Assembly (NCBI RefSeq): GCF_017833035.1
Contig: NZ_JAFIBM010000001.1
Location: 310,001 to 374,000 of the forward strand
Length of the DNA: 64,000 bases
Direction: 5' to 3'
Source: Frigoribacterium sp. PvP032
GTDB lineage: Bacteria; Actinomycetota; Actinomycetes; Actinomycetales; Microbacteriaceae
In this document: positions 1-64,000 of the stretch, in pieces
How positions within the stretch are numbered: the first letter of the stretch is position 1
Layout: each line of letters starts with the position of its first letter
Notes under the pieces: generated by a model
Databases searched by the model: none
Told to the model about the DNA's origin: nothing
Seen by the model: only the letters and a program-made list of their open reading frames with translations
Position numbers and translations under genes: made by a program

Positions 1-1
1 G

Positions 2-1096
2 GTCGACGTCTTCGGGGAGAAGCGCGCCCCGTTCGCCCTCGGCCTCGCCTCGCTGATCATGGGCTTCCCGATCTTCTTCGACGCCGGCCTGATCGTCATG
101 CTGCCGATCGTCTTCGCCGTGGCCCGCCGCATGGGCGGCAAGTCGCTGCTGCTCTACGGGATCAGCTCCGCCGCGGCCTTCTCGGTCATGCACGTGTTCC
201 TGCCGCCGCACCCCGGCCCGGTCTCGGCGACCGAGCTGCTCGGCGCCGACCTCGGCATCGTGCTCGTCGCCGGCCTCGTCATCGTGTTCCCCGTCTGGTA
301 CGTCTCGGGCTACCTGTGGGCGAAGTACGTCAACAAGCGGATCCCGCTGCCCGTGCTGTCGCTGTTCGGCACCCCTGAGGACGACGTCCAGGCCGTCAAC
401 CCGCCCAAGGCCGGCACGGTCATGGCCGTCCTCGCCGTCCCGCTCGTCCTCATCCTCCTGAACACCGGGCTCAGCTCGCTCAGCTCGGTGGGCGTCGTCG
501 ACGGCGACGCCGGCTGGGTCCAGGCGTTCGTCCTGGTCGGCACGAGCGGCATCGCCCTGCTCATCTCGGTGCTCGTCGCGGCCGTCGTCCTGGGTCGTGC
601 CCGAGGCGTCGCCGGCAGCGCGCTCGAGAAGGTGCTCGAGAGCGCCCTCGGCCCCATCTGCTCCGTCGTGCTCATCACCGGCGCCGGCGGCATGTTCGGC
701 GGCGTCCTCCGCGCCTCGGGCATCGGCGACGCGCTCGCCGACGTGCTGGGCGACCTCGGCCTGCCCGTCATCGTCGCCGCGTGGATCATCGCCGCGATCC
801 TGCGCCTCGCCCAGGGGTCGGCGACCGTCGCCCTCGTGACCGCCGCGGGCCTCGTCGCCCCGGCCGTCGCGCTGGCCGACCTCAACGCCGTCCAGCTCGC
901 CGCCGTCGTGCTCGCCACGGCCGCGGGCTCGGTCTTCGCCGGCCACGTCAACGACTCGGGCTTCTGGCTCGTCGGCCGGCTGATGGGCATGGACGTCAAG
1001 ACCACCCTGCGCGTGTGGACCGTGCAGCAGGGCGTCGAGTCCGTGCTCGGCTTCGCCGCGGCGCTGCTCGTCTTCACCGTCGGCTCGCTGGTCTGA
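2..1096 (+). CDS. gntP: GntP-family gluconate permease, 5' end cut by window
   Basis: Gluconate:H+ symporter type membrane protein. The frame is open to the left edge of the window, so only the last 364 codons are present and the true start lies outside; the first ATG visible (59) is internal. The stretch FGEKRAPFALGLASLIMGF followed by PIFFDAGLIVMLPI is a hallmark of the GntP family, and several hydrophobic helices follow to the C-terminus. It precedes gluconate and idonate dehydrogenase genes on the same strand, which supports uptake of gluconate or a related sugar acid. Substrate is inferred from family and context. Confidence 0.9.
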   Translation, partial: VDVFGEKRAPFALGLASLIMGFPIFFDAGLIVMLPIVFAVARRMGGKSLLLYGISSAAAFSVMHVFLPPHPGPVSATELLGADLGIVLVAGLVIVFPVWYVSGYLWAKYVNKRIPLPVLSLFGTPEDDVQAVNPPKAGTVMAVLAVPLVLILLNTGLSSLSSVGVVDGDAGWVQAFVLVGTSGIALLISVLVAAVVLGRARGVAGSALEKVLESALGPICSVVLITGAGGMFGGVLRASGIGDALADVLGDLGLPVIVAAWIIAAILRLAQGSATVALVTAAGLVAPAVALADLNAVQLAAVVLATAAGSVFAGHVNDSGFWLVGRLMGMDVKTTLRVWTVQQGVESVLGFAAALLVFTVGSLV

Positions 1097-1098
1097 CC

Positions 1099-1152
1099 GA
1101 CCGACCGGGCGGTCCCGACCGACCGGGCCGTCCCGACCGCCCGGGCGGTCCC
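1099..1152. repeat. Three tandem 18-bp units after gntP
   Basis: Three consecutive 18-bp units of the form GACCGACCGGGCGGTCCC with one or two substitutions each lie directly after the gntP stop codon and before the ribosome binding site of the next gene. Each unit contains a short GGGCGGTCCC/GACC-type inverted pairing. A second short tandem array (17-bp period) sits in the following gap at about 1993-2035. Role unknown; probably slippage-generated. Confidence 0.8.
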
Positions 1153-1205
1153 GACCCGACCGACCACGCCGACCGTCCGGGCCCCCGGAACCACCAAGGA
1201 GAACC

Positions 1206-1976
1206 ATGACCTCGTCCCTGTTCGACCTCACCGGCCGACTCGCCCTCGTGACCGGCTCCTCCAGGGGCCTCGGTCGTTCGTTCGCCCTGGCGCTGGCGGA
1301 GGCGGGGGCCCAGGTGATCGTGCACGGCCGAGACGCCGGGGCGCTGCGGGAGACCCAGGACGCCCTCGAGGCGGCCACGGGGACGCGGCCCGCGACGACG
1401 GTCTTCGACGTCACCGACGCCGCGTCGGTCGAGGGGGCCGTCGGCGACCTCGTGGCCGAGCACGGCGTGCCCGACGTCCTCGTGAACAACGCCGGCGTGC
1501 AGAAGCGGGCGCCGTTCACCGAGTTCCCGGTCGAGGACTGGGATGCCGTCGTCGCGACCAACCTGTCGAGCGTGTTCTACGTCTCGCGGTTCGTGGCGCC
1601 CGGCATGGTCGAGCGGGGCTCGGGCAAGATCGTCAACGTCGCGAGCGTCCAGTCGATGCTGGCACGCGAGACCATCGCGCCGTACTCGGCGAGCAAGGGC
1701 GGGGTCGCCCAGCTCAGCCGGGGCATGGCGGCCGACGTGGCCAGGCACGGGGTCCAGGTGAACACCCTGTCGCCCGGCTACTTCGCGACCGAGATGAACA
1801 CCGCCCTGTGGCAGGACGAGACCTTCGACGCCTGGCTGCGGCAGCGCACCCCCGCGCGCCGCTGGGGACGTGTCGAAGAGCTCACGGGCACGCTCATCTA
1901 CCTCGCGTCGAGCGCGAGCGACTTCGTCTCGGGGCAGAACATCTTCGTCGACGGCGGCATGACGAGCGTCGTCTGA
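1206..1976 (+). CDS. idnO: SDR-family gluconate 5-dehydrogenase
   Basis: Cytoplasmic short-chain dehydrogenase, 256 aa, most like gluconate 5-dehydrogenase (5-ketogluconate to gluconate). It has the N-terminal nucleotide-binding motif TGSSRGLGRS, the NNAG motif, a catalytic Ser in NVASVQS and the YSASK catalytic Tyr/Lys pair. The segment RTPARRWG and the end FVDGGMTSVV are typical of this subfamily. A strong AAGGAG Shine-Dalgarno lies just before the ATG. It sits between gntP and an idonate-type dehydrogenase, the expected order for an idonate/ketogluconate operon. Confidence 0.85.
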   Translation: MTSSLFDLTGRLALVTGSSRGLGRSFALALAEAGAQVIVHGRDAGALRETQDALEAATGTRPATTVFDVTDAASVEGAVGDLVAEHGVPDVLVNNAGVQKRAPFTEFPVEDWDAVVATNLSSVFYVSRFVAPGMVERGSGKIVNVASVQSMLARETIAPYSASKGGVAQLSRGMAADVARHGVQVNTLSPGYFATEMNTALWQDETFDAWLRQRTPARRWGRVEELTGTLIYLASSASDFVSGQNIFVDGGMTSVV

Positions 1977-2048
1977 CGCACGCGGTCCCGACTCGCACGC
2001 AGACCCGACCCGCACGCAGACCCGACCCGCACACTGAGGAGAACGACC

Positions 2049-3068
2049 GTGAAGACCATCCAGATCGACTCCGCGACCGTCCTGACGGAGCGCGAGGTCC
2101 CCACGCCGGAGCCTGCCGAGGGCGAGGTCCGGATCCGCGTCGACTTCGTCGGCATCTGCGGCTCCGACCTGCACTACTACTTCGAGGGCGCGAACGGGGC
2201 CTTCGTCGTCGAGGAGCCCCTCGCGCCCGGCCACGAGCTGTCGGGACGCGTCGACCTCGACCCGAGCGGCGAGTGGGCGCCCGGCACGCCCGTCACGGTG
2301 CACCCTGCCCGGTTCGGCACGCCGACCGAGGGCACGGAGGACGCTCCGCACCTGTGGCCGGGCGGCTCGTACCTGGGCAGCGCCTCGACGCACCCGCACA
2401 CGCAGGGCGCCCTCAGCGAGTACCTGGTGGTCGACGCGGGCATGCTGCGGGCGCTGCCCGCCACGCTGCCGCTCGAGCGTGCCGCGCTGGCCGAGCCGCT
2501 CGCCGTCGCGCTGCACGCCGTCAGCCGGGTCGGCGACGTCGCGGGCGCCAGGGTGCTCGTCTCCGGGGCCGGGCCGATCGGCCTGCTCGCCGCCGCCGCG
2601 GCCCGTGCCCGCGGCGCGGCGCACGTGACCGTCGTCGACGTCCTGGCAGAGCCCCTGGCCAGGGCGCTCGCCGTGGGCGCCGACGAGGTCCTCCGCCTCG
2701 GGGAGGACGCCGTCCCCGCCGACTCGTTCGACGTCGTGCTCGAGTGCTCGGGCGCCGCACCGGCCGTCAGCGCCGCCTTCGTCGCCGCCCGTCGCCTCGG
2801 CGTCGTCGCGCAGGTGGGGATGGTCCCCGACGTCGCCCGTCCGGTCAACCTCGCGCCCGCGATCTCGAAGGAGCTCACCGTGCTCGGCGTCTTCCGGTTC
2901 CGCGACGAGATCGACGAGGCCGTGCGGATGCTCGACGCCGACCCGTCGCTCGGCACGGTCGTCACGCACGTCGTCGACAGCGACGACGCCGCACGGGCGT
3001 TCGAGGTCGCCAGGGACTCGTCGGTCAGCGGCAAGGTCCTCGTCGCGGCCTGGCCCGACCGGCCGTAG
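2049..3068 (+). CDS. idnD: L-idonate 5-dehydrogenase-like zinc MDR protein
   Basis: Medium-chain dehydrogenase of 339 aa, probable L-idonate to 5-ketogluconate oxidation. Starts at GTG with GAGGAG upstream. The catalytic zinc ligands are visible in GICGSDLHYY (Cys37) and PGHE (His62, Glu63), and the Rossmann motif SGAGPIGLLAA follows near residue 170. The lobe that carries four structural-zinc cysteines in the E. coli enzyme is replaced here by a Cys-free loop (about residues 84-115), a variant I recall in actinobacterial homologues. Together with gntP and idnO it would convert idonate to gluconate. Exact substrate is inferred. Confidence 0.8.
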   Translation: MKTIQIDSATVLTEREVPTPEPAEGEVRIRVDFVGICGSDLHYYFEGANGAFVVEEPLAPGHELSGRVDLDPSGEWAPGTPVTVHPARFGTPTEGTEDAPHLWPGGSYLGSASTHPHTQGALSEYLVVDAGMLRALPATLPLERAALAEPLAVALHAVSRVGDVAGARVLVSGAGPIGLLAAAAARARGAAHVTVVDVLAEPLARALAVGADEVLRLGEDAVPADSFDVVLECSGAAPAVSAAFVAARRLGVVAQVGMVPDVARPVNLAPAISKELTVLGVFRFRDEIDEAVRMLDADPSLGTVVTHVVDSDDAARAFEVARDSSVSGKVLVAAWPDRP

Positions 3069-3138
3069 GAGGCGCGAGCCGGCCCCGGGGGACCGGCCCG
3101 GTGCGCCTCCGCCCGCCCGGCAGGGGGAGGATGGGGGC

Positions 3139-4119
3139 ATGCGCGCCGTCACCGTCCCCGTTCCCGGAGGGCCCTCCGCCCTCGTCGTCAGCGAAGTCCC
3201 CGAGCCCGTCGCCGGCCCGCACGAGGTCGTGATCGACGTCGCCGCCGCGGGCGTCAACCGTGCCGACGTGTCGCAGCGCGAGGGGCACTACCCGTCGCCG
3301 GCGGGCGCGCCCGCCTGGCCGGGTCTCGAGGTGAGCGGCACGGTCGTGGGCGTGGGCAGCGAGGTGACGACCGCCTCCCTGGGGGACTACGTCCTGGCGC
3401 TGCTGTCCGGCGGCGGCTACGCCGACCGCGTGGCCGTCGACGAGGGCCTGCTGCTGCCCTACGCGAAGGGGCTCGACCTGGTCGAGGCGGCCGGGCTGCC
3501 CGAGGCGCTCGCGACCGTGTGGTCGAACGTCTTCATGTCCGCGCAGCTGCAGCCGGGCGAGACCCTGCTGGTGCACGGCGGGTCGAGCGGTGTCGGGTCG
3601 ATCGCGATCCAGCTCGCCGTCGCGCGCGGCGCCACGGTCTACGCGACCGCCGGCTCGGCCGAGAAGACGGCGTTCTGCGAGCAGCTCGGCGCCGCCCGCG
3701 GCATCGACTACAAGCAGGAGGACTTCGTCGAGGTCGTCCGGGAGCTGACCGACGGGCGCGGCGTCGACGTCGTGCTCGATCTCGTCGGCGGCGACTACCT
3801 GGCCCGCGACGTCGACGCCGTCGCTCCGGGCGGCCGCGTCATGGTGATCGCGACGCAGGGCGGCACGTCCGCGACGATCGACGTGGGGCGCCTGATGGCC
3901 AAGCGCGCCCGCATCTGGGGCACGACCCTGCGCGCCCGCCCCCTCGAGGAGCGCCGCGCGATCATGGCCGAGGTGCGCGAGCACGTCTGGCCGCTCGTCG
4001 CCGCGGGCACGGTGCGCCCCGTGCTCGACAGCGTCTACCCACTCGAGTTCGCGGCGACGGCCCACAAGCGGATGGAGTCGGGGCAGCACCTCGGCAAGAT
4101 CGTGCTCGCGGTGCGCTGA
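3139..4119 (+). CDS. NAD(P)H-quinone oxidoreductase, PIG3/QOR type
   Basis: 326-aa zinc-free MDR protein. The NADPH-binding motif HGGSSGVGSIAIQLA and the C-terminal KRMESGQHLGKIVL are characteristic of the TP53I3/PIG3 branch of quinone oxidoreductases, which reduce quinones with NADPH. A -10-like GAGGAT ends 6 nt before the ATG, suggesting a separate leaderless transcript rather than membership of the preceding idn operon. Followed by a strong bidirectional hairpin. Physiological substrate unknown. Confidence 0.85.
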   Translation: MRAVTVPVPGGPSALVVSEVPEPVAGPHEVVIDVAAAGVNRADVSQREGHYPSPAGAPAWPGLEVSGTVVGVGSEVTTASLGDYVLALLSGGGYADRVAVDEGLLLPYAKGLDLVEAAGLPEALATVWSNVFMSAQLQPGETLLVHGGSSGVGSIAIQLAVARGATVYATAGSAEKTAFCEQLGAARGIDYKQEDFVEVVRELTDGRGVDVVLDLVGGDYLARDVDAVAPGGRVMVIATQGGTSATIDVGRLMAKRARIWGTTLRARPLEERRAIMAEVREHVWPLVAAGTVRPVLDSVYPLEFAATAHKRMESGQHLGKIVLAVR

Positions 4120-4145
4120 GGTCGCGTGCCCCTGCCGACACTCGC

Positions 4146-4183
4146 AGGAGGTGCGGTGCAGGGGATCCCGCACCGCACCTCCT
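4146..4183. terminator. Bidirectional hairpin between convergent genes
   Basis: Perfect 14-bp arms AGGAGGTGCGGTGC / GCACCGCACCTCCT around a 10-nt loop containing GGGATCCC. It lies between the convergent quinone oxidoreductase and Asp23 genes and has no T tract. Likely a shared factor-independent terminator. Confidence 0.75.
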
Positions 4184-4209
4184 CGGGTCGGCCTGTGCCG
4201 CTGCCGTCG

Positions 4210-4635
4210 TCAGCTCTCGTCGTCGTCGCCGGGGATGTGCACGTCGGTGACGGACACGTTGACCTCGGCCACGTCCATGCCGACGAGCTGCTCGATGGCC
4301 GCCGCGACGGACTCGCGGACCTGGTCGGCGACCTGGCTGATGGCGACGGGGTACTCGACGACGATGGTGACGTCGGCCGCGACCTGGGTCTCGCCGACCT
4401 CGACGCGGACGCCCTGGCCGAGGTCGGTGCTGCCGACGACGTCGCGGAGGGCGCCGAACGCACGGGCCGCTCCGCCGCCGAGGGCGTGCACGCCGGGCAC
4501 CTCACGCGCGGCGATGCCCACGACCTTGGCGACGACGGCGTCGGCGACGACCGTGCGGCCGGGGGTGGCGCCCTCGGTCGGGAGGCCGTTCGAGGTCGTG
4601 ACGGCGGCGGGGGAGGTCTGCGTGTTGTCGGCCAT
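4210..4635 (-). CDS. Asp23/Gls24 family protein
   Basis: 141-aa cytoplasmic/membrane-associated Asp23 (alkaline shock protein 23) domain protein. Family features visible are the region VEYPVAISQVADQVRESVAAAIEQ followed by VNVSVTDVHI near the C-terminus, preceded by an Ala/Thr-rich N-terminus. Start chosen at the ATG at 4635 because GGAG lies 6 nt upstream; an in-frame ATG at 4683 would place that site inside the gene. It is divergent from an ECF sigma factor followed by two further Asp23-like genes, so all may belong to one envelope-stress module. Asp23 proteins tether to membranes through AmaP-type partners; none is seen here. Confidence 0.85.
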   Translation of the reverse strand: MADNTQTSPAAVTTSNGLPTEGATPGRTVVADAVVAKVVGIAAREVPGVHALGGGAARAFGALRDVVGSTDLGQGVRVEVGETQVAADVTIVVEYPVAISQVADQVRESVAAAIEQLVGMDVAEVNVSVTDVHIPGDDDES

Positions 4636-4763
4636 GATGGCTCCGTTCTGCGTGAGGCTGGTGTAGTCATGGATGAGACGCACTCCGCGACCCGATCGTC
4701 ACGGAATCCGTCGAAATCGTCCCACCCACGCCCCCACGGGGGCCGCCGCGCAGAGGAGGCAGC

Positions 4764-5321
4764 ATGCCGATCGACCTCTCGGACGCTGCCGACGGCACGC
4801 TCGCGTCCCGCGCCGCGGAGGGCGACGAACGGGCTTTCGAGGTGCTGCTGCGGCGGCACCTCGGCCTGATGACCGCCTACGCGACGCGGCTGACCTCGTC
4901 CAGGGCCGACGCCTCCGACGCGGTGCAGGAGGCGTCGATCACCATCTGGCGCGAGCTGCCGGGCCTGCAGACCCCCGACGCCGTGCGCGGCTGGATGATG
5001 ACGATCGTGTCGCGCAAGGCGTTCGACCTGATCCGTTGGCGGCGCCCCGCCGCCGACGTCGACGAGCTTGAGGTGCCGTCGACCGACGGTGCCCACGACG
5101 ACCCCGAGCGCCGGGCGCAGTCGTCCGACGCGATGGTCGCGCTCCGCCAGGCGCTCGACCGGCTGCCTGCGGCACAGCGGCGCGTCTGGACCATGCGCGA
5201 GGTCGGCGGCGAGTCGTACGCTGACATCGCGGAGACGACAGGCTCGTCCGTGACCGCCGTGAGGGGCCAGCTCGCCCGTGCCCGCGAGTCCCTGACCCGA
5301 GAGATGGAGGCCTGGCGATGA
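4764..5321 (+). CDS. ECF-type RNA polymerase sigma factor
   Basis: 185 aa. Region 2 is recognisable in FEVLLRRHLGLMTAYATRL...DASDAVQEASITIWREL and region 4 (helix-turn-helix) in RVWTMREVGGESYADIAETTGSSVTAVRGQL. Good Shine-Dalgarno GAGGAGG before the ATG. The stop overlaps the start of the next gene (ATGA), so sigma factor and downstream Asp23-like protein are translationally coupled. That is the usual position of an anti-sigma factor gene, but the partner here is an Asp23-domain protein. Target regulon not evident. Confidence 0.92.
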   Translation: MPIDLSDAADGTLASRAAEGDERAFEVLLRRHLGLMTAYATRLTSSRADASDAVQEASITIWRELPGLQTPDAVRGWMMTIVSRKAFDLIRWRRPAADVDELEVPSTDGAHDDPERRAQSSDAMVALRQALDRLPAAQRRVWTMREVGGESYADIAETTGSSVTAVRGQLARARESLTREMEAWR

Positions 5322-6010
5322 GCGACCCGACGCACTTCTCGCCTGCCGTGCAGCCGAGCGACAGCCCCGCCGAGAGCTCGGACACGAGCTCGGTCTCGGA
5401 CGCTGGGTCGGTCTCGGACGCTGGCTCGGACACGGCCGTTGGGTCGGACACGGCCTCGGTCTCGACGGAGCGGCTCGCCGACTACCTCGACTCCGGCCGT
5501 CAGCCGTACGACCCGCTGATCGAGGACGACCCTGCCTGTCTCGCGCAGCTCCTCGCGCTCGAGCGGCTGCGGTCGCTGTCGTCCGAGCTGGTGGAGAGCG
5601 ACGTCGAGACGGCTCCGGCGCCCGACCCGTCGTGGATCGCGAACGTCATGGACCGCGTGCGCCTGGAGTCGCGCACCGGCCGTGACATCCCGCTCGCCTC
5701 GCCCGACCCGCGCAGCACGGTGCACATCACCGAGGGCGCCGTGCGCTCCCTCGTCCGCGAGGCAGGCGACTCGGTGCCCGGCGCGGTCGTGGTCTCGTGC
5801 GGGCTGGCCGGCGACGTGGGCATAACGGACGCGCCGATCCGCGTCGACGTGGCGGTGAGCGTCGTCTACGGCGCCGACGTGCGACAGGTCGCCGACCTCG
5901 TCCGTGAGGCCGTGGCACGGGCGCTCGCCCGCCAGACCGAGATCGTCGTCGAGGCGCTCGACGTGACCGTGCGCGACGTGCACCTCGGTGCCCGAGAGGC
6001 AGGACTGTGA
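5318..6010 (+). CDS. Asp23-domain protein with acidic/Ser-rich N-terminus, coupled to sigma factor
   Basis: 230 aa. About 50 residues of Ser/Asp/Glu-rich sequence encoded by repetitive TCGGACGCTGG-type codons, then a middle segment with WIANVMDRVRLESR, then an Asp23-like domain (residues about 130-225: VHITEGAVRSLVREAG...VRQVADLVREAVARAL...VEALDVTVRDVHLG). Overlaps the sigma gene by ATGA and the following gene by its stop. I see no transmembrane helix and no zinc-binding anti-sigma HxxxCxxC motif. It may modulate the sigma factor; this is inference from position. Confidence 0.8.
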   Translation: MSDPTHFSPAVQPSDSPAESSDTSSVSDAGSVSDAGSDTAVGSDTASVSTERLADYLDSGRQPYDPLIEDDPACLAQLLALERLRSLSSELVESDVETAPAPDPSWIANVMDRVRLESRTGRDIPLASPDPRSTVHITEGAVRSLVREAGDSVPGAVVVSCGLAGDVGITDAPIRVDVAVSVVYGADVRQVADLVREAVARALARQTEIVVEALDVTVRDVHLGAREAGL

Positions 6011-6483
6011 TGGACGAGGCGACGGTGGACGGCGACGGGGCGGTCGAGGAGGCGATGGCCACGTCCGAGCGGCAGGCACGCCTGGGCGACCTCGCGCTCG
6101 AGCTCGGGGCGCTCGCCGCCGGGACGCAGGGCGTGGCTCGCGTCCAGGCCCGGCCCGGGGCGGTCGAGGTCGCCCGCCAGGCTCTCGACGGGCTCGCGGG
6201 CGCGGTCGCCAGCGTGACCGCTCGTGTCGGTGCCCGGTCGGGTGCCGGGGCCGATGCCGGCCACGATGCGGCACAGCCCGCGGGCCGGCCGCAGCCCCTG
6301 GTGACGCTGGTCGTCACCGACGACGAGACCCGGGTGGTGCTCGACCTCGCCGTGGACGAGGCCGCCTCGGGACCGGCGGTGGCCCGCGACGTCGCCGCGC
6401 GCCTCCTCGTGCACCTCGCGGAGCAGGACGAGCAGCTGCCCGCGCCGACGGTCGACGTGCGGATCGTGGGCGTCGCCTCCTAG
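6010..6483 (+). CDS. Third Asp23-like/hypothetical protein of the sigma operon
   Basis: 157 aa. Ala/Val/Asp-rich, with a C-terminal half (PLVTLVVTDDETRVVLDLAVDE...VDVRIVGV) that resembles a shortened Asp23 fold. ATG at 6010 overlaps the preceding stop (TGATG); a GTG at 6007 is also possible. AGGCAGGA lies upstream. Clearly the third gene of the operon. Function unknown; probably interacts with the other Asp23 proteins. Confidence 0.7.
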   Translation: MDEATVDGDGAVEEAMATSERQARLGDLALELGALAAGTQGVARVQARPGAVEVARQALDGLAGAVASVTARVGARSGAGADAGHDAAQPAGRPQPLVTLVVTDDETRVVLDLAVDEAASGPAVARDVAARLLVHLAEQDEQLPAPTVDVRIVGVAS

Positions 6484-6505
6484 CCTGCCACCGCGTCGCC
6501 GGGCC

Positions 6506-7411
6506 TCAGCGCGTCATGCGGTCGAGCGAGAACGCCGCCGAGGCGAACGGGCCGCCCTGCGGACCGGCCGTGCTGCTGGCCTCCGTCGGCGCGACCCCGG
6601 CAGCGGCGGGCTCGGGCAGCGGGCCGACGGCCGCCACGGACGCGTCGTCCTGCGGCCGGAACCCCACGGCCTCGCCCGCCGCGAGGTCCCACCACCCGTC
6701 GGCGTTGGCCGACACCGCGTAGAACACGGCGACGTGCACGTCGGTCGTCATGGCGGCGACGAAGGCGCGCACCGCGTCCGGACGGCTGAGCCAGGTGTGC
6801 AGGTGCCGGGTGTCCTCCGGCGACTCGCCGTAGCTGCCGATGCGGAGCGCGATCGTGCTCAGGCCGAACTTGTCGGAGTACAGGCGGCAGAGCGCCTCGC
6901 CGGCGACCTTCGAGACGCCGTAGAAGCCGTCAGGGCGCGGCGTCATGCCGACGTCGACGGTCGTGTCGGTGTCGTATGAGCCGGTGAGCCGGTTGCTGCT
7001 CGCGAACACCACGCGGCCGACGCTCGCCCGGCGTGCCGCCTCGAGCACGTGGTACGTGCCCACGACGTTGACCGTCGCCAGGTCGTGGAAGTCGGCCTCG
7101 TCGCTGAGCCCGCCGAGGTGCACGACCCCGTCGCAGCCCGCGAAGAGCTCGGTCAGCGCCTCGAGGTCGGCGACGTCGACGACCTCGCGGCGCTCGGGGG
7201 CGGCTGCGACGGCGGCGTCGGTCGCGGGCCCCTCGTCGCTCGCGTCGGTCGTGGCGACCGGCGGCACCTCGACGACGTCGGTCGAGACGAGCTCGACCCC
7301 GAGCTCGTGCAGCGCGGAGCGGAGGTGCACCCCGATGCGGCCCGCGGCCCCGGTCACGGCCCAACGGGCTCCTCGGAGGCGGGTGGAGTCGGGTTCGGCG
7401 TGGTCGCTCAT
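6506..7411 (-). CDS. Uronate dehydrogenase-like NAD(P)-binding protein
   Basis: 301-aa extended SDR/epimerase family protein. Motifs: TGAAGRIG (nucleotide binding), FASSNRLTGSYD with catalytic Ser, YGVSK catalytic Tyr/Lys, and LRIGSYGESPEDTRHLHTWLS, the last resembling uronate dehydrogenases that oxidise galacturonate/glucuronate. The ATG at 7411 is 7 nt after a TACGGT -10 box, indicating a leaderless message. A long C-terminal extension (about residues 245-301) is Ala/Pro-rich. Stands alone; uronate oxidation is a homology-based guess. Confidence 0.75.
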   Translation of the reverse strand: MSDHAEPDSTRLRGARWAVTGAAGRIGVHLRSALHELGVELVSTDVVEVPPVATTDASDEGPATDAAVAAAPERREVVDVADLEALTELFAGCDGVVHLGGLSDEADFHDLATVNVVGTYHVLEAARRASVGRVVFASSNRLTGSYDTDTTVDVGMTPRPDGFYGVSKVAGEALCRLYSDKFGLSTIALRIGSYGESPEDTRHLHTWLSRPDAVRAFVAAMTTDVHVAVFYAVSANADGWWDLAAGEAVGFRPQDDASVAAVGPLPEPAAAGVAPTEASSTAGPQGGPFASAAFSLDRMTR

Positions 7412-7450
7412 GCCCACCACCGTACGGCCGACTCGACCCCGGGCAGCAGT

Positions 7451-7482
7451 CGAGCCCGGCACCTGTGCAGGTGCCGGGCTCG
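7451..7482. terminator. Hairpin downstream of csbD-like gene
   Basis: 15-bp perfect arms CGAGCCCGGCACCTG / CAGGTGCCGGGCTCG with a 2-nt spacer, 3' of the csbD-like gene on the minus strand and just upstream of the uronate-dehydrogenase-like gene. Typical GC-rich actinobacterial terminator without a T run. Confidence 0.75.
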
Positions 7483-7520
7483 GACCGGGTGGGCGCACGA
7501 CGTGTCGGCGCCCGGGTGGA

Positions 7521-7694
7521 TCAGTGCTGGTCGCCGTCCTTGGCGCGCTCGGTCGCGAGGCGGTCCTCGCTCATGGCCTTGTCCTTCTGGCCCTGAGCCG
7601 TGAGCTCGGCGTCGTCGGTCTTCTTGCCGACGGCCTCCTCCACGTGTCCGGCTGCCTTCTGCACTGCGTCCTTGGCCTTGTCTCCGATGGACAT
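7521..7694 (-). CDS. CsbD family stress-response protein
   Basis: 57-aa CsbD-like protein (MSIGDKAKDAVQKAAGHVEE...). These small, hydrophilic proteins are induced in general stress in many bacteria; the molecular role is unknown. Start fixed by a very strong AGGAGGAGG 8 nt upstream. Flanked downstream by a hairpin terminator and upstream by a family-A palindrome belonging to the 3' end of the next gene. Confidence 0.9.
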   Translation of the reverse strand: MSIGDKAKDAVQKAAGHVEEAVGKKTDDAELTAQGQKDKAMSEDRLATERAKDGDQH

Positions 7695-7831
7695 GCGGTT
7701 CCTCCTCCTGCTGAGTCCCGGGATGTCCCGGCTGTGTCGTGGACGGTAGGCCCGCCCGACCGCGGTCGTCCGCCGCCAGGGATGTTCCCAGGAGGCGGTC
7801 GGCCAGCGTCCAGCGCCGCCTCCGTCCGCAT

Positions 7832-7899
7832 CCGCACCCGTCGAACCCGCGCACACCCTCGAGCGCGCGCGAGGGTGTGCGCGGGTCCGAGGGGTGCGG
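7832..7899. repeat. Family A palindromic element, copy 1 (68 bp)
   Basis: Arms CCGCACCC...GGGTGCGG enclose an inner inverted repeat ACCCGCGCACACCCTC / GAGGGTGTGCGCGGGT. Same length (68 bp) and layout as copies at 17734, 35939, 49896 and 60495. Lies 3' of the aldo/keto reductase gene. Confidence 0.9.
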
Positions 7900-7927
7900 C
7901 GGCCCCGACCACGCGGCGGGCGGCGGC

Positions 7928-8932
7928 CTAGACCTCGCGGCCTGCGGGCATCTGCGTCTTGCGGGGGTCGGTCTCGGCGAGCCCCTCGAAGATCGACTCG
8001 ATCTTCGCCAGCACGTCGGCCTCGAGCACGACGCCGGACGCCTTCGCGTTCGACTCGACCTGCTCGGGCCGCGAGGCGCCGATGATCGCCGAGGCGACGT
8101 TCTCGTTCGACAGCACCCACGCGAGCGAGAGCTGTGCCTGCGTGAGGCCGAGCTCGTCCGCGACGGGCTTCAACTGCGCCACGGCGTCGAGCACGTTGTC
8201 GCCCATCCAGCGCTCGATCATCGCGGCGCCGCCCTTGTCGTCGGTTGCCCGGCTGCCCGCGGGCAGCTCGCCGCCCCTCGTGTACTTGCCGGTCAGCACG
8301 CCCTGCGCGACGGGGGACCAGACGATCTGCGAGATGCCCAGCTCCTTCGAGGTCGGGACCACCTCCTCCTCGATGACCCGCCAGAGCAGCGAGTACTCAG
8401 GCTGGTTCGAGACGAGCTGGATCTTCAGCTCACGGGCGAGCGCGTGCGCCTCGCGCAGCTGCTCGGCGTTCCACTCGGAGACGCCGATGTACAGCACCTT
8501 GCCCTGGCGGACGAGGTCGGCGAAGGTCTCCATCGTCTCCTCGAGGGGAGTCTCGACGTCGTAGCGGTGCGCCTGGTAGAGGTCGACGTAGTCCGTCTGG
8601 AGCCGCTTCAGCGAGCCGTTGATCGACTCGGTGATGTGCTTGCGGCTGAGGCCGGTGTCGTTGTGGCCCTTGGGGCCGGTGGGGCCGTAGACCTTGGTGA
8701 AGATCTCGACCGACTCGCGGCGCTCGCCCTTCAGCGCCTCGCCGAGCACGACCTCGGCCTGGGTGTTCGCGTACACGTCGGCCGTGTCGAAGGTCGAGAT
8801 GCCGACGTCGAGCGAGGCGCGGACGCACGCCGTCGCCGTGTCGTTCTCGACCTGCGAGCCGTGGGTGAGCCAGTTGCCGAACGTGAGCTCGGAGACCTTG
8901 AGTCCTGAGTTGCCGAGGTACCTGAATTCCAT
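7928..8932 (-). CDS. Aldo/keto reductase (potassium-channel beta-subunit type)
   Basis: 334-aa NADPH-dependent oxidoreductase with a TIM barrel. The catalytic tetrad is complete: Asp49 and Tyr54 in FDTADVY, Lys80 in IFTKVYG and His122 in YQAHRYD. C-terminal IIGASRPEQVESN is the cofactor-phosphate loop. ATG with GGAGAA upstream. Resembles YghZ/Kv-beta-like reductases acting on small aldehydes such as methylglyoxal. Single-gene unit followed by a family-A palindrome. Confidence 0.92.
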   Translation of the reverse strand: MEFRYLGNSGLKVSELTFGNWLTHGSQVENDTATACVRASLDVGISTFDTADVYANTQAEVVLGEALKGERRESVEIFTKVYGPTGPKGHNDTGLSRKHITESINGSLKRLQTDYVDLYQAHRYDVETPLEETMETFADLVRQGKVLYIGVSEWNAEQLREAHALARELKIQLVSNQPEYSLLWRVIEEEVVPTSKELGISQIVWSPVAQGVLTGKYTRGGELPAGSRATDDKGGAAMIERWMGDNVLDAVAQLKPVADELGLTQAQLSLAWVLSNENVASAIIGASRPEQVESNAKASGVVLEADVLAKIESIFEGLAETDPRKTQMPAGREV

Positions 8933-9043
8933 GGGGTTCTCCTTGTCGGGGGCGCTCCGCTGCGCACCGCCGTCGACGCTACGCCCCGGCGGCGTGAACG
9001 TTCACGCTCGGGGTACGGGCCCAGCTCCCCGGCCCGTCGGCCT

Positions 9044-9099
9044 CGAGTGGTCGAGAAGTGTCCATCCAGGCGCCGGGAGAGACAGATGCTGACCACTCG
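9044..9099. repeat. Family E palindromic element, copy 1 (56 bp)
   Basis: Ends CGAGTGGTC / GACCACTCG. On the minus strand it aligns without gaps to the copy at 62107, about 43 of 56 positions identical by hand count, including ATGGACACTTC in one arm. Third, more diverged copy at 53715. Lies 3' of the small acidic protein gene. Confidence 0.85.
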
Positions 9100-9139
9100 A
9101 CCCGCGCGTGCACGGGCACGAAGCCGTCCGCCGGCACGA

Positions 9140-9195
9140 CGAGAGGCCCCGATCCGACCTCCGCAGGTGCGGGCAGGTCGATCCGGGGCCTCTCG
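9140..9195. repeat. Family F palindromic element, copy 1 (56 bp)
   Basis: Arms CGAGAGGCCCC / GGGGCCTCTCG. Gapless match to 44129..44184, about 43 of 56 identical. Immediately 3' of the 50-aa acidic protein gene; likely its terminator. Only 40 bp from the family E copy. Confidence 0.88.
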
Positions 9196-9216
9196 AGGAG
9201 CCTTCGGGGGAGGGGC

Positions 9217-9369
9217 TCAGGCCTTGTCGGCGTCCGAGTCCTTGTCGTCGTCGACGAGGCCGTCCTTCGAGCCGTCGGCCAGCTGCTCGGTGTGCTCGGC
9301 CTGCTCGTCGGTGACGTTCGTCGAGCCGTCGGGGGCGGTGTCCGGTGTGGTGTCGTCGTGATCGCTCAT
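9217..9369 (-). CDS. Small acidic hypothetical protein (50 aa)
   Basis: 50 aa, very acidic, beginning MSDHDDTTPDTAPDG and ending KDSDADKA; no membrane segment or known domain. There is no Shine-Dalgarno, but TATCGT ends 7 nt before the ATG, matching the leaderless-promoter pattern used by many genes here, which supports it as real. Two palindromic elements follow its stop. Function unknown. Confidence 0.6.
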   Translation of the reverse strand: MSDHDDTTPDTAPDGSTNVTDEQAEHTEQLADGSKDGLVDDDKDSDADKA

Positions 9370-9430
9370 GCGGGCGACGATACGCCGCACCGCTCCGGGC
9401 AGCCCGGCCGTGCAGCCCCGAGGCGAGACA

Positions 9431-9455
9431 GATCCGGTCCGCGGCGGGCCGGATC
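9431..9455. terminator. Short hairpin 3' of lipoprotein gene
   Basis: GATCCGG / CCGGATC arms with an 11-nt GC-rich loop, about 75 bp 3' of the lipoprotein gene on the minus strand. Weak candidate terminator. Confidence 0.4.
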
Positions 9456-9529
9456 ACGGGGCACACGGCTGGCCGACGGGCAGATCACTCTCAAATTACG
9501 GGGACGGGGCCTGATCACGGGACCGCTCG

Positions 9530-10012
9530 CTAGCGCGCCGTCTCGCCCGCGTCCGCGATGCAGCTGAGCGCCTGCTGACCTGCGTCCGACTGCTCGGCCG
9601 AGGCCGGCTCGGACGAGACGGGCCAGGTCGACGACGACTGGGCGTCCTCGTTGACCGACTCGAAGGTGCCGTCGAACTCGTCCGACTCGACGTCGCCGGT
9701 GGTGGTCCAGAGGCCGACCGTGTCGCTCAGCACGTTGTTCTCGCCGACGGGGGCGGCGACGTACCAGGTGCCGTCGTCCTCGCGGGCGTAGGCGAGCAGC
9801 ACGTCGTCGTCGACCTCGTCGCCGAGCGCGTTCAGCGCGCTGTCGAGCACACGGGTGCAGTCGACCTGGTTGGCCTGGGCGGGGCTGGTCGCGGTCTTCT
9901 CGCTGCCGGGCGCGTCGCCTGCCGGGTCGGTGACCTGGGCGCCTCCGGTGCAGCCCGTCAGAGCCAGCAGGAGGAAGGCGGCGAGGGGGAGCGTGGTCTT
10001 CTTCGTGATCAT
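9530..10012 (-). CDS. Secreted lipoprotein of unknown function
   Basis: 160 aa. N-terminal MITKKTT followed by a hydrophobic stretch and lipobox LTGC (Cys21) predicts export and lipid anchoring. The rest is acidic and Ala/Ser-rich, with VDCTRVLDSAL and LSCIADAGE near each end giving two cysteines that could pair. TACGGT ends 6 nt before the ATG (leaderless). No recognised domain. Confidence 0.75.
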   Translation of the reverse strand: MITKKTTLPLAAFLLLALTGCTGGAQVTDPAGDAPGSEKTATSPAQANQVDCTRVLDSALNALGDEVDDDVLLAYAREDDGTWYVAAPVGENNVLSDTVGLWTTTGDVESDEFDGTFESVNEDAQSSSTWPVSSEPASAEQSDAGQQALSCIADAGETAR

Positions 10013-10161
10013 GGGGCGACCGTACGGCGGTGCCGCGCACAGCGTCCGCATCCACAGGAGATCGTGCCCTGGGCACGCTGGTGTGCTGCGTTCCGGGCTT
10101 CGTGACGACCCGAGGAGGCGCGGGGCGGTATGGTGGGAGGTACCTGCCTCCGAGCGGGTTC

Positions 10162-10235
10162 GCGAGTGTAGTTCAATGGTAGAACTCCAGCTTCCCAAGC
10201 TGGTAGCGCGGGTTCGATTCCCGTCACTCGCTCCA
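10162..10235 (+). tRNA. tRNA-Gly (anticodon CCC)
   Basis: Complete cloverleaf: acceptor GCGAGTG pairs with CACTCGC, D arm GTTCAATGGTAGAAC, anticodon arm CCAGC-TTCCCAA-GCTGG with anticodon CCC at 10194-10196, T arm GCGGGTTCGATTCCCGT, discriminator T and an encoded CCA at 10233-10235. A TATGGT -10-like box lies about 30 nt upstream. Confidence 0.97.
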
Positions 10236-10381
10236 CTTCCGCTTCGCCGCACCGTCGTCGCCGTCTCGCGTGTGACCGGGGCCCTACCGCGACGTCGGCG
10301 GTCTCCCGTAGGTTCGAGCCAGGTCGTCATCGTCCCCGGACGACGCGGTCGCAGCTGCTCCGCCTCCCCGGAAGGACCCCC

Positions 10382-11158
10382 TTGGACATCCTCTTCGTGC
10401 ACGGCGCCCTGGTACGCGACGGCCAGTGGTGGTGGCGGCCGACGGCCGACCTGATGGAGGCGGAGACCGGCGTCCGGAGCCGCTCCCTGGCCCTGCCCTC
10501 GTGCGGCGAGCGCCCGGCCGACGGCCGTGACGACGTGCGGGTCGGTCTCGACGCTGTCGATGGTCTCGACGGCACTGACGGCGCCGACGTCCCCGCGACC
10601 GGACTCGTCGCCGACGCGGCCGCCCTGCGCCGTGCGCTCGACGACGCGAGCGGGCCCGGCGAGGTGATCGTCGTCGCGCACTCGTACGGCGGCACCGTCG
10701 TGGCCGAGGCCGGGGCGCACCCGGCCGTGGCGCACCTCCTTCTGGTCTCGTCGTACCTGCCCGACGTCGGGCTGTCGCAGGGCGCCGTGATGAGCGGCGA
10801 GACGGACCCGGTGCCCCTCGGCGACGCCGGTGCGGGCCGTCTCGGGCTGGTCGGCGACCTCGACGCCGCGTGGTTCGGCGCCCGTTTCCTGCAGGACGGC
10901 ACGCCAGAGCATCAGCGCGAGGCCTTCAGCCGGGTCGTGCCGCAGGACGCCGCCTCGTTCACGACGCCCACCACCCGGGCCGGCTGGCAGGGCGTCGACT
11001 CGACCTACCTCGTCTGCGCGGACGACCGCAGCACCTCGGTCGGGCTCCAGCGCGAGCACGCCGCCAGGGCGACCCGCTCGGTCGAGCTGCCGACCGGGCA
11101 CCACCCCTTCGTGACCCGGCCGGACCTCGTCGTCGAGCAGCTGCGGGCCTTCGCCTGA
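10382..11158 (+). CDS. Alpha/beta hydrolase
   Basis: 258 aa, starting at TTG with AAGGA upstream (the frame reads DILFVHGALV directly after the start). VHGA forms the oxyanion motif; VAHSYGG carries the nucleophile Ser; the late TGHHPF has the catalytic His. Similar to small esterases of the salicylate-esterase/pheophorbidase-like group. The stop overlaps the start region of the next gene. Substrate unknown. Confidence 0.85.
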   Translation: MDILFVHGALVRDGQWWWRPTADLMEAETGVRSRSLALPSCGERPADGRDDVRVGLDAVDGLDGTDGADVPATGLVADAAALRRALDDASGPGEVIVVAHSYGGTVVAEAGAHPAVAHLLLVSSYLPDVGLSQGAVMSGETDPVPLGDAGAGRLGLVGDLDAAWFGARFLQDGTPEHQREAFSRVVPQDAASFTTPTTRAGWQGVDSTYLVCADDRSTSVGLQREHAARATRSVELPTGHHPFVTRPDLVVEQLRAFA

Positions 11159-11559
11159 GCGCCGTCACGCGCAGCCCGCCGCTCGGACGACGGGCGATCA
11201 CGGGGATCGTGGTCGGCACGATCGTCGCGGGCGTGGTCGTGCTGGTGGTGGGGCTCTTCCTCGTCCGGCTGGTGCTGCAGCTCGCCTTCGCCACCGAGGG
11301 CGACGTGCCCGACGCCTCCTCGATGGACCTGCCCGCAGGCAGCTCGGTCACGGCGAGCGAGACGAGCTGCGGGTCGGGCGGGTGCTGGACCATGTTCACC
11401 GTGCTGCCGCCCGACGGCACGACGCCGGCCGAGCTGGCGCGACAGATCGAGGACGAGCACGGCGACGGCATCCCGGGCGACCTGCTCGACCCCCGGACGA
11501 TCTTCGTGTCGGCCGAGGCCCGCGCCTCCGACGTGGCGGTGCGCGGCAGCTTCTGGTGA
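11155..11559 (+). CDS. Hypothetical single-pass membrane protein
   Basis: About 134 aa. Positively charged RSPPLGRRA then one transmembrane helix (VVGTIVAGVVVLVVGLFLVR), then an extracytoplasmic domain with CGSGGCW. No ATG/GTG fits before the helix; a CTG overlapping the hydrolase stop (CTGA) would allow translational coupling, while GTG at 11209 would cut the basic N-terminus. Start therefore uncertain. Function unknown. Confidence 0.5.
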   Translation: MSAVTRSPPLGRRAITGIVVGTIVAGVVVLVVGLFLVRLVLQLAFATEGDVPDASSMDLPAGSSVTASETSCGSGGCWTMFTVLPPDGTTPAELARQIEDEHGDGIPGDLLDPRTIFVSAEARASDVAVRGSFW

Positions 11560-11564
11560 GGGCG

Positions 11565-12233
11565 TCAGGCGGGGGCGAGCACGGCCGTCAGCGTGACGGC
11601 GAGGGCCGCGTGCTGTCGCTCGGCCGGCCAGGCGGCGGGGTCTCCGGCGGTGAGGGTCGCGATGCCCTCGATCGCGGCGACCAGGGCCGACGCCCGTGCG
11701 GTCGCGTCCACGGCTCCGTCGGGGTCGCCGGTGCCTGCGTCGCGGTCGACGTCGGTGTCGGCCGGGCCTCGTGTCGCCTCGAGGAGGCGCGAGAGACGGG
11801 CGACGAACGACCGGTTGGCCGCGGAGTGGCGTCCCGCGAGCACGGGGTCGCTCAGGGCCGCGGCGACGAAGCCCACCCAGACACGGGCCTCGGCGAGGCC
11901 GTCGGGGTCGGTCGGCAGGGAGGCGCTCGCCACGGCACGCACAGCACGCACGGCCGCCGCGCGGTCGAACTCGGCGTCGGTCGCTGCCTCGGCCTCCGCC
12001 TCGGCCTCGAGTCGCTCGGCACGGAGCCTCGACCGCTCGTGCAGCACGTCGCGCGCGTGCAGCAGCAGCGCCTGCTTGTCACGGAACGTGTGCAGCACGA
12101 GACCCGTCGTGCAGCCCGCCCGCTCGGCGACGGCGCGCAGCGTGAGGCCGCTCGGCCCGAGCTCGGCCAGGGTCGTGAAGACGGCCTCCGAGAGCTGGAG
12201 GCGTCGGGCGTCGTCGTCGCGGGGGCGGGGCAC
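11565..12233 (-). CDS. TetR family transcriptional regulator
   Basis: 222 aa. N-terminal HTH near residues 22-60 (LTLRAVAERAGCTTGLVLHTF), Ala-rich C-terminal ligand domain. Start assigned to GTG at 12233 because TACGGT lies 6 nt upstream and a 27-bp palindrome (12244-12270) overlaps this promoter; the ATG at 12293 would put the operator inside the gene. Divergent from a GNAT acetyltransferase, which it probably represses along with itself. Confidence 0.85.
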   Translation of the reverse strand: MPRPRDDDARRLQLSEAVFTTLAELGPSGLTLRAVAERAGCTTGLVLHTFRDKQALLLHARDVLHERSRLRAERLEAEAEAEAATDAEFDRAAAVRAVRAVASASLPTDPDGLAEARVWVGFVAAALSDPVLAGRHSAANRSFVARLSRLLEATRGPADTDVDRDAGTGDPDGAVDATARASALVAAIEGIATLTAGDPAAWPAERQHAALAVTLTAVLAPA

Positions 12234-12243
12234 CCCAGGACCG

Positions 12244-12270
12244 TAGCATCTGTTACCGTAACGATTGCTA
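12244..12270. promoter_or_regulatory. Palindromic operator between tetR and GNAT gene
   Basis: TAGCA-N3-GTTAC-N-GTAAC-N3-TGCTA reading on the minus strand, a perfect two-tier palindrome in the divergent gap. Its right half contributes to the TACGGT -10 box of the regulator. Typical TetR-operator geometry; binding by the adjacent regulator is inferred. Confidence 0.75.
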
Positions 12271-12310
12271 CGGATACTCGGACGAGAGGGCATCCCGAGA
12301 GGAGCCGCAC

Positions 12311-12781
12311 ATGACCTGGCAGATCGAGGTCGTCCCCTACGACCACCCCGAGGCCGACGTGCTGCGCAAGGCCCAGCGCCGCGAGCTCGACGAGCGCTAC
12401 GGCAGCGACGACCACGAACCGGGGACGCCGCCCAGCAGCGCGGACGTGCCCGTCTTCGTCCTCGCGCGCACCGCCTCCGGGGAAGCAGTCGCGTGCGGAG
12501 GGCTGCGACCGCTGCCCGACGACGTCGCCGGGCCGGGGTCGGTCGAGATCAAGCGCATGTTCGTCGATCCCTCGGCCCGCGGCTCGGGAGTGGCCGTCTC
12601 GGTGCTCCGGGCCCTCGAGGAGGAGGCGCGCGGCCTGGGCGCGCTGCGCATCGTCCTCGAGACGGGCACGATGCAGCCCGACGCGATCCGCTTCTACGCC
12701 CGCGAGGGGTACGGCGAGGTGCCGCTGTTCGGGGCGTACGTCGGCAGCGCCGAGTCGGTCTGCTTCGCCCGCGAGCTGTAG
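12311..12781 (+). CDS. GNAT family N-acetyltransferase
   Basis: 156 aa. Conserved acetyl-CoA-binding region IKRMFVDPSARGSGVAVSVLRALEEEA and later FYAREGYGEVPLFG are the GNAT core motifs. GAGAGGAG lies before the ATG. Divergent from tetR with a shared operator. Acceptor substrate unknown. Confidence 0.88.
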   Translation: MTWQIEVVPYDHPEADVLRKAQRRELDERYGSDDHEPGTPPSSADVPVFVLARTASGEAVACGGLRPLPDDVAGPGSVEIKRMFVDPSARGSGVAVSVLRALEEEARGLGALRIVLETGTMQPDAIRFYAREGYGEVPLFGAYVGSAESVCFAREL

Positions 12782-12892
12782 GAGGCGCGGCGCGCGTCGC
12801 CGAGGCCGGCCGCCTGCTCGTCCGGCTCGGCTCTCCTCTGCTCGGCCTCCTGCGGCCTGCTGCGGCCTGGCCTGATGCGGCTCGATCTGCGC

Positions 12893-12962
12893 CGAGGGCG
12901 GGTCTTCTGGCTCGAGGGCGGGTCGCGGACGACCCGCCCTCGGCCCGGGCGACCCGCCCTCG
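12893..12962. repeat. Family B double-hairpin element, copy 1 (70 bp)
   Basis: Four 12-bp arms: CGAGGGCGGGTC twice (8 bp apart), a 6-bp centre, then GACCCGCCCTCG twice (8 bp apart). Identical spacing 12-8-12-6-12-8-12 at 23135 and 38156. Lies 3' of the GNAT gene. The whole 373-bp gap 12782-13154 holds this element, the palindrome at 13063 and no gene that I can support. Confidence 0.92.
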
Positions 12963-13062
12963 GCGAGGGGCGCGCGGCTCGCGTGCCCGTCGGCTGGGCT
13001 CGGCCGGAACCCGGGCGGCGCGCGCTCCGACCCCCCTCCGGCCTGGGTCTCGGCGGCTAGGC

Positions 13063-13118
13063 GACGCGGGAGCGACAAGACGACGTGGTGTTCCGCGTCG
13101 TCTTGTCGCTGTTGCGTC
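13063..13118. repeat. Family H palindromic element, copy 1 (56 bp)
   Basis: GACGC-GGGAGCGAC arm pairs with GTCGC-TGTTGCGTC; inner arms CAAGACGACG / CGTCGTCTTG. Pairing extends outward by CTAGGC/GCCTAG to 13057..13124. About 39 of 56 positions match the copy at 29328. Lies between the convergent GNAT and histidine kinase genes. Confidence 0.85.
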
Positions 13119-13154
13119 GCCTAGCGGCGAGCCGCGGCGCGGCGTGGCGCGACG

Positions 13155-14819
13155 TCAGCGGGGGAGCGTCAGCCTGAAGACCGCGCCCGCAGCGCCGACG
13201 CCGCCGGCGCCGACGGGCAGCGCCTCGCAGACCAGGTCGCCGCCGTGCGCCTGCGCGATGCCGCGGGCGATGGGCAGGCCGAGGCCGGCGCCTCCGTCGC
13301 CCGTCTGCCGGGCCTCGTCGAGCCGGACCAGTCGGTCGAAGACGCGCTCGCGGTCGGCCTCCGGCACCCCGGGGCCGTCGTCCGCCACGAGCACTGCGAC
13401 CCCCTCCGGCGCGGAGCCGTCGACCGTCAGCACGACCGTGCCCGTCCCGTGCGTCGCCCTGGCCGCGTTGTCGACGAGGTTGCCGAGCACCTGCGCCAGC
13501 CGACCGGCGTCGCCGGGCACGACGAGCGGGCCCTCGCCCGAACCTGCGCCAGCACGAGCACCACCACCACCGGCACCAGCACCCGCACCAGCACCCGCAC
13601 CGCGCACCTCGACCCGCAGCTCCAGCCCCGGCCGCCGTAGTCGCTGGCCCTCCACGACGGAGGCGACCAGCGCCTCCACGTCGACGGGCGCGACGTCGAG
13701 CTCGAGCCCGCGGTCGACCCGCGCCATCAGCAGCATGTCGTCGATCAGCCGTGACGCCCTGGCAGCCTCCCGGACGACGTGCACGGCCAGCCGCTCGCGC
13801 TCGTCGGGCCCGACGTCGGCCGACGAGCGGACGAGCGTGTCGGCGGCGGCGCGCATCCCGGCGACGGGCGTGCGCAGCTCGTGCGCCGCGTCGGACACGA
13901 ACGCCCGCACCCGCTGCTCCGCCTCGAGGGCCGTGCGCTCCGCCTGCAACGCCGTCCGTTCCGCCTCGAGCGCGGCCCGCTCGGCGCCCTCGACCCCGTC
14001 GAGCATCTCGTCGAACGCGCCGGCGACGCGGCCGATCTCGGTCGACCCGTTCGCCGGGCGGAGTCGCCGGCCCCGGTCGCCGTGGGCGATCGAGCGTGCG
14101 ACGGCGGTCATCCGGTCGAGCGGCCGCAGGGTCGCCCGCACCACGAGCACGAGCCCCGCGGCGGCCACGACCAGGAACACTCCCGACGCCCCGAGCATCA
14201 CCCAGCGGAGCTGCGTCAGCGTCTGCCCGACCGAGCTCGAGTCGGCCGTCAGCGTGATCGTCGACCCGTCGCTCAGCTCGCTGACCAGCGTCGTCACCTC
14301 GTCGTCGGCCGTGACGGTCGACGCGGTGACGGTGACGGTCTCCGCGGCGGCGGCCGGATCCGAGGAGGTGCCCGTCGGCTCCTGCCCCGGGGCCGCGGGA
14401 CCTGCGGTCGCGTCGCCGGCCGGCGTGTCCGAGCCCGCGCCTCCTGCTCCCCTGCCCGGTCCCGCCGGCAGGCCGTCCCCGAGTGCGGGCGGGCCCTCGC
14501 GCAGCTCGTCGGGGGAGGGACCGGCGACGATGGCGCCGCCGTCGGCGTCGCGGATCACGACCGAGAGGCCCTGCGCCGAGAGGCGGTCGGCGAGGTCGTC
14601 GCCGTCGACGGTGCCGACGAGCGCGGCGGCGGCGGAGGCGCGGTCGCGGAGGCGGTCCTCGACCTGGGCACGGAGCCGCTGGCCCAGCGTCGCCTCGACC
14701 GCGACGGCCAGCCCCGCGAGCAGCAGGGCGAGCAGCACGAGCACGGCGACGACGGTGCGCGCGCGGAGCGACCCGGTGCGGAGGCGAGGCCCGTCCTGTC
14801 GCGCTGGGTCGTGTCGCAT
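13155..14819 (-). CDS. Two-component sensor histidine kinase
   Basis: 554 aa. Two transmembrane helices (about 22-41 and 207-229) flank an extracytoplasmic domain with a Pro/Gly/Ala-rich insert; then HAMP, a short charged coil with three near-identical ALEAERT repeats (about 282-300), HisKA with phospho-acceptor His313 in AAHELRTPV, and HATPase_c with NAAR, DDGPGVP and GAGLGL. Start ATG 14819 lies within the outer arm of the hairpin that separates it from the response regulator gene. Transcribed after that regulator; likely the cognate pair. Signal unknown. Confidence 0.92.
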   Translation of the reverse strand: MRHDPARQDGPRLRTGSLRARTVVAVLVLLALLLAGLAVAVEATLGQRLRAQVEDRLRDRASAAAALVGTVDGDDLADRLSAQGLSVVIRDADGGAIVAGPSPDELREGPPALGDGLPAGPGRGAGGAGSDTPAGDATAGPAAPGQEPTGTSSDPAAAAETVTVTASTVTADDEVTTLVSELSDGSTITLTADSSSVGQTLTQLRWVMLGASGVFLVVAAAGLVLVVRATLRPLDRMTAVARSIAHGDRGRRLRPANGSTEIGRVAGAFDEMLDGVEGAERAALEAERTALQAERTALEAEQRVRAFVSDAAHELRTPVAGMRAAADTLVRSSADVGPDERERLAVHVVREAARASRLIDDMLLMARVDRGLELDVAPVDVEALVASVVEGQRLRRPGLELRVEVRGAGAGAGAGAGGGGARAGAGSGEGPLVVPGDAGRLAQVLGNLVDNAARATHGTGTVVLTVDGSAPEGVAVLVADDGPGVPEADRERVFDRLVRLDEARQTGDGGAGLGLPIARGIAQAHGGDLVCEALPVGAGGVGAAGAVFRLTLPR

Positions 14820-14875
14820 CGTGTTCCGAGCGTCGCGTCCTGTCACGGCGCGACGCGATGCTCGGAACACGATGC
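14816..14875. repeat. Family I palindrome between regulator and kinase genes (60 bp)
   Basis: Arms GCATCGTGTTCCGAGC / GCTCGGAACACGATGC with inner CGTCGCG/CGCGACG. It separates the response regulator stop from the kinase start and covers the kinase ATG. Shares the GTTCCGA...TCGGAAC core with a second 60-bp palindrome at 31488. May attenuate kinase expression. Confidence 0.75.
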
Positions 14876-14889
14876 AGCAGCAGCGGCGT

Positions 14890-15558
14890 TCACGCGCTCA
14901 TCCGGTAGCCGAGGCCGCGCACGGTGTGGATGAGCCTCGGCCCCTCCCGTTCCATCTTCTTGCGGAGCGAGCTGAGGTGCACCTCCACCAGGTTCGGGTC
15001 GTAGTCGTCGTAGCCCCACACCTGCGTCAGGATCTGCGTCTTCGACACGGTGCGGCCCCTGCTCTCGGCGAGGAACGTCAGCAGGCGCTGCTCGGTCGCG
15101 GTGAGGTCGAGCGCGACCCCGGAGCGGGTCGTGACCGCCGCCTCCGGGTCGACGACCAGGTCGGCCACCTCGATCACCGCGGGGATCCGCCCGCGCCGAC
15201 GCAGCACGGCGCTGATCCTGGCGAGCAGCTCGGCCACCGAGAACGGCTTGACCACGTAGTCGTCGACGCCCTCGGCGAAGCCACGGAGGCGGTCGTCCAG
15301 CTCGTCGCGCGCGGTCAGCATGACCACGGCCGCGTCGCTGCTCGTGCGGACGGTCGCCGCCAGGCGGATGCCGCTCGCCCCCGGCAGCATCCAGTCGAGG
15401 ACGACGAGGTCGGGGACGAACGCACGCAGCGCGTCGGGCAGCTCGGAGCCGTCGGGCAGGCCCTTCACGGCGAAGCCCTCGGCGCCGAGGGCGGCGACGA
15501 CGGACGAGAGCAGGGCAGGGTCGTCGTCGATCACGAGGACGCGGGCGGGGGAGATCAC
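14890..15558 (-). CDS. OmpR/PhoB-family response regulator
   Basis: 222 aa. Receiver domain with Asp12/Asp13, phospho-acceptor Asp55 in VVLDWMLPG, Thr82 and Lys104; C-terminal winged helix ending GLGYRMSA. GTG start 7 nt after TACCGT (leaderless). First gene of an operon with the histidine kinase; divergent from 15721..16506 with a phased direct repeat in between that fits an OmpR-type site. Confidence 0.93.
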   Translation of the reverse strand: MISPARVLVIDDDPALLSSVVAALGAEGFAVKGLPDGSELPDALRAFVPDLVVLDWMLPGASGIRLAATVRTSSDAAVVMLTARDELDDRLRGFAEGVDDYVVKPFSVAELLARISAVLRRRGRIPAVIEVADLVVDPEAAVTTRSGVALDLTATEQRLLTFLAESRGRTVSKTQILTQVWGYDDYDPNLVEVHLSSLRKKMEREGPRLIHTVRGLGYRMSA

Positions 15559-15630
15559 CGGCTGGACGGTACGGGGCCGAGATGCGCCGCCGCCGCCGGT
15601 CGCCTATGGAACCGCTGGACGCGTCGGCGA

Positions 15631-15647
15631 CTTAAGCGCGGCTTCAG
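15631..15647. promoter_or_regulatory. Phased direct repeat, candidate response-regulator site
   Basis: CTTAAG at 15631 and CTTCAG at 15642, 11 bp start to start, in the divergent gap between the response regulator and the 15721 gene. One-turn spacing of two hexamers is the usual OmpR/PhoB binding arrangement. Binding is inferred. Confidence 0.5.
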
Positions 15648-15720
15648 GTCTGCTCCCGAGGTTGGTCACAGCGGCGGACGACCGGTCCGCGACACCACCA
15701 CCCACTCGTCAGGAGACGAC

Positions 15721-16506
15721 ATGAACGACCAGCAGAACCCCTTCGACCGCGACGGCGACCTGGGCCGCGACGGCAGCGGCGCCGGTGACGGCGACCGTCA
15801 CCGCGACCAGCGGGACGCGTTCGGCGCACCCCGCCAGGACTCGACGGCGCAGGACTCGACCGCGCACGACTCGACGGCCGACGACGCCACCCGGGAGCTG
15901 CCCGTCTCGCCGCGCGTCGCGTCGGAACAGGGCGTACCCGCCGCCCCGCGCCGCCGGGTGACCAAGCGCCTCGGGATCGGACTCGGCGTCGCCGCGGTCG
16001 GCCTCGCCCTCGTCGGAGGCACGGCTGCCGTGGCGTCGTCGGGCGGCGGCGCGAGCACGCTGACGGCCGCGACGTCGAGCGCGTCGCCCAGCCCCAGCGC
16101 GAGCTCGGACGCAGGAGGCGGCACGGACTCAGGCGACGGGTCCGGCCCCGCAGCCCCCGGCTCGGACGCCACGGGGTCGCCGACGCCCGCCGCACCGGGG
16201 GCCGGCGGCGACGAGGCCGACGGCGACGCGCCGGCCGGCCTGCTCGCGGGCGGGCCCGGCTGCGCGCCGGGCGCCGCGCCCGCGCCCGGGGACGCCCCCG
16301 ACCCCGAGGCCGACGGCGCTGAGCGCCCGACGCCGCCCGCGCCTCCGGCCGGTGCGCCGACCCCGCCGACCCCGCCGACCGACGCGCCGGCCCCCGGCGA
16401 CGAGGGCTCCGGCGACGCCGAGCGCCCGACGCCCCCGACCGACGCCCCCACCCCGCCCACGGACGCCCCGTCGGCTCCCGCCGACGAGTCCGCCACCGGC
16501 AGCTGA
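15721..16506 (+). CDS. Membrane-anchored Pro/Thr/Gly-rich protein divergent from two-component system
   Basis: 261 aa. Acidic N-terminal cytoplasmic part of about 80 residues with repeated DSTAQDSTAHDST, a basic RRRVTKR stop, one transmembrane helix (about 84-106), then an extracytoplasmic low-complexity tail rich in Ser, Gly, Asp and Pro with PTPPTDAP-type repeats and one GPGC motif. AGGAG precedes the ATG. Composition suggests a cell-wall spacer or substrate of the two-component system rather than an enzyme. No family recognised. Confidence 0.75.
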   Translation: MNDQQNPFDRDGDLGRDGSGAGDGDRHRDQRDAFGAPRQDSTAQDSTAHDSTADDATRELPVSPRVASEQGVPAAPRRRVTKRLGIGLGVAAVGLALVGGTAAVASSGGGASTLTAATSSASPSPSASSDAGGGTDSGDGSGPAAPGSDATGSPTPAAPGAGGDEADGDAPAGLLAGGPGCAPGAAPAPGDAPDPEADGAERPTPPAPPAGAPTPPTPPTDAPAPGDEGSGDAERPTPPTDAPTPPTDAPSAPADESATGS

Positions 16507-16576
16507 CCTGCTCGACGCCCCCGGCAGCCTGCGGCGGGCCCGCCTGCTCGGCCCGCGCCTCCTCGTGCACCTCGAA

Positions 16577-16616
16577 GTGGACGAAGCACCCCGTCGTTGC
16601 GGGGTGTCTCGTCCAC
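16577..16616. terminator. Hairpin 3' of the Pro/Thr-rich protein gene
   Basis: GTGGACGA-AGC-ACCCCG / CGGGGT-GTC-TCGTCCAC, 40 bp with a 6-nt loop, about 70 bp after the stop codon. Not matched to any repeat family of the window. Confidence 0.65.
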
Positions 16617-16756
16617 TCCGGGGTGTCGGGCCCGGGCCGAGCCGCCGGGCCGAGCCGCGGCGCCGGGCCGGGGCGCGGGCCGCACCGCACCGCACCGCGA
16701 GACGTGCCCCGACAGGGCGTCCCTCGCCGCGCCTCCTGCGTCGTAGCCTCGTCGTC

Positions 16757-17689
16757 ATGAGCGAGCGCATCGACAACCGGGACGACGTCCGCGAGTTCCT
16801 CATGTCGCGGCGGGCGCGGGTGACGCCCGAGCAGGTGGGGCTCCCGGCAGGAGGCGGTCGTCGCGTCGCCGGGCTCCGTCGCAGCGAGGTCGCGATGATC
16901 GCCGGCGTCAGCGTCGAGTACTACGCGCGTCTCGAGCGCGGCCAGGTCGCGGGCGCGTCGACGGGCGTGCTCGAGGCGCTGGCGACGGCGCTGCAGCTCG
17001 ACGACACGGAGCGCGCGCACCTCTTCGACCTCGCGCGTGCCGCCGACGGGATCCCCGCCTCCGGGCGTCCTCGCTCGCGCCGCACGACCCGCAGCACGTC
17101 GCGCCCGAGCCTGCAGTGGGCCCTCGACGCGGTCGTCGACGGCGTCGCGTTCGTCCGCGACCAGCACCAGGACCTGCTCGCCACCAACTCCCTGGCCCGC
17201 GCCTTCTACTCGCCCGTGATCGGCGACGGCGGGCGCACGCCGAACCTCGCCCGCTTCCAGTTCCTCGACCCGGCGTCGCGCGACTTCTACCCCGACTGGG
17301 ATCTGTTCGCCGAGATGTGCGTCGGCATCATGCGCGCCGCCGCGGGCCGCGACCCGCACGACGCCGGGCTGCACGACCTGGTCGGCGAGCTCTCGACGCG
17401 CAGCGAGGTGTTCCGCCGGCTGTGGGGCGCGCACGACGTGCGGTCGCACGGGGCCGGCACGAAGCGCTTCGTGCACCCGGTCGTCGGCGAGCTGACCCTC
17501 GCCTACGAAGAGCTCGCCGTCGTCGCCGAGCCCGGCTGCTCGCTGCTCGTGTACACGGCCGAGCCAGGGTCGCCGTCCGCCGAGCGGCTGCGGCTGCTCG
17601 CGTCGTGGGCGGCCACGCAGGAGGCGGCGGTCCGCTCCGGGGACGCGCTCGCGCAGGAGGCGTCGGTCGCCTCCCCCGAGGACGCCTAG
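16757..17689 (+). CDS. Helix-turn-helix regulator with MmyB-like ligand domain
   Basis: 310 aa. N-terminal XRE-type HTH (RRVAGLRRSEVAMIAGVSVEYYARLERG, residues about 35-65) then an MmyB-like PAS domain with WALDAVVDGVAFVRDQHQDLLATN and a C-terminal FVHPVVGELTLAYEELAV. Such proteins are abundant in actinobacteria and often control a neighbouring dehydrogenase; none is adjacent here. ATG is 7 nt after TAGCCT (leaderless), which rejects longer in-frame starts. Confidence 0.88.
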   Translation: MSERIDNRDDVREFLMSRRARVTPEQVGLPAGGGRRVAGLRRSEVAMIAGVSVEYYARLERGQVAGASTGVLEALATALQLDDTERAHLFDLARAADGIPASGRPRSRRTTRSTSRPSLQWALDAVVDGVAFVRDQHQDLLATNSLARAFYSPVIGDGGRTPNLARFQFLDPASRDFYPDWDLFAEMCVGIMRAAAGRDPHDAGLHDLVGELSTRSEVFRRLWGAHDVRSHGAGTKRFVHPVVGELTLAYEELAVVAEPGCSLLVYTAEPGSPSAERLRLLASWAATQEAAVRSGDALAQEASVASPEDA

Positions 17690-17733
17690 CCCGCAGCCCG
17701 CCGCGCGCAGTCCGCAGCCTGCCGCGCTGGCGT

Positions 17734-17801
17734 CCGCACCCGCCGGACCCGCGCGCACCCCTCGGCGCGCACGAGGGTGCACGCGGGATCGCGGGGTGCG
17801 G
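17734..17801. repeat. Family A palindromic element, copy 2 (68 bp)
   Basis: CCGCACCC...GGGTGCGG outer arms, inner ACCCGCGCGCACCCCTC / GAGGGTGCACGCGGG. Gapless with copy 1. 3' of the MmyB-type regulator. Confidence 0.88.
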
Positions 17802-17966
17802 CCGCACTGCCGCGCTGCCGCTCGAGGCAGACCGCTCGGTCTGTCCGCAACGCGCAACTCCGCCCGCCGACGCTGGCGCCGTCGATGCAGCCGCATGTAC
17901 CGTCATCGAGCGCCACCGCGCCACCCGACCGGGACGGAACCCGGCACCGCACCGCCAGGACGGCCC

Positions 17967-18818
17967 ATGCACACCCTCCGAGCCCGCACAGCAGCGACCC
18001 TGCTCACGCTCGCACGCCCCTACCTCGCCCTCCACCTCGGGGTGCTCGGCCTCAAGATCCGCAGCGCGCCGTTCCCCCGCGACGAGGCCACGGCGACCCT
18101 CCCCGGCCCGAGTGCCGCCCGCCTCCTCGTCGTCGGCGACCTCGCCGCCTCGGGGTACGGGGTGCTGCTGCACGGCATGGCGTTCCCGGCCCAGCTCGCC
18201 GGCATCTGGTCGAGCCGCACCGGCCGCGGCTGCAGCTGGCAGGTCGTCGCCGACCCGCTGCTGACCGTGCGCCGGGCGGCCCACCACTCCCGTCTCGGCA
18301 CCTCCGCCGCGGGGGCGGACGCGGTCGTCGTCGCCCTCGGGATCCCCGACGTGCTGCGGATCACCCCGAGCGCGGACATCGTCGCGTCCGTCGCTCGCCT
18401 CGTCGCACGCGTCCGCTCCGCGGCGGGGCGCGACGTGCCCGTGCTGCTCGCCGGGCTGCCCCCGATGACGCAGTTCCAGGGGCTGTCGCCTGCGGCGTCG
18501 CACCTGATCGGGTCGCAGCTGCGCCGCGTCGACGACGCCCTGCGCCGGGTCGCCGCCGAGCACGTCGGCGTCGACTTCGTGTCGTTCCCCTCGTGGGACA
18601 CCGACGGCACGACCCTCCGCCGCGCCTTCTCGTTCCGCGCGATGCACCGTGGCTGGGCGCTCGCCGTCGCCGCCCGCCTCGCTGTCGCTCTGCCCGGCTC
18701 GGGGCCGGAGCCCGCACCGGAGCCGACCGACGGTGTCGTCGAGCAGGCCGAGCAGGTCGCCGAGGAGGCGTCGGCCGCGCCCGGCGCACCCGACGGTCCC
18801 CTGACGCTGGCCGCGTAG
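17967..18818 (+). CDS. SGNH/GDSL hydrolase-fold protein lacking catalytic residues
   Basis: 283 aa. Overall pattern is that of the small SGNH hydrolases: block I in LLVVGDLAASGYGV, block III in VVALGIPDVLR, then AGLPPMTQFQGLSP and a C-terminal segment with MHRGWALAV. However the nucleophile Ser of GDS is Leu, the block III Asn is replaced (GIPD), and the DxxH pair near the end keeps only His. Fold assignment is moderately secure; hydrolase activity looks lost. AGGA precedes the ATG. The C-terminus is acidic and Ala/Glu-rich. Confidence 0.65.
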   Translation: MHTLRARTAATLLTLARPYLALHLGVLGLKIRSAPFPRDEATATLPGPSAARLLVVGDLAASGYGVLLHGMAFPAQLAGIWSSRTGRGCSWQVVADPLLTVRRAAHHSRLGTSAAGADAVVVALGIPDVLRITPSADIVASVARLVARVRSAAGRDVPVLLAGLPPMTQFQGLSPAASHLIGSQLRRVDDALRRVAAEHVGVDFVSFPSWDTDGTTLRRAFSFRAMHRGWALAVAARLAVALPGSGPEPAPEPTDGVVEQAEQVAEEASAAPGAPDGPLTLAA

Positions 18819-18873
18819 ACCTCCGCGGGGGCCGGGGTGCTCGCGGCCGGCGAGCACGACGCCCGCTCCGCGC

Positions 18874-19692
18874 TCAGCCGACCTGGTGCACCGCGTAGCT
18901 CGCGACGAACCCCAGCACGGTCACGAGCCCGGTCAGCGTCTGCGCCTTGCGGAACGCCTCCGGGATCATCGTGTCGCAGATCATCGCCAGGATCGCACCG
19001 GCCGCGAACGCCATGACGAACGACTGGGCGCCCTCCGGCACGCCGCCGAGCAGCACGTAGCCGCCGATCGCGGACAGGGCGCAGATGACGGCGATCCCGG
19101 ACCAGAGCCCGAACACGTACCGGGCGCCGCGCCCGGACTCCTTGAGGTCGGCCGTGCTCGACATGCCCTCGGGGAAGTTCGAGATGACGACCGCGACGAG
19201 GATCGCCACGCTGAGCGTGCCGCCGCCCGTCAGGCTGACGCCCTGGACGGCGGTCTCGGGCACGCCGTCGAGCAGGGCGCCGAGCGCGATCCCGAGGCCG
19301 GTGCCGCCGCTGGCCGCTGCGGCCTTCCCGCCGCCGCTGCCGCCTCCTCGGCTGGTGCTGGTGCTGGTGCTGCTGTTCGGGCTCGCGCCGTCGGGGTGTC
19401 GTCGGTGTCGCTTGCGGCGGAACCCGCCGTGCTCGAGCAGCTGGTCGAGCGCGACGTAGACGACGGCTCCCACGACGAAGCCGGAGATCGTCGGCACGAA
19501 GCCGCCGCTGCTGGTCGCCTCGTCGACGAGGTCGAACGCGAGCGCCGAGATGAGCACGCCCGCGCCGAATGCCATCACGAGGGCGACGAGCTCACGCGGC
19601 ACCTTCACGAACCAGGCGACGAGCGAGCCGACGACGAGCGACAGGCCGGACAGCAGACCGGCGAGGCCGGCGAGGAGGAGCGGTGAGGTCAC
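18874..19692 (-). CDS. ZIP family metal transporter
   Basis: 272 aa, integral membrane protein with about eight helices. Family motifs LGALLDGVPETAVQGV and VVISNFPEGMSSTADL occupy the positions of the metal-binding TM4/TM5 segments; the usual HN pair reads SN, as in other actinobacterial members I recall. A cytoplasmic loop (about residues 95-135) is rich in His/Arg/Lys then Ser/Thr/Gly. Start taken at GTG 19692 just before the first helix; a longer N-terminus would lack membrane character. Likely zinc or other divalent metal. Confidence 0.8.
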   Translation of the reverse strand: MTSPLLLAGLAGLLSGLSLVVGSLVAWFVKVPRELVALVMAFGAGVLISALAFDLVDEATSSGGFVPTISGFVVGAVVYVALDQLLEHGGFRRKRHRRHPDGASPNSSTSTSTSRGGGSGGGKAAAASGGTGLGIALGALLDGVPETAVQGVSLTGGGTLSVAILVAVVISNFPEGMSSTADLKESGRGARYVFGLWSGIAVICALSAIGGYVLLGGVPEGAQSFVMAFAAGAILAMICDTMIPEAFRKAQTLTGLVTVLGFVASYAVHQVG

Positions 19693-19874
19693 GCGGTCCG
19701 GTGTACTCCGAAGGAGGACCGTCGGTCGGGCTCCGCCGTATACCCAGCCCGAGCTTCGACACCTTGTACCGCACCCCTCGTTCGAGGCGCAAGCCCCTGC
19801 CTGAGATCGGCTCGGGGTCCTAACCTCGGTCACGCCGGACGGGGTGTCCTCGACGCGGAGGGAAGGGAACAGAG

Positions 19875-20063
19875 ATGAGCACGTACGAGACGGATCCGCG
19901 GGTCCGACCTGCATCGATCGGCGCCTACCCGAAGCGCCGACCTCCCGTCACGGAGCTGCCCCCGATGCGCTCGGCCCGGCTGCCCGAGCCGGCCTACGCC
20001 GACTTCTTCGAGGTGGAGCGCGAGGCTGTCGCAGCGGAGCGCAAGGCCTTCGCGGTCATCTGA
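19875..20063 (+). CDS. Small hypothetical protein (62 aa)
   Basis: 62 aa, starts MSTYETDPRVRPASIGAYP and ends EVEREAVAAERKAFAVI; a basic, Pro-rich first half and a charged helical end. GAAGGGAACAGAG precedes the ATG. Short gene between ZIP transporter (divergent) and MFS exporter (convergent). No family recognised. Confidence 0.55.
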   Translation: MSTYETDPRVRPASIGAYPKRRPPVTELPPMRSARLPEPAYADFFEVEREAVAAERKAFAVI

Positions 20064-20131
20064 TCCGGGAACGCGCCTCCTTCGCTCGACCTGCCCGCGC
20101 CTCCTCAGCCTGGTCCTGCGCCAGGCCGCGA

Positions 20132-21334
20132 CTACGGGCGCGACCGCACCGCGAGCTGAACGGCGAGGCCGGCGCCGACGAACACCACCATCAGCCCGCC
20201 CATCACGAGGGCAGTCCCGCCGAGGGCGCCCGCGAGCGGCGTCGCCAGGCCGCCGAGCCCGAACTGGAGCCCGCCCTGCAGCGCCGCCGCCGAGCCGGGC
20301 CAGCGGTGCCCGAGCGCCTGCGTCAGCGTGATCGACCCGGGGATCACGAAGCCCCAGCCCGCCGTGACCAGCGCGAGCGCGGGCCAGATCAGTGCCGGGC
20401 CGAGGCCGGTCGCCGCCCCGGTCAGCACGAGCGCCGACCCGACCGTGCAGGTGACGAGGCCCGCCGTGTAGAGGGAGTCCTCGGCGAAGCGACCCACCAG
20501 TCGACGGAACAGCAGCGTCGACAGGATCATGCACGACGCGTTCGAGGCGAAGACCAGCGTGTAGCCGAGCTCGGTGAACCCGTACTGCTCCTGGAACACG
20601 AACGACGACGTCGAGATGTACGAGAAGAAGCCGATCGTCGCGGCACAGCCCGTGACGAGGTACCAGCGGAAGCGCGGGATCCGCAGCAGCTCGGCCATCC
20701 GGCGACCTGCCGCGCCGAGAGAAGCCCCCGACCGGGAGGCGGCGGGCAGCGTCTCGGGGAACCTCACGGCCGAGAGCACCGTCAGCAGCAGGCCGAACAC
20801 GGCGAGCACGACGAAGAGCGAGCGCCAGGCGGCGAACGTCAGCACGACGCCGCCGACCAGGGGCGCGACGACCGGTCCGAGCGAGTTCACGACCGCCAGG
20901 GAGGCGAAGAGGCGGCTGCGTCGCGTGCCCGTCGTGGAGTCGCCGACCATCGCCCGCCCCGCGATGCTGCCCGCCGCGCCGCCGAGGCCCTGCAGCACCC
21001 GCGCGACGATCAGGGTCGTCGCGTCGGGCGCGAGGGCGCAGCCGAGGGAGGCGAGGGTGAAGATCGCGGTGCCGATCAGCAGCACTCGGCGACGGCCGAT
21101 CCCGTCGCTCAGCGGGCCGATCACGAACTGGCCGAGCGCGAAGCTGACCAGGAACGCCGTCAGGCTGAGCTGCGCGACGGCCGTCGTGGTGTCGAGGTCA
21201 CGCGCTATGGCCGGCAGGGCCGGGACGTACATGTCCGTCGCGAACGGCGAGATCCCGACGACGAGGGCGAGCAGGGTGACGGACGACCGCCGACGGGTCC
21301 ACGAGGAGGCGGGGGTCGTGTCGTCGTCGTCCAC
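20132..21334 (-). CDS. Bcr/CflA-type MFS drug exporter
   Basis: 400 aa, 12 hydrophobic helices. Motif ISPFATDMYVPALPAIARDL at helix 1 and GPLSDGIGRRRVLL (MFS motif A) after helix 2 are typical of Bcr/CflA drug:H+ antiporters, with RVLQGLGGAAGSIAGRAMV in helix 4-5. GTG start 7 nt after TACCGT (leaderless). Drug specificity cannot be read from sequence. Confidence 0.9.
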   Translation of the reverse strand: MDDDDTTPASSWTRRRSSVTLLALVVGISPFATDMYVPALPAIARDLDTTTAVAQLSLTAFLVSFALGQFVIGPLSDGIGRRRVLLIGTAIFTLASLGCALAPDATTLIVARVLQGLGGAAGSIAGRAMVGDSTTGTRRSRLFASLAVVNSLGPVVAPLVGGVVLTFAAWRSLFVVLAVFGLLLTVLSAVRFPETLPAASRSGASLGAAGRRMAELLRIPRFRWYLVTGCAATIGFFSYISTSSFVFQEQYGFTELGYTLVFASNASCMILSTLLFRRLVGRFAEDSLYTAGLVTCTVGSALVLTGAATGLGPALIWPALALVTAGWGFVIPGSITLTQALGHRWPGSAAALQGGLQFGLGGLATPLAGALGGTALVMGGLMVVFVGAGLAVQLAVRSRP

Positions 21335-21441
21335 GTGACCGACGGTAGTCGTTCATCGTCGCGGCCCGCGCCTCCTGAGGGGTGCTGGTCACCGGGGCGT
21401 CGTGTGCGTCGTGCAGCTCTCAGGAACTTTCCCCGCGCCCA

Positions 21442-21513
21442 TCCTGAATGGTGCACGGTTCAGGAGCTTGGCTCCCCCCGTGGCGAGGATCAGGACAGGA
21501 CTTCCTGAATGAG
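21442..21513. repeat. Family C two-hairpin element, copy 1 (72 bp)
   Basis: TCCTGAA/TTCAGGA hairpin, a CTCCCCCC centre, then ATCAGGA/TCCTGAAT. Gapless with the reverse complement of 52146..52217, about 56 of 72 identical by hand count. Lies 3' of nhaA. Confidence 0.9.
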
Positions 21514-21525
21514 GAGGTCAGGAGG

Positions 21526-22845
21526 TCAGGTGTCGCGCGACCGCTGGCGGACCCGCACCGTGAGGATCGCGGCGCCGATCAGGGCCGACACCAGCGAGCC
21601 GACGAGCACGCCGACCTTGACGACGTCGTCGCGCTCGCTGCCGCTGCCGAACGCGAGCTCGCCGACGAGCAGCGACACCGTGAAGCCGATGCCCGCGACG
21701 AACGAGAGGCCGACGACGTCGGGCCAGCGCAGGCTCGGGTCGAGCCGGATGCCGGGGAGGCGCGTCACGAGCAACGACGACAGGGTGATGCCGATCGACT
21801 TGCCGAACACGAGGGCCAGGACGATGCCCAGCGCGACGCTGTCGGTCAGCGCGTCGCGGAGGCCGGTGAGACCGCCGACGGTGACACCCGCGGAGAAGAA
21901 GGCGAAGAGGGGGACGGCGACGCCGGACGAGACGGGGCTCCAGCGCTCGGCGAAGTGGTGCGTGAGCGGATGCCGCTCGACGTGGCCGTCGGCGCCGACG
22001 TGGTCGACACCGGCCTTCCGCGTCGCGATCGCCGGGACGAGCAGGCCGAGCACGACCCCCGCGATGGTCGCGTGGATCCCCGAGGCGTGCACCAGCGCCC
22101 AGGCGACGACGCCGAGCGGGATCAGCAGCCACCACGACCGGACCCCTCGGCGCACGAGGAGGGCGAACGCCGCCAGGGGCACGACCGCCGCGAGCAGCGG
22201 CAGGAACAGGATGCCGGAGGTGTAGAAGACCGCGATGATCGTGATGGCGAGCAGGTCGTCGACGACGGCGAGCGTCAGCAGGAACGTGCGGAGCGCCGGC
22301 GGCAGCCGCTTGCCCACGACCGCGATGACCGCCACGGCGAAGGCGATGTCCGTCGCGGCGGGGATCGCCCAGCCCTGCAGTGCGTCGCCGCCGGCGTCGA
22401 GGTTGACGAGCGTGTAGATGACGGCGGGCAAGGCGACTCCGCCGACCGCAGCCGCGATGGGGAGCGCGGCGGCTCGCGGGTCGCGGAGCGAGCCCGCCAC
22501 GAACTCCTGCTTGAGCTCGAGCCCGACCACGAAGAAGAAGATCGCGAGCAGTCCGTCGGCGGCCCAGGCTCCGACGCTGAGGTCGAGGTGCAGGGCCGCG
22601 GGCCCGAACGTCGTGTCGCGGACGGCGCCGTACCAGTCGGCGGCCGGGGTGTTCGCGAGCACGAGCGCGAGCACGGTCGCGCCGAGCAGCAGCAGGCCGC
22701 CGGTCGTGTCGCGGCTGACGAAGCGGGCGAGGCGGGCGCCGCGGCCGAGAGGGCCGGGAGCGTGCGCGGGCGGCGCGGGCGTGCGGGCGGGCACGGGCGT
22801 GGAAGAAGGCGAGGACGAGGAGGCGTCGGGGGCGTCAGGGGACAC
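21526..22845 (-). CDS. nhaA: NhaA-type Na+/H+ antiporter
   Basis: 439 aa. Contains the ion-binding DD pair in LLTLAVVDDLLAITIIAVFY, LFFVVGLELKQEF near the N-terminal part and GKSIGITLSS/GFTVSLLVGELAF in the C-terminal half. A 45-residue Pro/Ser-rich N-terminal cytoplasmic extension precedes the first helix. GTG start; a short open frame ends 8 bp upstream. Exports Na+ in exchange for protons at alkaline pH. Confidence 0.93.
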   Translation of the reverse strand: MSPDAPDASSSSPSSTPVPARTPAPPAHAPGPLGRGARLARFVSRDTTGGLLLLGATVLALVLANTPAADWYGAVRDTTFGPAALHLDLSVGAWAADGLLAIFFFVVGLELKQEFVAGSLRDPRAAALPIAAAVGGVALPAVIYTLVNLDAGGDALQGWAIPAATDIAFAVAVIAVVGKRLPPALRTFLLTLAVVDDLLAITIIAVFYTSGILFLPLLAAVVPLAAFALLVRRGVRSWWLLIPLGVVAWALVHASGIHATIAGVVLGLLVPAIATRKAGVDHVGADGHVERHPLTHHFAERWSPVSSGVAVPLFAFFSAGVTVGGLTGLRDALTDSVALGIVLALVFGKSIGITLSSLLVTRLPGIRLDPSLRWPDVVGLSFVAGIGFTVSLLVGELAFGSGSERDDVVKVGVLVGSLVSALIGAAILTVRVRQRSRDT

Positions 22846-22853
22846 GGTTGCTC

Positions 22854-22940
22854 TCAGAGGGGGTCGCGGAACGGCGGGCGCAGGGAGGCGTCCGGGTCGT
22901 CGACGATCCCGGGCGCGGTCACGCCGTCGGCGGTGGGCAT
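22854..22940 (-). CDS. Possible 28-aa leader ORF before nhaA
   Basis: MPTADGVTAPGIVDDP...FRDPL, 28 codons ending 8 bp before the nhaA GTG, in the same direction. Its start overlaps the end of the 56-aa frame at 22919. Could couple translation to nhaA or be the frameshifted tail of that frame. Weak Shine-Dalgarno (GCGGG). Confidence 0.3.
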   Translation of the reverse strand: MPTADGVTAPGIVDDPDASLRPPFRDPL

Positions 22941-23089
22941 CCCGCGATCTCGCCGTGGGCGTTGCTGCCCCAGAGGCTCATCCAGCCGTTCGTGCCGCAC
23001 GTGCGCTTGGTCAGCACGAGCCGGTTCGGGAACGCCTGCTGCGCCGCGCGCTGGCGGCGCGTGCTGTGGGCGATCGGGTGGCTGGTCAC
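22919..23089 (-). CDS. Small hypothetical protein (56 aa) upstream of nhaA
   Basis: 56 aa from GTG 23089, with TSHPIAHSTRRQRAAQQAF, then two Cys in RTCGTNGW and IAGCPPP. TAGTCT lies 6 nt before the start, the leaderless pattern of this genome, which is the main support. Runs toward nhaA and overlaps the 28-aa frame. No known domain. Confidence 0.4.
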   Translation of the reverse strand: MTSHPIAHSTRRQRAAQQAFPNRLVLTKRTCGTNGWMSLWGSNAHGEIAGCPPPTA

Positions 23090-23134
23090 GCGTCGAGACT
23101 ACCTGCGTCGGGCGTCCTCTCCTCGGGCGATCTT

Positions 23135-23204
23135 CGAGGGCGGGTCGCCGCGGTCGAGGGCGGGTCCGCGGTGACCCGCCCTCGACCGCGATGACCCGCC
23201 CTCG
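23135..23204. repeat. Family B double-hairpin element, copy 2 (70 bp)
   Basis: CGAGGGCGGGTC x2 and GACCCGCCCTCG x2 in the 12-8-12-6-12-8-12 layout, all four arms perfect. 3' of the deoR-type gene; the following 25 bp up to that gene's stop also resemble the sequence after the half element at 29396. Confidence 0.92.
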
Positions 23205-23228
23205 ACGGAAGTTCGTGCGCGCGGGCCG

Positions 23229-24020
23229 TCAGCGGACGCGGGCGGCGGGGGCGAGCCGGAGGTCGACGCCGGCGTCGCGCAGCGCGGCGGCGGCCTCGTC
23301 GCCGAGCGCGTCGTCCGTGATGACGCCGTCGAGCTCGTCGAGCCGCAGCGCCCGGTACCGGCCGAAGCGCCCGTACTTCGAGCTGGCGGCGACGAGCACG
23401 GTCCGCTCGGCGACCGCGAGGGCCGCCCGCTTCGCCTGGATCTTCGCCTCGACGGGGGTGGTGACACCGTGGGCGAGGTCCCACGAGCTCGACGAGACGA
23501 ACGCGAGGTCGAGCGACAGCTCGGCGAGAGCGACGCCGGTGAGGCGTCCCATCGTCGACTGGTTGGCCCGGTCGACACGTCCGCCGATGCAGATCAGGTC
23601 GGCGGTCGGGTGGTCGAGGAAGGCCTGCACGGTCGCGAGGTCGTTCGTCACGACGGTGAGGTCCGAGACGTCGTCGAGGTGCCGGCGCATCGCCTGCACC
23701 GTGGTGCCCGCGTCGAGGTAGACGGTCATGTGGTCGTGCACGAGGGCGGCCGCCTCGCGGGCGATCGCCTCCTTCTCGGCGACGTCCGCCTCCTGCTTGA
23801 CGGCTCGGCTCGGCTCCTCGATCAGGCGGGAGGCGAGCTTGGCGCCGCCGGCGGTGGCGCTGACGCGGCCGGCGTCCTCGAGGGCGGCGACGTCGCGTCG
23901 CACGGTCATCTGGCTCACGCCGAGCAGCTCGGTCAGCTGCCGGTAGCTCAGCACCCGCTCGCGCTGCAGGTGCGTCACGATCGACTCGCGGCGCTGCTCG
24001 GGGATGAGGGGGGTCGACAC
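23229..24020 (-). CDS. DeoR/GlpR-family regulator of the tetronate locus
   Basis: 263 aa. N-terminal HTH (LSYRQLTELLGVSQMTVRRDVAALEDAG, about 24-51) and C-terminal sugar-phosphate sensor domain with YLDAGTTVQAM and ICIGGRVDRANQSTMG. GTG start 7 nt after TAGGCT (leaderless). Lies 10 bp after otnC, which is transcribed in the same direction, so the genes may be partly co-transcribed. Likely represses otnKC and the divergent dehydrogenase/transporter genes. Confidence 0.9.
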   Translation of the reverse strand: MSTPLIPEQRRESIVTHLQRERVLSYRQLTELLGVSQMTVRRDVAALEDAGRVSATAGGAKLASRLIEEPSRAVKQEADVAEKEAIAREAAALVHDHMTVYLDAGTTVQAMRRHLDDVSDLTVVTNDLATVQAFLDHPTADLICIGGRVDRANQSTMGRLTGVALAELSLDLAFVSSSSWDLAHGVTTPVEAKIQAKRAALAVAERTVLVAASSKYGRFGRYRALRLDELDGVITDDALGDEAAAALRDAGVDLRLAPAARVR

Positions 24021-24030
24021 GCGCGCCAGC

Positions 24031-24828
24031 CTAGTTGGCGGGGCCCTCGCCGGCGGCGTGCCGGACCGCGGGCGAGGAAGCGGACGAGACCGCAGCCGAG
24101 GAGGCGCCCGCCTCGTCAGCGGGACCGGTCCAGGGCATCCCCCACGCGGCCGTGATCGCCCGTACCTGGTCGGCGGCGATCAGCCGGCGGGCGGCTCCCT
24201 GGGTGAGCAGGGCGATGCGGCACGCCTCCTCGAGCTCGATCGTGCTCTGCACGGCCCGGTCGAGGTCCTCGCCGCTGACGACGGCTCCGTGGTTGGAGAG
24301 CAGCGCGGCGCGGAACGGCAGCGGGCTGTCTCTGACCAGCGCACCCATCGCCGGGTCGCCGGGGGCGACGAACGGCAGCAGCGGCACCTGGCCGACCCGC
24401 ATCAGCGAGTACGGCGTCAGGGGCGGGACGGCGCTGTGGTCCGACCATGGCTCGAGGCAGGACAGCGCGACGGCCGACGGCGAGTGCACGTGGACGACGG
24501 CGGTGTGGGCAGGGTCCTTGGCGTACATCGCCAGGTGCAGCGCCACCTCCTTCGACGGTGCGGGGCCGGCGAGGTGCACGCCCGCGAGGTCGAGCACCGA
24601 CAGGTCGTCGAGGACGAGGTCGCCGAGCTGCGTGCCGGTGCCGGTCATCAGCAGGCGGTCGCCGTCGCGGACGCTGACGTTGCCCGAGCTGCCGGGGCTC
24701 AGCCCGGCCGCGACGAGGGCACTGCCTGCGGCGACGAGGAGGCGGGCCGCAGTCGCGTGGTCCGCAACGGTCTCGAGACTGCCGGGCTCCGGGCTCGCGG
24801 TGCCGGCGCTCACGCTCGTGCCGCTCAT
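24031..24828 (-). CDS. otnC: 3-oxo-tetronate 4-phosphate decarboxylase (class II aldolase family)
   Basis: 265 aa. Class II aldolase/adducin fold with SSGNVSVRDGDRLLMTGTGT near the start, metal ligands in VVHVHSPSAVAL and the later LLSNHGAVVSG. Family assignment to OtnC rests on the adjacent four-carbon acid sugar kinase: together they turn 3-oxo-tetronate into dihydroxyacetone phosphate and CO2. Overlaps otnK by ATGA. Ala/Ser-rich tail. Confidence 0.82.
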   Translation of the reverse strand: MSGTSVSAGTASPEPGSLETVADHATAARLLVAAGSALVAAGLSPGSSGNVSVRDGDRLLMTGTGTQLGDLVLDDLSVLDLAGVHLAGPAPSKEVALHLAMYAKDPAHTAVVHVHSPSAVALSCLEPWSDHSAVPPLTPYSLMRVGQVPLLPFVAPGDPAMGALVRDSPLPFRAALLSNHGAVVSGEDLDRAVQSTIELEEACRIALLTQGAARRLIAADQVRAITAAWGMPWTGPADEAGASSAAVSSASSPAVRHAAGEGPAN

Positions 24829-26117
24829 GCCAGTGCCTCCCAGGCGGTCGAGAAGAGGTCCGTCGAGCCGAAGTTGCCGCTCTTGAGGACGAGCGCGACC
24901 TCACGGCCGTCGTCGGTGCGGGCCGCGCTCCAGCAGACGCCGGGGGCGAGCAGGGGCCCGATCGTGAGCAGGCCGATCCCCAGGCTGCCCACGACGGCGC
25001 CGCTGGTCTCCCCGCCCGCGACGACGACCTGGTCGACGGTCCCGTCCGCGACGAGGTCGAGCACGAGGCTCGACAGGACCGTCTCGACGGCGTCCGCGGC
25101 GCTGACGGCGGCGCCCGCGCCTCCTGCGGGCACGGCCTCCGCTGCGGGCACGACGTCCGACGGCTGGCCGACCGAGTAGACGACCGGCACCGAGGCGTCG
25201 TCGAGGCCCCGGACCCACTCGGCCAGCGAGGCGGTCTCGGCCTCCGGATCGGCGAGCGCCTGCGCGATGTCGACCTTGCGGGTCGGGTGCCCGGCGGCGA
25301 CCGCTGCGGCGACCTGCGCCTGCGTCGTCGTCGAGGCCGAGCCGCACACGACGAGGCGACGACGGGAGAAGGAGGGGAACGCTGCGTCTGCGTCTGCGTC
25401 TGCGGAGGGGGAGGAAGCGGAGGCCTCGACCGGCTCGAGCCCGAGCGCGAGCCCCGCGCCGCCGCTCACGAGCCGGTGCGTGGCAGTCGCCTGAGCGATC
25501 GTCCGCAGGTCGTCGTCCTCGACGGCGTCGACGACCAGGTAGCCAGCGGGTGCAGCGTCGAGCGCGTCCCGCAGCGCGTCGGCCCCGCGGCGCACCACGT
25601 CGAGCCCGACCTCGGTGACCGTCGCCGGTGTCTGCGGCGCGAGCAGGTCGCGCAGCCTCGACCGCGTCATGGGGGTGAGCGGGTGGTGCCGCATCGACGA
25701 GTGCTCGAGCAGGTCGTCGCCGACCCACAGCGAACCGTCGCGCACGGTGCGACCGTTGGCGGGGAACGCGGGCACGACGACGCTGCGGTCGGTGTCGAGG
25801 CGCTCGCGGAGCGCGTCGAGCACGGGCCCGATGTTGCCCTCGTCGGTCGAGTCGAAGGTCGAGCAGTACTTCACGTAGAAGCGGTCGGCACCCCAGCCGA
25901 GGAGGCGGTCGGCGGCCCCCAGGGACGCGGCCACCGCCTCCTCGACGGGTGCCGTGCGCGACTTCAGGGCGACGACGACGGCGTCGAGCCCGGCCACCTG
26001 CTCGTCGGGGACGGGTCGGTCGCCGATCACGACGGCGGCCCGCAGCCCGCGCGAGTGCAGGGCGGCGGCGAGATCGGTGGCTCCTGTGAAGTCGTCGGCG
26101 ACGGCACCTGTGAGCAT
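24825..26117 (-). CDS. otnK: 3-oxo-tetronate kinase (DUF1537 four-carbon acid sugar kinase)
   Basis: 430 aa. N-terminal DUF1537 motif GAVADDFTGATDLAAAL, FYVKYCSTFDSTDEGNIGPV, VVPAFPANGRTV and C-terminal nucleotide-binding VVAGGETSGAVV with LVLKSGNFG. ATP-dependent phosphorylation of a 3-oxo-tetronate. Start at ATG 26117 (AAGG upstream) rather than the in-frame ATG at 26168. A Ser/Asp/Ala-rich insert occupies about residues 250-265. Heads the otnK-otnC(-deoR) operon. Confidence 0.88.
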   Translation of the reverse strand: MLTGAVADDFTGATDLAAALHSRGLRAAVVIGDRPVPDEQVAGLDAVVVALKSRTAPVEEAVAASLGAADRLLGWGADRFYVKYCSTFDSTDEGNIGPVLDALRERLDTDRSVVVPAFPANGRTVRDGSLWVGDDLLEHSSMRHHPLTPMTRSRLRDLLAPQTPATVTEVGLDVVRRGADALRDALDAAPAGYLVVDAVEDDDLRTIAQATATHRLVSGGAGLALGLEPVEASASSPSADADADAAFPSFSRRRLVVCGSASTTTQAQVAAAVAAGHPTRKVDIAQALADPEAETASLAEWVRGLDDASVPVVYSVGQPSDVVPAAEAVPAGGAGAAVSAADAVETVLSSLVLDLVADGTVDQVVVAGGETSGAVVGSLGIGLLTIGPLLAPGVCWSAARTDDGREVALVLKSGNFGSTDLFSTAWEALA

Positions 26118-26198
26118 GGGGACCTTCCGGTGGAGACGTTCGTCCGTCGTCGGACGCGACGGGGCCATCTCAGCATATGTGACTATTTGGTGCGATCT

Positions 26199-26226
26199 TT
26201 GACAATCTGTGAAGTCAGGCTACGGT
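26199..26226 (+). promoter_or_regulatory. Sigma-70-type promoter for the SAF dehydrogenase gene
   Basis: TTGACA (26199) and TACGGT (26221) with a 16-bp spacer, in an unusually AT-rich stretch of the divergent gap (26170-26222) that also contains GTGACT and its inverted AGTCA form. The AT-rich stretch is the likely DeoR-type operator region. Confidence 0.65.
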
Positions 26227-26299
26227 TGCCCACGAAGCCCCGGCCTCCCGCTCCGATCTCCCTCGGACTACCGGCCACCTCGAACGAACGGGAACAACG

Positions 26300-27676
26300 G
26301 TGATCCTCCACTCGACGTCGCGCCGCGCGACCCAGGCCCGCGAGACCCCGGTCCGTGTCCTCCTCACCGGAGCGAACGGCGGCTACGGCCGCACCCTGCT
26401 CGACCAGCTGCGCCGGCTCGACGACATGGTCGCCACCCAGCTCGTCGACCCCGACGTCGCCGGGACGACCCGGATGCTCGACGAGCTCGGCGTCCCCGCC
26501 GACCGCGTCGCGACCCCCTCCACAGTCGCCGAGACGGCCGCCGCGCTCGCCGCCGGCCAGGTCGCCGTGATCGCCGACGGCGCCGCGGTCGACTGGAGCG
26601 CCGCCGACGTGCTCGTCGAGGCCACCGGGCGCATCGAGGCCGGCCACGGCTACGCCGACACCGCCCTCGACCACGGCGTGCACGTCGTCATGGTCAGCAA
26701 GGAGATCGAGTCCGTCGCCGGCGTCGCCCTCAGCGCCAAGGCCCGCGCCGCCGGCCTCCGCTACCTGCCGGGCGACGGCGACCAGCCCGCGAACCTGCTG
26801 CGCCTCGTCGCGTGGGTGCTCGACTGCGGCTTCGACATCGTCGCCCTCGGCAAGTCGAGCGAGTACGACCTCGCCTTCGACCCGGCCACCGGCGTCGTCG
26901 ACCAGGCAGGCACCACGATCGACGCCCCCGGGCTCGCCGACCTGCTCGAGCTCGGCGACCGACCCCTCGACACGGTGGAGGCGCGGGCCGGCCAGGTGGC
27001 CTCGCTCAAGCGGTCCGCCGCGGCAGACCACTGCGAGATGACCGTGGTCTCGCTCTACACCGGAGCACACGCCGACGTCGAGGGCATGCACTACCCCGTG
27101 GCCCGGCCGCACGAGCTCGCCGACCTCTACGCCACCCGCGAGGACGGCGGCCTGATCGGCCGCACCGGCAGCGTCGACGTGTTCTCGATGCTCCGCCTGC
27201 CGGGCGAGGCCAGCTTCGCCGGCGGCGTCTTCGTCGTCGTCCGCACCGGCGACCCCGTCACGTGGGAGACCCTGCGCGGCAAGGGCCACGTCGTCAGCCG
27301 CGACGGCCGGTACGCCTGCATCTACTGGCCGTACCACTTCATGGGCGTCGAGACCCCGCTGACGATCGCGGCAGCCGTCGACGGCGGGTCGTCCGTCGCC
27401 GAGCCCCGGCAGCACACGGTGCTGGCCGCACGGTCGAGCTCGGCGCTCGCCGCGGGCACGACGTTCCGCGTCGAGGGGCACCACCACGAGATCGCCGGCG
27501 TCGCACCCGTGATCGTCGATCCCGACGACCACGGCGTCGCGCCGTACTACCTGCTCAGCGGCGCCCGGCTCGTGGCCGACGTCGCCCCGGGCGAGCTCGT
27601 GCGCCTCGACGACCTCGCCGACGTGCCCGCCGCCGCGCTGGCCGCGTACCGGACGGGCCTGGCCCTCGGGGCCTGA
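26300..27676 (+). CDS. Homoserine-dehydrogenase-like oxidoreductase with SAF domain
   Basis: 458 aa. Rossmann motif VRVLLTGANGGYGRTLL at the N-terminus, VEATGRIEAGHGYADTAL and VMVSKEIES in the dehydrogenase core, and a C-terminal SAF-like domain (about 370-445). GTG start with GGGAA upstream. Divergent from otnK/otnC and followed by an acid transporter, so it is the only candidate in the locus for the oxidation step that yields a keto-tetronate. Known tetronate dehydrogenases (LtnD, DenD) and the isomerase OtnI are not present. Substrate is inference. Confidence 0.75.
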   Translation: MILHSTSRRATQARETPVRVLLTGANGGYGRTLLDQLRRLDDMVATQLVDPDVAGTTRMLDELGVPADRVATPSTVAETAAALAAGQVAVIADGAAVDWSAADVLVEATGRIEAGHGYADTALDHGVHVVMVSKEIESVAGVALSAKARAAGLRYLPGDGDQPANLLRLVAWVLDCGFDIVALGKSSEYDLAFDPATGVVDQAGTTIDAPGLADLLELGDRPLDTVEARAGQVASLKRSAAADHCEMTVVSLYTGAHADVEGMHYPVARPHELADLYATREDGGLIGRTGSVDVFSMLRLPGEASFAGGVFVVVRTGDPVTWETLRGKGHVVSRDGRYACIYWPYHFMGVETPLTIAAAVDGGSSVAEPRQHTVLAARSSSALAAGTTFRVEGHHHEIAGVAPVIVDPDDHGVAPYYLLSGARLVADVAPGELVRLDDLADVPAAALAAYRTGLALGA

Positions 27677-27733
27677 CCCGCTCCTCCTTCCGTTCCTCAG
27701 CACCCACCCACCTCGCACAGGAGATCGACGACG

Positions 27734-27783
27734 ATGCCCCTCAGCCCGACACCGCCCGCCCCCGCCCCGATCGAGGTGACCTC

Positions 27784-27787
<4 letters not shown>
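27734..27787 (+). CDS. 17-codon Pro-rich leader ORF
   Basis: ATG at 27734 preceded by AGGAG (10 nt), reads MPLSPTPPAPAPIEVTS and stops in GTGA, overlapping the GTG start of the transporter. PTPPAPAP is the kind of Pro-rich run that can stall ribosomes. Could be a translational coupling leader; expression unproven. Confidence 0.4.
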
Positions 27788-29298
<1,511 letters not shown>

Positions 29299-29327
29299 CT
29301 CGGCGGGGCCGCCGTCGACCCTGACCC

Positions 29328-29383
29328 GACGCAAGAGCGACGAACCTCCGTGATCTTCCACGGAGGTTCGTCGCTCTCGCGTC
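29328..29383. repeat. Family H palindromic element, copy 2 (56 bp)
   Basis: GACGC-AAGAGCGACGAACC arm pairs with its complement ending CGCGTC; inner CTCCGTG/CACGGAG with 6-nt loop. Lies between the convergent transporter and TetR genes and works in either direction. Confidence 0.88.
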
Positions 29384-29395
29384 GGTACCCGCACC

Positions 29396-29427
29396 TACTC
29401 GCCCTCGACCGCTGTGACCCGCCCTCG
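29396..29427. repeat. Half of a family B element
   Basis: Only the right-hand half (two GACCCGCCCTCG-type arms 8 bp apart, first arm 10 of 12) of the 70-bp design. Followed by sequence similar to that after copy 2 (GACGGAA...GTGCG...CGTCAG). Confidence 0.75.
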
Positions 29428-29471
29428 ACGGAACGTGGTGCGTGCGGACCGTCAGCCGCAGGAGGCGCGGG

Positions 29472-30104
29472 TCAGGCCGCGGGGGACCCGCCCGTCACGG
29501 GACGCAGCAGCGCCGCGACGACGTCGCCCATCAGGTCGCCGGGCGCGACGTCGCCGGTGGCCGGCGCGTCGAAGGCCGAGCCGACCGAGATGGTGATGAG
29601 GAGGCGCGCCAGCTGGTCGGAGGAGAGCCCGGTCGCGTCCGGGGTGCGTCCCTGGAACACCTGCTCAACGAGGCCGCGCAGCGTGTCGAGCACGGCCCGC
29701 CGCTGCTCGACGAAGACCTCCATCACGCGGGGGTCGGCGAGCGCCTGCGAGCGGATCTCGGACATCAGGCTGAAGTCGTCGGCCGTGCCCGGCCCGTAGG
29801 GGGCGAACGCCGCACGGATCGTCGCGGGCAGGTCGGGCAGGTCGGTGCCGGGCACGCGCATCTCGTGCAGCGCCCGGAGCGCCCCGTCCGTCTCGCGCCG
29901 CAGCAGGGTCACCACGAGGTCGGCCTTGGAGTCGAAGTTCGAGTAGACCGCGCCCTTGCTGAACCCGGCTGCCCTGGCGACGTCGTCGAGGGTGGTCGTG
30001 TGGACGCCGTGCCGGGCGAAGAGCCGGCTCGCGGCCTCGATCAGGCGCTCGCGCACCTCCGCGCGCGGCGGGCGCTTGGTGGGGGCGCTCCCCGTCGTGG
30101 ACAT
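29472..30104 (-). CDS. TetR/AcrR family regulator
   Basis: 210 aa. HTH at about 31-51 (TTTLDDVARAAGFSKGAVYSNF), variable C-terminal domain. ATG 6 nt after TATGGT (leaderless). The divergent side holds no gene for 470 bp, so its target is not evident; convergent with the tetronate transporter. Confidence 0.9.
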   Translation of the reverse strand: MSTTGSAPTKRPPRAEVRERLIEAASRLFARHGVHTTTLDDVARAAGFSKGAVYSNFDSKADLVVTLLRRETDGALRALHEMRVPGTDLPDLPATIRAAFAPYGPGTADDFSLMSEIRSQALADPRVMEVFVEQRRAVLDTLRGLVEQVFQGRTPDATGLSSDQLARLLITISVGSAFDAPATGDVAPGDLMGDVVAALLRPVTGGSPAA

Positions 30105-30296
30105 GCCGTCACCATAACGTCCGCACGACGGCTGTCGTCTGCGACGCGCAGGACGCCGACTCTTTGCATACTCGCAGGTATCGAGGCGCTACGATCGTCC
30201 TGCCTGGTGGACCCGAAGCACCAGGACCGACCGAGTGCGCGTCGAGCGAGGCCGCCCGAACGAGCCTCGCTCCGCGCGCTCGGTCCCCTCCTCCCG

Positions 30297-30489
30297 CTGT
30301 GGACGGAGGAGGCGCCTGTCCCTGTGCAGTTGTCCACAGGCCGGCCGTCGGCAAAAGTCCAGATCAGGGCCGTGTCCGTGAGTTACACCCGTGTAATTTC
30401 CACATCTCGATCCACAGTTCGCCGTAGTTATCCCCGGAAACGGTCCCTCACGACACAAGTTCTCCACACAGTTCTCCACAGGCTGTGGG
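30297..30489. other. Cluster of DnaA-box-like 9-mers
   Basis: One perfect actinobacterial DnaA box TTGTCCACA (30330-30338), two single-mismatch copies TTCTCCACA (30460, 30472), and further degenerate sites: CTGTGGACG (30297, reverse), TTTCCACAT (30397), CGATCCACA (30409), TTATCCCCG (30428) and CTGTGGGG (30483, reverse). The tract is less GC-rich than its surroundings. It lies in the 471-bp gap 30105-30575 between tetR and a PLDc_N gene, not next to dnaA/dnaN. I see no gene in this gap. Confidence 0.6.
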
Positions 30490-30575
30490 GAGGCAGGCCT
30501 CGTGCGCCCGTCACCCCCGTGCTGGGTGTGCCGACCCCTCGCGTCCGGGCATGGGCGCTCGCTAGGCTCCCGACC

Positions 30576-31007
30576 GTGTACGTCCTCTTCACCGTGGCGA
30601 TGTTCGCCGTCAGCCTCATCGCCCTCGTCGACATCGTGTCGCGCGACGACTCGCAGGTGCGCGGCTTGCCCAAGCTCGTGTGGGTGCTGCTCGTGATCTT
30701 CGTCCCGCTGCTCGGCAGCGCCCTCTGGTTCATCGTCGGCCACGACTGGAGCGCCGCCCGCGGGGGCGGGTCGTCCGGGGCGGGATCGCTCGGCGGGCTC
30801 TCGTTCGGGGACCCGCGCCGAGCGGAACGGCTCGGCTCCGGGGGCTCGCGCCGCGCCTCATCGTGGTCGTCGCAGCCGACCGCACCGCGGCAGAAGACGA
30901 CCGAGGAGCAGCTCGCCGACCTCGACCGGGAGATCGAGTTCCACGAGCAGCAGGCTCGCCTGCGCGCCCTCGAGGTCGAGGTGGAGAAGCGCAAGCGCCT
31001 CGAGTGA
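30576..31007 (+). CDS. PLDc_N-domain small membrane protein
   Basis: 143 aa. Two N-terminal helices (YVLFTVAMFAVSLIALVDIVS and LVWVLLVIFVPLLGSALWFIVG) form the phospholipase-D-nuclease N-terminal domain seen alone in many actinobacterial proteins; then a Ser/Gly linker and a charged coiled-coil end (EEQLADLDREIEFHEQQARL). No catalytic HKD motif. GTG start 7 nt after TAGGCT (leaderless). Function unknown. Confidence 0.82.
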   Translation: MYVLFTVAMFAVSLIALVDIVSRDDSQVRGLPKLVWVLLVIFVPLLGSALWFIVGHDWSAARGGGSSGAGSLGGLSFGDPRRAERLGSGGSRRASSWSSQPTAPRQKTTEEQLADLDREIEFHEQQARLRALEVEVEKRKRLE

Positions 31008-31088
31008 CTCCGGGCTCGGCCTGACGTGCCGCCGGGCTCGACCCGCGACGCGGCCTGACCAGGCGGCCGGCTCGACCGCGATCGGGCC

Positions 31089-31361
31089 TCAGTCGTAGAC
31101 GCGCCCGAGCACCCACTGCCCTGCGTCGTCGCGCAGCACCTCGAACATGTGCGTCGTGCCGACGCCGTCGGTTGCCTGGAACCGCCAGCCCACGAACTGC
31201 TGCGGCGGGTGCGTGATCAGGGCGGGCACGAAGGCCGGCTCGTGCCACATCTCGGTCGGGGTGTCCGTCACGCGCCAGCGGGTGCCGTCGTGCACGAGCC
31301 GGTCGGGCGTGCCGTCGACGAACCAGAGCGCGACGGCCGACCGGGTGGTGGAGATGTTCAT
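31089..31361 (-). CDS. LexA-controlled small protein (DUF6504-like)
   Basis: 90 aa: WFVDGTPDRLVHDGTRWRV at the start and WRFQATDGVGTTHMFEVLR...WVLGRVYD at the end, the layout I associate with DUF6504 proteins encoded near imuB/dnaE2. ATG at 31361 with GAGG upstream; an ATG at 31433 would place the LexA box inside the gene. A perfect LexA box lies 17 bp upstream and TACACT just before it. Probably a DNA-damage-inducible protein; role in translesion repair is inference. Confidence 0.75.
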   Translation of the reverse strand: MNISTTRSAVALWFVDGTPDRLVHDGTRWRVTDTPTEMWHEPAFVPALITHPPQQFVGWRFQATDGVGTTHMFEVLRDDAGQWVLGRVYD

Positions 31362-31377
31362 CGGGGCCGCCTCTCTC

Positions 31378-31393
31378 TCGAACACGTGTTCGA
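31378..31393. promoter_or_regulatory. LexA (SOS) box
   Basis: TCGAACACGTGTTCGA, a perfect palindrome matching the mycobacterial/actinobacterial SOS box TCGAAC-N4-GTTCGA. It lies between the TACACT -10 candidate (31403-31408, minus strand) and the start codon of the 90-aa gene, where LexA would block transcription. Confidence 0.85.
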
Positions 31394-31487
31394 ACAGGAG
31401 GCGAGTGTAGGCAGGCCGGATCGGCTCGCGCAACCGCCCCGGCGTGTCGCCAGCCGCGCCTTCTCGATGCCGGCCTCAGCGTGCCTC

Positions 31488-31547
31488 GAACCACGTTCCG
31501 AACCATGAACCGCGTTTTATCGCAGTTCATGGTTCGGAACTCGGTTC
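31488..31547. repeat. Family I palindrome 3' of ald (60 bp)
   Basis: GTTCCGAACCATGAACCGCG and its complement around TTTTAT, with outer GAACC/GGTTC. Shares the GTTCCGA...TCGGAAC core and 60-bp size with 14816..14875, otherwise diverged (about half identical). Likely terminator of ald. Confidence 0.7.
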
Positions 31548-31586
31548 ATGGTGTGAGGGGCCCGCTCACCGCGCGGGCGGGCAGCG

Positions 31587-32699
31587 TCAGCGGCGCGCGG
31601 GCAGCGCCCCGAGCGGCATCCCGAGCGCGGCCGCGACGCCCGGCGCGACTACCGCGCCCGCGACCACGTTGAGCCCGGCGGCCAGGGCCGGGTCCGCCGC
31701 CGTGGCCGCCTCCCACCCCTGGTCGGCCAGCGCCACGACGTACGGCAGGGTCGCGTTGGTCAGCGCCCGCGTCGACGTCTCCGGCACGGCGCCCGGCATG
31801 TTGGCGACGCAGTAGTAGACGGTGTCGTGCACAGCGAAGGTGGGGTCGTCGTGGGTGGTCGGGCGCGACCCCTCGAAGCAGCCGCCCTGGTCGATCGCGA
31901 TGTCGACGAGCACGGCGCCCGGCTTCATCGTCGCGACCATCTCGTCCGTGACGAGCTTCGGCGCCGCCGCGCCCGGGATCAGCACGGAGCCGATCACGAG
32001 GTCCGCCTCGCGCACCTGCGCGGCGATCTCGAACGGCGACGAGTGCCGCGTGGCGACCCGGCCGTCGAACCGCGTCTCGAGCGCACGGAGGCGCGGCAGC
32101 GACAGGTCGACCACGGTCACGTCGGCGCCCAGGCCGAGCGCGTTCGCGGCCGCGTGCTCGCCGGCGACCCCGCCGCCGATCACGACGACCTTCGCGGAGG
32201 GCGTGCCGGGCACGCCGCCGAGCAGGGTGCCGCGACCGCCGGAGGCGCGCATCAGGTGGTACGCCCCGACGGTGATCGACAGGCGCCCTGCCACCTCGCT
32301 CATCGGCTGCAGCAGCGGCAGCGAGCGGTCGGGCAGCTGCACCGTCTCGTAGGCGATCGCGGTCGTGCCGGACGTGACCAGCGCCTCCGTCAGGGCCCTG
32401 TCGGCCGCGAGGTGCAGGTAGGTGAAGACGACCTGGTCGGCGCGCAGGTGCCGGTGCTCGGAGCTGATGGGCTCCTTGACCTTGAGCAGCAGGTCGGCAC
32501 CGGACCAGACCTCGTCGGCGGTGTCGACGATCGTCGCGCCGACCGCGGCGAAGTCGTCGTCGTGGATGCGAGAGCCCAGGCCCGCGCCCGCCTGCACGAG
32601 CACCTCGTGGCCGCGACGCACCAGGGCGTCGGCCCCGGCAGGCGTGAGCGCCACCCGGTTCTCGTTGTTCTTGATCTCGGTGGGGACTCCGACGCGCAA
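31587..32699 (-). CDS. ald: Alanine dehydrogenase
   Basis: 370 aa, full length. NAD+-dependent interconversion of L-alanine and pyruvate plus ammonium. [27 protein letters not shown] (substrate Lys), [10 protein letters not shown] (catalytic His) and [15 protein letters not shown] (Rossmann) are all present, as is [17 protein letters not shown] start with GGAG upstream. Divergent from an Lrp/AsnC gene, the classical AldR arrangement. Confidence 0.96.
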
Positions 32700-32821
32700 G
32701 GCTGCTCCGATCTTCGTCAGGGGCGCCTCGTCGCGACCCTGCTCATCCAGTGTGACCCGATGCTGGCGATCGTTCGTTTCGGACCTGTTTCAACCGAAGG
32801 ATCTTCTGCGAGGATGCCCCC

Positions 32822-33352
32822 ATGGCTCCCTCCGACCCGAGAGAAGACGTCCCCGCAAGTGCAGGGCCGAACGATCTTCGCGCCTCCGGCCCGCTCGACG
32901 AGCTCGACCTGCGCCTCCTCGACGTGCTCGGCACTGACGCGCGCATCTCGAACGCGGCGCTCGCCGCAGCGGTCGGCATCGCGCCCTCGACGGCGCACGT
33001 GCGGCTGCGGTCGCTGATCGACCGCGGGGTCGTGACGGGGTTCCTGACGAGCATCGACCAGCGGAGCCTCGGGCTGCCGCTGCAGGCGATCGTCGGCGTG
33101 ACGCTGCGGCCGGGGTCGCGCCAGGCGGCGATCACGGCCTTCTCGGAGGCGGTGCGGAGCCTGCCCCAGGTGCTGCAGGTGTTCTTCCTCGGCGGGCACG
33201 ACGACTTCATCGTGCACATCGCCGTCGCCGACTCGAGCGAGATTCGCACCTTCGTGGTCGACCACCTCTCGGCCCAGCCGTCGGTCGCCTCGACCCGCAC
33301 GAGCATCGTGTTCGACTACCACCGCAACGGGGTCGCGGCTTCGTTCCGCTGA
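32822..33352 (+). CDS. Lrp/AsnC-family regulator (AldR-like)
   Basis: 176 aa. N-terminal HTH (LDLRLLDVLGTDARISNAALAAAVGIAPSTAHVRLRSL) and C-terminal RAM/ligand domain with FFLGGHDDFIVHIAV. GAGGAT ends 6 nt before the ATG (leaderless). Divergent from ald, so it most likely activates ald in response to alanine, as in mycobacteria. The 122-bp gap contains GATCGTTCG and related sequences but no clear Lrp consensus I can state. Confidence 0.9.
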   Translation: MAPSDPREDVPASAGPNDLRASGPLDELDLRLLDVLGTDARISNAALAAAVGIAPSTAHVRLRSLIDRGVVTGFLTSIDQRSLGLPLQAIVGVTLRPGSRQAAITAFSEAVRSLPQVLQVFFLGGHDDFIVHIAVADSSEIRTFVVDHLSAQPSVASTRTSIVFDYHRNGVAASFR

Positions 33353-33364
33353 GGTCGGGCACGA

Positions 33365-33429
33365 GGAGGCGCGGGTCACGACCCGGCAGGAGGCGCGGGT
33401 CACGACCCGGCAGGAGGCGCGGGTCACGG
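33365..33429. repeat. Tandem 24-bp repeat carrying the GGAGGCGCG motif
   Basis: Two complete copies and one partial copy of GGAGGCGCGGGTCACGACCC plus GGCA, right after the lrp-type stop codon. Each unit includes CGGGTC-AC-GACCCG, so the array can form small hairpins. Confidence 0.85.
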
Positions 33430-33480
33430 TCCCCTGGGAGTCGCGGTCGGCCCCCGCCCGGCTCGCCTACCGTCCGCCCC

Positions 33481-34374
33481 ATGAGAACGACACGAGCAGC
33501 CCTCATCACCAAGACCCCTGCCCGCACACCCTCCAGCCGCACGCCCTCCGCCCGCGCGGCCCTCACCGGCGCGGCGCTCGCCGTCGCCGTGCTCGGCGTC
33601 ACCGCCGGCTGCACGTCCGGCACCGCGGAGGCGGAGGGCACGGCCCCCACGGTGACCGTCACGTCCACCCCCGATCCCGTCCCGTCCGAGTCGGCGACGT
33701 CGACCGCGTCGCCGGCGGTCGAGCTCGTCCGCGAGTACCTCGACGCCGCGGCGGCCGGGGACGCGGCCGCCGCCTGGGCCCTGCTGACGCCCGAGGCGCA
33801 GGCCTTCTACCCGTCCGAGCAGCAGTTCACGTCCGCCTTCGGCCGCGACGGCACGGTGACGCCCGAGGCGGCCGGCCAGCTCGCCGGTGCGACCTTCGAC
33901 GAGGCCGAGGCCCTCGAGGGCGCCGTCACCGTCGTCAGCGCGACGACCGACGCGGAGGCCGACGCGTGGGTCGTCCGCGAGTCGTCGGCGGGCCTCCGCA
34001 TCGACGACGCCGGGGTGCCGTCGACCGGCGACTCCGTCTACGAGTGGACCAACCCTGCCGCAGGGGCGGAGGACGTGCAGTCCGACGCGGGCGCCGCCTC
34101 CTTCGACGACTCGGCTCCGGCCTCCCTCTCGTTCGCGTCGCCGGCCTCGGCCGACGCGACGGGGCCGTCCACGGTGGGCTACCCGACCGGCCTCTTCGCC
34201 TTCGTCGACGGGGTCGAGACGCCCGTCGACGAGCCCGTCTCGGCCGGCTCGGGCAGGGAGTTCACGATCCCGGTGGGCTCGGCCTCGACCGACGGGGCCC
34301 CACGCGGGCTGACCGTCGTGTGGCAGGTGGGCGACGCACCGGCGTCCTTCCGCAGCAGCACGGTGCTGCTCTGA
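33481..34374 (+). CDS. Secreted lipoprotein of unknown function
   Basis: 297 aa. Basic N-terminus and hydrophobic stretch end in lipobox VTAGC; then a Ser/Thr/Pro linker and a DUF4878/nuclear-transport-factor-like segment (VELVREYLDAAAAGDAAAAWALLTPEAQAFY). C-terminal half is acidic and beta-like. Leaderless start 7 nt after TACCGT. Function unknown. Confidence 0.75.
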   Translation: MRTTRAALITKTPARTPSSRTPSARAALTGAALAVAVLGVTAGCTSGTAEAEGTAPTVTVTSTPDPVPSESATSTASPAVELVREYLDAAAAGDAAAAWALLTPEAQAFYPSEQQFTSAFGRDGTVTPEAAGQLAGATFDEAEALEGAVTVVSATTDAEADAWVVRESSAGLRIDDAGVPSTGDSVYEWTNPAAGAEDVQSDAGAASFDDSAPASLSFASPASADATGPSTVGYPTGLFAFVDGVETPVDEPVSAGSGREFTIPVGSASTDGAPRGLTVVWQVGDAPASFRSSTVLL

Positions 34375-34486
34375 CGGCGACGGTGACGGCAGCGGCGGCG
34401 GCGACGGCGGCAGCTGCCGCGCCCGCCGCTGTCCGTCCGGCGCACTGACCCCCACCGTGCCCGTCCAGGCAGGTAGCCTCGCACTC

Positions 34487-35152
34487 ATGGACGACAGCGA
34501 CCTCGCGGGCTCCCTGCTCGCGGCCCTGCCCGTGTCGGGGGTGTCCGTCGCGACGATGGGCGGGCTGCTGCGCACCGAGACGGTGTCGGCGAGCGACCCG
34601 GTCGCGGCGCGGCTCGACGAGCTGCAGTTCGACCTCGGCGAGGGGCCCTGCTGGGACGCCGTCAGCGAGCGCCGCCCCGTCTTCGAGGCCAACCTCAGGA
34701 TCGCGCCGCGTCGCACCTGGCCGGCCTTCTCCCGGGCCCTGCTCGAACACGGCTCCGTCGAGGCCCTGCACGCGTTCCCCCTGCTGCTCGGGCCCCTCGC
34801 CCTCGGCGCGATGGAGCTCTGGTGCGACCGCCCGGGCGACCTCCCCGACGAGAGCGCGCGCCGCGCCTCCGCCCTGGCCGGGCAGGTCAGCCGCCACCTG
34901 CTGCGGCGCGCGGTCAGCGACGTGGCGGACGACCAGGCCGAGGAGGTGCGGGTCGACAAGTACTCCCGGCGTCGCATCCACCAGGCGACCGGCATGGTGC
35001 TCGCCCAGGCCGACCTCTCGGCCGAGGACGCCGAGCTGCTGCTGCAGGGCCACGCCTTCGCGGAGGGCGTGCCGATGAGTGAGGTCGCCGACGCCGTGCT
35101 CTCGGGCCGGCTCCGCTTCTCCTCCGAGCCCGACGGGATCGAGGAGCGATGA
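34487..35152 (+). CDS. GAF-ANTAR domain regulator
   Basis: 221 aa. GAF-like sensor (LDELQFDLGEGPCWDAVSE...VEALHAFPLLLG) and C-terminal ANTAR RNA-binding domain (RRRIHQATGMVLAQADLSAEDAELLLQGHAF). ANTAR proteins prevent termination by binding paired hairpins in mRNA leaders. ATG 7 nt after TAGCCT (leaderless). Stop overlaps the start of a second GAF-ANTAR gene. Confidence 0.9.
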   Translation: MDDSDLAGSLLAALPVSGVSVATMGGLLRTETVSASDPVAARLDELQFDLGEGPCWDAVSERRPVFEANLRIAPRRTWPAFSRALLEHGSVEALHAFPLLLGPLALGAMELWCDRPGDLPDESARRASALAGQVSRHLLRRAVSDVADDQAEEVRVDKYSRRRIHQATGMVLAQADLSAEDAELLLQGHAFAEGVPMSEVADAVLSGRLRFSSEPDGIEER

Positions 35153-35886
35153 GCGACGCCGGCCGCGACGCCACAGGGGAGGCCGGCCGCGAGGCCGTGC
35201 TCGTCGACACCTTCGCCGCCCTGGCCGACAGCCTCGTCGCCGGGTTCGACGTCATCGAGCTGCTGCAGACGCTCGTCGAGACCTGCCAGCGGGTGCTCGA
35301 CGTCGATGAGGCGGGCATCCTGCTGGCCGACGACGAGGGCGACCTCGAGGTCGTCGCGTCGACCAGCGAGGCGAGCACCCTCGTCGAGACCATGCAGCTC
35401 GACGCCCGGTCCGGCCCCTGCTGGACGAGCTTCACGACCGCCGAGCCCGTCTCGCTGCCCGACGTCGACGTCGACGAGGCGCGCTGGCCCGAGTTCGCGG
35501 GCGTCGCCCGGCAGCAGGGCTTCCGCTCGGTGCACGCCGTGCCGCTGCGCCTCCGCGGCACCGTCATCGGCACCCTCAACCTGCTCCGCACCTCCGTCGG
35601 TGCCCTCAACGAGCGCGACGTGCGGGTCGCTCAGGCGCTCGCCGACGTCGCGACGATCGGCATCCTGCAGGAACGCACCCTGCGCGAGAGCGCCGTCGTG
35701 CAGAAGCAGCTGCAGGGCGCCCTCGACACCCGTGTCGTCATCGAGCAGGCCAAGGGCGTCGTGGCGCACGTGCGGGGCGTGACCACGGACGAGGCGTTCG
35801 TCCTGATCCGCCGCCACGCCCGCGACCACCGGCTGAAGCTGGCCGACGTCGCCGCGCAGCTCGTGGAGCGCCGCCTGACGCTGTAG
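35149..35886 (+). CDS. Second GAF-ANTAR domain regulator
   Basis: 245 aa. GAF domain (VETCQRVLDVDEAGILLADDEGDLEVVASTSE...VPLRLRGTVIGTLNLLR) and a canonical ANTAR domain (VVIEQAKGVVAHVRGVTTDEAFVLIRRHARD). Overlaps the first by ATGA and has GAGGAG upstream. The two are paralogues that may form a heterodimer. RNA targets not visible nearby. Confidence 0.93.
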   Translation: MSDAGRDATGEAGREAVLVDTFAALADSLVAGFDVIELLQTLVETCQRVLDVDEAGILLADDEGDLEVVASTSEASTLVETMQLDARSGPCWTSFTTAEPVSLPDVDVDEARWPEFAGVARQQGFRSVHAVPLRLRGTVIGTLNLLRTSVGALNERDVRVAQALADVATIGILQERTLRESAVVQKQLQGALDTRVVIEQAKGVVAHVRGVTTDEAFVLIRRHARDHRLKLADVAAQLVERRLTL

Positions 35887-35938
35887 CGCTGCGCTGCACT
35901 GCGCTGCGCCGCGACGCGCCGTGCGCCCACGTCGTGCT

Positions 35939-36006
35939 CCGCACCCGGCGAACCCGCGCACACCCCTCGGCGCGAGCGCGGGTCTGCGCGGGTCCCGAGG
36001 GTGCGG
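35939..36006. repeat. Family A palindromic element, copy 3 (68 bp)
   Basis: CCGCACCC...GGGTGCGG arms, inner ACCCGCGCACACCCCTC. Gapless with the others. Between the ANTAR operon and the acyl-CoA-dehydrogenase-like gene. Confidence 0.88.
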
Positions 36007-36087
36007 ACGCCGCTCGCACGGCGAACGGAGCGGCGTCGGGTCGCGCCTCCGTGAACCGCGACGACGGCAGCGCCGTACATTCGAGAG

Positions 36088-37224
36088 ATGCTCCTCTCGC
36101 ACGAGGTCGATCCCCGGTCGGCCACGGCTGTCGTCCGCGCACGCCTGCCGCGCACGGTCGCCGACTCCCTCGCCCTCGCCGCCGACCTGACCAGCCGAGG
36201 AGGTGCGGCGCCCGTCCCCGGAGCAGGCTCCACCGCCGACCTGTGGCTGGCCCTCGCCACCCTCGCGGCCCACGACGTCGGAGCGGCCAGGGCCGTCGAG
36301 CCGCACCTCGACGCCGTCGCGATCCTCGACCAGGCGCGGGAGGCAGGCGTGGTCGCGTTGCCGGCCCGCGCCTCCTCGTCCGAGCGGTTCACCTGGGGAG
36401 TGTTCGCGGCCGAGGGGCCCGGCGCGAAGCTCGTCGCGGAGCCGGTCGAGCCGTCGGCCGACGCGGGTGCCGACGCGGGCGCCTCGGGTGCTCGCGAGCC
36501 GGCCGGCGCCTCCTGGACCCTCAGCGGCACGAAGCCGTGGTGCTCGCTCGCGGGAGTCCTCGACGGCGCCCTCGTGACCGCCTGGGTCGGCGACGAGCGT
36601 CGCCTGTTCGCCGTCGACCTGCGCCAGGCCGGCGTCGAGGTCGTGCCCGGCGCCTGGCACGCGCGCGGGCTCGTCGAGATCCCGTCGGGGCCGGTGGCGT
36701 TCGAGGCCGTGCCGGCGACGCCTGTCGGAGAGCCCGGCTGGTACCTCCGCCGCCCCGGCTTCGAGTGGGGCGGCATCGCCGTCGCCGCCTGCTGGTACGG
36801 CGGGGCGGTCGGCGTGGCCGGCGCCCTCCTGAGGTCGGCCGTCGCGCGTGAGCCCGATCCGTGGCTGCTGCGGGCGCTCGGCGTCGTCGACGAGCGTCTC
36901 GGCGACGCGCGTCGCGCACTCGAGGAGGCGGCCGTCGCCGTCGACTCCGGCCGTGCCGTCGGGCAGGAGGCGCGGCTCCTGGCGAAGAGGACGCGCGCGA
37001 CGGTCGCCTACGCGGCCGAGGACGTGCTCGCCGCCGTCGGGGGAGCGCTCGGCCCGGCGCCGCTCGCTTCGGACCCGGAGCACGCCAAGCGCGTCGCCGA
37101 CCTCGAGCTGTACCTCCGGCAGCGGCACGCCCTCAAGGACGACGCGTCGCTCGGCGGAGCCGTGCGCGACGCGGCCGTCGCCTCTGCTGCCACCGCCGGC
37201 ACCGCCGGGATCGCCCCGTGGTGA
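36088..37224 (+). CDS. Acyl-CoA dehydrogenase-like protein
   Basis: 378 aa. Flavin-dependent dehydrogenase fold: SWTLSGTKPWCSLAG (middle domain) and a C-terminal helical domain (ARRALEEAAVAVDSGRAVGQEARLLAKRTRA...LYLRQRHALKDD). It is shorter than housekeeping enzymes and lacks the usual WITN motif and catalytic Glu context I can identify. Leaderless start 6 nt after TACATT. Overlaps the downstream fusion gene by GTGA, so it works with it. Confidence 0.75.
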   Translation: MLLSHEVDPRSATAVVRARLPRTVADSLALAADLTSRGGAAPVPGAGSTADLWLALATLAAHDVGAARAVEPHLDAVAILDQAREAGVVALPARASSSERFTWGVFAAEGPGAKLVAEPVEPSADAGADAGASGAREPAGASWTLSGTKPWCSLAGVLDGALVTAWVGDERRLFAVDLRQAGVEVVPGAWHARGLVEIPSGPVAFEAVPATPVGEPGWYLRRPGFEWGGIAVAACWYGGAVGVAGALLRSAVAREPDPWLLRALGVVDERLGDARRALEEAAVAVDSGRAVGQEARLLAKRTRATVAYAAEDVLAAVGGALGPAPLASDPEHAKRVADLELYLRQRHALKDDASLGGAVRDAAVASAATAGTAGIAPW

Positions 37225-38885
37225 GCTTCGACGCCCGCGAGCCCGGCACCTCCGTGGCGACCTGGCGCTCCGACCCGCGCTGGGCGACCCTGCCCGCACC
37301 GCGTCCCCTCGATCCAGCGACCGTGCCCGCCGTCGCCGAGCCGGACGTGCCCGGCGCGTTCGACCTGGTGGGCGCCTCCGGGCCTGTGGTCGTCCTCGCC
37401 GCGCACCCCGACGACGAGACCCTGGGCGCCGGCTCCCTGATCGCGCAGCTCGTGCGGCACGGCCGTGCCGTGACGGTCGTCGTCGTGACCGACGGGGCGG
37501 CGTCGCACCCGCGCTCGACGTCGACGTCTGCCGGGTCGCTGCGCGAGCTGCGCCTGGCCGAGGCCCGGGCCGCGCTCGACGAGCTGGCCGGGCTCGGCGG
37601 TTCCTCCGAGCTCGCCGGTCTCGCCGGCTCCGGCACCGCGATCGAGCTCATCGCCCTGGGCGTCGCCGACGGAGCCCTTCGTGAGGCCCGCGACGACGTC
37701 CGCCGCCAGCTCGGCGACCTGCTCGCCGAGCGTCGGCCCGTGCTCGTCGTCGCCCCGTGGCGGGGCGACGGGCACCGCGACCACCGGGTGCTCGGCGAGG
37801 TCGCGGCGGAGCTCGTGGGAGGCGACGGGTCCGCACTGCCGGACGCCCGCCTCCTCGAGTACCCGATCTGGATGTGGCACTGGGGCGGGCCCGACCACCC
37901 GGACGTGCCGTGGGACGCGCTCGTGCGCGTCGACGGCGACGAGGAGGCGGGCCTCGCGAAGCAGCGCGCGCTCGCCCGGTACTCGTCGCAGGTGCAGCCC
38001 CTTAGCGACCGGCCCGGAGACGAGGCCGTGCTGCGGCCCGACTTCGTCGAGCACTTCGTCGGCGGCGCGGAGGTCTTCGTCGAGGCTCCCGCTCCCGCTC
38101 CCGCTCCCGACCCCGCGCCTGCGCCTGCGCCCGCGCCCGCGCCCGCAGTTTCCCTCGAGGGCGGGTCGTCTTCGTCGAGGGCGGGTCGTGCGGAACCCGC
38201 CCTCGACGCAGCCGACCCGCCCTCGACGGACAGCACGCTCGCACTCGCACCTGCGCCTGAGCGCGTGCCCGCCGACACGCTCGCGCCCTCGTTCGACGCG
38301 ACGCACGCTCGCCGCGACGACCCGTGGGGCGTCACGACGCGCTGGTACGAGCGCCGCAAGCGCGCGCTCGTGCTCGCCTCCCTGCCCGACGAGCGACTCG
38401 GCCGTGTGCTCGAGATCGGCTGCTCGATCGGCGTCGTGACCGAGCAGCTGGCCCTCCGTGCGGACACCGTCCTGGCCGTCGACGTGTCGTCGGTCGCCGT
38501 CGAGCGTGCCCGCGAACGCCTGGCCGCCCACCCGCACGTGCGCGTGGAGGTCGCCGACGTCTCGTCCGGCCTAGCCCAGGACGACGACGCCCTCGACCTG
38601 GTCGTGCTCGGCGAGGTCGGCTACTACCTGGCGCCCGAGGCGCTCGCTACGCTGCTCGCCGACGTCGACCGGGTGCTCGCGCCCGGCGGCTCGCTCGTCG
38701 CCTGCCACTGGCGGCACGGCGCCGACGACTTCGCGCAGGGAGGCGACGAGGTGCACGAGCAGCTCGCCGCCTGGGCCAGGGGCGCCGGCCTGACACGCGT
38801 GGTCGGCCACGTCGAGGAGGACTTCCTGCTCGACGTCCTCTCGCGCGACCCCCGCTCGGTCGCGACCCGGACGGGCCTCCGATGA
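37221..38885 (+). CDS. Bifunctional PIG-L deacetylase / SAM-dependent methyltransferase
   Basis: 554 aa. N-terminal PIG-L domain (about 45-280) with zinc motif AAHPDDETLGAG and GHRDHRVLG, as in N-acetyl-sugar deacetylases; a linker with (AP)n repeats and a translated family-B palindrome (about 312-335); C-terminal NodS-like class I methyltransferase (about 365-554) with LEIGCSIGVVTEQLA and LVVLGEVGYYL. GTG start overlaps the preceding stop; stop overlaps the GT2 start (ATGA). The deacetylase and N-methyltransferase pairing suggests stepwise modification of an amino sugar. Substrate unknown. Confidence 0.85.
   Translation: MSFDAREPGTSVATWRSDPRWATLPAPRPLDPATVPAVAEPDVPGAFDLVGASGPVVVLAAHPDDETLGAGSLIAQLVRHGRAVTVVVVTDGAASHPRSTSTSAGSLRELRLAEARAALDELAGLGGSSELAGLAGSGTAIELIALGVADGALREARDDVRRQLGDLLAERRPVLVVAPWRGDGHRDHRVLGEVAAELVGGDGSALPDARLLEYPIWMWHWGGPDHPDVPWDALVRVDGDEEAGLAKQRALARYSSQVQPLSDRPGDEAVLRPDFVEHFVGGAEVFVEAPAPAPAPDPAPAPAPAPAPAVSLEGGSSSSRAGRAEPALDAADPPSTDSTLALAPAPERVPADTLAPSFDATHARRDDPWGVTTRWYERRKRALVLASLPDERLGRVLEIGCSIGVVTEQLALRADTVLAVDVSSVAVERARERLAAHPHVRVEVADVSSGLAQDDDALDLVVLGEVGYYLAPEALATLLADVDRVLAPGGSLVACHWRHGADDFAQGGDEVHEQLAAWARGAGLTRVVGHVEEDFLLDVLSRDPRSVATRTGLR
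38156..38225. repeat. Family B element inside a coding region (70 bp)
   Basis: The complete 12-8-12-6-12-8-12 design (one mismatch) translated in frame as LEGGSSSSRAGRAEPALDAAD with flanking residues, in the linker between the PIG-L and methyltransferase domains. The other two complete copies are intergenic, 3' of genes. Confidence 0.92.
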
Positions 38886-39715
38886 CCGCGCAGCGCACGA
38901 CCCCGCAGCGCACGACCCCGCCGCGGATCGCGGGCGTCGCGGTCGTCGTCCCCGCGCGCGACGAGGCCGAGCTGATCGCGCGGTGCCTGGCCTCGATCCG
39001 GGAGGCGCGCCTCCTGCTGGCCGGTCGTGTCGCAGCAGGCAGCCCGGCAGCCGGCAGCCCGGCAGCTGGCAGCCCGGCCGCTGGCAGCCCGGCCGCAGCG
39101 GCAGGGCAGGCCCGAGACGAGGAGGTGCGGGTCGTCACGGTCGTCGTCGCCGACGACTGCTCGGACGACACGGCCGCGATCGCGGCCGCCGTGCCGGACG
39201 TGACGGTGGTCGAGACCCGCCTCCGCTCCGTCGGTGCCGCCCGCTCGGAGGGCGCCAGGGTCGCCTTCGCCCGGCTCGCCGAGCTCGGCGTCGCCCCCGA
39301 CGCCGTCTGGCTGGCCGCGACGGACGCGGACTCGGCCGTCCCGCCCGCGTGGCTGACGTCGCAGCTCGACCTCGCCGACCGCGAGGGCGCCGACGTGGTC
39401 GTGGGGACGGTGCGCCCCGACTTCGCCGACCTGTCGGACGCCCAGGTCGCGGCCTGGCTGTCGCGGCACACCCCCGGTCGCCCGAACGGGCACGTGCACG
39501 GCGCCAACCTCGGCCTGCGCGCGACGGTCTACGACGCCGCCGGCGGCTTCGGCGACCTCGACCTGCACGAGGACGTCGAGCTCGTCGCCCGCGCCCGCGC
39601 CGCCGGGGCGGTCGTCGTCGCGTCGGAGGCCGGGGAGGTCCTCACGTCGGGCCGCCAGGTCGGCCGGACCCGCGGCGGCTACGCCGGCTACCTCGCGCAC
39701 GACCTGCTCGCGTAG
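38882..39715 (+). CDS. Family 2 glycosyltransferase
   Basis: 277 aa. GT-A fold: VAVVVPARDEAELIARCL, ADDCSDDTAAIA, the metal-binding DADSAVPPAWL, GANLGLRATVYDAAGGF and catalytic DLHEDVELVARA. An AAGSP x4 insertion (residues about 53-72) from a 15-bp tandem repeat expands a surface loop. Overlaps the deacetylase-methyltransferase gene by ATGA. Likely transfers the sugar that is deacetylated/methylated by its partner. No transmembrane segment seen. Confidence 0.85.
   Translation: MTAQRTTPQRTTPPRIAGVAVVVPARDEAELIARCLASIREARLLLAGRVAAGSPAAGSPAAGSPAAGSPAAAAGQARDEEVRVVTVVVADDCSDDTAAIAAAVPDVTVVETRLRSVGAARSEGARVAFARLAELGVAPDAVWLAATDADSAVPPAWLTSQLDLADREGADVVVGTVRPDFADLSDAQVAAWLSRHTPGRPNGHVHGANLGLRATVYDAAGGFGDLDLHEDVELVARARAAGAVVVASEAGEVLTSGRQVGRTRGGYAGYLAHDLLA
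39038..39097. repeat. Four tandem 15-bp units inside the GT2 gene
   Basis: GGCAGCCCGGCAGCC x4 with third-position drift, encoding AAGSP repeats. In-frame expansion or contraction would keep the protein intact. Confidence 0.9.
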
Positions 39716-39742
39716 CCGCGGCCGCGGCCGCTTCCGCGTCGC

Positions 39743-40234
39743 CTAGGCCTGCTGCGGCAGCGCCGCCTCGATCACGCCGACGATCGCGGGGTCGTCGGGC
39801 TCGGTCGTCGGCCGGAAGCGGTGCACGTCGCCCGACGGCGTGACGACGAACTTCTCGAAGTTCCACTTCACCTTGCCGGCCTTGCCCTCGGCGTCGGCGG
39901 TCTTCTTCAGCTCCGTGTAGAGCGGGTGCTCGGAGCGTCCGTTGACGCGCACCTTCTCCATCATCGGGAACGTCACGCCCCACGTCGCCGAGCAGTACTC
40001 GTCGATGGCCTCCGACGAGCCGAGCTCCTGCAGGAACTGGTTGCTGGGGAACCCGACGACGGTGAAGCCGCGCTCGCCGTAGGTCTTCTGCAGCTGCTCG
40101 AGCTTCTCGTACTGCGGAGCGAGCCCGCAGCGCGACGCCACGTTCACGACGAGCACCACCTTGTCGGTGAAGGCGCCGAAGCGGGTGTGCTCGCCGCGGA
40201 GGGTGGTCAGGTCGATGTCGTCGAGGTCGCTCAT
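39743..40234 (-). CDS. Glutathione-peroxidase-family thiol peroxidase
   Basis: 163 aa. Catalytic Cys36 (NVASRCGL; Cys not Sec), Gln66 (FPSNQF), Trp124 (KWNFEKF) are present; Cys81 (DEYCSATW) sits at the resolving-cysteine position of thioredoxin-dependent members. Reduces peroxides, probably with thioredoxin. ATG 40234 lies 7 nt after TAGCGT (leaderless), favoured over an upstream in-frame GTG. Overlaps no neighbour. Confidence 0.92.
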   Translation of the reverse strand: MSDLDDIDLTTLRGEHTRFGAFTDKVVLVVNVASRCGLAPQYEKLEQLQKTYGERGFTVVGFPSNQFLQELGSSEAIDEYCSATWGVTFPMMEKVRVNGRSEHPLYTELKKTADAEGKAGKVKWNFEKFVVTPSGDVHRFRPTTEPDDPAIVGVIEAALPQQA

Positions 40235-40254
40235 GGGCGCGACGCTACTCGCAC

Positions 40255-40290
40255 ACCCGACGAGCGACCCGACGAGCGACCCGACGAGCG
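40255..40290. repeat. Three tandem 12-bp units upstream of the peroxidase
   Basis: ACCCGACGAGCG x3, perfect. Read on the minus strand in the peroxidase frame they would encode a repeated GSLV signal-like segment, which I do not believe is translated. Confidence 0.85.
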
Positions 40291-40403
40291 CGACCTGCCG
40301 AACGACTTGACGAGCCGCCTCCGCCACAGCACGTCCCCCGTCCTCTCGTCAACCCCCTCCTCGCGACTTGTCCCGGCCCCGGCGGCCCGCCAAGATCAGA
40401 GGG

Positions 40404-41366
40404 ATGTCCGCCGACCCCCGACGCCGAGTCCTGGTGGAGGCGCAGGGCGACGACCTCGCCGGGGCCGCCCGGTTCTTCGGCTCGGGCTACGGCGAGGTGG
40501 GCGGGCTCCGCTTCGCCGAGAGCGGCGGCGTCTTCCACTGGCGGCACACGACGCGCGGCGACGGCGAGCTGACGATCCGCACGACGCACTTCTCCGGCGA
40601 CGTCACCGGCACCATCCAGCCCAGGGGCGAGCGGATCGTCCAGTGGCTCGGGCGCGGCTCGGCCGTGATGGACATCGGGCGCGACGAGGTCGTGCCCGAG
40701 ATCGGGCAGCCCGTGCCGTTCCCGCACGCCCGGCCCTTCTCGTTCCGGATGACCGACGTCGAGCAGAACCTGCTGCACCTCTCCGACAGCGTCCTCGACG
40801 AGGTCGCGTCCGCACGCGAGGACGCCTACCCGGGCTCCGTGCGCTTCGACCACACGGCCGTGATCGACGACGAGGGCCGCGCCCGCTTCAACGCCGCCCT
40901 GCGCCGCATCGCGCGGGCCTACCTCGACGACTCGTCCGACGACGCGGTGCGGGCCGAGACGGCGCGCTACGCGGCGATGATCCTGCTCGACACGTTCCCG
41001 CACACGTCCCGGCGCCTCCCCGAGGAGGTGCTGGCGCCGCGGAACGCGTCCCTCCGACAGGCGGTCGAGTACGTGCACGGCCGCGCACACGAGCCGATCA
41101 CCCCGAGCGGCGTCGCGAAGCACGCCGGCCTGACGCCGCGCGGGCTGCAGCAGGCGTTCAGCCGGCACCTCGACACGACCCCGTCCGAGTACCTGCGCGC
41201 CGTTCGGCTCGACCGCGTGCGGGACGAGCTCGTCGAGGGCAGGGCGGACACCGTGACGGTCGCCGAGGTGGCCCAGCGGTGGGCGTTCGCGCACCTGGGA
41301 CGTTTCTCCGCCTCCTACGTGCAGCGCTTCGGCGAGTACCCGCGCGAGACGCTGCACCGAGCCTGA
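40404..41366 (+). CDS. AraC family transcriptional regulator
   Basis: 320 aa. N-terminal sensor domain with FHWRHTTRGDGELTIRTTHF (a cupin-like AraC binding domain) and a C-terminal double HTH (LRQAVEYVHGRAHEPITPSGVAKHAGLTPRGLQQAFSRHL ... VAEVAQRWAFAHLGRFSASY). ATG 7 nt after CAAGAT, so the longer in-frame start at 40368 is unlikely. Inducer unknown; the following gene may be a target. Confidence 0.88.
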   Translation: MSADPRRRVLVEAQGDDLAGAARFFGSGYGEVGGLRFAESGGVFHWRHTTRGDGELTIRTTHFSGDVTGTIQPRGERIVQWLGRGSAVMDIGRDEVVPEIGQPVPFPHARPFSFRMTDVEQNLLHLSDSVLDEVASAREDAYPGSVRFDHTAVIDDEGRARFNAALRRIARAYLDDSSDDAVRAETARYAAMILLDTFPHTSRRLPEEVLAPRNASLRQAVEYVHGRAHEPITPSGVAKHAGLTPRGLQQAFSRHLDTTPSEYLRAVRLDRVRDELVEGRADTVTVAEVAQRWAFAHLGRFSASYVQRFGEYPRETLHRA

Positions 41367-41471
41367 CCCGGCCGCACCCGGCTGCGCCCGGCCCGCCGGG
41401 ATCCCGACCAGGTCGCAGGAGGTGCGGTGCGCGTACCGTGGGACGCTCGCCCCGAGAGCCGGAAGAGCCCC

Positions 41472-41876
41472 ATGAAGCGCATCAGCTACGCCGAGGACCA
41501 CCTGGTCACCGGCGACGACATCGCCGACGCGGTCATGGCCTACGCGCAGGCCCTCGCGATGAAGGGGCGGTCGGACTCGATCGAGGTCCCGGCCGTGGAC
41601 GCCGGCGGCTCACCTCGGCTCTTCACCGTCCTCATCGGGCCCGCGAGCCAGATGCTGACCTCCGACGCGCTGACCGTGGACGAGGCCAGGGGCGACGAGA
41701 TCAGGGACGAGCGCATCGTCGCCGACCTCATGGCTCGTACCGCTGCGCTGGCCGGCCCGTCGCCCGTCGCCGTGCCGCAGGGCACCGACGTCGTCGACCT
41801 CGAGACCGAGCAGTTCGGCGTCGCCGAGCTCGGCAGCGTCGCGCCGGACCAGGACGGCGACCGCCCCAGCCGTTAA
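41472..41876 (+). CDS. Hypothetical protein, 134 aa
   Basis: 134 aa, begins MKRISYAEDHLVTGDDIADAVMAYAQALAMKGRSD; acidic, soluble, mixed alpha/beta look with FTVLIGPASQML. GGAAGAG precedes the ATG, so the in-frame ATG at 41427 is not used. Follows the AraC gene by about 100 bp on the same strand. Rare TAA stop. No family recognised. Confidence 0.7.
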   Translation: MKRISYAEDHLVTGDDIADAVMAYAQALAMKGRSDSIEVPAVDAGGSPRLFTVLIGPASQMLTSDALTVDEARGDEIRDERIVADLMARTAALAGPSPVAVPQGTDVVDLETEQFGVAELGSVAPDQDGDRPSR

Positions 41877-41957
41877 CCCGGCGGCCATCTCCGCGGCACG
41901 TGTCGTGCATATGGTCGTGGCGTCCCGACGCCCGACCGCACCAGAGAGACTTCCCGC

Positions 41958-44111
41958 ATGCGCGCACGCCGCCCGGCCTCCCGCCCCACGTCCAGCACCG
42001 CGAGCGATCCGCGCGCCCCCCGTGTCCGGCGGCCGCTCGGCGCCGTCGCGCTCAGCGGCACCGCGGCCCTCGCCGCCGCCGGCCTGATCGGCCTCGCGGC
42101 ACCCGCGAGCGCGGCCGTCGTCGCTGCCCCGGTCCAGGTCTTCGCCGACCAGGAGGCCTTCGACCTGCAGCCGGTCGGCTCGTACGAGACCGGCACCTTC
42201 GACGCCAGCGCGGCCGAGATCGTCGAGCACTGGACCGGCCCGGCGCGGGACGCCTCCGGCACGACGCTGCACCGCCTCCTCGTCGTCAACGCGGCGGAGG
42301 CCGTCGTCGAGGTCCTCGACGTCGGCACGCCCGCGGCGCCCGTCTCGGCCGGCTTCACGGTGCAGACCACGGGAGTCGTCGCCGCCGACGGCTCGGTCGT
42401 CCCCGCGGGTGCAGTCGCCAACTCGGTCTCCGTGCGTGCCGACGGCCTCGGCGCCGTCGCGGTCGAGTCCGACGACAAGACCGACCTCGGCTGGGTCGTC
42501 TTCTTCGACGCCGCGGGCGACGGAGGCGCCCTGGGCGCCGTGCGCGTCGGCTCGCTGCCCGACATGGTCGCCTTCAGCCCCGACGGCACCCGGGTGATCG
42601 TCGCGAACGAGGGGGAGCCCGCCGAGGACTACTCGGTCGACCCCGAGGGCACGATCAGCCTCGTCGCCGTGCCCGCCACCGTCGCCGCGCCCGCGCAGTC
42701 CGCGGTGAGCACGGCCGACTTCCACGACTTCGAGGCGGGCGGCAGCTCGGTGCTCGACCCCGAGGTGCGGATCTTCGGCGGCCGCGAGGACGCCGGCACG
42801 GTCACGCCCGAGTCGCCCCTGACGTTCCCCGTCTCCGAGAACCTCGAGCCCGAGTACGCGACGTTCTCGGCCGACGGCGCCACCGCGTGGGTGTCGCTGC
42901 AGGAGGCGAACGCCCTCGCGATCGTCGACGTCGCCGCGGCGACCGTCACCGACGTCGTCCCGCTCGGCACCGTCGACCGTTCGGTCGTGCCGTTCGACCC
43001 GTCCGACCGCGACGGTGCCGACGGCGGCCCGGCGATCGCGATCGACACCTGGGCCGGCGTCGAGGGCTACCTGATGCCCGACACGATCGCGAGCTACGAG
43101 GTCGGCGGCTCGACCTACGTCGTCACCGCGAACGAGGGCGACTCGCGCGACTGGGACGGCTACAGCGAGGTGTCCCGCGTCAGCGCGCTCGGCCGCGGCG
43201 GCGTCCCGCCGGTCTGCGCCACGTCGCCCGCCGCCGGGTCGCTGGCGCCCGCCGCCCTGGGCCGCCTCAACGTCACCACGGCGAACGGCCTCAGCGCCGA
43301 CGGTTCCTGCTACGAGACGCTGTACACGTTCGGGTCGCGGTCGTTCAGCATCCTGGAAGCCAACGGCCAGCAGGTCTTCGACTCGGGCTCCGACTTCGAG
43401 GAGATCACCGCGGCCGCCGCTCCCGACTTCTTCAACTCGAACCACACCGAGTCGAACCTCGACGGACGCAGCGACGACAAGGGCCCCGAGCCGGAGGGCG
43501 TCGCCCTGGGCGAGATCGACGGACGCACCTACGCCTTCATCGGCTTCGAGCGCGTGGGCGGGATCGCCGTCTACGACGTGACCGTGCCGACCGCCGCCTC
43601 CTTCGTCGCCTACGTCAACGACAGGGACTTCACGGCGCCGCCGGCCGACGCCTCTCCTGCCGCGCTCTCGGCCGCGGGCGACCTCGGGCCGGAGGGGCTC
43701 GCGTTCATCCCCGCCGCCGACTCGGCGACCGGTGAGCCCATGCTCGCCGTCGGCAACGAGGTCTCGGGCACGACGACGCTGTTCGCGATCACGGTGCCCG
43801 CGGCGGTCGAGCCGCCCGTCGTCGTGCCGCCGGTCGACCCGCCCGTCGTGGTGCAGCCGCCCGTCGTCGCGCCGGGCGACGGCGCCGGTGCTCCGGGCGC
43901 GGGTGCGCCGGGTGCGGGTGCCGGTGCCGGGAACGGTGCAGGCGCAGGAGGCGCGGGCACGTCGACCGCAGCCGGCACGACCAGCGACGGCCTCGCCTAC
44001 ACCGGCTCGGAGCTTGCCGCCTGGGCCCTGCCCCTCGCCGGCGGACTCGTCGCCCTCGGCGCCGTGCTGCTGCTCCGCGCTCGTCGCAGGGCGGCCCGCC
44101 TGCGCGGCTGA
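41958..44111 (+). CDS. Secreted choice-of-anchor I beta-propeller protein with LAYTG sorting signal
   Basis: 717 aa. Long signal peptide (hydrophobic stretch about 36-55, cleavage after APASA), propeller-like repeats (LLVVNAAEAVVEVLDVGTP, IVANEGEPAEDYSVDPEGTISLV, YVVTANEGDSRDWDGYSEVSRV, FIGFERVGGIAVYDV) of the choice-of-anchor I/alkaline-phosphatase-like family, a Gly/Ala/Pro stalk, then LAYTGS, a transmembrane helix and a basic tail, i.e. a class E (LAxTG) sortase signal. Exported to the cell wall. GAGAGAC precedes the ATG. Enzymatic activity unknown. Confidence 0.87.
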   Translation: MRARRPASRPTSSTASDPRAPRVRRPLGAVALSGTAALAAAGLIGLAAPASAAVVAAPVQVFADQEAFDLQPVGSYETGTFDASAAEIVEHWTGPARDASGTTLHRLLVVNAAEAVVEVLDVGTPAAPVSAGFTVQTTGVVAADGSVVPAGAVANSVSVRADGLGAVAVESDDKTDLGWVVFFDAAGDGGALGAVRVGSLPDMVAFSPDGTRVIVANEGEPAEDYSVDPEGTISLVAVPATVAAPAQSAVSTADFHDFEAGGSSVLDPEVRIFGGREDAGTVTPESPLTFPVSENLEPEYATFSADGATAWVSLQEANALAIVDVAAATVTDVVPLGTVDRSVVPFDPSDRDGADGGPAIAIDTWAGVEGYLMPDTIASYEVGGSTYVVTANEGDSRDWDGYSEVSRVSALGRGGVPPVCATSPAAGSLAPAALGRLNVTTANGLSADGSCYETLYTFGSRSFSILEANGQQVFDSGSDFEEITAAAAPDFFNSNHTESNLDGRSDDKGPEPEGVALGEIDGRTYAFIGFERVGGIAVYDVTVPTAASFVAYVNDRDFTAPPADASPAALSAAGDLGPEGLAFIPAADSATGEPMLAVGNEVSGTTTLFAITVPAAVEPPVVVPPVDPPVVVQPPVVAPGDGAGAPGAGAPGAGAGAGNGAGAGGAGTSTAAGTTSDGLAYTGSELAAWALPLAGGLVALGAVLLLRARRRAARLRG

Positions 44112-44128
44112 CGCCTCCTCGGCCCTCA

Positions 44129-44184
44129 CGAGAGGCCCCGGATCTACCTCCCCTCACGGGCGACGGTCGATCCGGGGCCTCTCG
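44129..44184. repeat. Family F palindromic element, copy 2 (56 bp)
   Basis: CGAGAGGCCCCGGATC / GATCCGGGGCCTCTCG. A third half arm, TCCGGGGCCTCTCGTCTG, follows at 44189-44206 as a local duplication. Between the convergent LAYTG and diacylglycerol kinase genes. Confidence 0.9.
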
Positions 44185-44298
44185 TCTGTCCGGGGCCTCT
44201 CGTCTGTTCCCTGCCGAGGAGGTCGGGGTCGGGCGTGCCGAGTGGTCCGATCTGGTTCCCCTCGACCTGCCGGCCGGGACGGGAGGAAGAGGAGGGGC

Positions 44299-44353
44299 GG
44301 TGCGAGGCGCGCCCTCAGGCAAGAGGTGTCAGGTGCGAGGCGCGCCCTCAGGC
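44299..44353. repeat. 22-bp direct repeat spanning the kinase stop codon
   Basis: Two copies of GGTGCGAGGCGCGCCCTCAG plus GC at 44299 and 44332, period 33. The second contains the stop codon (44348-44350) of the diacylglycerol-kinase gene, so the 3' end of that gene has been duplicated. Confidence 0.85.
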
Positions 44354-45277
44354 GGAGGCCGAGGAGGCCGGCGCGATGACGTGCAGCACGCCGGGGGCGA
44401 CCTCGACCGTGACGGGCAGCGGCCCGACCCGCTCGCCGTCGGCGTAGGCGATGATGCCGTCCTCCGACTCGATGACGACCTTGCGCACCCGGTGCACGTG
44501 CACCCGCGGGTCGGCGAGGTGCGTGCCCTTGGCGACCTTGAGGAACAGCCGCAGGAACTGCAGCCGCCCCAGCCGCTCCACGATCAGCACGTCGAGCAGG
44601 CCGTCGTCGAGGCGCGCGTCGGGCAGCACGGTCATGCCCCCGCCGAACGAGCGTCCGTTGCCGACCGTGACGAGCGTGCCCTGCACCTCGCGGGCTGCGC
44701 CGTCGAGCTCGAGCCGGTACGACAGCGGCCGCAGGCGGAGCAGCTCGATCAGCAGCGCGAGGTCGTAGCGTCGCCGCCCCTTCGGCCAGCGGAGTGCGTT
44801 GGTCCGCTCGTTGACGACCGCGTCGAAGCCCGCCGAGACGATGCAGCCGAACCAGGTGGACTCGTCGCCGCGCGTCACCCTGCCCGCGTCGATCACGAGG
44901 GGCGGCCGGTCGAGCAGCGAGACGAGGAGGCGCGTCGCCGCCTCGGGGTCGTCGTGCGGGATCCCGAGGGTGCGGGCCATGTCGTTGCCGGTGCCGGTCG
45001 GCACGATCCCCAGCGCGACCGGCACCCCCACGACGAGCCCGACGCCGAGGTTGACGACGCCGTCGCCGCCCACGACGACCAGCGCGTGGGGGAGGGTCAG
45101 CACCTGGGCCCGAGCGGCCGCGGCGAGGGCCTCGACGGTGGGCTCGCGGAGCGGCACGACGTCGTGGCCCGCCGCGCGGAGGGCGTCGACCACGGCGTCG
45201 CCGACGCTCCGCCCGCTGCCGGCGGACGCGGACGGGTTGATCGCGACGACGACGCGACGGCGGGGAGTCGGTTCCAT
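44348..45277 (-). CDS. Diacylglycerol kinase-catalytic-domain lipid kinase
   Basis: 309 aa. VVGGDGVVNLG (nucleotide-binding GGDG), GTGNDMARTLG and the C-terminal SFGGGMTVLPDARLDDGLLDVLIV are canonical for bacterial diacylglycerol/sphingosine-type kinases. ATG follows CATGAT by 6 nt (leaderless); the same 14-mer start region is found at 46019. Phosphorylates a lipid, perhaps diacylglycerol for phospholipid recycling. Confidence 0.92.
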   Translation of the reverse strand: MEPTPRRRVVVAINPSASAGSGRSVGDAVVDALRAAGHDVVPLREPTVEALAAAARAQVLTLPHALVVVGGDGVVNLGVGLVVGVPVALGIVPTGTGNDMARTLGIPHDDPEAATRLLVSLLDRPPLVIDAGRVTRGDESTWFGCIVSAGFDAVVNERTNALRWPKGRRRYDLALLIELLRLRPLSYRLELDGAAREVQGTLVTVGNGRSFGGGMTVLPDARLDDGLLDVLIVERLGRLQFLRLFLKVAKGTHLADPRVHVHRVRKVVIESEDGIIAYADGERVGPLPVTVEVAPGVLHVIAPASSASA

Positions 45278-45454
45278 CCCCCGATCATGTCAGCGCGGGC
45301 GCGGCGCCGCCCCGGCGGCTCGGCCTGGCGGCGGCTGCGCCCGCCGGGCCGGAGGGCCAGCGGGGCTCTGTAGGCGAGAAGGGAGGCAGGAGGCGTGGGC
45401 CCGCGCCGTCCCCGTCCCTTCTCCCCACCGATCTAGGCCCGCGGTGCGCGGCAG

Positions 45455-45521
45455 CGCACTGCACCGGGAAACGAACACTGCACCGGGTCTGGACCCGGTG
45501 CAGTGCACGAAACGCGGTGCG
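45455..45521. repeat. Family D palindromic element, copy 1 (67 bp)
   Basis: Contains the perfect hairpin CACTGCACCGGGTC-TG-GACCCGGTGCAGTG (45476-45505) and outer CGCAC.GC / CGCGGTGCG. Gapless with 46147..46213, about 53 of 67 identical. 3' of the DUF4383 gene. The 310-bp gap 45278-45587 holds this and a tandem repeat, no gene. Confidence 0.88.
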
Positions 45522-45540
45522 ATGCCGCACGGCAGCGGCG

Positions 45541-45590
45541 GCGGCGGCGGCAGCGCGGCGGCTCAGCGGCGGCGGCAGCGCGGCGGCTCA
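45541..45590. repeat. Two identical 25-bp units spanning the DUF4383 stop codon
   Basis: GCGGCGGCGGCAGCGCGGCG plus GCTCA, twice in a row. The second unit includes the stop codon (45588-45590), the first lies just beyond it, so the gene end has been tandemly duplicated outward. Confidence 0.9.
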
Positions 45591-46019
45591 GCGGCGGCGG
45601 CGGCGCTCCGCACCGATCGCGGTGAGCAGCAGCACGGCGCCGGCGACCAGGTGCAGGATGTCGTCGCCCAGGTTGAGCGCCAGGAAGTTGACCTCGGTGT
45701 CCCGAACGAGGAACCCGGCGACGCCCAGCACCACGAAGAGCAGGCCGACGGCGGCGTTGATCGTGCGGGCAGGGGCACTGCCGGAGGCGCCCGCGATCAG
45801 CAGCGCCGCGCCCGAGAGCACCCAGATGACGACGAGCGCGGGGTTGACGTTGAGGAATCCGAACGCCGCTCCGGTCGTGTCGAAGAACGAGCCCATGTTC
45901 TCCGCGAGGAAGGCGCAGGCGCCGACGAGGAGGACGATCGTGCCGATCGTCAGTGCGGCCGCGCGGTTCGGCGACTCGCGGATCGTGGGCTCGTAGGCGG
46001 CAGGAGTCGTCGTGGTCAT
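45588..46019 (-). CDS. DUF4383 membrane protein
   Basis: 143 aa, four hydrophobic helices (ALTIGTIVLLVGACAFL, NPALVVIWVLSGAALLIAG, INAAVGLLFVVLGVAGFL, ILHLVAGAVLLLTAIG) and a poly-Arg end; matches the DUF4383 pattern with NVNPALV and HLVAG. ATG 6 nt after CATGAT. Flanked on both sides by family D palindromes. Function unknown. Confidence 0.8.
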   Translation of the reverse strand: MTTTTPAAYEPTIRESPNRAAALTIGTIVLLVGACAFLAENMGSFFDTTGAAFGFLNVNPALVVIWVLSGAALLIAGASGSAPARTINAAVGLLFVVLGVAGFLVRDTEVNFLALNLGDDILHLVAGAVLLLTAIGAERRRRR

Positions 46020-46146
46020 CCCCCGATCATGCCAGAGCACCCGCGTGGGAGGTGCGGAGCGGCTGCCGCCGCGGCCCCTCCTGCCGCCTGCGGCACCCCG
46101 GAGCTCTCGTGCACCCGCACCCAGTCGCCGCGTCGACGATGTGCAC

Positions 46147-46213
46147 CGCACCGCACCGAGTCTCGTGCAGTGCACCGCGTCTAGTCCTGGTGCGGTGCAC
46201 GGAACGCGGTGCG
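46147..46213. repeat. Family D palindromic element, copy 2 (67 bp)
   Basis: Same length and order as copy 1, with GTGCAGTGCACCG and CCTGGTGCGGTGCAC arms. 3' of the PIF1-like gene and upstream of the DUF4383 gene, so the 432-bp gene is bracketed by two copies in the same orientation. Confidence 0.85.
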
Positions 46214-46229
46214 GCTCGCGCCGCGGCCC

Positions 46230-47684
46230 TCAGCTGGCGGCGTCCGCCGCCGCAGCGGGCGCGGCGGCCGCCCCGGCCGCGCCGCCCGCGCCGCCCGCTC
46301 CGCCGGCGTCCGCGCCCGCCGCGCCCGCGCCCTCCGCGCCGCCCGCAGCCGCGTCCTCCGCCGCACGGATCGCGGGCACGCGCGTCGCCTGGCTCATGAA
46401 CCGCCGCACGTCGAGGTCGACGATGATGTCCGCGGGCCGCAGCGGCCGGGTCAGGTACAGCCCGTTGAGGGCGGTGATGCGGCTGAGCGCGACGTAGGTC
46501 TGCCCGGCGCTGAAGACGCGAGTGCCCAGGTCGACGATGGCGCTGTCGTAGGTCTTGCCCTGCGACTTGTGGATCGTCACGGCCCAGGCCAGTCGCAGCG
46601 GGAACTGGGTGAACTCGGCCACCACGTCCTTGCGGAGCTGCTTGGTCGACGCCGACCACGAGTACGCGAACTTCTCCCACACGGCGGGCTGCACCTCGTG
46701 CTCCTCGCCGTCGACCTCGACGAAGACGGTGTCGCGCACCTTCGTGACGGTGCCGGTGGTGCCGTTGACCCAGCGCTGGTCAGGGTCGTTGCGGAGGAAC
46801 ATCACGCGGGCCCCGCGCTTCAGCTCGAGCGCCTCGTCGGCGGGGAAGGTGCGCCCGCCGAACTCGCCGCTGACCTCGGCCTTGGCCGTCAGCACGCGCC
46901 CGGGCAGCCGCTCGAGCTCGACCTTGTTGATGCGGGTCACGGTGTCGTTGCGGGTCGCGAGCGTGATGGCGGTGCCGTCGGTCGGCGCGGGTCGTGCACC
47001 GGCCCCGTTCAGCGCGCCGGCGATCTCGGCGGTGACGCGGCCGTGGCGGACGGCGTTGAGCATCTCCTTGAAGTCGCCCTCGGTCTGCCGGTGGATGAAC
47101 GCCAGCTCGTAGATGCGCAGCGAGGCTTCTTGCCAGACGTGCGCGTCGAAGAACCACATCGACCGGTAGTTGTCACGGAAGTATGCCCGCTCCTCGGCGT
47201 CGCCGGGCACCGGGGGCAGCTGGTACGGGTCGCCGAAGAGGACGACCTGCACGCCGCCGAACGGTTCGGACCGACGCTGGCGGGCCTGGCGCAGCGAGCG
47301 GTCGATCGCGTCCATCAGGTCGGCGTTGACCATCGAGACCTCGTCGATCACGAGGGTGTCGATCGTGTTCAGCAGCTTGCGCAGCTCGCTCTTCTGCTCG
47401 ATGTCGTGGTCGGCGATCAGACCGATCGACAGCCGGAAGAGCGAGTGGATCGTCTGCCCGCCGACGTTGAGGGCGGCGACGCCGGTCGGCGCGCAGATGA
47501 CGACCTGCTTCGACGTGTTCCACGACAGGTGGTTGAGCAGGGTCGACTTGCCGGTGCCGGCCCGGCCGGTGACGAAGATGTGCTCCTTCGTGTCCTCGAT
47601 GGCGTCGAACACGGCCTGCTGCTCGGCGGAGAGGGCGACGGACACGGGCGGCACGGACCTTTCGGGCGGGGGGAGGCGGAACAC
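46230..47684 (-). CDS. PIF1-like ATP-dependent DNA helicase
   Basis: 484 aa, SF1B helicase. Walker A GRAGTGKSTLLNHL, CAPTGVAALNVGGQTIHSLF (Ia), TLVIDEVSMV (Walker B), LFGDPYQLPPV, and C-terminal AVTIHKSQGKTYDSAIVDLG and YVALSRI. Ends in a long Ala/Gly tail of about 45 residues. Possible starts: GTG 47684, 47654, or 47642; the family core begins around SVALSAEQQAVF. Unwinds structured DNA/RNA-DNA hybrids. Confidence 0.9.
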   Translation of the reverse strand: MFRLPPPERSVPPVSVALSAEQQAVFDAIEDTKEHIFVTGRAGTGKSTLLNHLSWNTSKQVVICAPTGVAALNVGGQTIHSLFRLSIGLIADHDIEQKSELRKLLNTIDTLVIDEVSMVNADLMDAIDRSLRQARQRRSEPFGGVQVVLFGDPYQLPPVPGDAEERAYFRDNYRSMWFFDAHVWQEASLRIYELAFIHRQTEGDFKEMLNAVRHGRVTAEIAGALNGAGARPAPTDGTAITLATRNDTVTRINKVELERLPGRVLTAKAEVSGEFGGRTFPADEALELKRGARVMFLRNDPDQRWVNGTTGTVTKVRDTVFVEVDGEEHEVQPAVWEKFAYSWSASTKQLRKDVVAEFTQFPLRLAWAVTIHKSQGKTYDSAIVDLGTRVFSAGQTYVALSRITALNGLYLTRPLRPADIIVDLDVRRFMSQATRVPAIRAAEDAAAGGAEGAGAAGADAGGAGGAGGAAGAAAAPAAAADAAS

Positions 47685-47749
47685 CCAACCTACCCGCGCC
47701 TCCTCGGCTGCACGGCGGATCGTGACCTCGGCCGACCTATGCTGTGGAC

Positions 47750-48751
47750 ATGTCTTCGTCCGTGGGGGAGAGGAGGCGACCGTCGTCGTGGTGGCCCTTC
47801 GTCGCCATCTGGGGCGGCGCCGCGCTCTTCGTGGTCATCGGGTTCGCCGTGACCGTCGTGGCGCTGAACGCGACCGTGTACAGCGCCGGCGGCTTCGCGC
47901 GCGGCTACCTCGACGCCATCGACCGCGGCGACACCGCCAGCGCGCTCACCCTCGCCGGCATCGAGCCGACGGGCGAGCTCGAGGACGCCCTGCTCACCGT
48001 GCCCTCGCTCGGCGGCCTCGCCGACGTGCAGGAGGAGAGCGAGCTCGACCTCGGCGACGGCACCCGCACCGTGACGCTCTCGTACACGCTCGACGGCACG
48101 CCCGGCCAGTCGCAGTTCGTCGTGCAGCAGGCCGGCACGCGCTTCGGCTTCTTCCGTGCCTGGAGCTTCGCGCAGACCCCGACCGCGACCCTCGACGTCA
48201 CGCCGATGAACGACCCGCGCTTCACGGTCGACGGCCGTCTCGTGACCACCGAGAGCGGCGACGTCGCGACGCGCTTCGAGGTGCTGGCGCCCTCGCGTTT
48301 CGTGCTCTCGCACGAGAGCGCCTACCTCGAGGCGCCGACCGTCGGGGTGACGGTGATCAGCGCGGGAGGCACCTCCTCGGCCAGCGTCGCGACCGTGGCC
48401 CGCGCCTCCTTCTCGCAGGTGCTGCAGGAGCAGCTCGACACGATGCTCGACACCGACTGCGTGACGCAGCCGGTGCTGCTGCCCGCGGGCTGCCCCTTCG
48501 GACGGCAGGTCGACGACCGCGTCACGGGCGAGCCGGCGTGGAGCATCGTCGCCTACCCGCAGGTGGACGTGCAGCCCGGCACCGTCTCGGGCCAGTGGCT
48601 CGTCACCGACGCAGCGGGCACGGCGCACCTCGTCGTCGACGCGCAGTCGCTCTTCGACGGGGGCCGCTACACGATCGACGAAGACGTCCCCTTCACCGTC
48701 AGCTACACGATGAACATCGGCACCGACGACGTCCTGACCTTCCAGCAATAG
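47750..48751 (+). CDS. Hypothetical membrane-anchored extracytoplasmic protein
   Basis: 333 aa. Basic N-terminus, one transmembrane helix (FVAIWGGAALFVVIGFAVTVVAL), then a beta-rich domain with DTDCVTQPVLLPAGCPFG containing two Cys, repeated VTLSYTLDGTP/VSYTMNIG. ATG 6 nt after TATGCT (leaderless); the adjacent GTG at 47744 abuts the -10 box and is unlikely. No known family. Confidence 0.75.
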   Translation: MSSSVGERRRPSSWWPFVAIWGGAALFVVIGFAVTVVALNATVYSAGGFARGYLDAIDRGDTASALTLAGIEPTGELEDALLTVPSLGGLADVQEESELDLGDGTRTVTLSYTLDGTPGQSQFVVQQAGTRFGFFRAWSFAQTPTATLDVTPMNDPRFTVDGRLVTTESGDVATRFEVLAPSRFVLSHESAYLEAPTVGVTVISAGGTSSASVATVARASFSQVLQEQLDTMLDTDCVTQPVLLPAGCPFGRQVDDRVTGEPAWSIVAYPQVDVQPGTVSGQWLVTDAAGTAHLVVDAQSLFDGGRYTIDEDVPFTVSYTMNIGTDDVLTFQQ

Positions 48752-48769
48752 GCCCCGAGGTGCGTGTCG

Positions 48770-48825
48770 TGAACCGCCACGAAGCGCTCGCCATCGTCCT
48801 GCGAGCAGCAGTTCGTGCCGGTTCA
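48770..48825. repeat. Family G palindromic element, copy 1 (56 bp)
   Basis: TGAACCG-CCACGAA / TTCGTG-CCGGTTCA arms. On the minus strand it is gapless with 60589..60644, about 37 of 56 identical. Between convergent genes. Confidence 0.78.
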
Positions 48826-48863
48826 CCGACGGCCGGCGAGGGGCCGGGCCGGGCCGGGTCCGA

Positions 48864-49769
48864 TCAGGCGCGGGACGCGACGTGCGCGGCGAGGACGTCG
48901 CGGGTCGACGTCCACTCGCGGCCCTCGCCCCAGCGGTCGTTGTCGACGCGCCGCAGCTGGCCGTCGCCGCTGTACATGCTCACGAGGTACTGCATGCCCT
49001 GCCAGGCGGGGAACGCCTCGTCGGTCTCGCGCGAGAACCGGCGCATGCCCTTGCTCATCGCCGAGAGCAGGCCCGTCGTGCCGGCCCACTGCACACGGAA
49101 CGACTCGCCTGTCAGCGACGACATCGTGCGGGCGAGCTCGCGGGCGGTGACGCGGTCGCCGGCCACCTCGACGTAGCGCGGAGCCGAGGCGTCGAGCGCG
49201 ACGGCGGCCGTGACGGCGGCGGTGTCGTCCTTCGAGGTGAAGTCGAGCACCTGGTCGGCGTCCGACCAGAACAGCACGAGCTTGCGGTCGGCCAGCACGA
49301 TGGGCGCCTGCCCGGTGAGCATGTCGGCGAACGCGCCGTTCAGCACGGACGAGGCGCGGATCGGGGAGGCGTCGAGCACGCCCGCGAACTCCCGCCGGAA
49401 CTCGAGGTTCCGGTTCGACCGCGGCGGCAGGGACCGGTAGTCGGCCGAGTAGTCGGACGGGACGAAGCGCGGCACGCCCTCGGCGACCGCCGCCTCGAGC
49501 AGCGCCGTCTGCGCGTCGACGATCACGTCGCGCACCCCGCTGACCGTCGACACGACGACGTCGACGCCGCGGACCGCGCCGCGCAGCGCCGCGGGGTCCC
49601 CGTAGGAGGCGCGGGTCACGACCACGCCCTCCGTCCCGGCGAACAGGCGGTCGGTCGCGCTGCTCGCGGGGCGGGTGAGCACGCGGACGTCGGCGCCCCT
49701 GGCGAGCAGCTCGCGGACGACGCGGCGACCGAGGTCGCCGGTCGCTCCGGCGACGAGGACTGTGGGCAT
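48864..49769 (-). CDS. NmrA-like NAD(P)-binding protein
   Basis: 301 aa. VLVAGATGDLGRRVVRELL is the NmrA/isoflavone-reductase Rossmann motif; FVPSDYSADYRSLP and NRNLEFRREFAGVL follow. Lacks the YxxxK catalytic pair of active SDRs at the usual place, as in regulators/reductases of the NmrA group. AGGAG precedes the ATG. Role unknown. Confidence 0.82.
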   Translation of the reverse strand: MPTVLVAGATGDLGRRVVRELLARGADVRVLTRPASSATDRLFAGTEGVVVTRASYGDPAALRGAVRGVDVVVSTVSGVRDVIVDAQTALLEAAVAEGVPRFVPSDYSADYRSLPPRSNRNLEFRREFAGVLDASPIRASSVLNGAFADMLTGQAPIVLADRKLVLFWSDADQVLDFTSKDDTAAVTAAVALDASAPRYVEVAGDRVTARELARTMSSLTGESFRVQWAGTTGLLSAMSKGMRRFSRETDEAFPAWQGMQYLVSMYSGDGQLRRVDNDRWGEGREWTSTRDVLAAHVASRA

Positions 49770-49895
49770 GGGGGCTCCTGACGTGGGTCCCCACACGACG
49801 TGGGTCCTCCATCAGTACGCGCCCCGCGCCTCCTGCGCCTGTGCGCGCCGCGCTGCGCTGCGCTGCGGCTGCGGCTGCCGCCCGCCGGCGTCCGT

Positions 49896-49963
49896 CCGCA
49901 CCCTCGGAACCCGCGCACACCCGCGCTCGCGCCCGCGGGTGTGCGCAGGTTCGGAGGGTGTGG
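49896..49963. repeat. Family A palindromic element, copy 4 (68 bp)
   Basis: CCGCACCC...GGGTGTGG arms with ACCCGCGCACACCCG inside. 3' of rnj beyond its terminator hairpin. Confidence 0.86.
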
Positions 49964-50004
49964 GGCCGGGCCAGCCGCTGCGGAGTGCGTGCTCTGGCGC
50001 TGAG

Positions 50005-50052
50005 ACGACGGAAAGCGCCCTCCGCGTGGTCGCGGAGGGCGCTTCTCGTCGT
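50005..50052. terminator. Strong terminator hairpin of rnj
   Basis: ACGACGGAAAGCGCCCTCCGCG / CGCGGAGGGCGCTTCTCGTCGT around TGGT, 25 bp 3' of the rnj stop. Very stable stem with short T-rich stretches on the minus strand. Confidence 0.85.
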
Positions 50053-50077
50053 GTCGCCGGCTAGGCCGGAGCCGGGG

Positions 50078-51778
50078 TCAGTCGGCGTCGATGACGACCG
50101 TCGTGATGACGGGCGTACGGCGGTGGCGACGGAAGAACCAGCGGCTCAGGCCGTCCTCGATGGCGCGCTCGGCGGCCTCGCCGTCGACGTGGCCGCGAGC
50201 GGTGGCCTGCTCGAGGGCCTTGGCCGCGACGTCCTCGGCCTGGTCCTCCCAGCCGACGGCCTCGACGAAGCCGCGCGGGATGAACTCGACGGGCTCGACC
50301 AGCTTCTGCGTCGCGAGGTCGAAGATGCCGAGCACCGTGATGTGGCCCTCCTCGGCGAGCGACAGCCTGTCCTTGAGGGCGTCCTCGGTGGCGACGCCGA
50401 TCGTGGCGCCGTCGACGAAGACGTAGGGAGCGGGGATGCGCCCGGCGATGCTGGCGCGGCCGCGGTCGAGGTCGACGACCACGCCGTCCTCGACGACGAG
50501 CACCCTGTCCTCGGCGACGCCGGTGGCGATGGCGAGGTCGGCGTTGGCCGTGAGGTGGCGCCACTCGCCGTGCACGGGCAGCACGTTCTTGGGCTTGACG
50601 ATGTTGTAGCAGTAGGTCAGCTCGCCGGCGCTGGCGTGGCCGGAGACGTGCACCTTCGCGTTGCCCTTGTGGACGACGGTCGCGCCCCAGCGGATCAGGC
50701 TGTTGATGACGCCGTAGATCGCGTTCTCGTTGCCGGGGATGAGCGAGCTCGCGAGGAGGATCGTGTCGCCCTCGCCGACCTTGATGATGTGCTCGCGGTT
50801 GGCCATGCGCGACAGGGCCGCCATCGGCTCGCCCTGCGAGCCGGTGCAGATCAGGACGATCTTGTTGTCCTGCATCTTGCTGAGCTGCTTGAGGTCGACG
50901 ACCAGGCCCTTGGGGATGTTCAGGTAGCCGAGGTCGGAGGCGATGCCCATGTTGCGGACCATCGAGCGGCCGACGAAGGCGACCTTGCGGCCGTGCTTGT
51001 GGGCGGTGTCGAGCACCTGCTGGATGCGGTGCACGTGGCTGGCGAAGCTCGAGACGACGATGCGCTTCGGCGCCTCGCGGAAGACGCGGTCGATCGCGGC
51101 GCCCAGGTCCTTCTCGGCGGTGGTGAAGCCGGGGACCTCGGCGTTGGTCGAGTCGGTCATGAACAGGTCGACGCCCTCGTCGCCAAGGCGGGCGAAGTGG
51201 TTGAGGTCGGTGATCCGCTTGTCCATCGGGAACTGGTCCATCTTGAAGTCGCCCGTGTGCAGCACGAGACCGGCGCTCGTGCGGAGCGCGACGGCGAGGC
51301 CGTCGGGGATGGAGTGGTTCACGGCCACGAACTCGAGGTCGAACGGGCCGGCCTGGTGGTGGTCGCCCGCGGCGACCTCGTGGGTGATCGGCGTGATCTT
51401 GTGCTCCTGCAGCTTCGCCGTGATGAAGGCGAGGGTGAGCTTCGAGCCGACCAGGGGGATGTCGGGGCGCTCCTTGAGGAGGTAGGGCACGCCTCCGATG
51501 TGGTCCTCGTGGCCGTGCGTCAGCACGATGGCCTCGACGTCCTTGAGGCGATCGCGCAGCGGCGTGAAGTCGGGCAGGATCACGTCGATGCCGGGCTGCG
51601 TCTCTTCGGGGAAGAGCACGCCGCAGTCGACGACGACGAGCTTGCCCTTGTGCTCGAAGAGGGTCATGTTGCGGCCGACGTCGCCGAGGCCGCCGAGCGG
51701 GGTGACGCGCAGCGCGCCGCGCTTCAGGGGCTGGGGCTTCTTGAGGTCGAGGGAGTGCTTGGTCGCTACGTTCGGCAT
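50078..51778 (-). CDS. rnj: Ribonuclease J
   Basis: 566 aa, metallo-beta-lactamase/beta-CASP 5'-3' exo- and endoribonuclease. Zinc ligands in LTHGHEDHIGG (His88, His90, Asp92, His93) and HTGDFKMD; beta-CASP motifs CTGSQGEPMAALSRMA and KVHVSGHAS. Start at ATG 51778; in-frame upstream codons lack homology. Usually linked to dapA, which is absent here. Preceded by a long gene-free region. Confidence 0.95.
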   Translation of the reverse strand: MPNVATKHSLDLKKPQPLKRGALRVTPLGGLGDVGRNMTLFEHKGKLVVVDCGVLFPEETQPGIDVILPDFTPLRDRLKDVEAIVLTHGHEDHIGGVPYLLKERPDIPLVGSKLTLAFITAKLQEHKITPITHEVAAGDHHQAGPFDLEFVAVNHSIPDGLAVALRTSAGLVLHTGDFKMDQFPMDKRITDLNHFARLGDEGVDLFMTDSTNAEVPGFTTAEKDLGAAIDRVFREAPKRIVVSSFASHVHRIQQVLDTAHKHGRKVAFVGRSMVRNMGIASDLGYLNIPKGLVVDLKQLSKMQDNKIVLICTGSQGEPMAALSRMANREHIIKVGEGDTILLASSLIPGNENAIYGVINSLIRWGATVVHKGNAKVHVSGHASAGELTYCYNIVKPKNVLPVHGEWRHLTANADLAIATGVAEDRVLVVEDGVVVDLDRGRASIAGRIPAPYVFVDGATIGVATEDALKDRLSLAEEGHITVLGIFDLATQKLVEPVEFIPRGFVEAVGWEDQAEDVAAKALEQATARGHVDGEAAERAIEDGLSRWFFRRHRRTPVITTVVIDAD

Positions 51779-52145
51779 GCTTGGCCGCTTTCTGTGGGGG
51801 AGTCGCGCGAGGTGTGCCCGCACGGAGGTGTCGGTGTTCTGCCGGCGTCGGCCCGCGCGGCGGGCTGCCCGGCCCGCTGTGGCGGGACCGGCGAAGGAGG
51901 CTCAGGTCTCGTGCGGCGGCTCGCTGTCGAGTGCCGTCGAGATCGACCACGTGGCGATCCGCCTCGCCGCCCGTGTGGGTTTCGGCGGAGGCGTCCGTTG
52001 CGTCCACTGGCGTGGTCGCGCCGACCACAGAGAGCGTGGCCTGACGAACTGTTGGACCGCAGTCTAGGCCACCCGGCCCTGCACCCGCCTCCTGCTCTCC
52101 CCCATCTCTCCTCCGCCGGCCCGCCCCGCGCCTCCCGCCCCTCTC
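51779..52145. other. Gene-free region upstream of rnj
   Basis: About 370 bp without a convincing reading frame. On the minus strand GCCTAGACTG (around 52067-52076) contains a TAGACT -10 candidate, which would give rnj a leader of nearly 300 nt. RNase J leaders can be autoregulatory targets. No hairpin of the fixed-length families here except family C at 52146. Confidence 0.4.
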
Positions 52146-52217
52146 CTCATTCAGGAAGATCCGTCCTGATCCGCGCACCGGGGGGACTCGCAGTCCTGAA
52201 TCGCGCACGACTCAGGA
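52146..52217. repeat. Family C two-hairpin element, copy 2 (72 bp)
   Basis: Reverse orientation relative to 21442..21513, same 72-bp length without gaps. 3' of the SDR gene. Confidence 0.9.
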
Positions 52218-52240
52218 CCCGAGCCCCCCGGCTTCCTGCA

Positions 52241-52951
52241 TCAGCCCTTCGCGAGCTGCGGGTACAGAGCCTCGAGCGGTGCCGACAGCGCGGCCCGCAC
52301 CTGACGCGAGGTCTCGTCCGCGAGCACCTCGTACTCGCCGGCCTCGAGAGCGTCGAGGACGTCGGAGACGAGGGCGGCGGGGTCGGTCTTCGCGTCGGTG
52401 ACGCCCGCGGCCATGGCGGTGTCGACGTACCCGACGTGCACGCCGACGACCTGCACGCCTGCGGGCTGCAGCTCGAGGCGCAGCGAGTTGGTCGCCGACC
52501 AGAGCGCGGCCTTCGTCGCCGAGTAGATGCCGGCGACGGCGTACCAGGAGAGGGCGGAGTGGATGTCGATGATCGCCGTGCCGCCCCCGTGGGCCGAGAG
52601 GAGGGGCGCGTAGGCCCGAGCGAGGAACAGCGGCCCGAGGAAGTTGGTCTCGACGTTCGCGCGGATCTCGTCGTCGGTGTGGCTGAGGATGCCCGGCGTG
52701 GGGGCGTTCGCCCCGGCGTTGTTCACCAGGACGGTCACGTCGGGCGCGGCCTCGACGACCGCGGCGATCGAGGAGGCGTCGGTCACGTCGAGCGTCAGGG
52801 GCACGACGCGCTCGTCGTCCCAGGTGCGCGGGGTGCGGGCCGTGGCGTAGACCTTGGCGGCGCCGCGGGCGAGGGCGGCCTCGACGAAGCGCGTGCCGAT
52901 GCCCCCGTTCGCTCCGGTGACGAGGACGACGGAGCCGGTGATGTCGGTCAT
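52241..52951 (-). CDS. Short-chain dehydrogenase/reductase
   Basis: 236 aa. TGANGGIG nucleotide-binding motif, NNAGAN, catalytic Ser in DIHSALSWY and YSATK with catalytic Tyr/Lys. GAAGGAA precedes the ATG. Divergent from a TetR gene with palindromic operator between, so it is probably induced by a compound the TetR protein senses. Confidence 0.88.
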   Translation of the reverse strand: MTDITGSVVLVTGANGGIGTRFVEAALARGAAKVYATARTPRTWDDERVVPLTLDVTDASSIAAVVEAAPDVTVLVNNAGANAPTPGILSHTDDEIRANVETNFLGPLFLARAYAPLLSAHGGGTAIIDIHSALSWYAVAGIYSATKAALWSATNSLRLELQPAGVQVVGVHVGYVDTAMAAGVTDAKTDPAALVSDVLDALEAGEYEVLADETSRQVRAALSAPLEALYPQLAKG

Positions 52952-53009
52952 GGGTGTTCCTTCCGAGGGTGGTGCGAGGATGAGGCGACCCGAGACCGGG
53001 TCGTCGTAG

Positions 53010-53039
53010 CTGACTCATGTCATAATTGAGTTTAGTCAG
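53010..53039. promoter_or_regulatory. Palindromic operator of the SDR/TetR pair
   Basis: CTGACT...AGTCAG outer arms 30 bp end to end, with inner ACTCA-N9-TGAGT, in an AT-rich stretch unlike its surroundings. Located between the two divergent starts and overlapping a TTGAGT -35 candidate for the tetR gene. Confidence 0.65.
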
Positions 53040-53075
53040 TTTCTATTCCGACCAGCGTGCATCCGAGGAGAACCC

Positions 53076-53678
53076 ATGTCGTCGTCCGCCCCGTCGCTCG
53101 GCCGGCGCGAGCGCAACAAACAGGAGAAGCTCGAGCGCATCACGCGCGCCGCGTCCGACCTGTTCTCCCGGCACGGGGTCGACGAGGTGACGACGCAGCA
53201 GATCGCCGAGGCGGCCGACGTGGGCGCCGGCACGCTGTTCCTCTACGCCCGCACGAAGGGCGAGCTGCTGCTGCTGGCGCAGAACGCGGCGTACGCGCGC
53301 GCCCTCGACGACGGGATCCGCGCCTCCTCGGCCGCCTCGACGGCGCTCGACGCGGTCGTCGCCGTCCTCGAGCCGATCGTGCACTGCAACCGGGCCCAGG
53401 TCGAGAACGGCCGCACCTACCTCCGCGAGATGGTGTTCGGCGACGCGACGGAGCCGCACCACGCCGAGGCGCTCACGATCGTGGCCCGCACCGAGGAGGC
53501 GGTGGCCGGGATCGTCGAGCGCCTCACCTCGGCGACGCCCTCCGACGCGGCCGCGCTCGCGCACGCGGTGTCGGCGGTCATGATGCTCGCGATGTCGTCG
53601 GCGGTCGACGAGTCCGTCCCCGACGCGGAGATCGTCGCCGACGTGCGCCGTCAGCTCGCGGTGATCCTGCCGCGCTGA
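53076..53678 (+). CDS. TetR family regulator
   Basis: 200 aa. HTH at about 34-53 (VDEVTTQQIAEAADVGAGTLFLYARTKGELL). GAGGAGAACCC precedes the ATG. Likely represses itself and the divergent SDR. Confidence 0.92.
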   Translation: MSSSAPSLGRRERNKQEKLERITRAASDLFSRHGVDEVTTQQIAEAADVGAGTLFLYARTKGELLLLAQNAAYARALDDGIRASSAASTALDAVVAVLEPIVHCNRAQVENGRTYLREMVFGDATEPHHAEALTIVARTEEAVAGIVERLTSATPSDAAALAHAVSAVMMLAMSSAVDESVPDAEIVADVRRQLAVILPR

Positions 53679-53714
53679 CCGCTCGCTCACGTCCAGCCCG
53701 CGGGAGGTGGGCGC

Positions 53715-53770
53715 CGAGTGGTCAGTTGCGGTCGCTCACGGCATCGGCGACGACCGGAACCGACCAGTCG
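53715..53770. repeat. Family E palindromic element, copy 3 (56 bp, diverged)
   Basis: CGAGTGGTCAG start and CGACCAGTCG end, inner GCGGTCG/CGACCGG pairing; centre differs from the other two copies. 3' of the tetR gene. Confidence 0.65.
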
Positions 53771-53896
53771 GCGCACGGACGCGGCGCAGACGCGCGCGGG
53801 AGGCGCACGCCCGCCGACCCTGGGCGCCAGCCCCGCTCCCGCCGAGGCCCGAGGTATATCGTTCGGGCATCGCTCGACCCTCGACAGGAGATCATC

Positions 53897-54430
53897 ATGG
53901 GCACCTCGCGCACACCCGGCACCTTCGGCATGGACCTCGACGGGATGTGGCAGGCCATGGACCAGCTCCGCTCCACCTTCGACCGTCGTGACGGCGCCCG
54001 TGCGCCGCGCGGCGAGGTCCGCGCGGCGATCCTCGCCCTGCTCGGTGAGCGGCCGATGCACGGCTACCAGATCATCCACGAGATCGACGAGCGCAGCGGC
54101 GGCGACTGGAAGCCGAGCGCCGGCTCCGTCTACCCGACCCTGCAGCTGCTCGCCGACGAGGGCCTGATCGTCGCCGAGGAGACCGACGGCCGCAAGGTCT
54201 GGTCGCTCACCGACTCGGGCCGCGCCGCCGCCGGCGTCGATCCCTCCGACCCGTGGGCCGCCCCGCGCTCCTCCGGCGACCGTCGCACCGCCCTGCCCAA
54301 GGTCGGTGTCGAGCTCGCCCGCGCGACCGCCCAGATCGGCCGCACCGGCACCTCCGCGCAGGTCGACGAGGCGGTGGCGGTCCTCGACGAGGCACGTCGG
54401 CGCATCTACTCGATCCTCGCTCGAGACTGA
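53897..54430 (+). CDS. PadR family regulator
   Basis: 177 aa. Winged helix with RAAILALLGERPMHGYQIIHEIDERSGGDWKPSAGSVYPTLQLLADEGLI typical of PadR, C-terminal helix for dimerisation. AGGAG precedes the ATG. The upstream GGTATATCG resembles half of a PadR-type operator. Followed after 5 bp by the ABC1 kinase gene, so probably autoregulates this operon. Confidence 0.92.
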   Translation: MGTSRTPGTFGMDLDGMWQAMDQLRSTFDRRDGARAPRGEVRAAILALLGERPMHGYQIIHEIDERSGGDWKPSAGSVYPTLQLLADEGLIVAEETDGRKVWSLTDSGRAAAGVDPSDPWAAPRSSGDRRTALPKVGVELARATAQIGRTGTSAQVDEAVAVLDEARRRIYSILARD

Positions 54431-54435
54431 CGCGG

Positions 54436-56184
54436 GTGGCGTCGCCCCGTCCCGACGAGGCCAGCTCCGCGGCAGGAGACCGCGGCCCCGCGGACCGCGA
54501 CCCCGCGGTTCGTGACCGGGCCGGTCGCGCCCGCTACCGCCGCATCCTGCGGTTCGCGTCCCGCCACCTCGCGGTGACGTGGTGGTTCGAGCTCGTGCTG
54601 CCCCGGTTCGGCCTGCGCTGGGTCGCCGAGCGCACGCGTGCCCGGCGGATGCAGCGCTTCGCCCGTGGCTTCCACGGGCTCGCGCTCGACCTCGGCGGCC
54701 TGATGATCAAGGTCGGACAGTACCTGTCGTCGCGCCTCGACGTGCTCCCGCCCGAGATCACGAAGGAGCTGGAGGGGCTGCAGGACGAGGTCACGCCCGT
54801 GCCCTTCCCCGAGATCCGGGCGCTCGCCGAGGCCGAGCTGGGCATGCCCCTCGACCGGGTGTTCGCCTCCGTGTCCCCCGAGCCGATCGCGGCCGCCTCC
54901 CTCGGCCAGGCGCACCGAGCCGTGCTCGGTCCGGTCGACTCGGCCGACACCGGTCTCCGCGACGTGGTGCTCAAGGTGCAGCGCCCCGGCATCGACCGCA
55001 TCGTCGACGTTGACCTCGCCGCGCTCCGCAAGGTGGGCGGCTGGCTGAGCCACGTCCGGCTCGTCTACGACCGCGTCGACGCGCCCGCGCTGGTCGAGGA
55101 GTTCGCCCGCACCAGCCTGGAGGAGATCGACTACCTGCACGAGGCCGCCAACTCGGCCCGCTTCGCCGCGGACTTCGCCGACGACGACCGGGTCGGCGTC
55201 CCCGACGTCGTCTGGGAGCGCTCCACCCGCCGCGTGCTCGTGCTCGAGGACGTCTCCGCGATCAAGATCACCGACGCCGAGGGCCTGCGCGCCGCCGGCA
55301 TCGACCCGGCCGAGGTCGCCCCCGTCTTCGCCGCGGTGATGTTCGACCAGCTCTTCGGCAACGGCTTCTTCCACGCCGACCCGCACCCCGGCAACATCTT
55401 CGTCACGCCCGTGGAGGCAGCCGAGGGCGAGCGCCCCTGGCGCCTCACCTTCATCGACTTCGGGATGATGGGGGAGGTGCCCACCGGTACCCGGAACGGC
55501 CTCCGTCAGCTGCTCATCGCGGCCGCGTCGCGCGACGGCAGCGGCATGGTGAACGCCATGCGCGACCTCGGGGTGCTGCTGCCCACCGCCGACACCGTCG
55601 GCCTCGAGCGGGCCGTGACCGCGACCTTCGCCCGCTTCGGCGGCATGGGCTTCGCGGAGCTGCGCGAGGTCGACCCCCGCGAGTACCGCGAGTTCGCCGG
55701 GCAGTTCGGCGACCTGATCCGGTCGTTGCCGTTCCAGCTGCCCGAGGACTTCCTGCTCGTCCTGCGGGCGGTGACCCTCACCTCCGGCGTGGCCAGCGCC
55801 CTCGACCCCGTCTTCAACCTCTGGGACTCGGTCGAGCCCTACGCCGCCCGGCTCGTCCGCGACGAGCGCGGCAACGCCGTGCAGGACGTCGCACGCCGCG
55901 CGGCCGACGCGGTCGGCGTCGCCGCCCGCCTGCCCGGCCGGCTCGACCACCTCGTCGGCCGCCTCGAGGACGGCACGCTCGAGGTCGGCAGCCCCCGCAT
56001 CGAGCGGCAGCTCGGCCGGATCGAGCGCACCGCCCGGCGCGTGCTGGCCGCCGTCCTGTTCGGCGGGCTGCTCATCGCGGGTGCCGTGCTGCGCTCCGAC
56101 GGCGACGTGCTCGGCACGGTGCTGATGGCCGCCTCCGCGGTGCCGCTGCTGTACGCCCTGCTGGCAGGGCGGCTCCCCGGGTAG
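54436..56184 (+). CDS. ABC1/UbiB-family atypical protein kinase
   Basis: 582 aa. ABC1 signature GGLMIKVGQYLSSRLDVLPPEI (KxGQ motif), LKVQRPGI (VAVK-like Lys), GFFHADPHPGNIF (catalytic) and FIDFGMMGE (DFG). Two C-terminal helices (LAAVLFGGLLIAGAVL, LMAASAVPLLYALLAG) anchor it. GTG start assigned at 54436, the first in-frame start after the PadR stop; no strong Shine-Dalgarno. In an operon with padR. Role in quinone or lipid homeostasis inferred. Confidence 0.85.
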   Translation: MASPRPDEASSAAGDRGPADRDPAVRDRAGRARYRRILRFASRHLAVTWWFELVLPRFGLRWVAERTRARRMQRFARGFHGLALDLGGLMIKVGQYLSSRLDVLPPEITKELEGLQDEVTPVPFPEIRALAEAELGMPLDRVFASVSPEPIAAASLGQAHRAVLGPVDSADTGLRDVVLKVQRPGIDRIVDVDLAALRKVGGWLSHVRLVYDRVDAPALVEEFARTSLEEIDYLHEAANSARFAADFADDDRVGVPDVVWERSTRRVLVLEDVSAIKITDAEGLRAAGIDPAEVAPVFAAVMFDQLFGNGFFHADPHPGNIFVTPVEAAEGERPWRLTFIDFGMMGEVPTGTRNGLRQLLIAAASRDGSGMVNAMRDLGVLLPTADTVGLERAVTATFARFGGMGFAELREVDPREYREFAGQFGDLIRSLPFQLPEDFLLVLRAVTLTSGVASALDPVFNLWDSVEPYAARLVRDERGNAVQDVARRAADAVGVAARLPGRLDHLVGRLEDGTLEVGSPRIERQLGRIERTARRVLAAVLFGGLLIAGAVLRSDGDVLGTVLMAASAVPLLYALLAGRLPG

Positions 56185-56245
56185 GAGGCGGCGCCTCCTT
56201 CGCTGCCCGCCCCCGCCCCGCGTACGGCTGGCGGGCATGTCCGCC

Positions 56246-56923
56246 TCAGGCGGTCGCGGTCTCGTGCAGCACCTTGCGGGCCACGACGTTGCCGAGCAGC
56301 TGCGCTACCTGCACCAGCACGATGATCAGCACGATCACCGTCACCATGACGAACGTGTCGAAGCGCTGGTAGCCGTAGGTGATGGCGAGGTTGCCGAGCC
56401 CGCCGCCGCCGACGAGGCCGGCGACCGCCGTCGCGTCGACCAGGGCGACGAAGATGTAGGTGAGGCCGAGCACGAGGGGGCCGAGCGCTTCCGGCACGAC
56501 GATGGTGACGAGCACCCGCAGGGGCGACGCTCCCATGGCGGCGCCCGCCTCCACCGATCCGCGGTCGACCGCGACGAGGTTGGTCTCGGCGATGCGCGCG
56601 ATCGAGAAGGTCGCGACGATCGTCAGCGCGAAGATGGCGGCGCCCGTGCCGATGCTCGTGCCGATCACGACGCGGGTGAGCGGCGAGATGGCGACGATCA
56701 GGATGATGAACGGGATCGGCCTGATCACGTTGATGACCGCGTTGAGGGTGGTGAAGACCGCCGCGTTCTGCAGCAGGTTGCCGCGCCTCGTCGAGTAGAG
56801 CACCAGCCCCAGCACGACGCCCAGCACGGTCGCCAGCACGAACGACACCGTCACCATCTGCAGGGTCTGGAGCAGCGCGGTCCAGATCTTCGGCCAGAGC
56901 ACGGCCGGCTCGATGTCACGCAC
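56246..56923 (-). CDS. metI: MetI-type ABC transporter permease
   Basis: 225 aa, five to six helices with the EAA-like loop VEAGAAMGASPLRVLVTIVVPEALGPLVLGLTY. Overlaps the metN end by 8 bp and is the last gene of metQ-metN-metI. Imports methionine or another sulfur/amino-acid ligand with its partners. Confidence 0.92.
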   Translation of the reverse strand: MRDIEPAVLWPKIWTALLQTLQMVTVSFVLATVLGVVLGLVLYSTRRGNLLQNAAVFTTLNAVINVIRPIPFIILIVAISPLTRVVIGTSIGTGAAIFALTIVATFSIARIAETNLVAVDRGSVEAGAAMGASPLRVLVTIVVPEALGPLVLGLTYIFVALVDATAVAGLVGGGGLGNLAITYGYQRFDTFVMVTVIVLIIVLVQVAQLLGNVVARKVLHETATA

Positions 56924-57953
56924 CGGCGACCACCTCCGTCACGCTCGTGGTGCGGCGGAGGTCGACGACGGCCGCGTCGATCGCGGCGTCGTCGCCGAGC
57001 AGCTCGACCGTGAGGTCGCCGAACAGCCGCGACTGCAGCTCGCTGACGCCGCCGTAGACGACGTTGAAGTCGACGCCGTGGGTGCGTGCGACGCGGGAGA
57101 GGAACGGGTCGTTCGACTCGCGGTCCTCCACGTGGAGGCGCACGATGCGTCCCGTGTGCACCCTGCGGATGCGCTCGAGGACGCCGGGCGTCGCCTCGTG
57201 GTGCAGCACGGACGACACGAACCGCCGCGACGTGGGGTGCTGCGGGTCGGCGAAGAGGTCGTAGACCGAGCCGGTCTCGACGACCTCGCCGCCCTGCATC
57301 ACGGCGACGCTGTCGGCGAGCTCGCGGATCACGTCCATCTCGTGGGTGACCAGCAAGATCGAGAGGCCTTGCTCGTCGTTGACGCGGCGCAGCAGGTCGA
57401 GCACCTCGCCGGTGGTCTGCGGGTCGAGGGCGCTCGTCGCCTCGTCCGAGATGAGCACGTCGGGGCGGTTCGCCAGCGCGCGGGCGATGCCGACGCGCTG
57501 CTTCTGGCCGCCCGACAGCTTCGCCGGGTACTCGAGCGCCTTGTCGCTCAGCCCGACGAAGTCGAGCAGCTCCTCGACCCGGTCGACGGTCTCGTCGCGG
57601 GAGAGGCCGGAGAGGCGCAGCGGGTAGGCGACGTTGCCGTAGACGGTGCGCGACGAGAGCAGGTTGAACTGCTGGAAGATCATGCCGATCCGCCGGCGGG
57701 CCGCGTACAGCTCCCCGCCGCGGAGGGCGGAGACCTCGCGCCCATCGACGACGACCCGGCCGCTCGTCGGCCGCTCGAGGGCGTTCACGGTGCGCAGCAG
57801 CGTCGACTTGCCTGCTCCGGACCAGCCGACGATGCCGAAGACCTCGCCGCGCGCCACCTCCAGGCTGACGTCGCGGAGGGCGTCGAACCGGCGCCCCTGC
57901 ACCGTGTACGACTTCGAGACGTGCTCGAACGAGACGACCGGGTCCGCGCTCAC
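56916..57953 (-). CDS. metN: MetN-type ABC transporter ATPase
   Basis: 345 aa. Walker A GWSGAGKST, Q-loop FQQFNLLSSRTV, signature LSGGQKQRVGIARAL, Walker B VLISDEATSALD, H-loop THEMD and a C-terminal NIL regulatory domain (about 265-345). GTG overlaps the metQ stop (GTGA). Energises methionine-type import. Confidence 0.95.
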   Translation of the reverse strand: MSADPVVSFEHVSKSYTVQGRRFDALRDVSLEVARGEVFGIVGWSGAGKSTLLRTVNALERPTSGRVVVDGREVSALRGGELYAARRRIGMIFQQFNLLSSRTVYGNVAYPLRLSGLSRDETVDRVEELLDFVGLSDKALEYPAKLSGGQKQRVGIARALANRPDVLISDEATSALDPQTTGEVLDLLRRVNDEQGLSILLVTHEMDVIRELADSVAVMQGGEVVETGSVYDLFADPQHPTSRRFVSSVLHHEATPGVLERIRRVHTGRIVRLHVEDRESNDPFLSRVARTHGVDFNVVYGGVSELQSRLFGDLTVELLGDDAAIDAAVVDLRRTTSVTEVVAGA

Positions 57954-59002
57954 GAGGTCAGCTCGCGGGCGGCGGTCTCGAGGTCGGCGAGGGTGCTGCG
58001 CAGGTCGGCCGCAGAGACGTCGACGAGCACCGTGTTGCCGAACGACTCCTTCTCCAGGGCCTCGGCGACGCGCGGGTCGGCGTAGGCGTCGGCCAGCTTC
58101 GTCCAGGCCTCGTCGTCGGCGTTGTCGGCCCGTGTGACCACGGCGTTGACGTACGGCCGCGACTCGTCGCTGAGCGAGTCGTCGAGGTAGAGCGCGTCCT
58201 CGGCGTCGATCTGCTGCGAGGGGTCGAAGTACGAGGTGCCGACCACGACCGCGTCGAGGCTCGGGTCGTCGAACTGGGTGGGGATCGTCGTCGCGCCGAT
58301 CGGCACGAACTCGAGGCCGAGGTCGTTCGAGGTGACGTCGTCGACGGTCGGGTAGACGCCGACGTCCGGGCCGAGCTCGATCAGCCCCGCCGCCTGCAGG
58401 ATGAACAGTGCTCGCGCGCCGTTCGAGGCGTCGTCGGGGATCGCGATCCGCGCGCCCTGGCCGAGGTCGGCGAGGTCGTCGATCGTCGCGGAGAAGATCC
58501 CCCACTGGGTGATCGTCGTCGAGAACACCGGCGTCAGGTCGGTGTCGTTCGCGACGTTGTAGGCGCTGAGGAACGCCGTGTGCTGGAACGCGTTCGCGTC
58601 GACCTCGCCGGCCACGAGGGCCGAGTTCGGCAGGGTCCAGTCGTCGAAGTTGACCCAGGTGACGTCGAGGCCGTCCTCGGCGGCGACCGTCTTCACGGCG
58701 TCCTGCAGGTCGCTCTCGCCGCTGCCGGCGATCTTCACGCTGATGCGGTCGGCGCCGCCTCCCGCGCCTCCTCCGGTGGCGGCCTGGGCGCCGTCACCGG
58801 CCCCTGCGGTCGCCGACCCGGCCCAGAATCCACCGCCGACGAGGGCTGCGGCGACGACCACGCCGAGCCCGGCCAGGAGGCCGCGTCGGCGCTTGCGGCG
58901 GGAGTCGTCGAGGGAGGCGCGGAGCCCGGCCGGCGCACCGGTGGGCGGGTCGGCCGGCGGGCCTGCGGCGGGGCTGGGCTGCGGTGCGTCGTGATCGGAC
59001 AT
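57950..59002 (-). CDS. metQ: MetQ-type substrate-binding protein, membrane-anchored
   Basis: 350 aa. NLPA/MetQ family features (KIAGSGESDLQDAVKTVAAEDGLDVTWVNFDDWTLPNSALVAGEVDANAFQH; FGNTVLVDVSAADLRSTL). The usual lipobox Cys is absent: a 40-residue cytoplasmic N-terminus with RRKRRRG precedes a transmembrane helix (GLLAGLGVVVAAALVGGGFWAG), so it is anchored as a single-pass protein. GAGGAG precedes the ATG. First gene of the operon, divergent from a DszC/SfnC-like monooxygenase. Confidence 0.88.
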   Translation of the reverse strand: MSDHDAPQPSPAAGPPADPPTGAPAGLRASLDDSRRKRRRGLLAGLGVVVAAALVGGGFWAGSATAGAGDGAQAATGGGAGGGADRISVKIAGSGESDLQDAVKTVAAEDGLDVTWVNFDDWTLPNSALVAGEVDANAFQHTAFLSAYNVANDTDLTPVFSTTITQWGIFSATIDDLADLGQGARIAIPDDASNGARALFILQAAGLIELGPDVGVYPTVDDVTSNDLGLEFVPIGATTIPTQFDDPSLDAVVVGTSYFDPSQQIDAEDALYLDDSLSDESRPYVNAVVTRADNADDEAWTKLADAYADPRVAEALEKESFGNTVLVDVSAADLRSTLADLETAARELTS

Positions 59003-59130
59003 GGTTGCTCCTCGGGGCTGTGGGCGATGTGCTGTGGACGGTGCTGCGGGTCGTGCTGTGGCCGGTGCCGGGGTGATGGCTGCCGACCCTGCCACGGCCC
59101 CGGAGCCCTCCGCGAGGACTCTTGCGACAT

Positions 59131-59160
59131 GTGTCGTGACGTGTCGTCATGTGTCGTCGG
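59131..59160. promoter_or_regulatory. Three phased 10-bp direct repeats between metQ and monooxygenase
   Basis: GTGTCGTGAC, GTGTCGTCAT and GTGTCGTCGG in immediate succession, one per DNA turn, in the divergent gap 59003-59199; CGACAT precedes and ATGACACA follows in inverted sense. Probable activator or repressor site for sulfur control. Regulator unknown. Confidence 0.55.
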
Positions 59161-59199
59161 CCCTGTCGCAGGAGGCGCGGGCATGACACAAAGGAGCGC

Positions 59200-60507
59200 A
59201 TGACCCACAGCACGAGCGACCCCACGGCAGGCCCCGGTACGCGGCACCTCGACGACCGCATCGAGGCGGTCTTCGGCCCCCTGGTCGACGAGATCGCGGC
59301 GGGCGCGGTCGCCAGGGAGCGTGACCGCCGCCTCCCCGTCGACGAGGTCGACCTGCTGCGCCGCGCAGGCTTCGGCGCGCTGCGGGTGCCGGTCGAGCAC
59401 GGCGGCTGGGGAGCGTCCCTGGAGCAGGAGTTCCGCCTCCTCGTGCGACTCGGCGCCGCTGACTCGAACCTGCCGCAGCTGCTGCGCGGGCACGTGGCGT
59501 TCGTCGAGACGCAGCGGGCTCAGCCGGACGGCCCGCTCCGCACCGAGTGGCTCGAGCGGCTGGCGGCCGGCGACGTGCTCGTCGGCAACGCGCAGGCCGA
59601 GCGCGGCGACGCGACCGCCGTGGCCACGCGCCTGACGGAGGTGGACGGGCGGCTCCGTCTCGACGGACGCAAGTTCTACAGCACCGGCACCCTCTACGCC
59701 GACTGGATCTGGGTCGGTGCGGTGCGCGGCGACGAGCCCGTCGCCCTGGCCGTGCGTGCCGACGCGCCTGGCGTCACGCGGCTCGACGACTGGGACGGCT
59801 TCGGCCAGCGCCTCACCGGCAGCGGCACGACGATCTTCGACGACGTGACGGTCGACCCGGCCCAGGTGCTGCCCTGGAGCGACAACGCCGAGCGCCGCCC
59901 GCTCGCCTACACGCAGGCGCTCTACCAGCTGGTGCTGCTGGCGGCCGAGACGGGGATCGCCCGTGCGGTGCTGCGCGACGCCGTCGAGTTCGTCCGGCCC
60001 CGCACGCGCACCTTCGGCGTGGCCGGGGTGTCGCTGCCGCGCGAGGACCCGCTCGTGCAGCGCGTCGTCGGCCGGTTGTCGAGCATCGGGTCGGCCGTCG
60101 AGGCGGTGACGCTGTCCGCGGTGCGCGCGCTGGAGGCGGCGGACGACCGCGCGTCGGGCGACGCGTCCGGCTCGGGCGGCACGTCTGCCTCGGACGACGA
60201 CTACCAGGAGGCGCTGGCCACGGCCTTCGAGGCGCAGCAGGTCGTGCTGCCGCTCGTCCTCGAGGCCGCGACCGCGCTGTTCGAGGTGGGAGGCGCCTCC
60301 GCCGTGGACTCCGACCGGGCCCTCGACCGGCACTGGCGGAACGCCCGCACGATCGCGTCGCACAACCCCGCGATCCACCGCGAGCGGGCCCTCGGCGACC
60401 GGCGCCTCAACGGGACGCCGTTCCGCACGGGCCCGCAGGCTGCTGCCGTGGCGTCCGCTGCCGCTGCGCCGGCCACCTCGCACCCGGACCTCGTCCGCAC
60501 CCCCTAG
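59200..60507 (+). CDS. DszC/SfnC-like flavin monooxygenase (acyl-CoA dehydrogenase fold)
   Basis: 435 aa. ACAD-fold protein with FYSTGTLYADWIWVGAV (FMN/FAD site), GFGQRLTGSGTTIFDDVTV and C-terminal DRHWRNARTIASHNPAIHRERALGD typical of the DszC/SfnC monooxygenase group rather than beta-oxidation enzymes. AAGGAG precedes ATG 59200. Beside metNIQ, it fits oxidation of an organosulfur compound to release sulfite. Substrate inferred. Confidence 0.82.
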   Translation: MTHSTSDPTAGPGTRHLDDRIEAVFGPLVDEIAAGAVARERDRRLPVDEVDLLRRAGFGALRVPVEHGGWGASLEQEFRLLVRLGAADSNLPQLLRGHVAFVETQRAQPDGPLRTEWLERLAAGDVLVGNAQAERGDATAVATRLTEVDGRLRLDGRKFYSTGTLYADWIWVGAVRGDEPVALAVRADAPGVTRLDDWDGFGQRLTGSGTTIFDDVTVDPAQVLPWSDNAERRPLAYTQALYQLVLLAAETGIARAVLRDAVEFVRPRTRTFGVAGVSLPREDPLVQRVVGRLSSIGSAVEAVTLSAVRALEAADDRASGDASGSGGTSASDDDYQEALATAFEAQQVVLPLVLEAATALFEVGGASAVDSDRALDRHWRNARTIASHNPAIHRERALGDRRLNGTPFRTGPQAAAVASAAAAPATSHPDLVRTP

Positions 60508-60562
60508 ACCCGCGCGCACCCTCCGGCGCGCACGAGGGTGTCCGCGGTTCCCGAGGGTCCGT
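60495..60562. repeat. Family A palindromic element, copy 5 (68 bp)
   Basis: Starts inside the last codons of the monooxygenase gene (its TAG lies in the left arm) and otherwise follows the family design; right end is degenerate (GGGTCCG). Confidence 0.8.
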
Positions 60563-60588
60563 CCCCGTCCCGGGCACGAGCGACCCGC

Positions 60589-60644
60589 CGAACCGGCAGG
60601 AAGTGCTCTCCCGGCGGGCAACGAGAGCGCATCCTGCCGGTTCA
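60589..60644. repeat. Family G palindromic element, copy 2 (56 bp)
   Basis: CGAACCGGCAGGAAGTGCTCTC / GAGAGCGCATCCTGCCGGTTCA. Only 26 bp after family A copy 5, so the monooxygenase gene is followed by two stacked palindromes. Confidence 0.82.
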
Positions 60645-60760
60645 GCGCGCGATGCCGTGGAGCTGGGGGCGAGGAGGTGGTGGTCCCGTCGCCGACGCCC
60701 GCCCTCGACGGCAGCGGGGGTCGTCGGTACGGTGGGCGGACGTCGTCGAGGGGACACCCC

Positions 60761-60988
60761 ATGAACACCGCCACAGTCGTCATCGCCCTGATCGTGCTCG
60801 CGATCGTCGCGGCCGCCGTCGCCGTCGTCGTGCGCGAGCGTCGCGACCGCGCACTAGCCGCCCGGCTCGACGAGTCCGACCCGGGGGCCGGGGTCCGCGC
60901 CCAGGCCGACGCCGAGCGGCAGCAGGCCGGTCCGCGGGGCGAGGCCGGCGGTTCGTCGTGGTCGGCCGCCGGCCAGAACTCGGCCTGA
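60761..60988 (+). CDS. Small single-pass membrane protein (75 aa)
   Basis: 75 aa. One N-terminal helix (TATVVIALIVLAIVAAAVAVVVRE), then a charged helix with RRDRALAARLDESDP and a Gln/Ala/Gly-rich tail. GAGGGG precedes the ATG. Likely transcribed with the kinase gene 20 bp downstream. Unknown function. Confidence 0.75.
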   Translation: MNTATVVIALIVLAIVAAAVAVVVRERRDRALAARLDESDPGAGVRAQADAERQQAGPRGEAGGSSWSAAGQNSA

Positions 60989-61008
60989 TCCAGGGCCGGG
61001 CCGGCTCC

Positions 61009-62055
61009 GTGCACCAGCACCAGCACCAGCACCAGCACCCGCACGACGACGGCCACGAGGCTGTTGCCGCCATCGAGTCGGACTCTTCTCCTGAGCCCGA
61101 TCCGGACGAGCCGTCCTTGGTCTCCTTCGCCGCCCTGGCAGTCGAGAAGCTCGTCTCTCCCGCTCGCGGCACCCGGCAGGGCGCCCTCCTGCCCGGCGTC
61201 GACACCCACGTCGTCCGGATCTGGGGCGACGGCGTCGACGTCGTCGTGCGCACGCCGCGCGGTCCCGTCGGGTCGGCGCCCGACACCTACCCGGCCGAGC
61301 GATGGGCCGCCGAGCACGCTGCACGCCACGGAGTGCCGACACCTCGCGTGCTCGCCTACGAGCCCAGGTTCGGGGAGGGGCCGCTCATGATCGTCGAGCA
61401 CGTCACCTCGATCGCCTCCGACCGCGACCCGTGGCACGACCTAGGCCGCGTCGCCACGGCGCTCGCCGAGGTGCCGCTCGACTCCGCCACGGCGGGCGCG
61501 TCCAGGGACGTCGACTCTCGCCTGCCTGACGCGCTCCTCACCCGCTTCGGCCCCGACCTGCCGGAGGCCTGGCGCCGCCACCTGCGGTACGGCCTCGACT
61601 CCCTGGTGCCTGGCGACCGCCTCCTCGGCCTCGGGGTCTACGCCGAGCAGCAGCGCGATCCGCTGCGGGCGGCCCTCGAGCAGCTCGCGGTCGAGAGCGC
61701 GAGGTGGCGGCACGGACTCGTGCACGGCGACCTCGCACCCCGCAACCTCGTGCCCCGTGGTGCCGACGATCCCGTGCTGATCGACTGGGGCACGGCGCGG
61801 ACGGGCCCTGTGCCGTGGCTCGAGCTCGACCGCGTGCACCGCTGGAGCGCCCTCGACGGCATCGTCAGCGCAGACGAGCTGCGGCGCTTCGCCGACGGAC
61901 TCGGGGTCGACCTCGACGCCTCCCTGCCGACCCTGCGACGGCTCGCCCTGCTGCACCACCTCGACCTGGTGCGCTGGGCCCTCGAGCGCCGGCCCGACCG
62001 GCTCGCCCGTGAGGTCGAGGAGGCGCGGCGAGCGACCGCCCGCTGCCTGCGCTGA
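61009..62055 (+). CDS. APH-fold phosphotransferase
   Basis: About 348 aa. Kinase-like core: VVRTPRGPVG (nucleotide loop region), MIVEHV hinge, catalytic GLVHGDLAPRNLV (HGDxxxxN) and DWGTA (DxG). GTG 61009 would give an N-terminal HQHQHQHQHPHDDGH tract from a CACCAG tandem repeat; TTG at 61117 is an alternative that removes it. Aminoglycoside/choline-kinase-like; substrate unknown. No ATG available. Confidence 0.75.
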   Translation: MHQHQHQHQHPHDDGHEAVAAIESDSSPEPDPDEPSLVSFAALAVEKLVSPARGTRQGALLPGVDTHVVRIWGDGVDVVVRTPRGPVGSAPDTYPAERWAAEHAARHGVPTPRVLAYEPRFGEGPLMIVEHVTSIASDRDPWHDLGRVATALAEVPLDSATAGASRDVDSRLPDALLTRFGPDLPEAWRRHLRYGLDSLVPGDRLLGLGVYAEQQRDPLRAALEQLAVESARWRHGLVHGDLAPRNLVPRGADDPVLIDWGTARTGPVPWLELDRVHRWSALDGIVSADELRRFADGLGVDLDASLPTLRRLALLHHLDLVRWALERRPDRLAREVEEARRATARCLR

Positions 62056-62106
62056 CGGCCCGGCCGGCCCGGCAGCCGTGGTCCCCGTTCTGCCTGGTTC
62101 GGCTGG

Positions 62107-62162
62107 CGAGTGGTCAGCAACTGCCCTTCCGGCCTGCCTCATGGACACTTCCAGACCACTCG
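62107..62162. repeat. Family E palindromic element, copy 2 (56 bp)
   Basis: CGAGTGGTCAGCA...ATGGACACTTC..GACCACTCG. Plus orientation; reverse complement of the copy at 9044. 3' of the APH-fold gene. Confidence 0.88.
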
Positions 62163-62246
62163 GCGCTGCGCAGCGCGTCCGGCGGGCACAGGGGCGCCCG
62201 CACCCGCAGGCGCACGCGCAGGCTCGACATTTGCATGCCGTGCATG

Positions 62247-62291
62247 ATTCTCCCGTTGTTCACCGACGCGGCCCGCAGCCGGGCCTAGCGT
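62247..62291 (+). promoter_or_regulatory. Candidate PHO box and promoter of the PiT transporter
   Basis: ATTCTCC-CGTT-GTTCACC (62247-62264) fits the actinobacterial PhoP direct repeat GTTCACC-N4-GTTCACC with two mismatches in the first half; TAGCGT at 62286-62291 is a -10 at the right distance, so the box overlaps the -35 region. The 334-bp gap 62056-62389 otherwise holds a family E palindrome. Confidence 0.55.
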
Positions 62292-62389
62292 CGCCGGTGC
62301 AGGAGGAGCGCCCGTCACCGCGACGGCCCCGCACGCCTGCCTCCGGACGGGCACCTGCCGCGGAGCGGACGACAAGAGGGGCGACATCG

Positions 62390-63553
62390 ATGGACGTCTT
62401 CGTCACGGTCACGCTGGTGATCGTCGTGGCGCTCGTGTTCGACTTCACGAACGGGTTCCACGACACGGCCAACGCGATGGCCACCTCCGTCGCCACCGGG
62501 GCCCTGAAGCCCAAGGTGGCGGTGCTCATCTCGGCCGTGTTGAACCTGGTCGGGGCGTTCCTGTCGACCGAGGTCGCGAGCACCGTCTCGAACGGCATCA
62601 TCCGCGAGGGCGACGGGGGAGTGCAGGTCACCCCGACGATGATCTTCGCCGGGCTCGTCGGCGCCGTGATCTGGAACCTCGCGACCTGGTACCTCGGCCT
62701 GCCGTCGAGCTCGTCGCACGCCCTGTTCGGCGGGCTGATCGGCGCCGCCGTGATCGGTGCGGGCGTCGGCTCGGTCGACTTCGGCGTCGTCCTCTCGAAG
62801 GTCGTGCTGCCCGCGCTCATCTCGCCCCTGGTGGCCGGCACGGTGGCGCTGGTCGCGACCTACGCGGCGTACCGGATCACGAAGCAGGCGACGCTGCGTG
62901 GCTCGACGGCCGGCTTCCGGCACGGCCAGACGATCAGCGCCTCCCTCGTCTCGCTGGCGCACGGCACGAACGACGCCCAGAAGACGATGGGCGTCATCAC
63001 GCTGACCCTCATCGCCGCCGGCTACCAGGGCGCGGGCACGACGCCGCAGCTCTGGGTCGTCCTCGCCTGCGGCCTCGCGATCGCGCTCGGCACCTACCTC
63101 GGCGGCTGGCGCATCATGCGCACCGTCGGCAAGCGCATCACCGACGTCCAGGCGCCGCAGGGCTTCGCGGCGGAGACGAGCTCGGCCGCGACGATCCTCA
63201 TCTCGTCGCACCTCGGCTTCGCGCTCTCGACGACCCAGGTGACCTCCGGCTCGATCGTCGGCGCCGGCCTCGGCAAGAAGCTCGCGACCGTGCACTGGGG
63301 GGTCGTCGGCAAGATCGCCTCCGCCTGGGTGATCACGCTGCCCGCCGCGGCGCTCGTCGGCGGCGTCAGCGCCTGGCTCGCCAGCACCAGCACCGTCGGG
63401 CTCGTCCTCGTGGCGGTCCTCGCGCTCGCCGGGGGCTCGGCATTCGTGTTCCTCGCCCGTCGCCACCCGGTGACGCACGAGACCGTCAACGACAGCGAGG
63501 AGGCGCCCGCCGCTGCCCAGCCGGCCGGCGCCTCCCGCGGACAAGGAGAGTGA
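62390..63553 (+). CDS. PiT-family inorganic phosphate transporter
   Basis: 387 aa, about ten helices. Duplicated PiT signatures FDFTNGFHDTANAMATSV at the N-terminus and SLAHGTNDAQKTMGVITL in the middle. AGAGGGG lies 9 nt before the ATG. Low-affinity phosphate/metal-phosphate symport. The next gene overlaps its stop (GTGA). Upstream PHO-like box suggests PhoP control. Confidence 0.93.
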   Translation: MDVFVTVTLVIVVALVFDFTNGFHDTANAMATSVATGALKPKVAVLISAVLNLVGAFLSTEVASTVSNGIIREGDGGVQVTPTMIFAGLVGAVIWNLATWYLGLPSSSSHALFGGLIGAAVIGAGVGSVDFGVVLSKVVLPALISPLVAGTVALVATYAAYRITKQATLRGSTAGFRHGQTISASLVSLAHGTNDAQKTMGVITLTLIAAGYQGAGTTPQLWVVLACGLAIALGTYLGGWRIMRTVGKRITDVQAPQGFAAETSSAATILISSHLGFALSTTQVTSGSIVGAGLGKKLATVHWGVVGKIASAWVITLPAAALVGGVSAWLASTSTVGLVLVAVLALAGGSAFVFLARRHPVTHETVNDSEEAPAAAQPAGASRGQGE

Positions 63554-63894
63554 CCGTGTTCCTCGGAGTGGACTGGGGCGCCTTCGTGGTCGTCTTCGTG
63601 GTGGCGCTCGCCGCGACCGCCGTCATCGTCACGTTCTTCGCGCTCGGCATCCGCCTCTTCGCCGCGGGCGCGACCGAGCCCGTCGACTCCGGGCCGGTGC
63701 CGGCCGGGGCCGGAGGTGCCGGCGGCGCAGGTGCTGCAGGAGGTGCTGCGCCCGCAGGAGGTGCTGGTCGCCTCACCGGAGCGCCGGCGGCCCCGCGGTC
63801 CCTCCCCGCCACCGTCGGAGGTGCGGCCTGCTTCGCGGTCGGCATCGCCGCGGTGCTCGCCGGGCTGTGGCTGATCGTGCCGCAGTTCCACTGA
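63550..63894 (+). CDS. Small membrane protein coupled to PiT
   Basis: 114 aa. Two helices (FVVVFVVALAATAVIVTFFALGI and GGAACFAVGIAAVLAGLWLIV) separated by a Gly/Ala/Pro loop. GTG start overlaps the PiT stop (GTGA), so it is co-translated. Found with PiT transporters in related actinobacteria as I recall; probably a transporter accessory subunit. Confidence 0.75.
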   Translation: MTVFLGVDWGAFVVVFVVALAATAVIVTFFALGIRLFAAGATEPVDSGPVPAGAGGAGGAGAAGGAAPAGGAGRLTGAPAAPRSLPATVGGAACFAVGIAAVLAGLWLIVPQFH

Positions 63895-63953
63895 CGCCGG
63901 TCCGTGGTCCCTGCCCGCGCCTCCTCCGCTCGGTCCGCGGGGCCCGCGCAGGT

Positions 63954-64000
63954 CAGGCGGCGGCGTCCGCGTCCACGTCGGCCCCGCGGAACGTCGCCCT
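63954..64000 (-). CDS. C-terminus of a minus-strand gene, cut by window
   Basis: Minus-strand frame open from the right edge, ending ATFRGADVDADAAA and TGA at 63954-63956. Only 15 codons visible; convergent with the PiT operon. Not identifiable. Confidence 0.35.

What the first reader, a model, noticed from the sequence alone, without database searches (positions are those of the whole stretch)
1..64000. Nine families of fixed-length palindromes, all placed 3' of genes
Seen directly: imperfect palindromes recur with constant length inside each family and gapless alignment: A 68 bp (7832, 17734, 35939, 49896, 60495), B 70 bp (12893, 23135, 38156; half at 29396), C 72 bp (21442, 52146), D 67 bp (45455, 46147), E 56 bp (9044, 53715, 62107), F 56 bp (9140, 44129), G 56 bp (48770, 60589), H 56 bp (13063, 29328), I 60 bp (14816, 31488). 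Four unrelated sequences share the 56-bp size. Apart from the B copy at 38156 that lies inside a gene, every copy lies in a gap that follows at least one stop codon; the divergent gaps (4636, 12234, 15559, 19693, 26118, 30105, 32700, 52952, 59003) have none. Within a pair the outer arms are conserved and the centres diverge with compensating changes. This looks like a genome-wide, diversified 3'-end element system (terminator, mRNA stabiliser or REPIN-like mobile palindrome).
Basis: partly seen in the sequence, partly recalled or inferred. Interest (0 to 1): 0.85.

Follow-up and report, generated by a model that had tools for sequence, protein, structure and literature searches.

The report
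Palindromes paired with dedicated nuclease genes
Long DNA palindromes scattered through this bacterium come in families, and most of the families seen here have their own partner gene, a protein resembling a DNA-cutting enzyme whose gene lies beside or between copies of that palindrome; this looks like an undescribed kind of miniature mobile DNA.

Summary
The palindromes are real, multi-copy and far above chance, but 'always 3' of genes' is too strong. The window is from Frigoribacterium (Microbacteriaceae). About 18 dyad families recur; most avoid divergent gaps, but family B does not, and B and E copies also lie in frame inside genes. They come and go between sister species (32 of 39 orthologous gaps differ), so they are not simply terminators. 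No Y1/RAYT transposase was found in 16 of 16 congeners.

Genes bracketed by two copies of one family led to another partner: ~300-aa proteins with an AbiEi-like DNA-binding half and a PD-(D/E)xK nuclease-like half, 3-11 matches per genome. Flanks of 60 of 90 fetched genes share a repeat, against 16 of 679 other genes. On the protein tree clades carry their own palindrome family (14 label changes, minimum 13, shuffled 45.6). Reader families A, B and D-I have such a partner somewhere in the genus (D one-sided, A mostly so and only in other species, G by a weak match); C does not. AbiEi binds paired 23-bp inverted repeats; E is 23+10+23 bp with conserved arms and a near-random centre. I read these as REPIN-like elements served by AbiEi-nuclease fusions instead of RAYTs. 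The association is shown; binding, cutting and mobilisation are inferred.

The parts
7832..7899 (.). family A palindrome, 68 bp
   Evidence: sister G003 has an E palindrome in this gap, G013 none
9044..9099 (.). family E palindrome, 56 bp
9140..9195 (.). family F palindrome, 56 bp
   Evidence: the own genome has an AbiEi-nuclease gene at 128116 with F on both sides by family model, the upstream copy degenerate
12893..12962 (.). family B palindrome, 70 bp (R-8-R-6-R'-8-R', R=CGAGGGCGGGTC)
13063..13118 (.). family H palindrome, 56 bp
   Evidence: the own genome has a nuclease gene at 735431 with H on both sides by family model, the upstream copy degenerate
14816..14875 (.). family I palindrome, 60 bp
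   Evidence: I-bracketed nuclease module in G013
17734..17801 (.). family A palindrome, 68 bp
21442..21513 (.). part of a family C element (multi-box, ~90-110 bp)
   Evidence: absent in G012
23135..23204 (.). family B palindrome, 70 bp
   Evidence: orthologous gap: H in G013, P twice in G003, none in G012
29328..29383 (.). family H palindrome, 56 bp
29396..29429 (.). about half of a B palindrome; G013 has a full B in this gap
31488..31547 (.). family I2 palindrome, 60 bp
   Evidence: the own genome has an I2-bracketed nuclease gene at 763394; absent in G013
35939..36006 (.). family A palindrome, 68 bp
   Evidence: present in G013, absent in G012
38156..38225 (+). family B palindrome in frame in the linker of a deacetylase-methyltransferase fusion gene (37323-38885)
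   Evidence: also in G013 and G003, absent in G012; domains
44129..44184 (.). family F palindrome, 56 bp
   Evidence: G003 has family J here
45455..45521 (.). family D palindrome, 67 bp
   Evidence: D lies on one side of an orthologous set of nuclease genes
46147..46213 (.). family D palindrome, 67 bp
   Evidence: absent in G013 and G003
48770..48825 (.). family G palindrome, 56 bp
49896..49963 (.). family A palindrome, 68 bp, absent in G012 and G003
52146..52217 (.). part of a family C element
53715..53770 (.). family E palindrome, 56 bp, imperfect
60495..60562 (.). family A palindrome, 68 bp, imperfect
60589..60644 (.). family G palindrome, 56 bp
62107..62162 (.). family E palindrome, 56 bp

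Best explanation
The palindromes are REPIN-like miniature mobile elements. Each family is the binding and working site of its own dedicated protein: an AbiEi-type DNA-binding half fused to a PD-(D/E)xK (MTES_1575/DUF559-like) nuclease half. The gene of that protein typically lies between two copies of its palindrome (in 35 two-sided loci the downstream copy is at a median 56 bp from the profile match, the upstream copy at 149 bp). SHOWN: bracketing and its statistics, the match of protein clade and palindrome family, gain/loss between species, conserved arms with a near-random centre in one family (E in G002). INFERRED: the AbiEi half binds the two arms as a pair (the centre is only a spacer), the upstream copy autoregulates the gene, nicking or cutting by the nuclease half, perhaps on an extruded hairpin, leads to copying of palindromes to new sites, copies survive mostly downstream of genes because they do least damage there, and families whose gene is lost persist as orphans (as A and B seem to be in this genome).
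For: Left and right 600-bp flanks share a segment (>=40 bits) in 60 of 90 fetched loci of the protein family, against 16 of 679 control genes of 600-1200 bp (p 2e-51); >=60 bits 31/90 vs 10/679. Shared segment that is a dyad on both sides, score >=9: 55/90 vs 10/679; >=11: 45/90 vs 8/679. Family models label 35 loci with one family on both sides and 26 on one side. Tree of 63 labelled proteins: 14 label changes, minimum 13, shuffled mean 45.6; nearest protein in another genome carries the same family in 59 of 63 (shuffle mean 6.0, max 18). Own genome: 7 proteins; by family model 5 carry one family on both sides (N, F, H, I2, K), by flank BLAST 4 of 7; the other two have dyads nearby. One PADLOC AbiEi model matches 17 of 20 proteins (best 2.7e-14), another 16 of 20 (best 9.8e-16); Pfam AbiEi_4 8 of 20, MTES_1575 REase 4 of 20, at E<=0.1; nuclease-type D and ExDG columns invariant or nearly so. 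AbiEi binds two 23-bp inverted repeats 3 bp apart, Rv2827c pairs 13 bp apart (PMC7319586, passages); E in G002 is 23+10+23 bp, arms 0.82-0.98 identical between copies, centre 0.415 (chance 0.362), outer flanks at chance. The I module (palindrome-gene-palindrome, about 1.2 kb) is in G013 and missing in G000 and G012, which have 88 and 106 bp between the aligned blocks. In other genera 19 of 28 loci share a flank segment >=40 bits, without a control of their own.
Against: No binding, cutting or movement has been observed. No target duplication or clean single-palindrome insertion was found. Thirty of 90 loci lack a shared flank; loci include orthologues, so counts are not independent, and a few shared segments contain simple GC-rich repeats. 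The D group is one-sided and does not form one clade; A is labelled on both sides in 1 of 4 loci; G rests on one locus at 37 bits. C and P have no partner. The own genome holds 35 strict B copies with arms almost invariant, yet none of its proteins carries B or has a B protein as nearest relative, so arm conservation there is not due to a B gene today. Near-random centres are not what simple copying of whole elements predicts. The E clade has weak tree support (74/69). Pfam matches are weak and no solved structure matches by sequence.
Confidence: 0.6

Rival explanations
1. Not mobile: each AbiEi-nuclease protein is a regulator or defence factor and the dispersed palindromes are its genome-wide operators or decoys, kept by selection on binding.
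For: Arms conserved while centres or spacers are near chance; intragenic B and E copies shared by several species; AbiEi proteins are autoregulators (PMC7319586).
Against: Most copies lie downstream of genes, not at promoters; 32 of 39 orthologous gaps differ between sister species; tandem clusters and 6-65 E copies per genome; B and A are abundant in a genome where no partner of theirs was found.
Confidence: 0.2
2. Terminators or mRNA 3'-end stabilisers that happen to be repeated.
For: Families other than B pooled: 129 convergent, 140 tandem, 22 divergent against background 22/53/25 % (p 5e-15); without K, whose model also caught B copies, 100/118/13 (rows; orthologous copies and three overlapping stretches counted). 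Strong predicted RNA hairpins for most copies.
Against: B follows background; in-frame copies inside genes; absence in close relatives; separate conserved hairpin at the RNase J gene; does not explain bracketed nuclease genes or tree congruence.
Confidence: 0.1
3. MITE-like repeats moved by some other, unseen transposase, with the AbiEi-nuclease gene only a passenger or a suppressor.
For: Inverted-repeat architecture; a module present/absent as a unit; no catalytic test done; of all transposase families only Y1 was searched for.
Against: By eye no other gene class recurs with different families among the 28 bracketed genes; protein clades match palindrome families.
Confidence: 0.1

Closest known systems
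REPINs and RAYTs / REPtrons (REP doublets with REP-associated tyrosine transposases)
   Same: Inverted pair of conserved ends with a highly diverse spacer; extragenic; tandem clusters; gene flanked by its cognate repeat; several families per genome (PMC3116915, PMC8049555, PMC3733652: passages).
   Different: No Y1/HUH transposase in 16 of 16 genomes; partner is an AbiEi-like/PD-(D/E)xK protein; E ends are CGAG/CTCG, not GTAG; 3-11 partner matches per genome.
AbiE type IV toxin-antitoxin systems (AbiEi antitoxin)
   Same: AbiEi homology over roughly the first 180-210 residues of the first member; AbiEi binds pairs of 23-bp inverted repeats (PMC7319586, passages).
   Different: C-terminal nuclease-like half; in two-sided loci hardly any room for a toxin gene inside the bracket; sites dispersed in tens of copies.
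MITEs
   Same: Short non-coding inverted-repeat elements in gaps.
   Different: No target duplication seen; no transposon with matching ends seen, though none was searched for beyond Y1.

Membership tests
REPIN/RAYT | Inverted doublet, conserved ends, diverse spacer | tested here: met
   family E in G002: arms 0.82-0.98, centre 0.415 vs 0.362 chance
REPIN/RAYT | Y1 (HUH) RAYT gene in the genome | tested here: not met
   PF01797 0 of 16 genomes; control rings in 10 of 14
REPIN/RAYT | Enzyme gene flanked by its cognate repeat | tested here: met
   met by a different enzyme class: shared flank segment 60/90 vs 16/679; dyads on both sides 55/90 vs 10/679
REPIN/RAYT | GTAG (or CGTC) tag at the end | tested here: inconclusive
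   E ends CGAG/CTCG; H ends GACGC/GCGTC; no systematic scan
REPIN/RAYT | Observed excision or transposition | not testable with these tools
   needs population sequencing
AbiE toxin-antitoxin | AbiEi-type antitoxin protein | tested here: met
   one PADLOC AbiEi model matches 17 of 20 at E<=0.1, best 2.7e-14
AbiE toxin-antitoxin | AbiEii toxin in the same operon | tested here: inconclusive
   in 35 two-sided loci the palindromes lie 6-136 bp downstream and 63-489 bp upstream of the match, too close for a second gene inside in nearly all; genes outside the bracket were not searched for AbiEii
Intrinsic terminator | Only at transcript ends | tested here: not met
   8 of 35 intergenic B copies in divergent gaps; B and E in frame in genes
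Intrinsic terminator | RNA 3' ends at the hairpin | not testable with these tools
   Term-seq needed
MITE | Target-site duplication | tested here: inconclusive
   none seen by eye around 36 B and 40 A copies; bases next to E in G002 are AT-biased, 0.71-0.76 identity; gap alignments too diverged

The most novel reading that the evidence does not exclude
A second, independent solution to REPIN-like genome parasitism: a multi-paralogue family of AbiEi-PD-(D/E)xK fusion proteins across Microbacteriaceae, each co-evolving with and propagating its own dispersed palindrome family by nuclease-driven copying rather than HUH transposition.
Probability: 0.5. Interest if true: 0.92.

Novelty: new variant of a known kind. 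Interest (0 to 1): 0.85.

Why it matters
It offers a substrate and a likely role for a widespread actinobacterial protein group that the libraries used here name only as AbiEi-like or REase-like, and suggests that dispersed palindromes with dedicated partner genes arose with an enzyme class other than RAYTs. The match of protein clade and palindrome family gives a ready set of protein-DNA pairs to test specificity; 62 of 80 genomes drawn from the family hold such genes. It also warns that long hairpins downstream of genes in such high-GC genomes should not be read as terminators by default.

Tried and rejected
RAYT/Y1 transposase: absent; other transposase families were not searched for. Rfam: only a tRNA, at gathering score and at E<=0.1. 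A ~6-kb gene inserted beside G palindromes in G012 and G003 as an autonomous element: it reads as one ordinary large surface-type protein gene, rejected. Clean single-palindrome insertion sites: relatives too diverged; G007 and G015 are too far from G002 for this. C and P: no bracketed gene. L072:18226-19350 was dropped from the protein alignment after (weak match, no palindromes), so A1 was replaced by A2. 'E copies only where an E/F/G-type gene exists' was not established: the motif was found in 13 of 16 genomes among fetched loci and not in G001, G008 or G010, of which only G010 lacks E (one G008 match not fetched). The own protein at 1585188 (L316) falls in a group of its own, nearest the E type. 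The H pattern was too loose and is not used. The script stopped after its main table; the missing dyad control was run. Family labels are incomplete (the E copy of G003 in gap 50, seen, was missed), so turnover counts are approximate. Of 114 matches, 90 were fetched; the 24 left out are mostly the weakest, split or late-listed ones. Tree labels: 61 loci by family model, L269, L270 and L321 by hand from BLAST, L308 dropped for distance, 63 in all. NCBIfam gave nothing sensible.
Full report
What was checked. The window is positions 310001-374000 of a one-contig, 3,327,708-bp genome. Orthologues of its RNase J place it in Frigoribacterium, Microbacteriaceae (L029, L030 and L034 are 99-100 % identical in protein). 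The listed copies are present. Ungapped dyads in the window plus 20 evenly spaced 20-kb stretches: 65 scoring >=14 and 22 scoring >=18, against 1 and 0 in a Markov control. Clustering of dyads over 1.6 Mb of own and related DNA, with the list, gave beside A-I further dispersed families that I call I2, J, K, L, M, N, P, Q, R. E, F and G are 56 bp, J mostly 57. E is CGAGTGGTC-38-GACCACTCG, with up to one mismatch, in 15 of 16 congeners, 6 to 65 copies each, with 0 for the reversed control pattern.

Placement. In fetched own stretches A has 1 of 39 intergenic copies in divergent gaps, B 8 of 35, where about 21 % of eligible intergenic sequence is divergent (the stretches were chosen for A and B hits). 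Pooled over families other than B: 129 convergent, 140 tandem, 22 divergent, 11 coding, 6 at edges (orthologous copies and three overlapping stretches are included, and the K model also caught B copies: without K 100, 118 and 13). B 38156 lies in frame in a linker and is shared by three of four species. E lies inside an ABC-transporter ATPase gene at one place in G002, G004, G005, G008 and G009 and is missing there in G007 and G013; G006, G011 and G014 also have an E in that gene's locus.

Turnover. In 164 kb of own genome compared with G012, G013 and G003, 140 orthologous gaps could be compared and 39 hold a labelled family palindrome in at least one genome; 7 hold the same set everywhere, 32 differ, and in 4 of these two genomes hold different families. 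Labels are incomplete, so these counts are approximate. Examples: the gap at 7832 holds A here, E in G003; the gap at 23135 holds B here, H in G013, P in G003, none in G012.

Anatomy. In 35 strict own B copies the four 12-bp boxes are almost invariant while the 8-, 6- and 8-bp spacers have fixed length and a mean identity of 0.38 at variable positions. In G002, 39 non-clustered E copies have outer arms 0.98, inner arms 0.88 and 0.82, centre 0.415 (chance 0.362), and outer flanks at chance apart from the two bases next to the arms. This is the pattern of paired protein sites or of REPINs, which PMC8049555 (passages) describes as two inverted REPs with a short, highly diverse spacer.

The partner. 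No Y1 transposase was found. Genes with one family on both sides within 400 bp numbered 28 in the fetched DNA; many lie in E-dense G002 stretches, but four with different families (I, N, K, E) looked alike. They are AbiEi-like proteins with a nuclease-like C-terminal half. A profile of these four gives 114 matches at E<=0.001, 3-11 in each of 16 congeners, 7 in the own genome; none lies in the window. I fetched 90 of the 114 (30 by the search, 60 by coordinates). Flanks share a segment in 60 of 90, against 16 of 679 control genes; with dyads on both sides 55 of 90 against 10 of 679. The shared-flank loci are spread over all 16 genomes, from 1 of 3 to 3 of 3. Both-sided labels: N 9, I2 7, R 5, E 3, K 3, B 2, H 2, I 2, F 1, A 1; one-sided: D 11, E 6, A 3, I2 2, L, R, Q, K 1 each; L brackets in three loci and one G bracket (37 bits, below the 40-bit line) were seen by BLAST. 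The tree of 63 labelled proteins needs 14 label changes, 13 being the minimum; D and R each need two. E, F and G proteins form one clade, B, K and L another, A and N another, which matches the resemblance of their palindromes by eye. Note the circularity: the four founding proteins were found because they are bracketed; the others were found by protein sequence alone.

Reading. AbiEi of Streptococcus agalactiae binds two 23-bp inverted repeats 3 bp apart, Rv2827c binds pairs 13 bp apart (PMC7319586, passages). The 23+10+23 layout of E fits such pairwise binding. I infer that the AbiEi half reads the arms and that the nuclease half acts on the palindrome. Whether it moves palindromes, regulates, or defends is not decided by sequence; turnover, bracketing and the dispersed, mostly downstream copies make mobility the best single reading.

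Print record. Searches of the held library for AbiEi with repetitive extragenic palindromic, DUF559 with AbiEi (94), DUF559 with palindromic (76), DUF559 with endonuclease and Actinobacteria (101), REPIN with RAYT and Actinobacteria (44), Microbacteriaceae with palindromic, intergenic and repeat (43) and Frigoribacterium with palindrom (95) listed nothing that, by title and start of abstract, describes this pairing; subscription papers are mostly not held.

Noticed in passing
genome-wide; e.g. window 21442, 52146: Family C: conserved multi-box element (CTCCTCATTCAGGAA ... TCCTGAAT, five TCAGGA/TCCTGA boxes, CGTGCACG inside), 51 model hits in 1.6 Mb of mixed genomes (three overlapping stretches included), no bracketed gene.
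   Followed up: partly
family P, e.g. G000:377039 and 393679: Element of about 85 bp with outer arms GCAAATGCCGACC/GGTCGGCATTTGC and an inner dyad, often in pairs, four in one gap of G003.
   Followed up: partly
intergenic DNA of fetched own stretches: AGGAGGCG/CGCCTCCT occurs 274 times in 143 kb of intergenic DNA, 12 expected from base composition and 129 at the coding rate; GCGCCTCCT peaks in the first 10 bases after stop codons (18 of 73 downstream hits).
   Followed up: partly
G000 0-1.22 Mb: Family A is clustered: most places found lie in the first 1.22 Mb, 15 of 40 between 615 and 743 kb (the search scored 40 of 74 candidates).
   Followed up: no
L206, L207, L209-L211, L220 (G002): Tandem clusters of 2-4 E palindromes at about 90-410 bp spacing, often with near-identical centres, unlike dispersed copies.
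   Followed up: no
L316 and L291 (G000:1585188, 3176152): The two own partner-type genes without a labelled bracket still have dyads nearby: two of a CTTGCCACTTCGCGG type upstream of one, GGGACGA-type dyads on both sides of the other.
   Followed up: no
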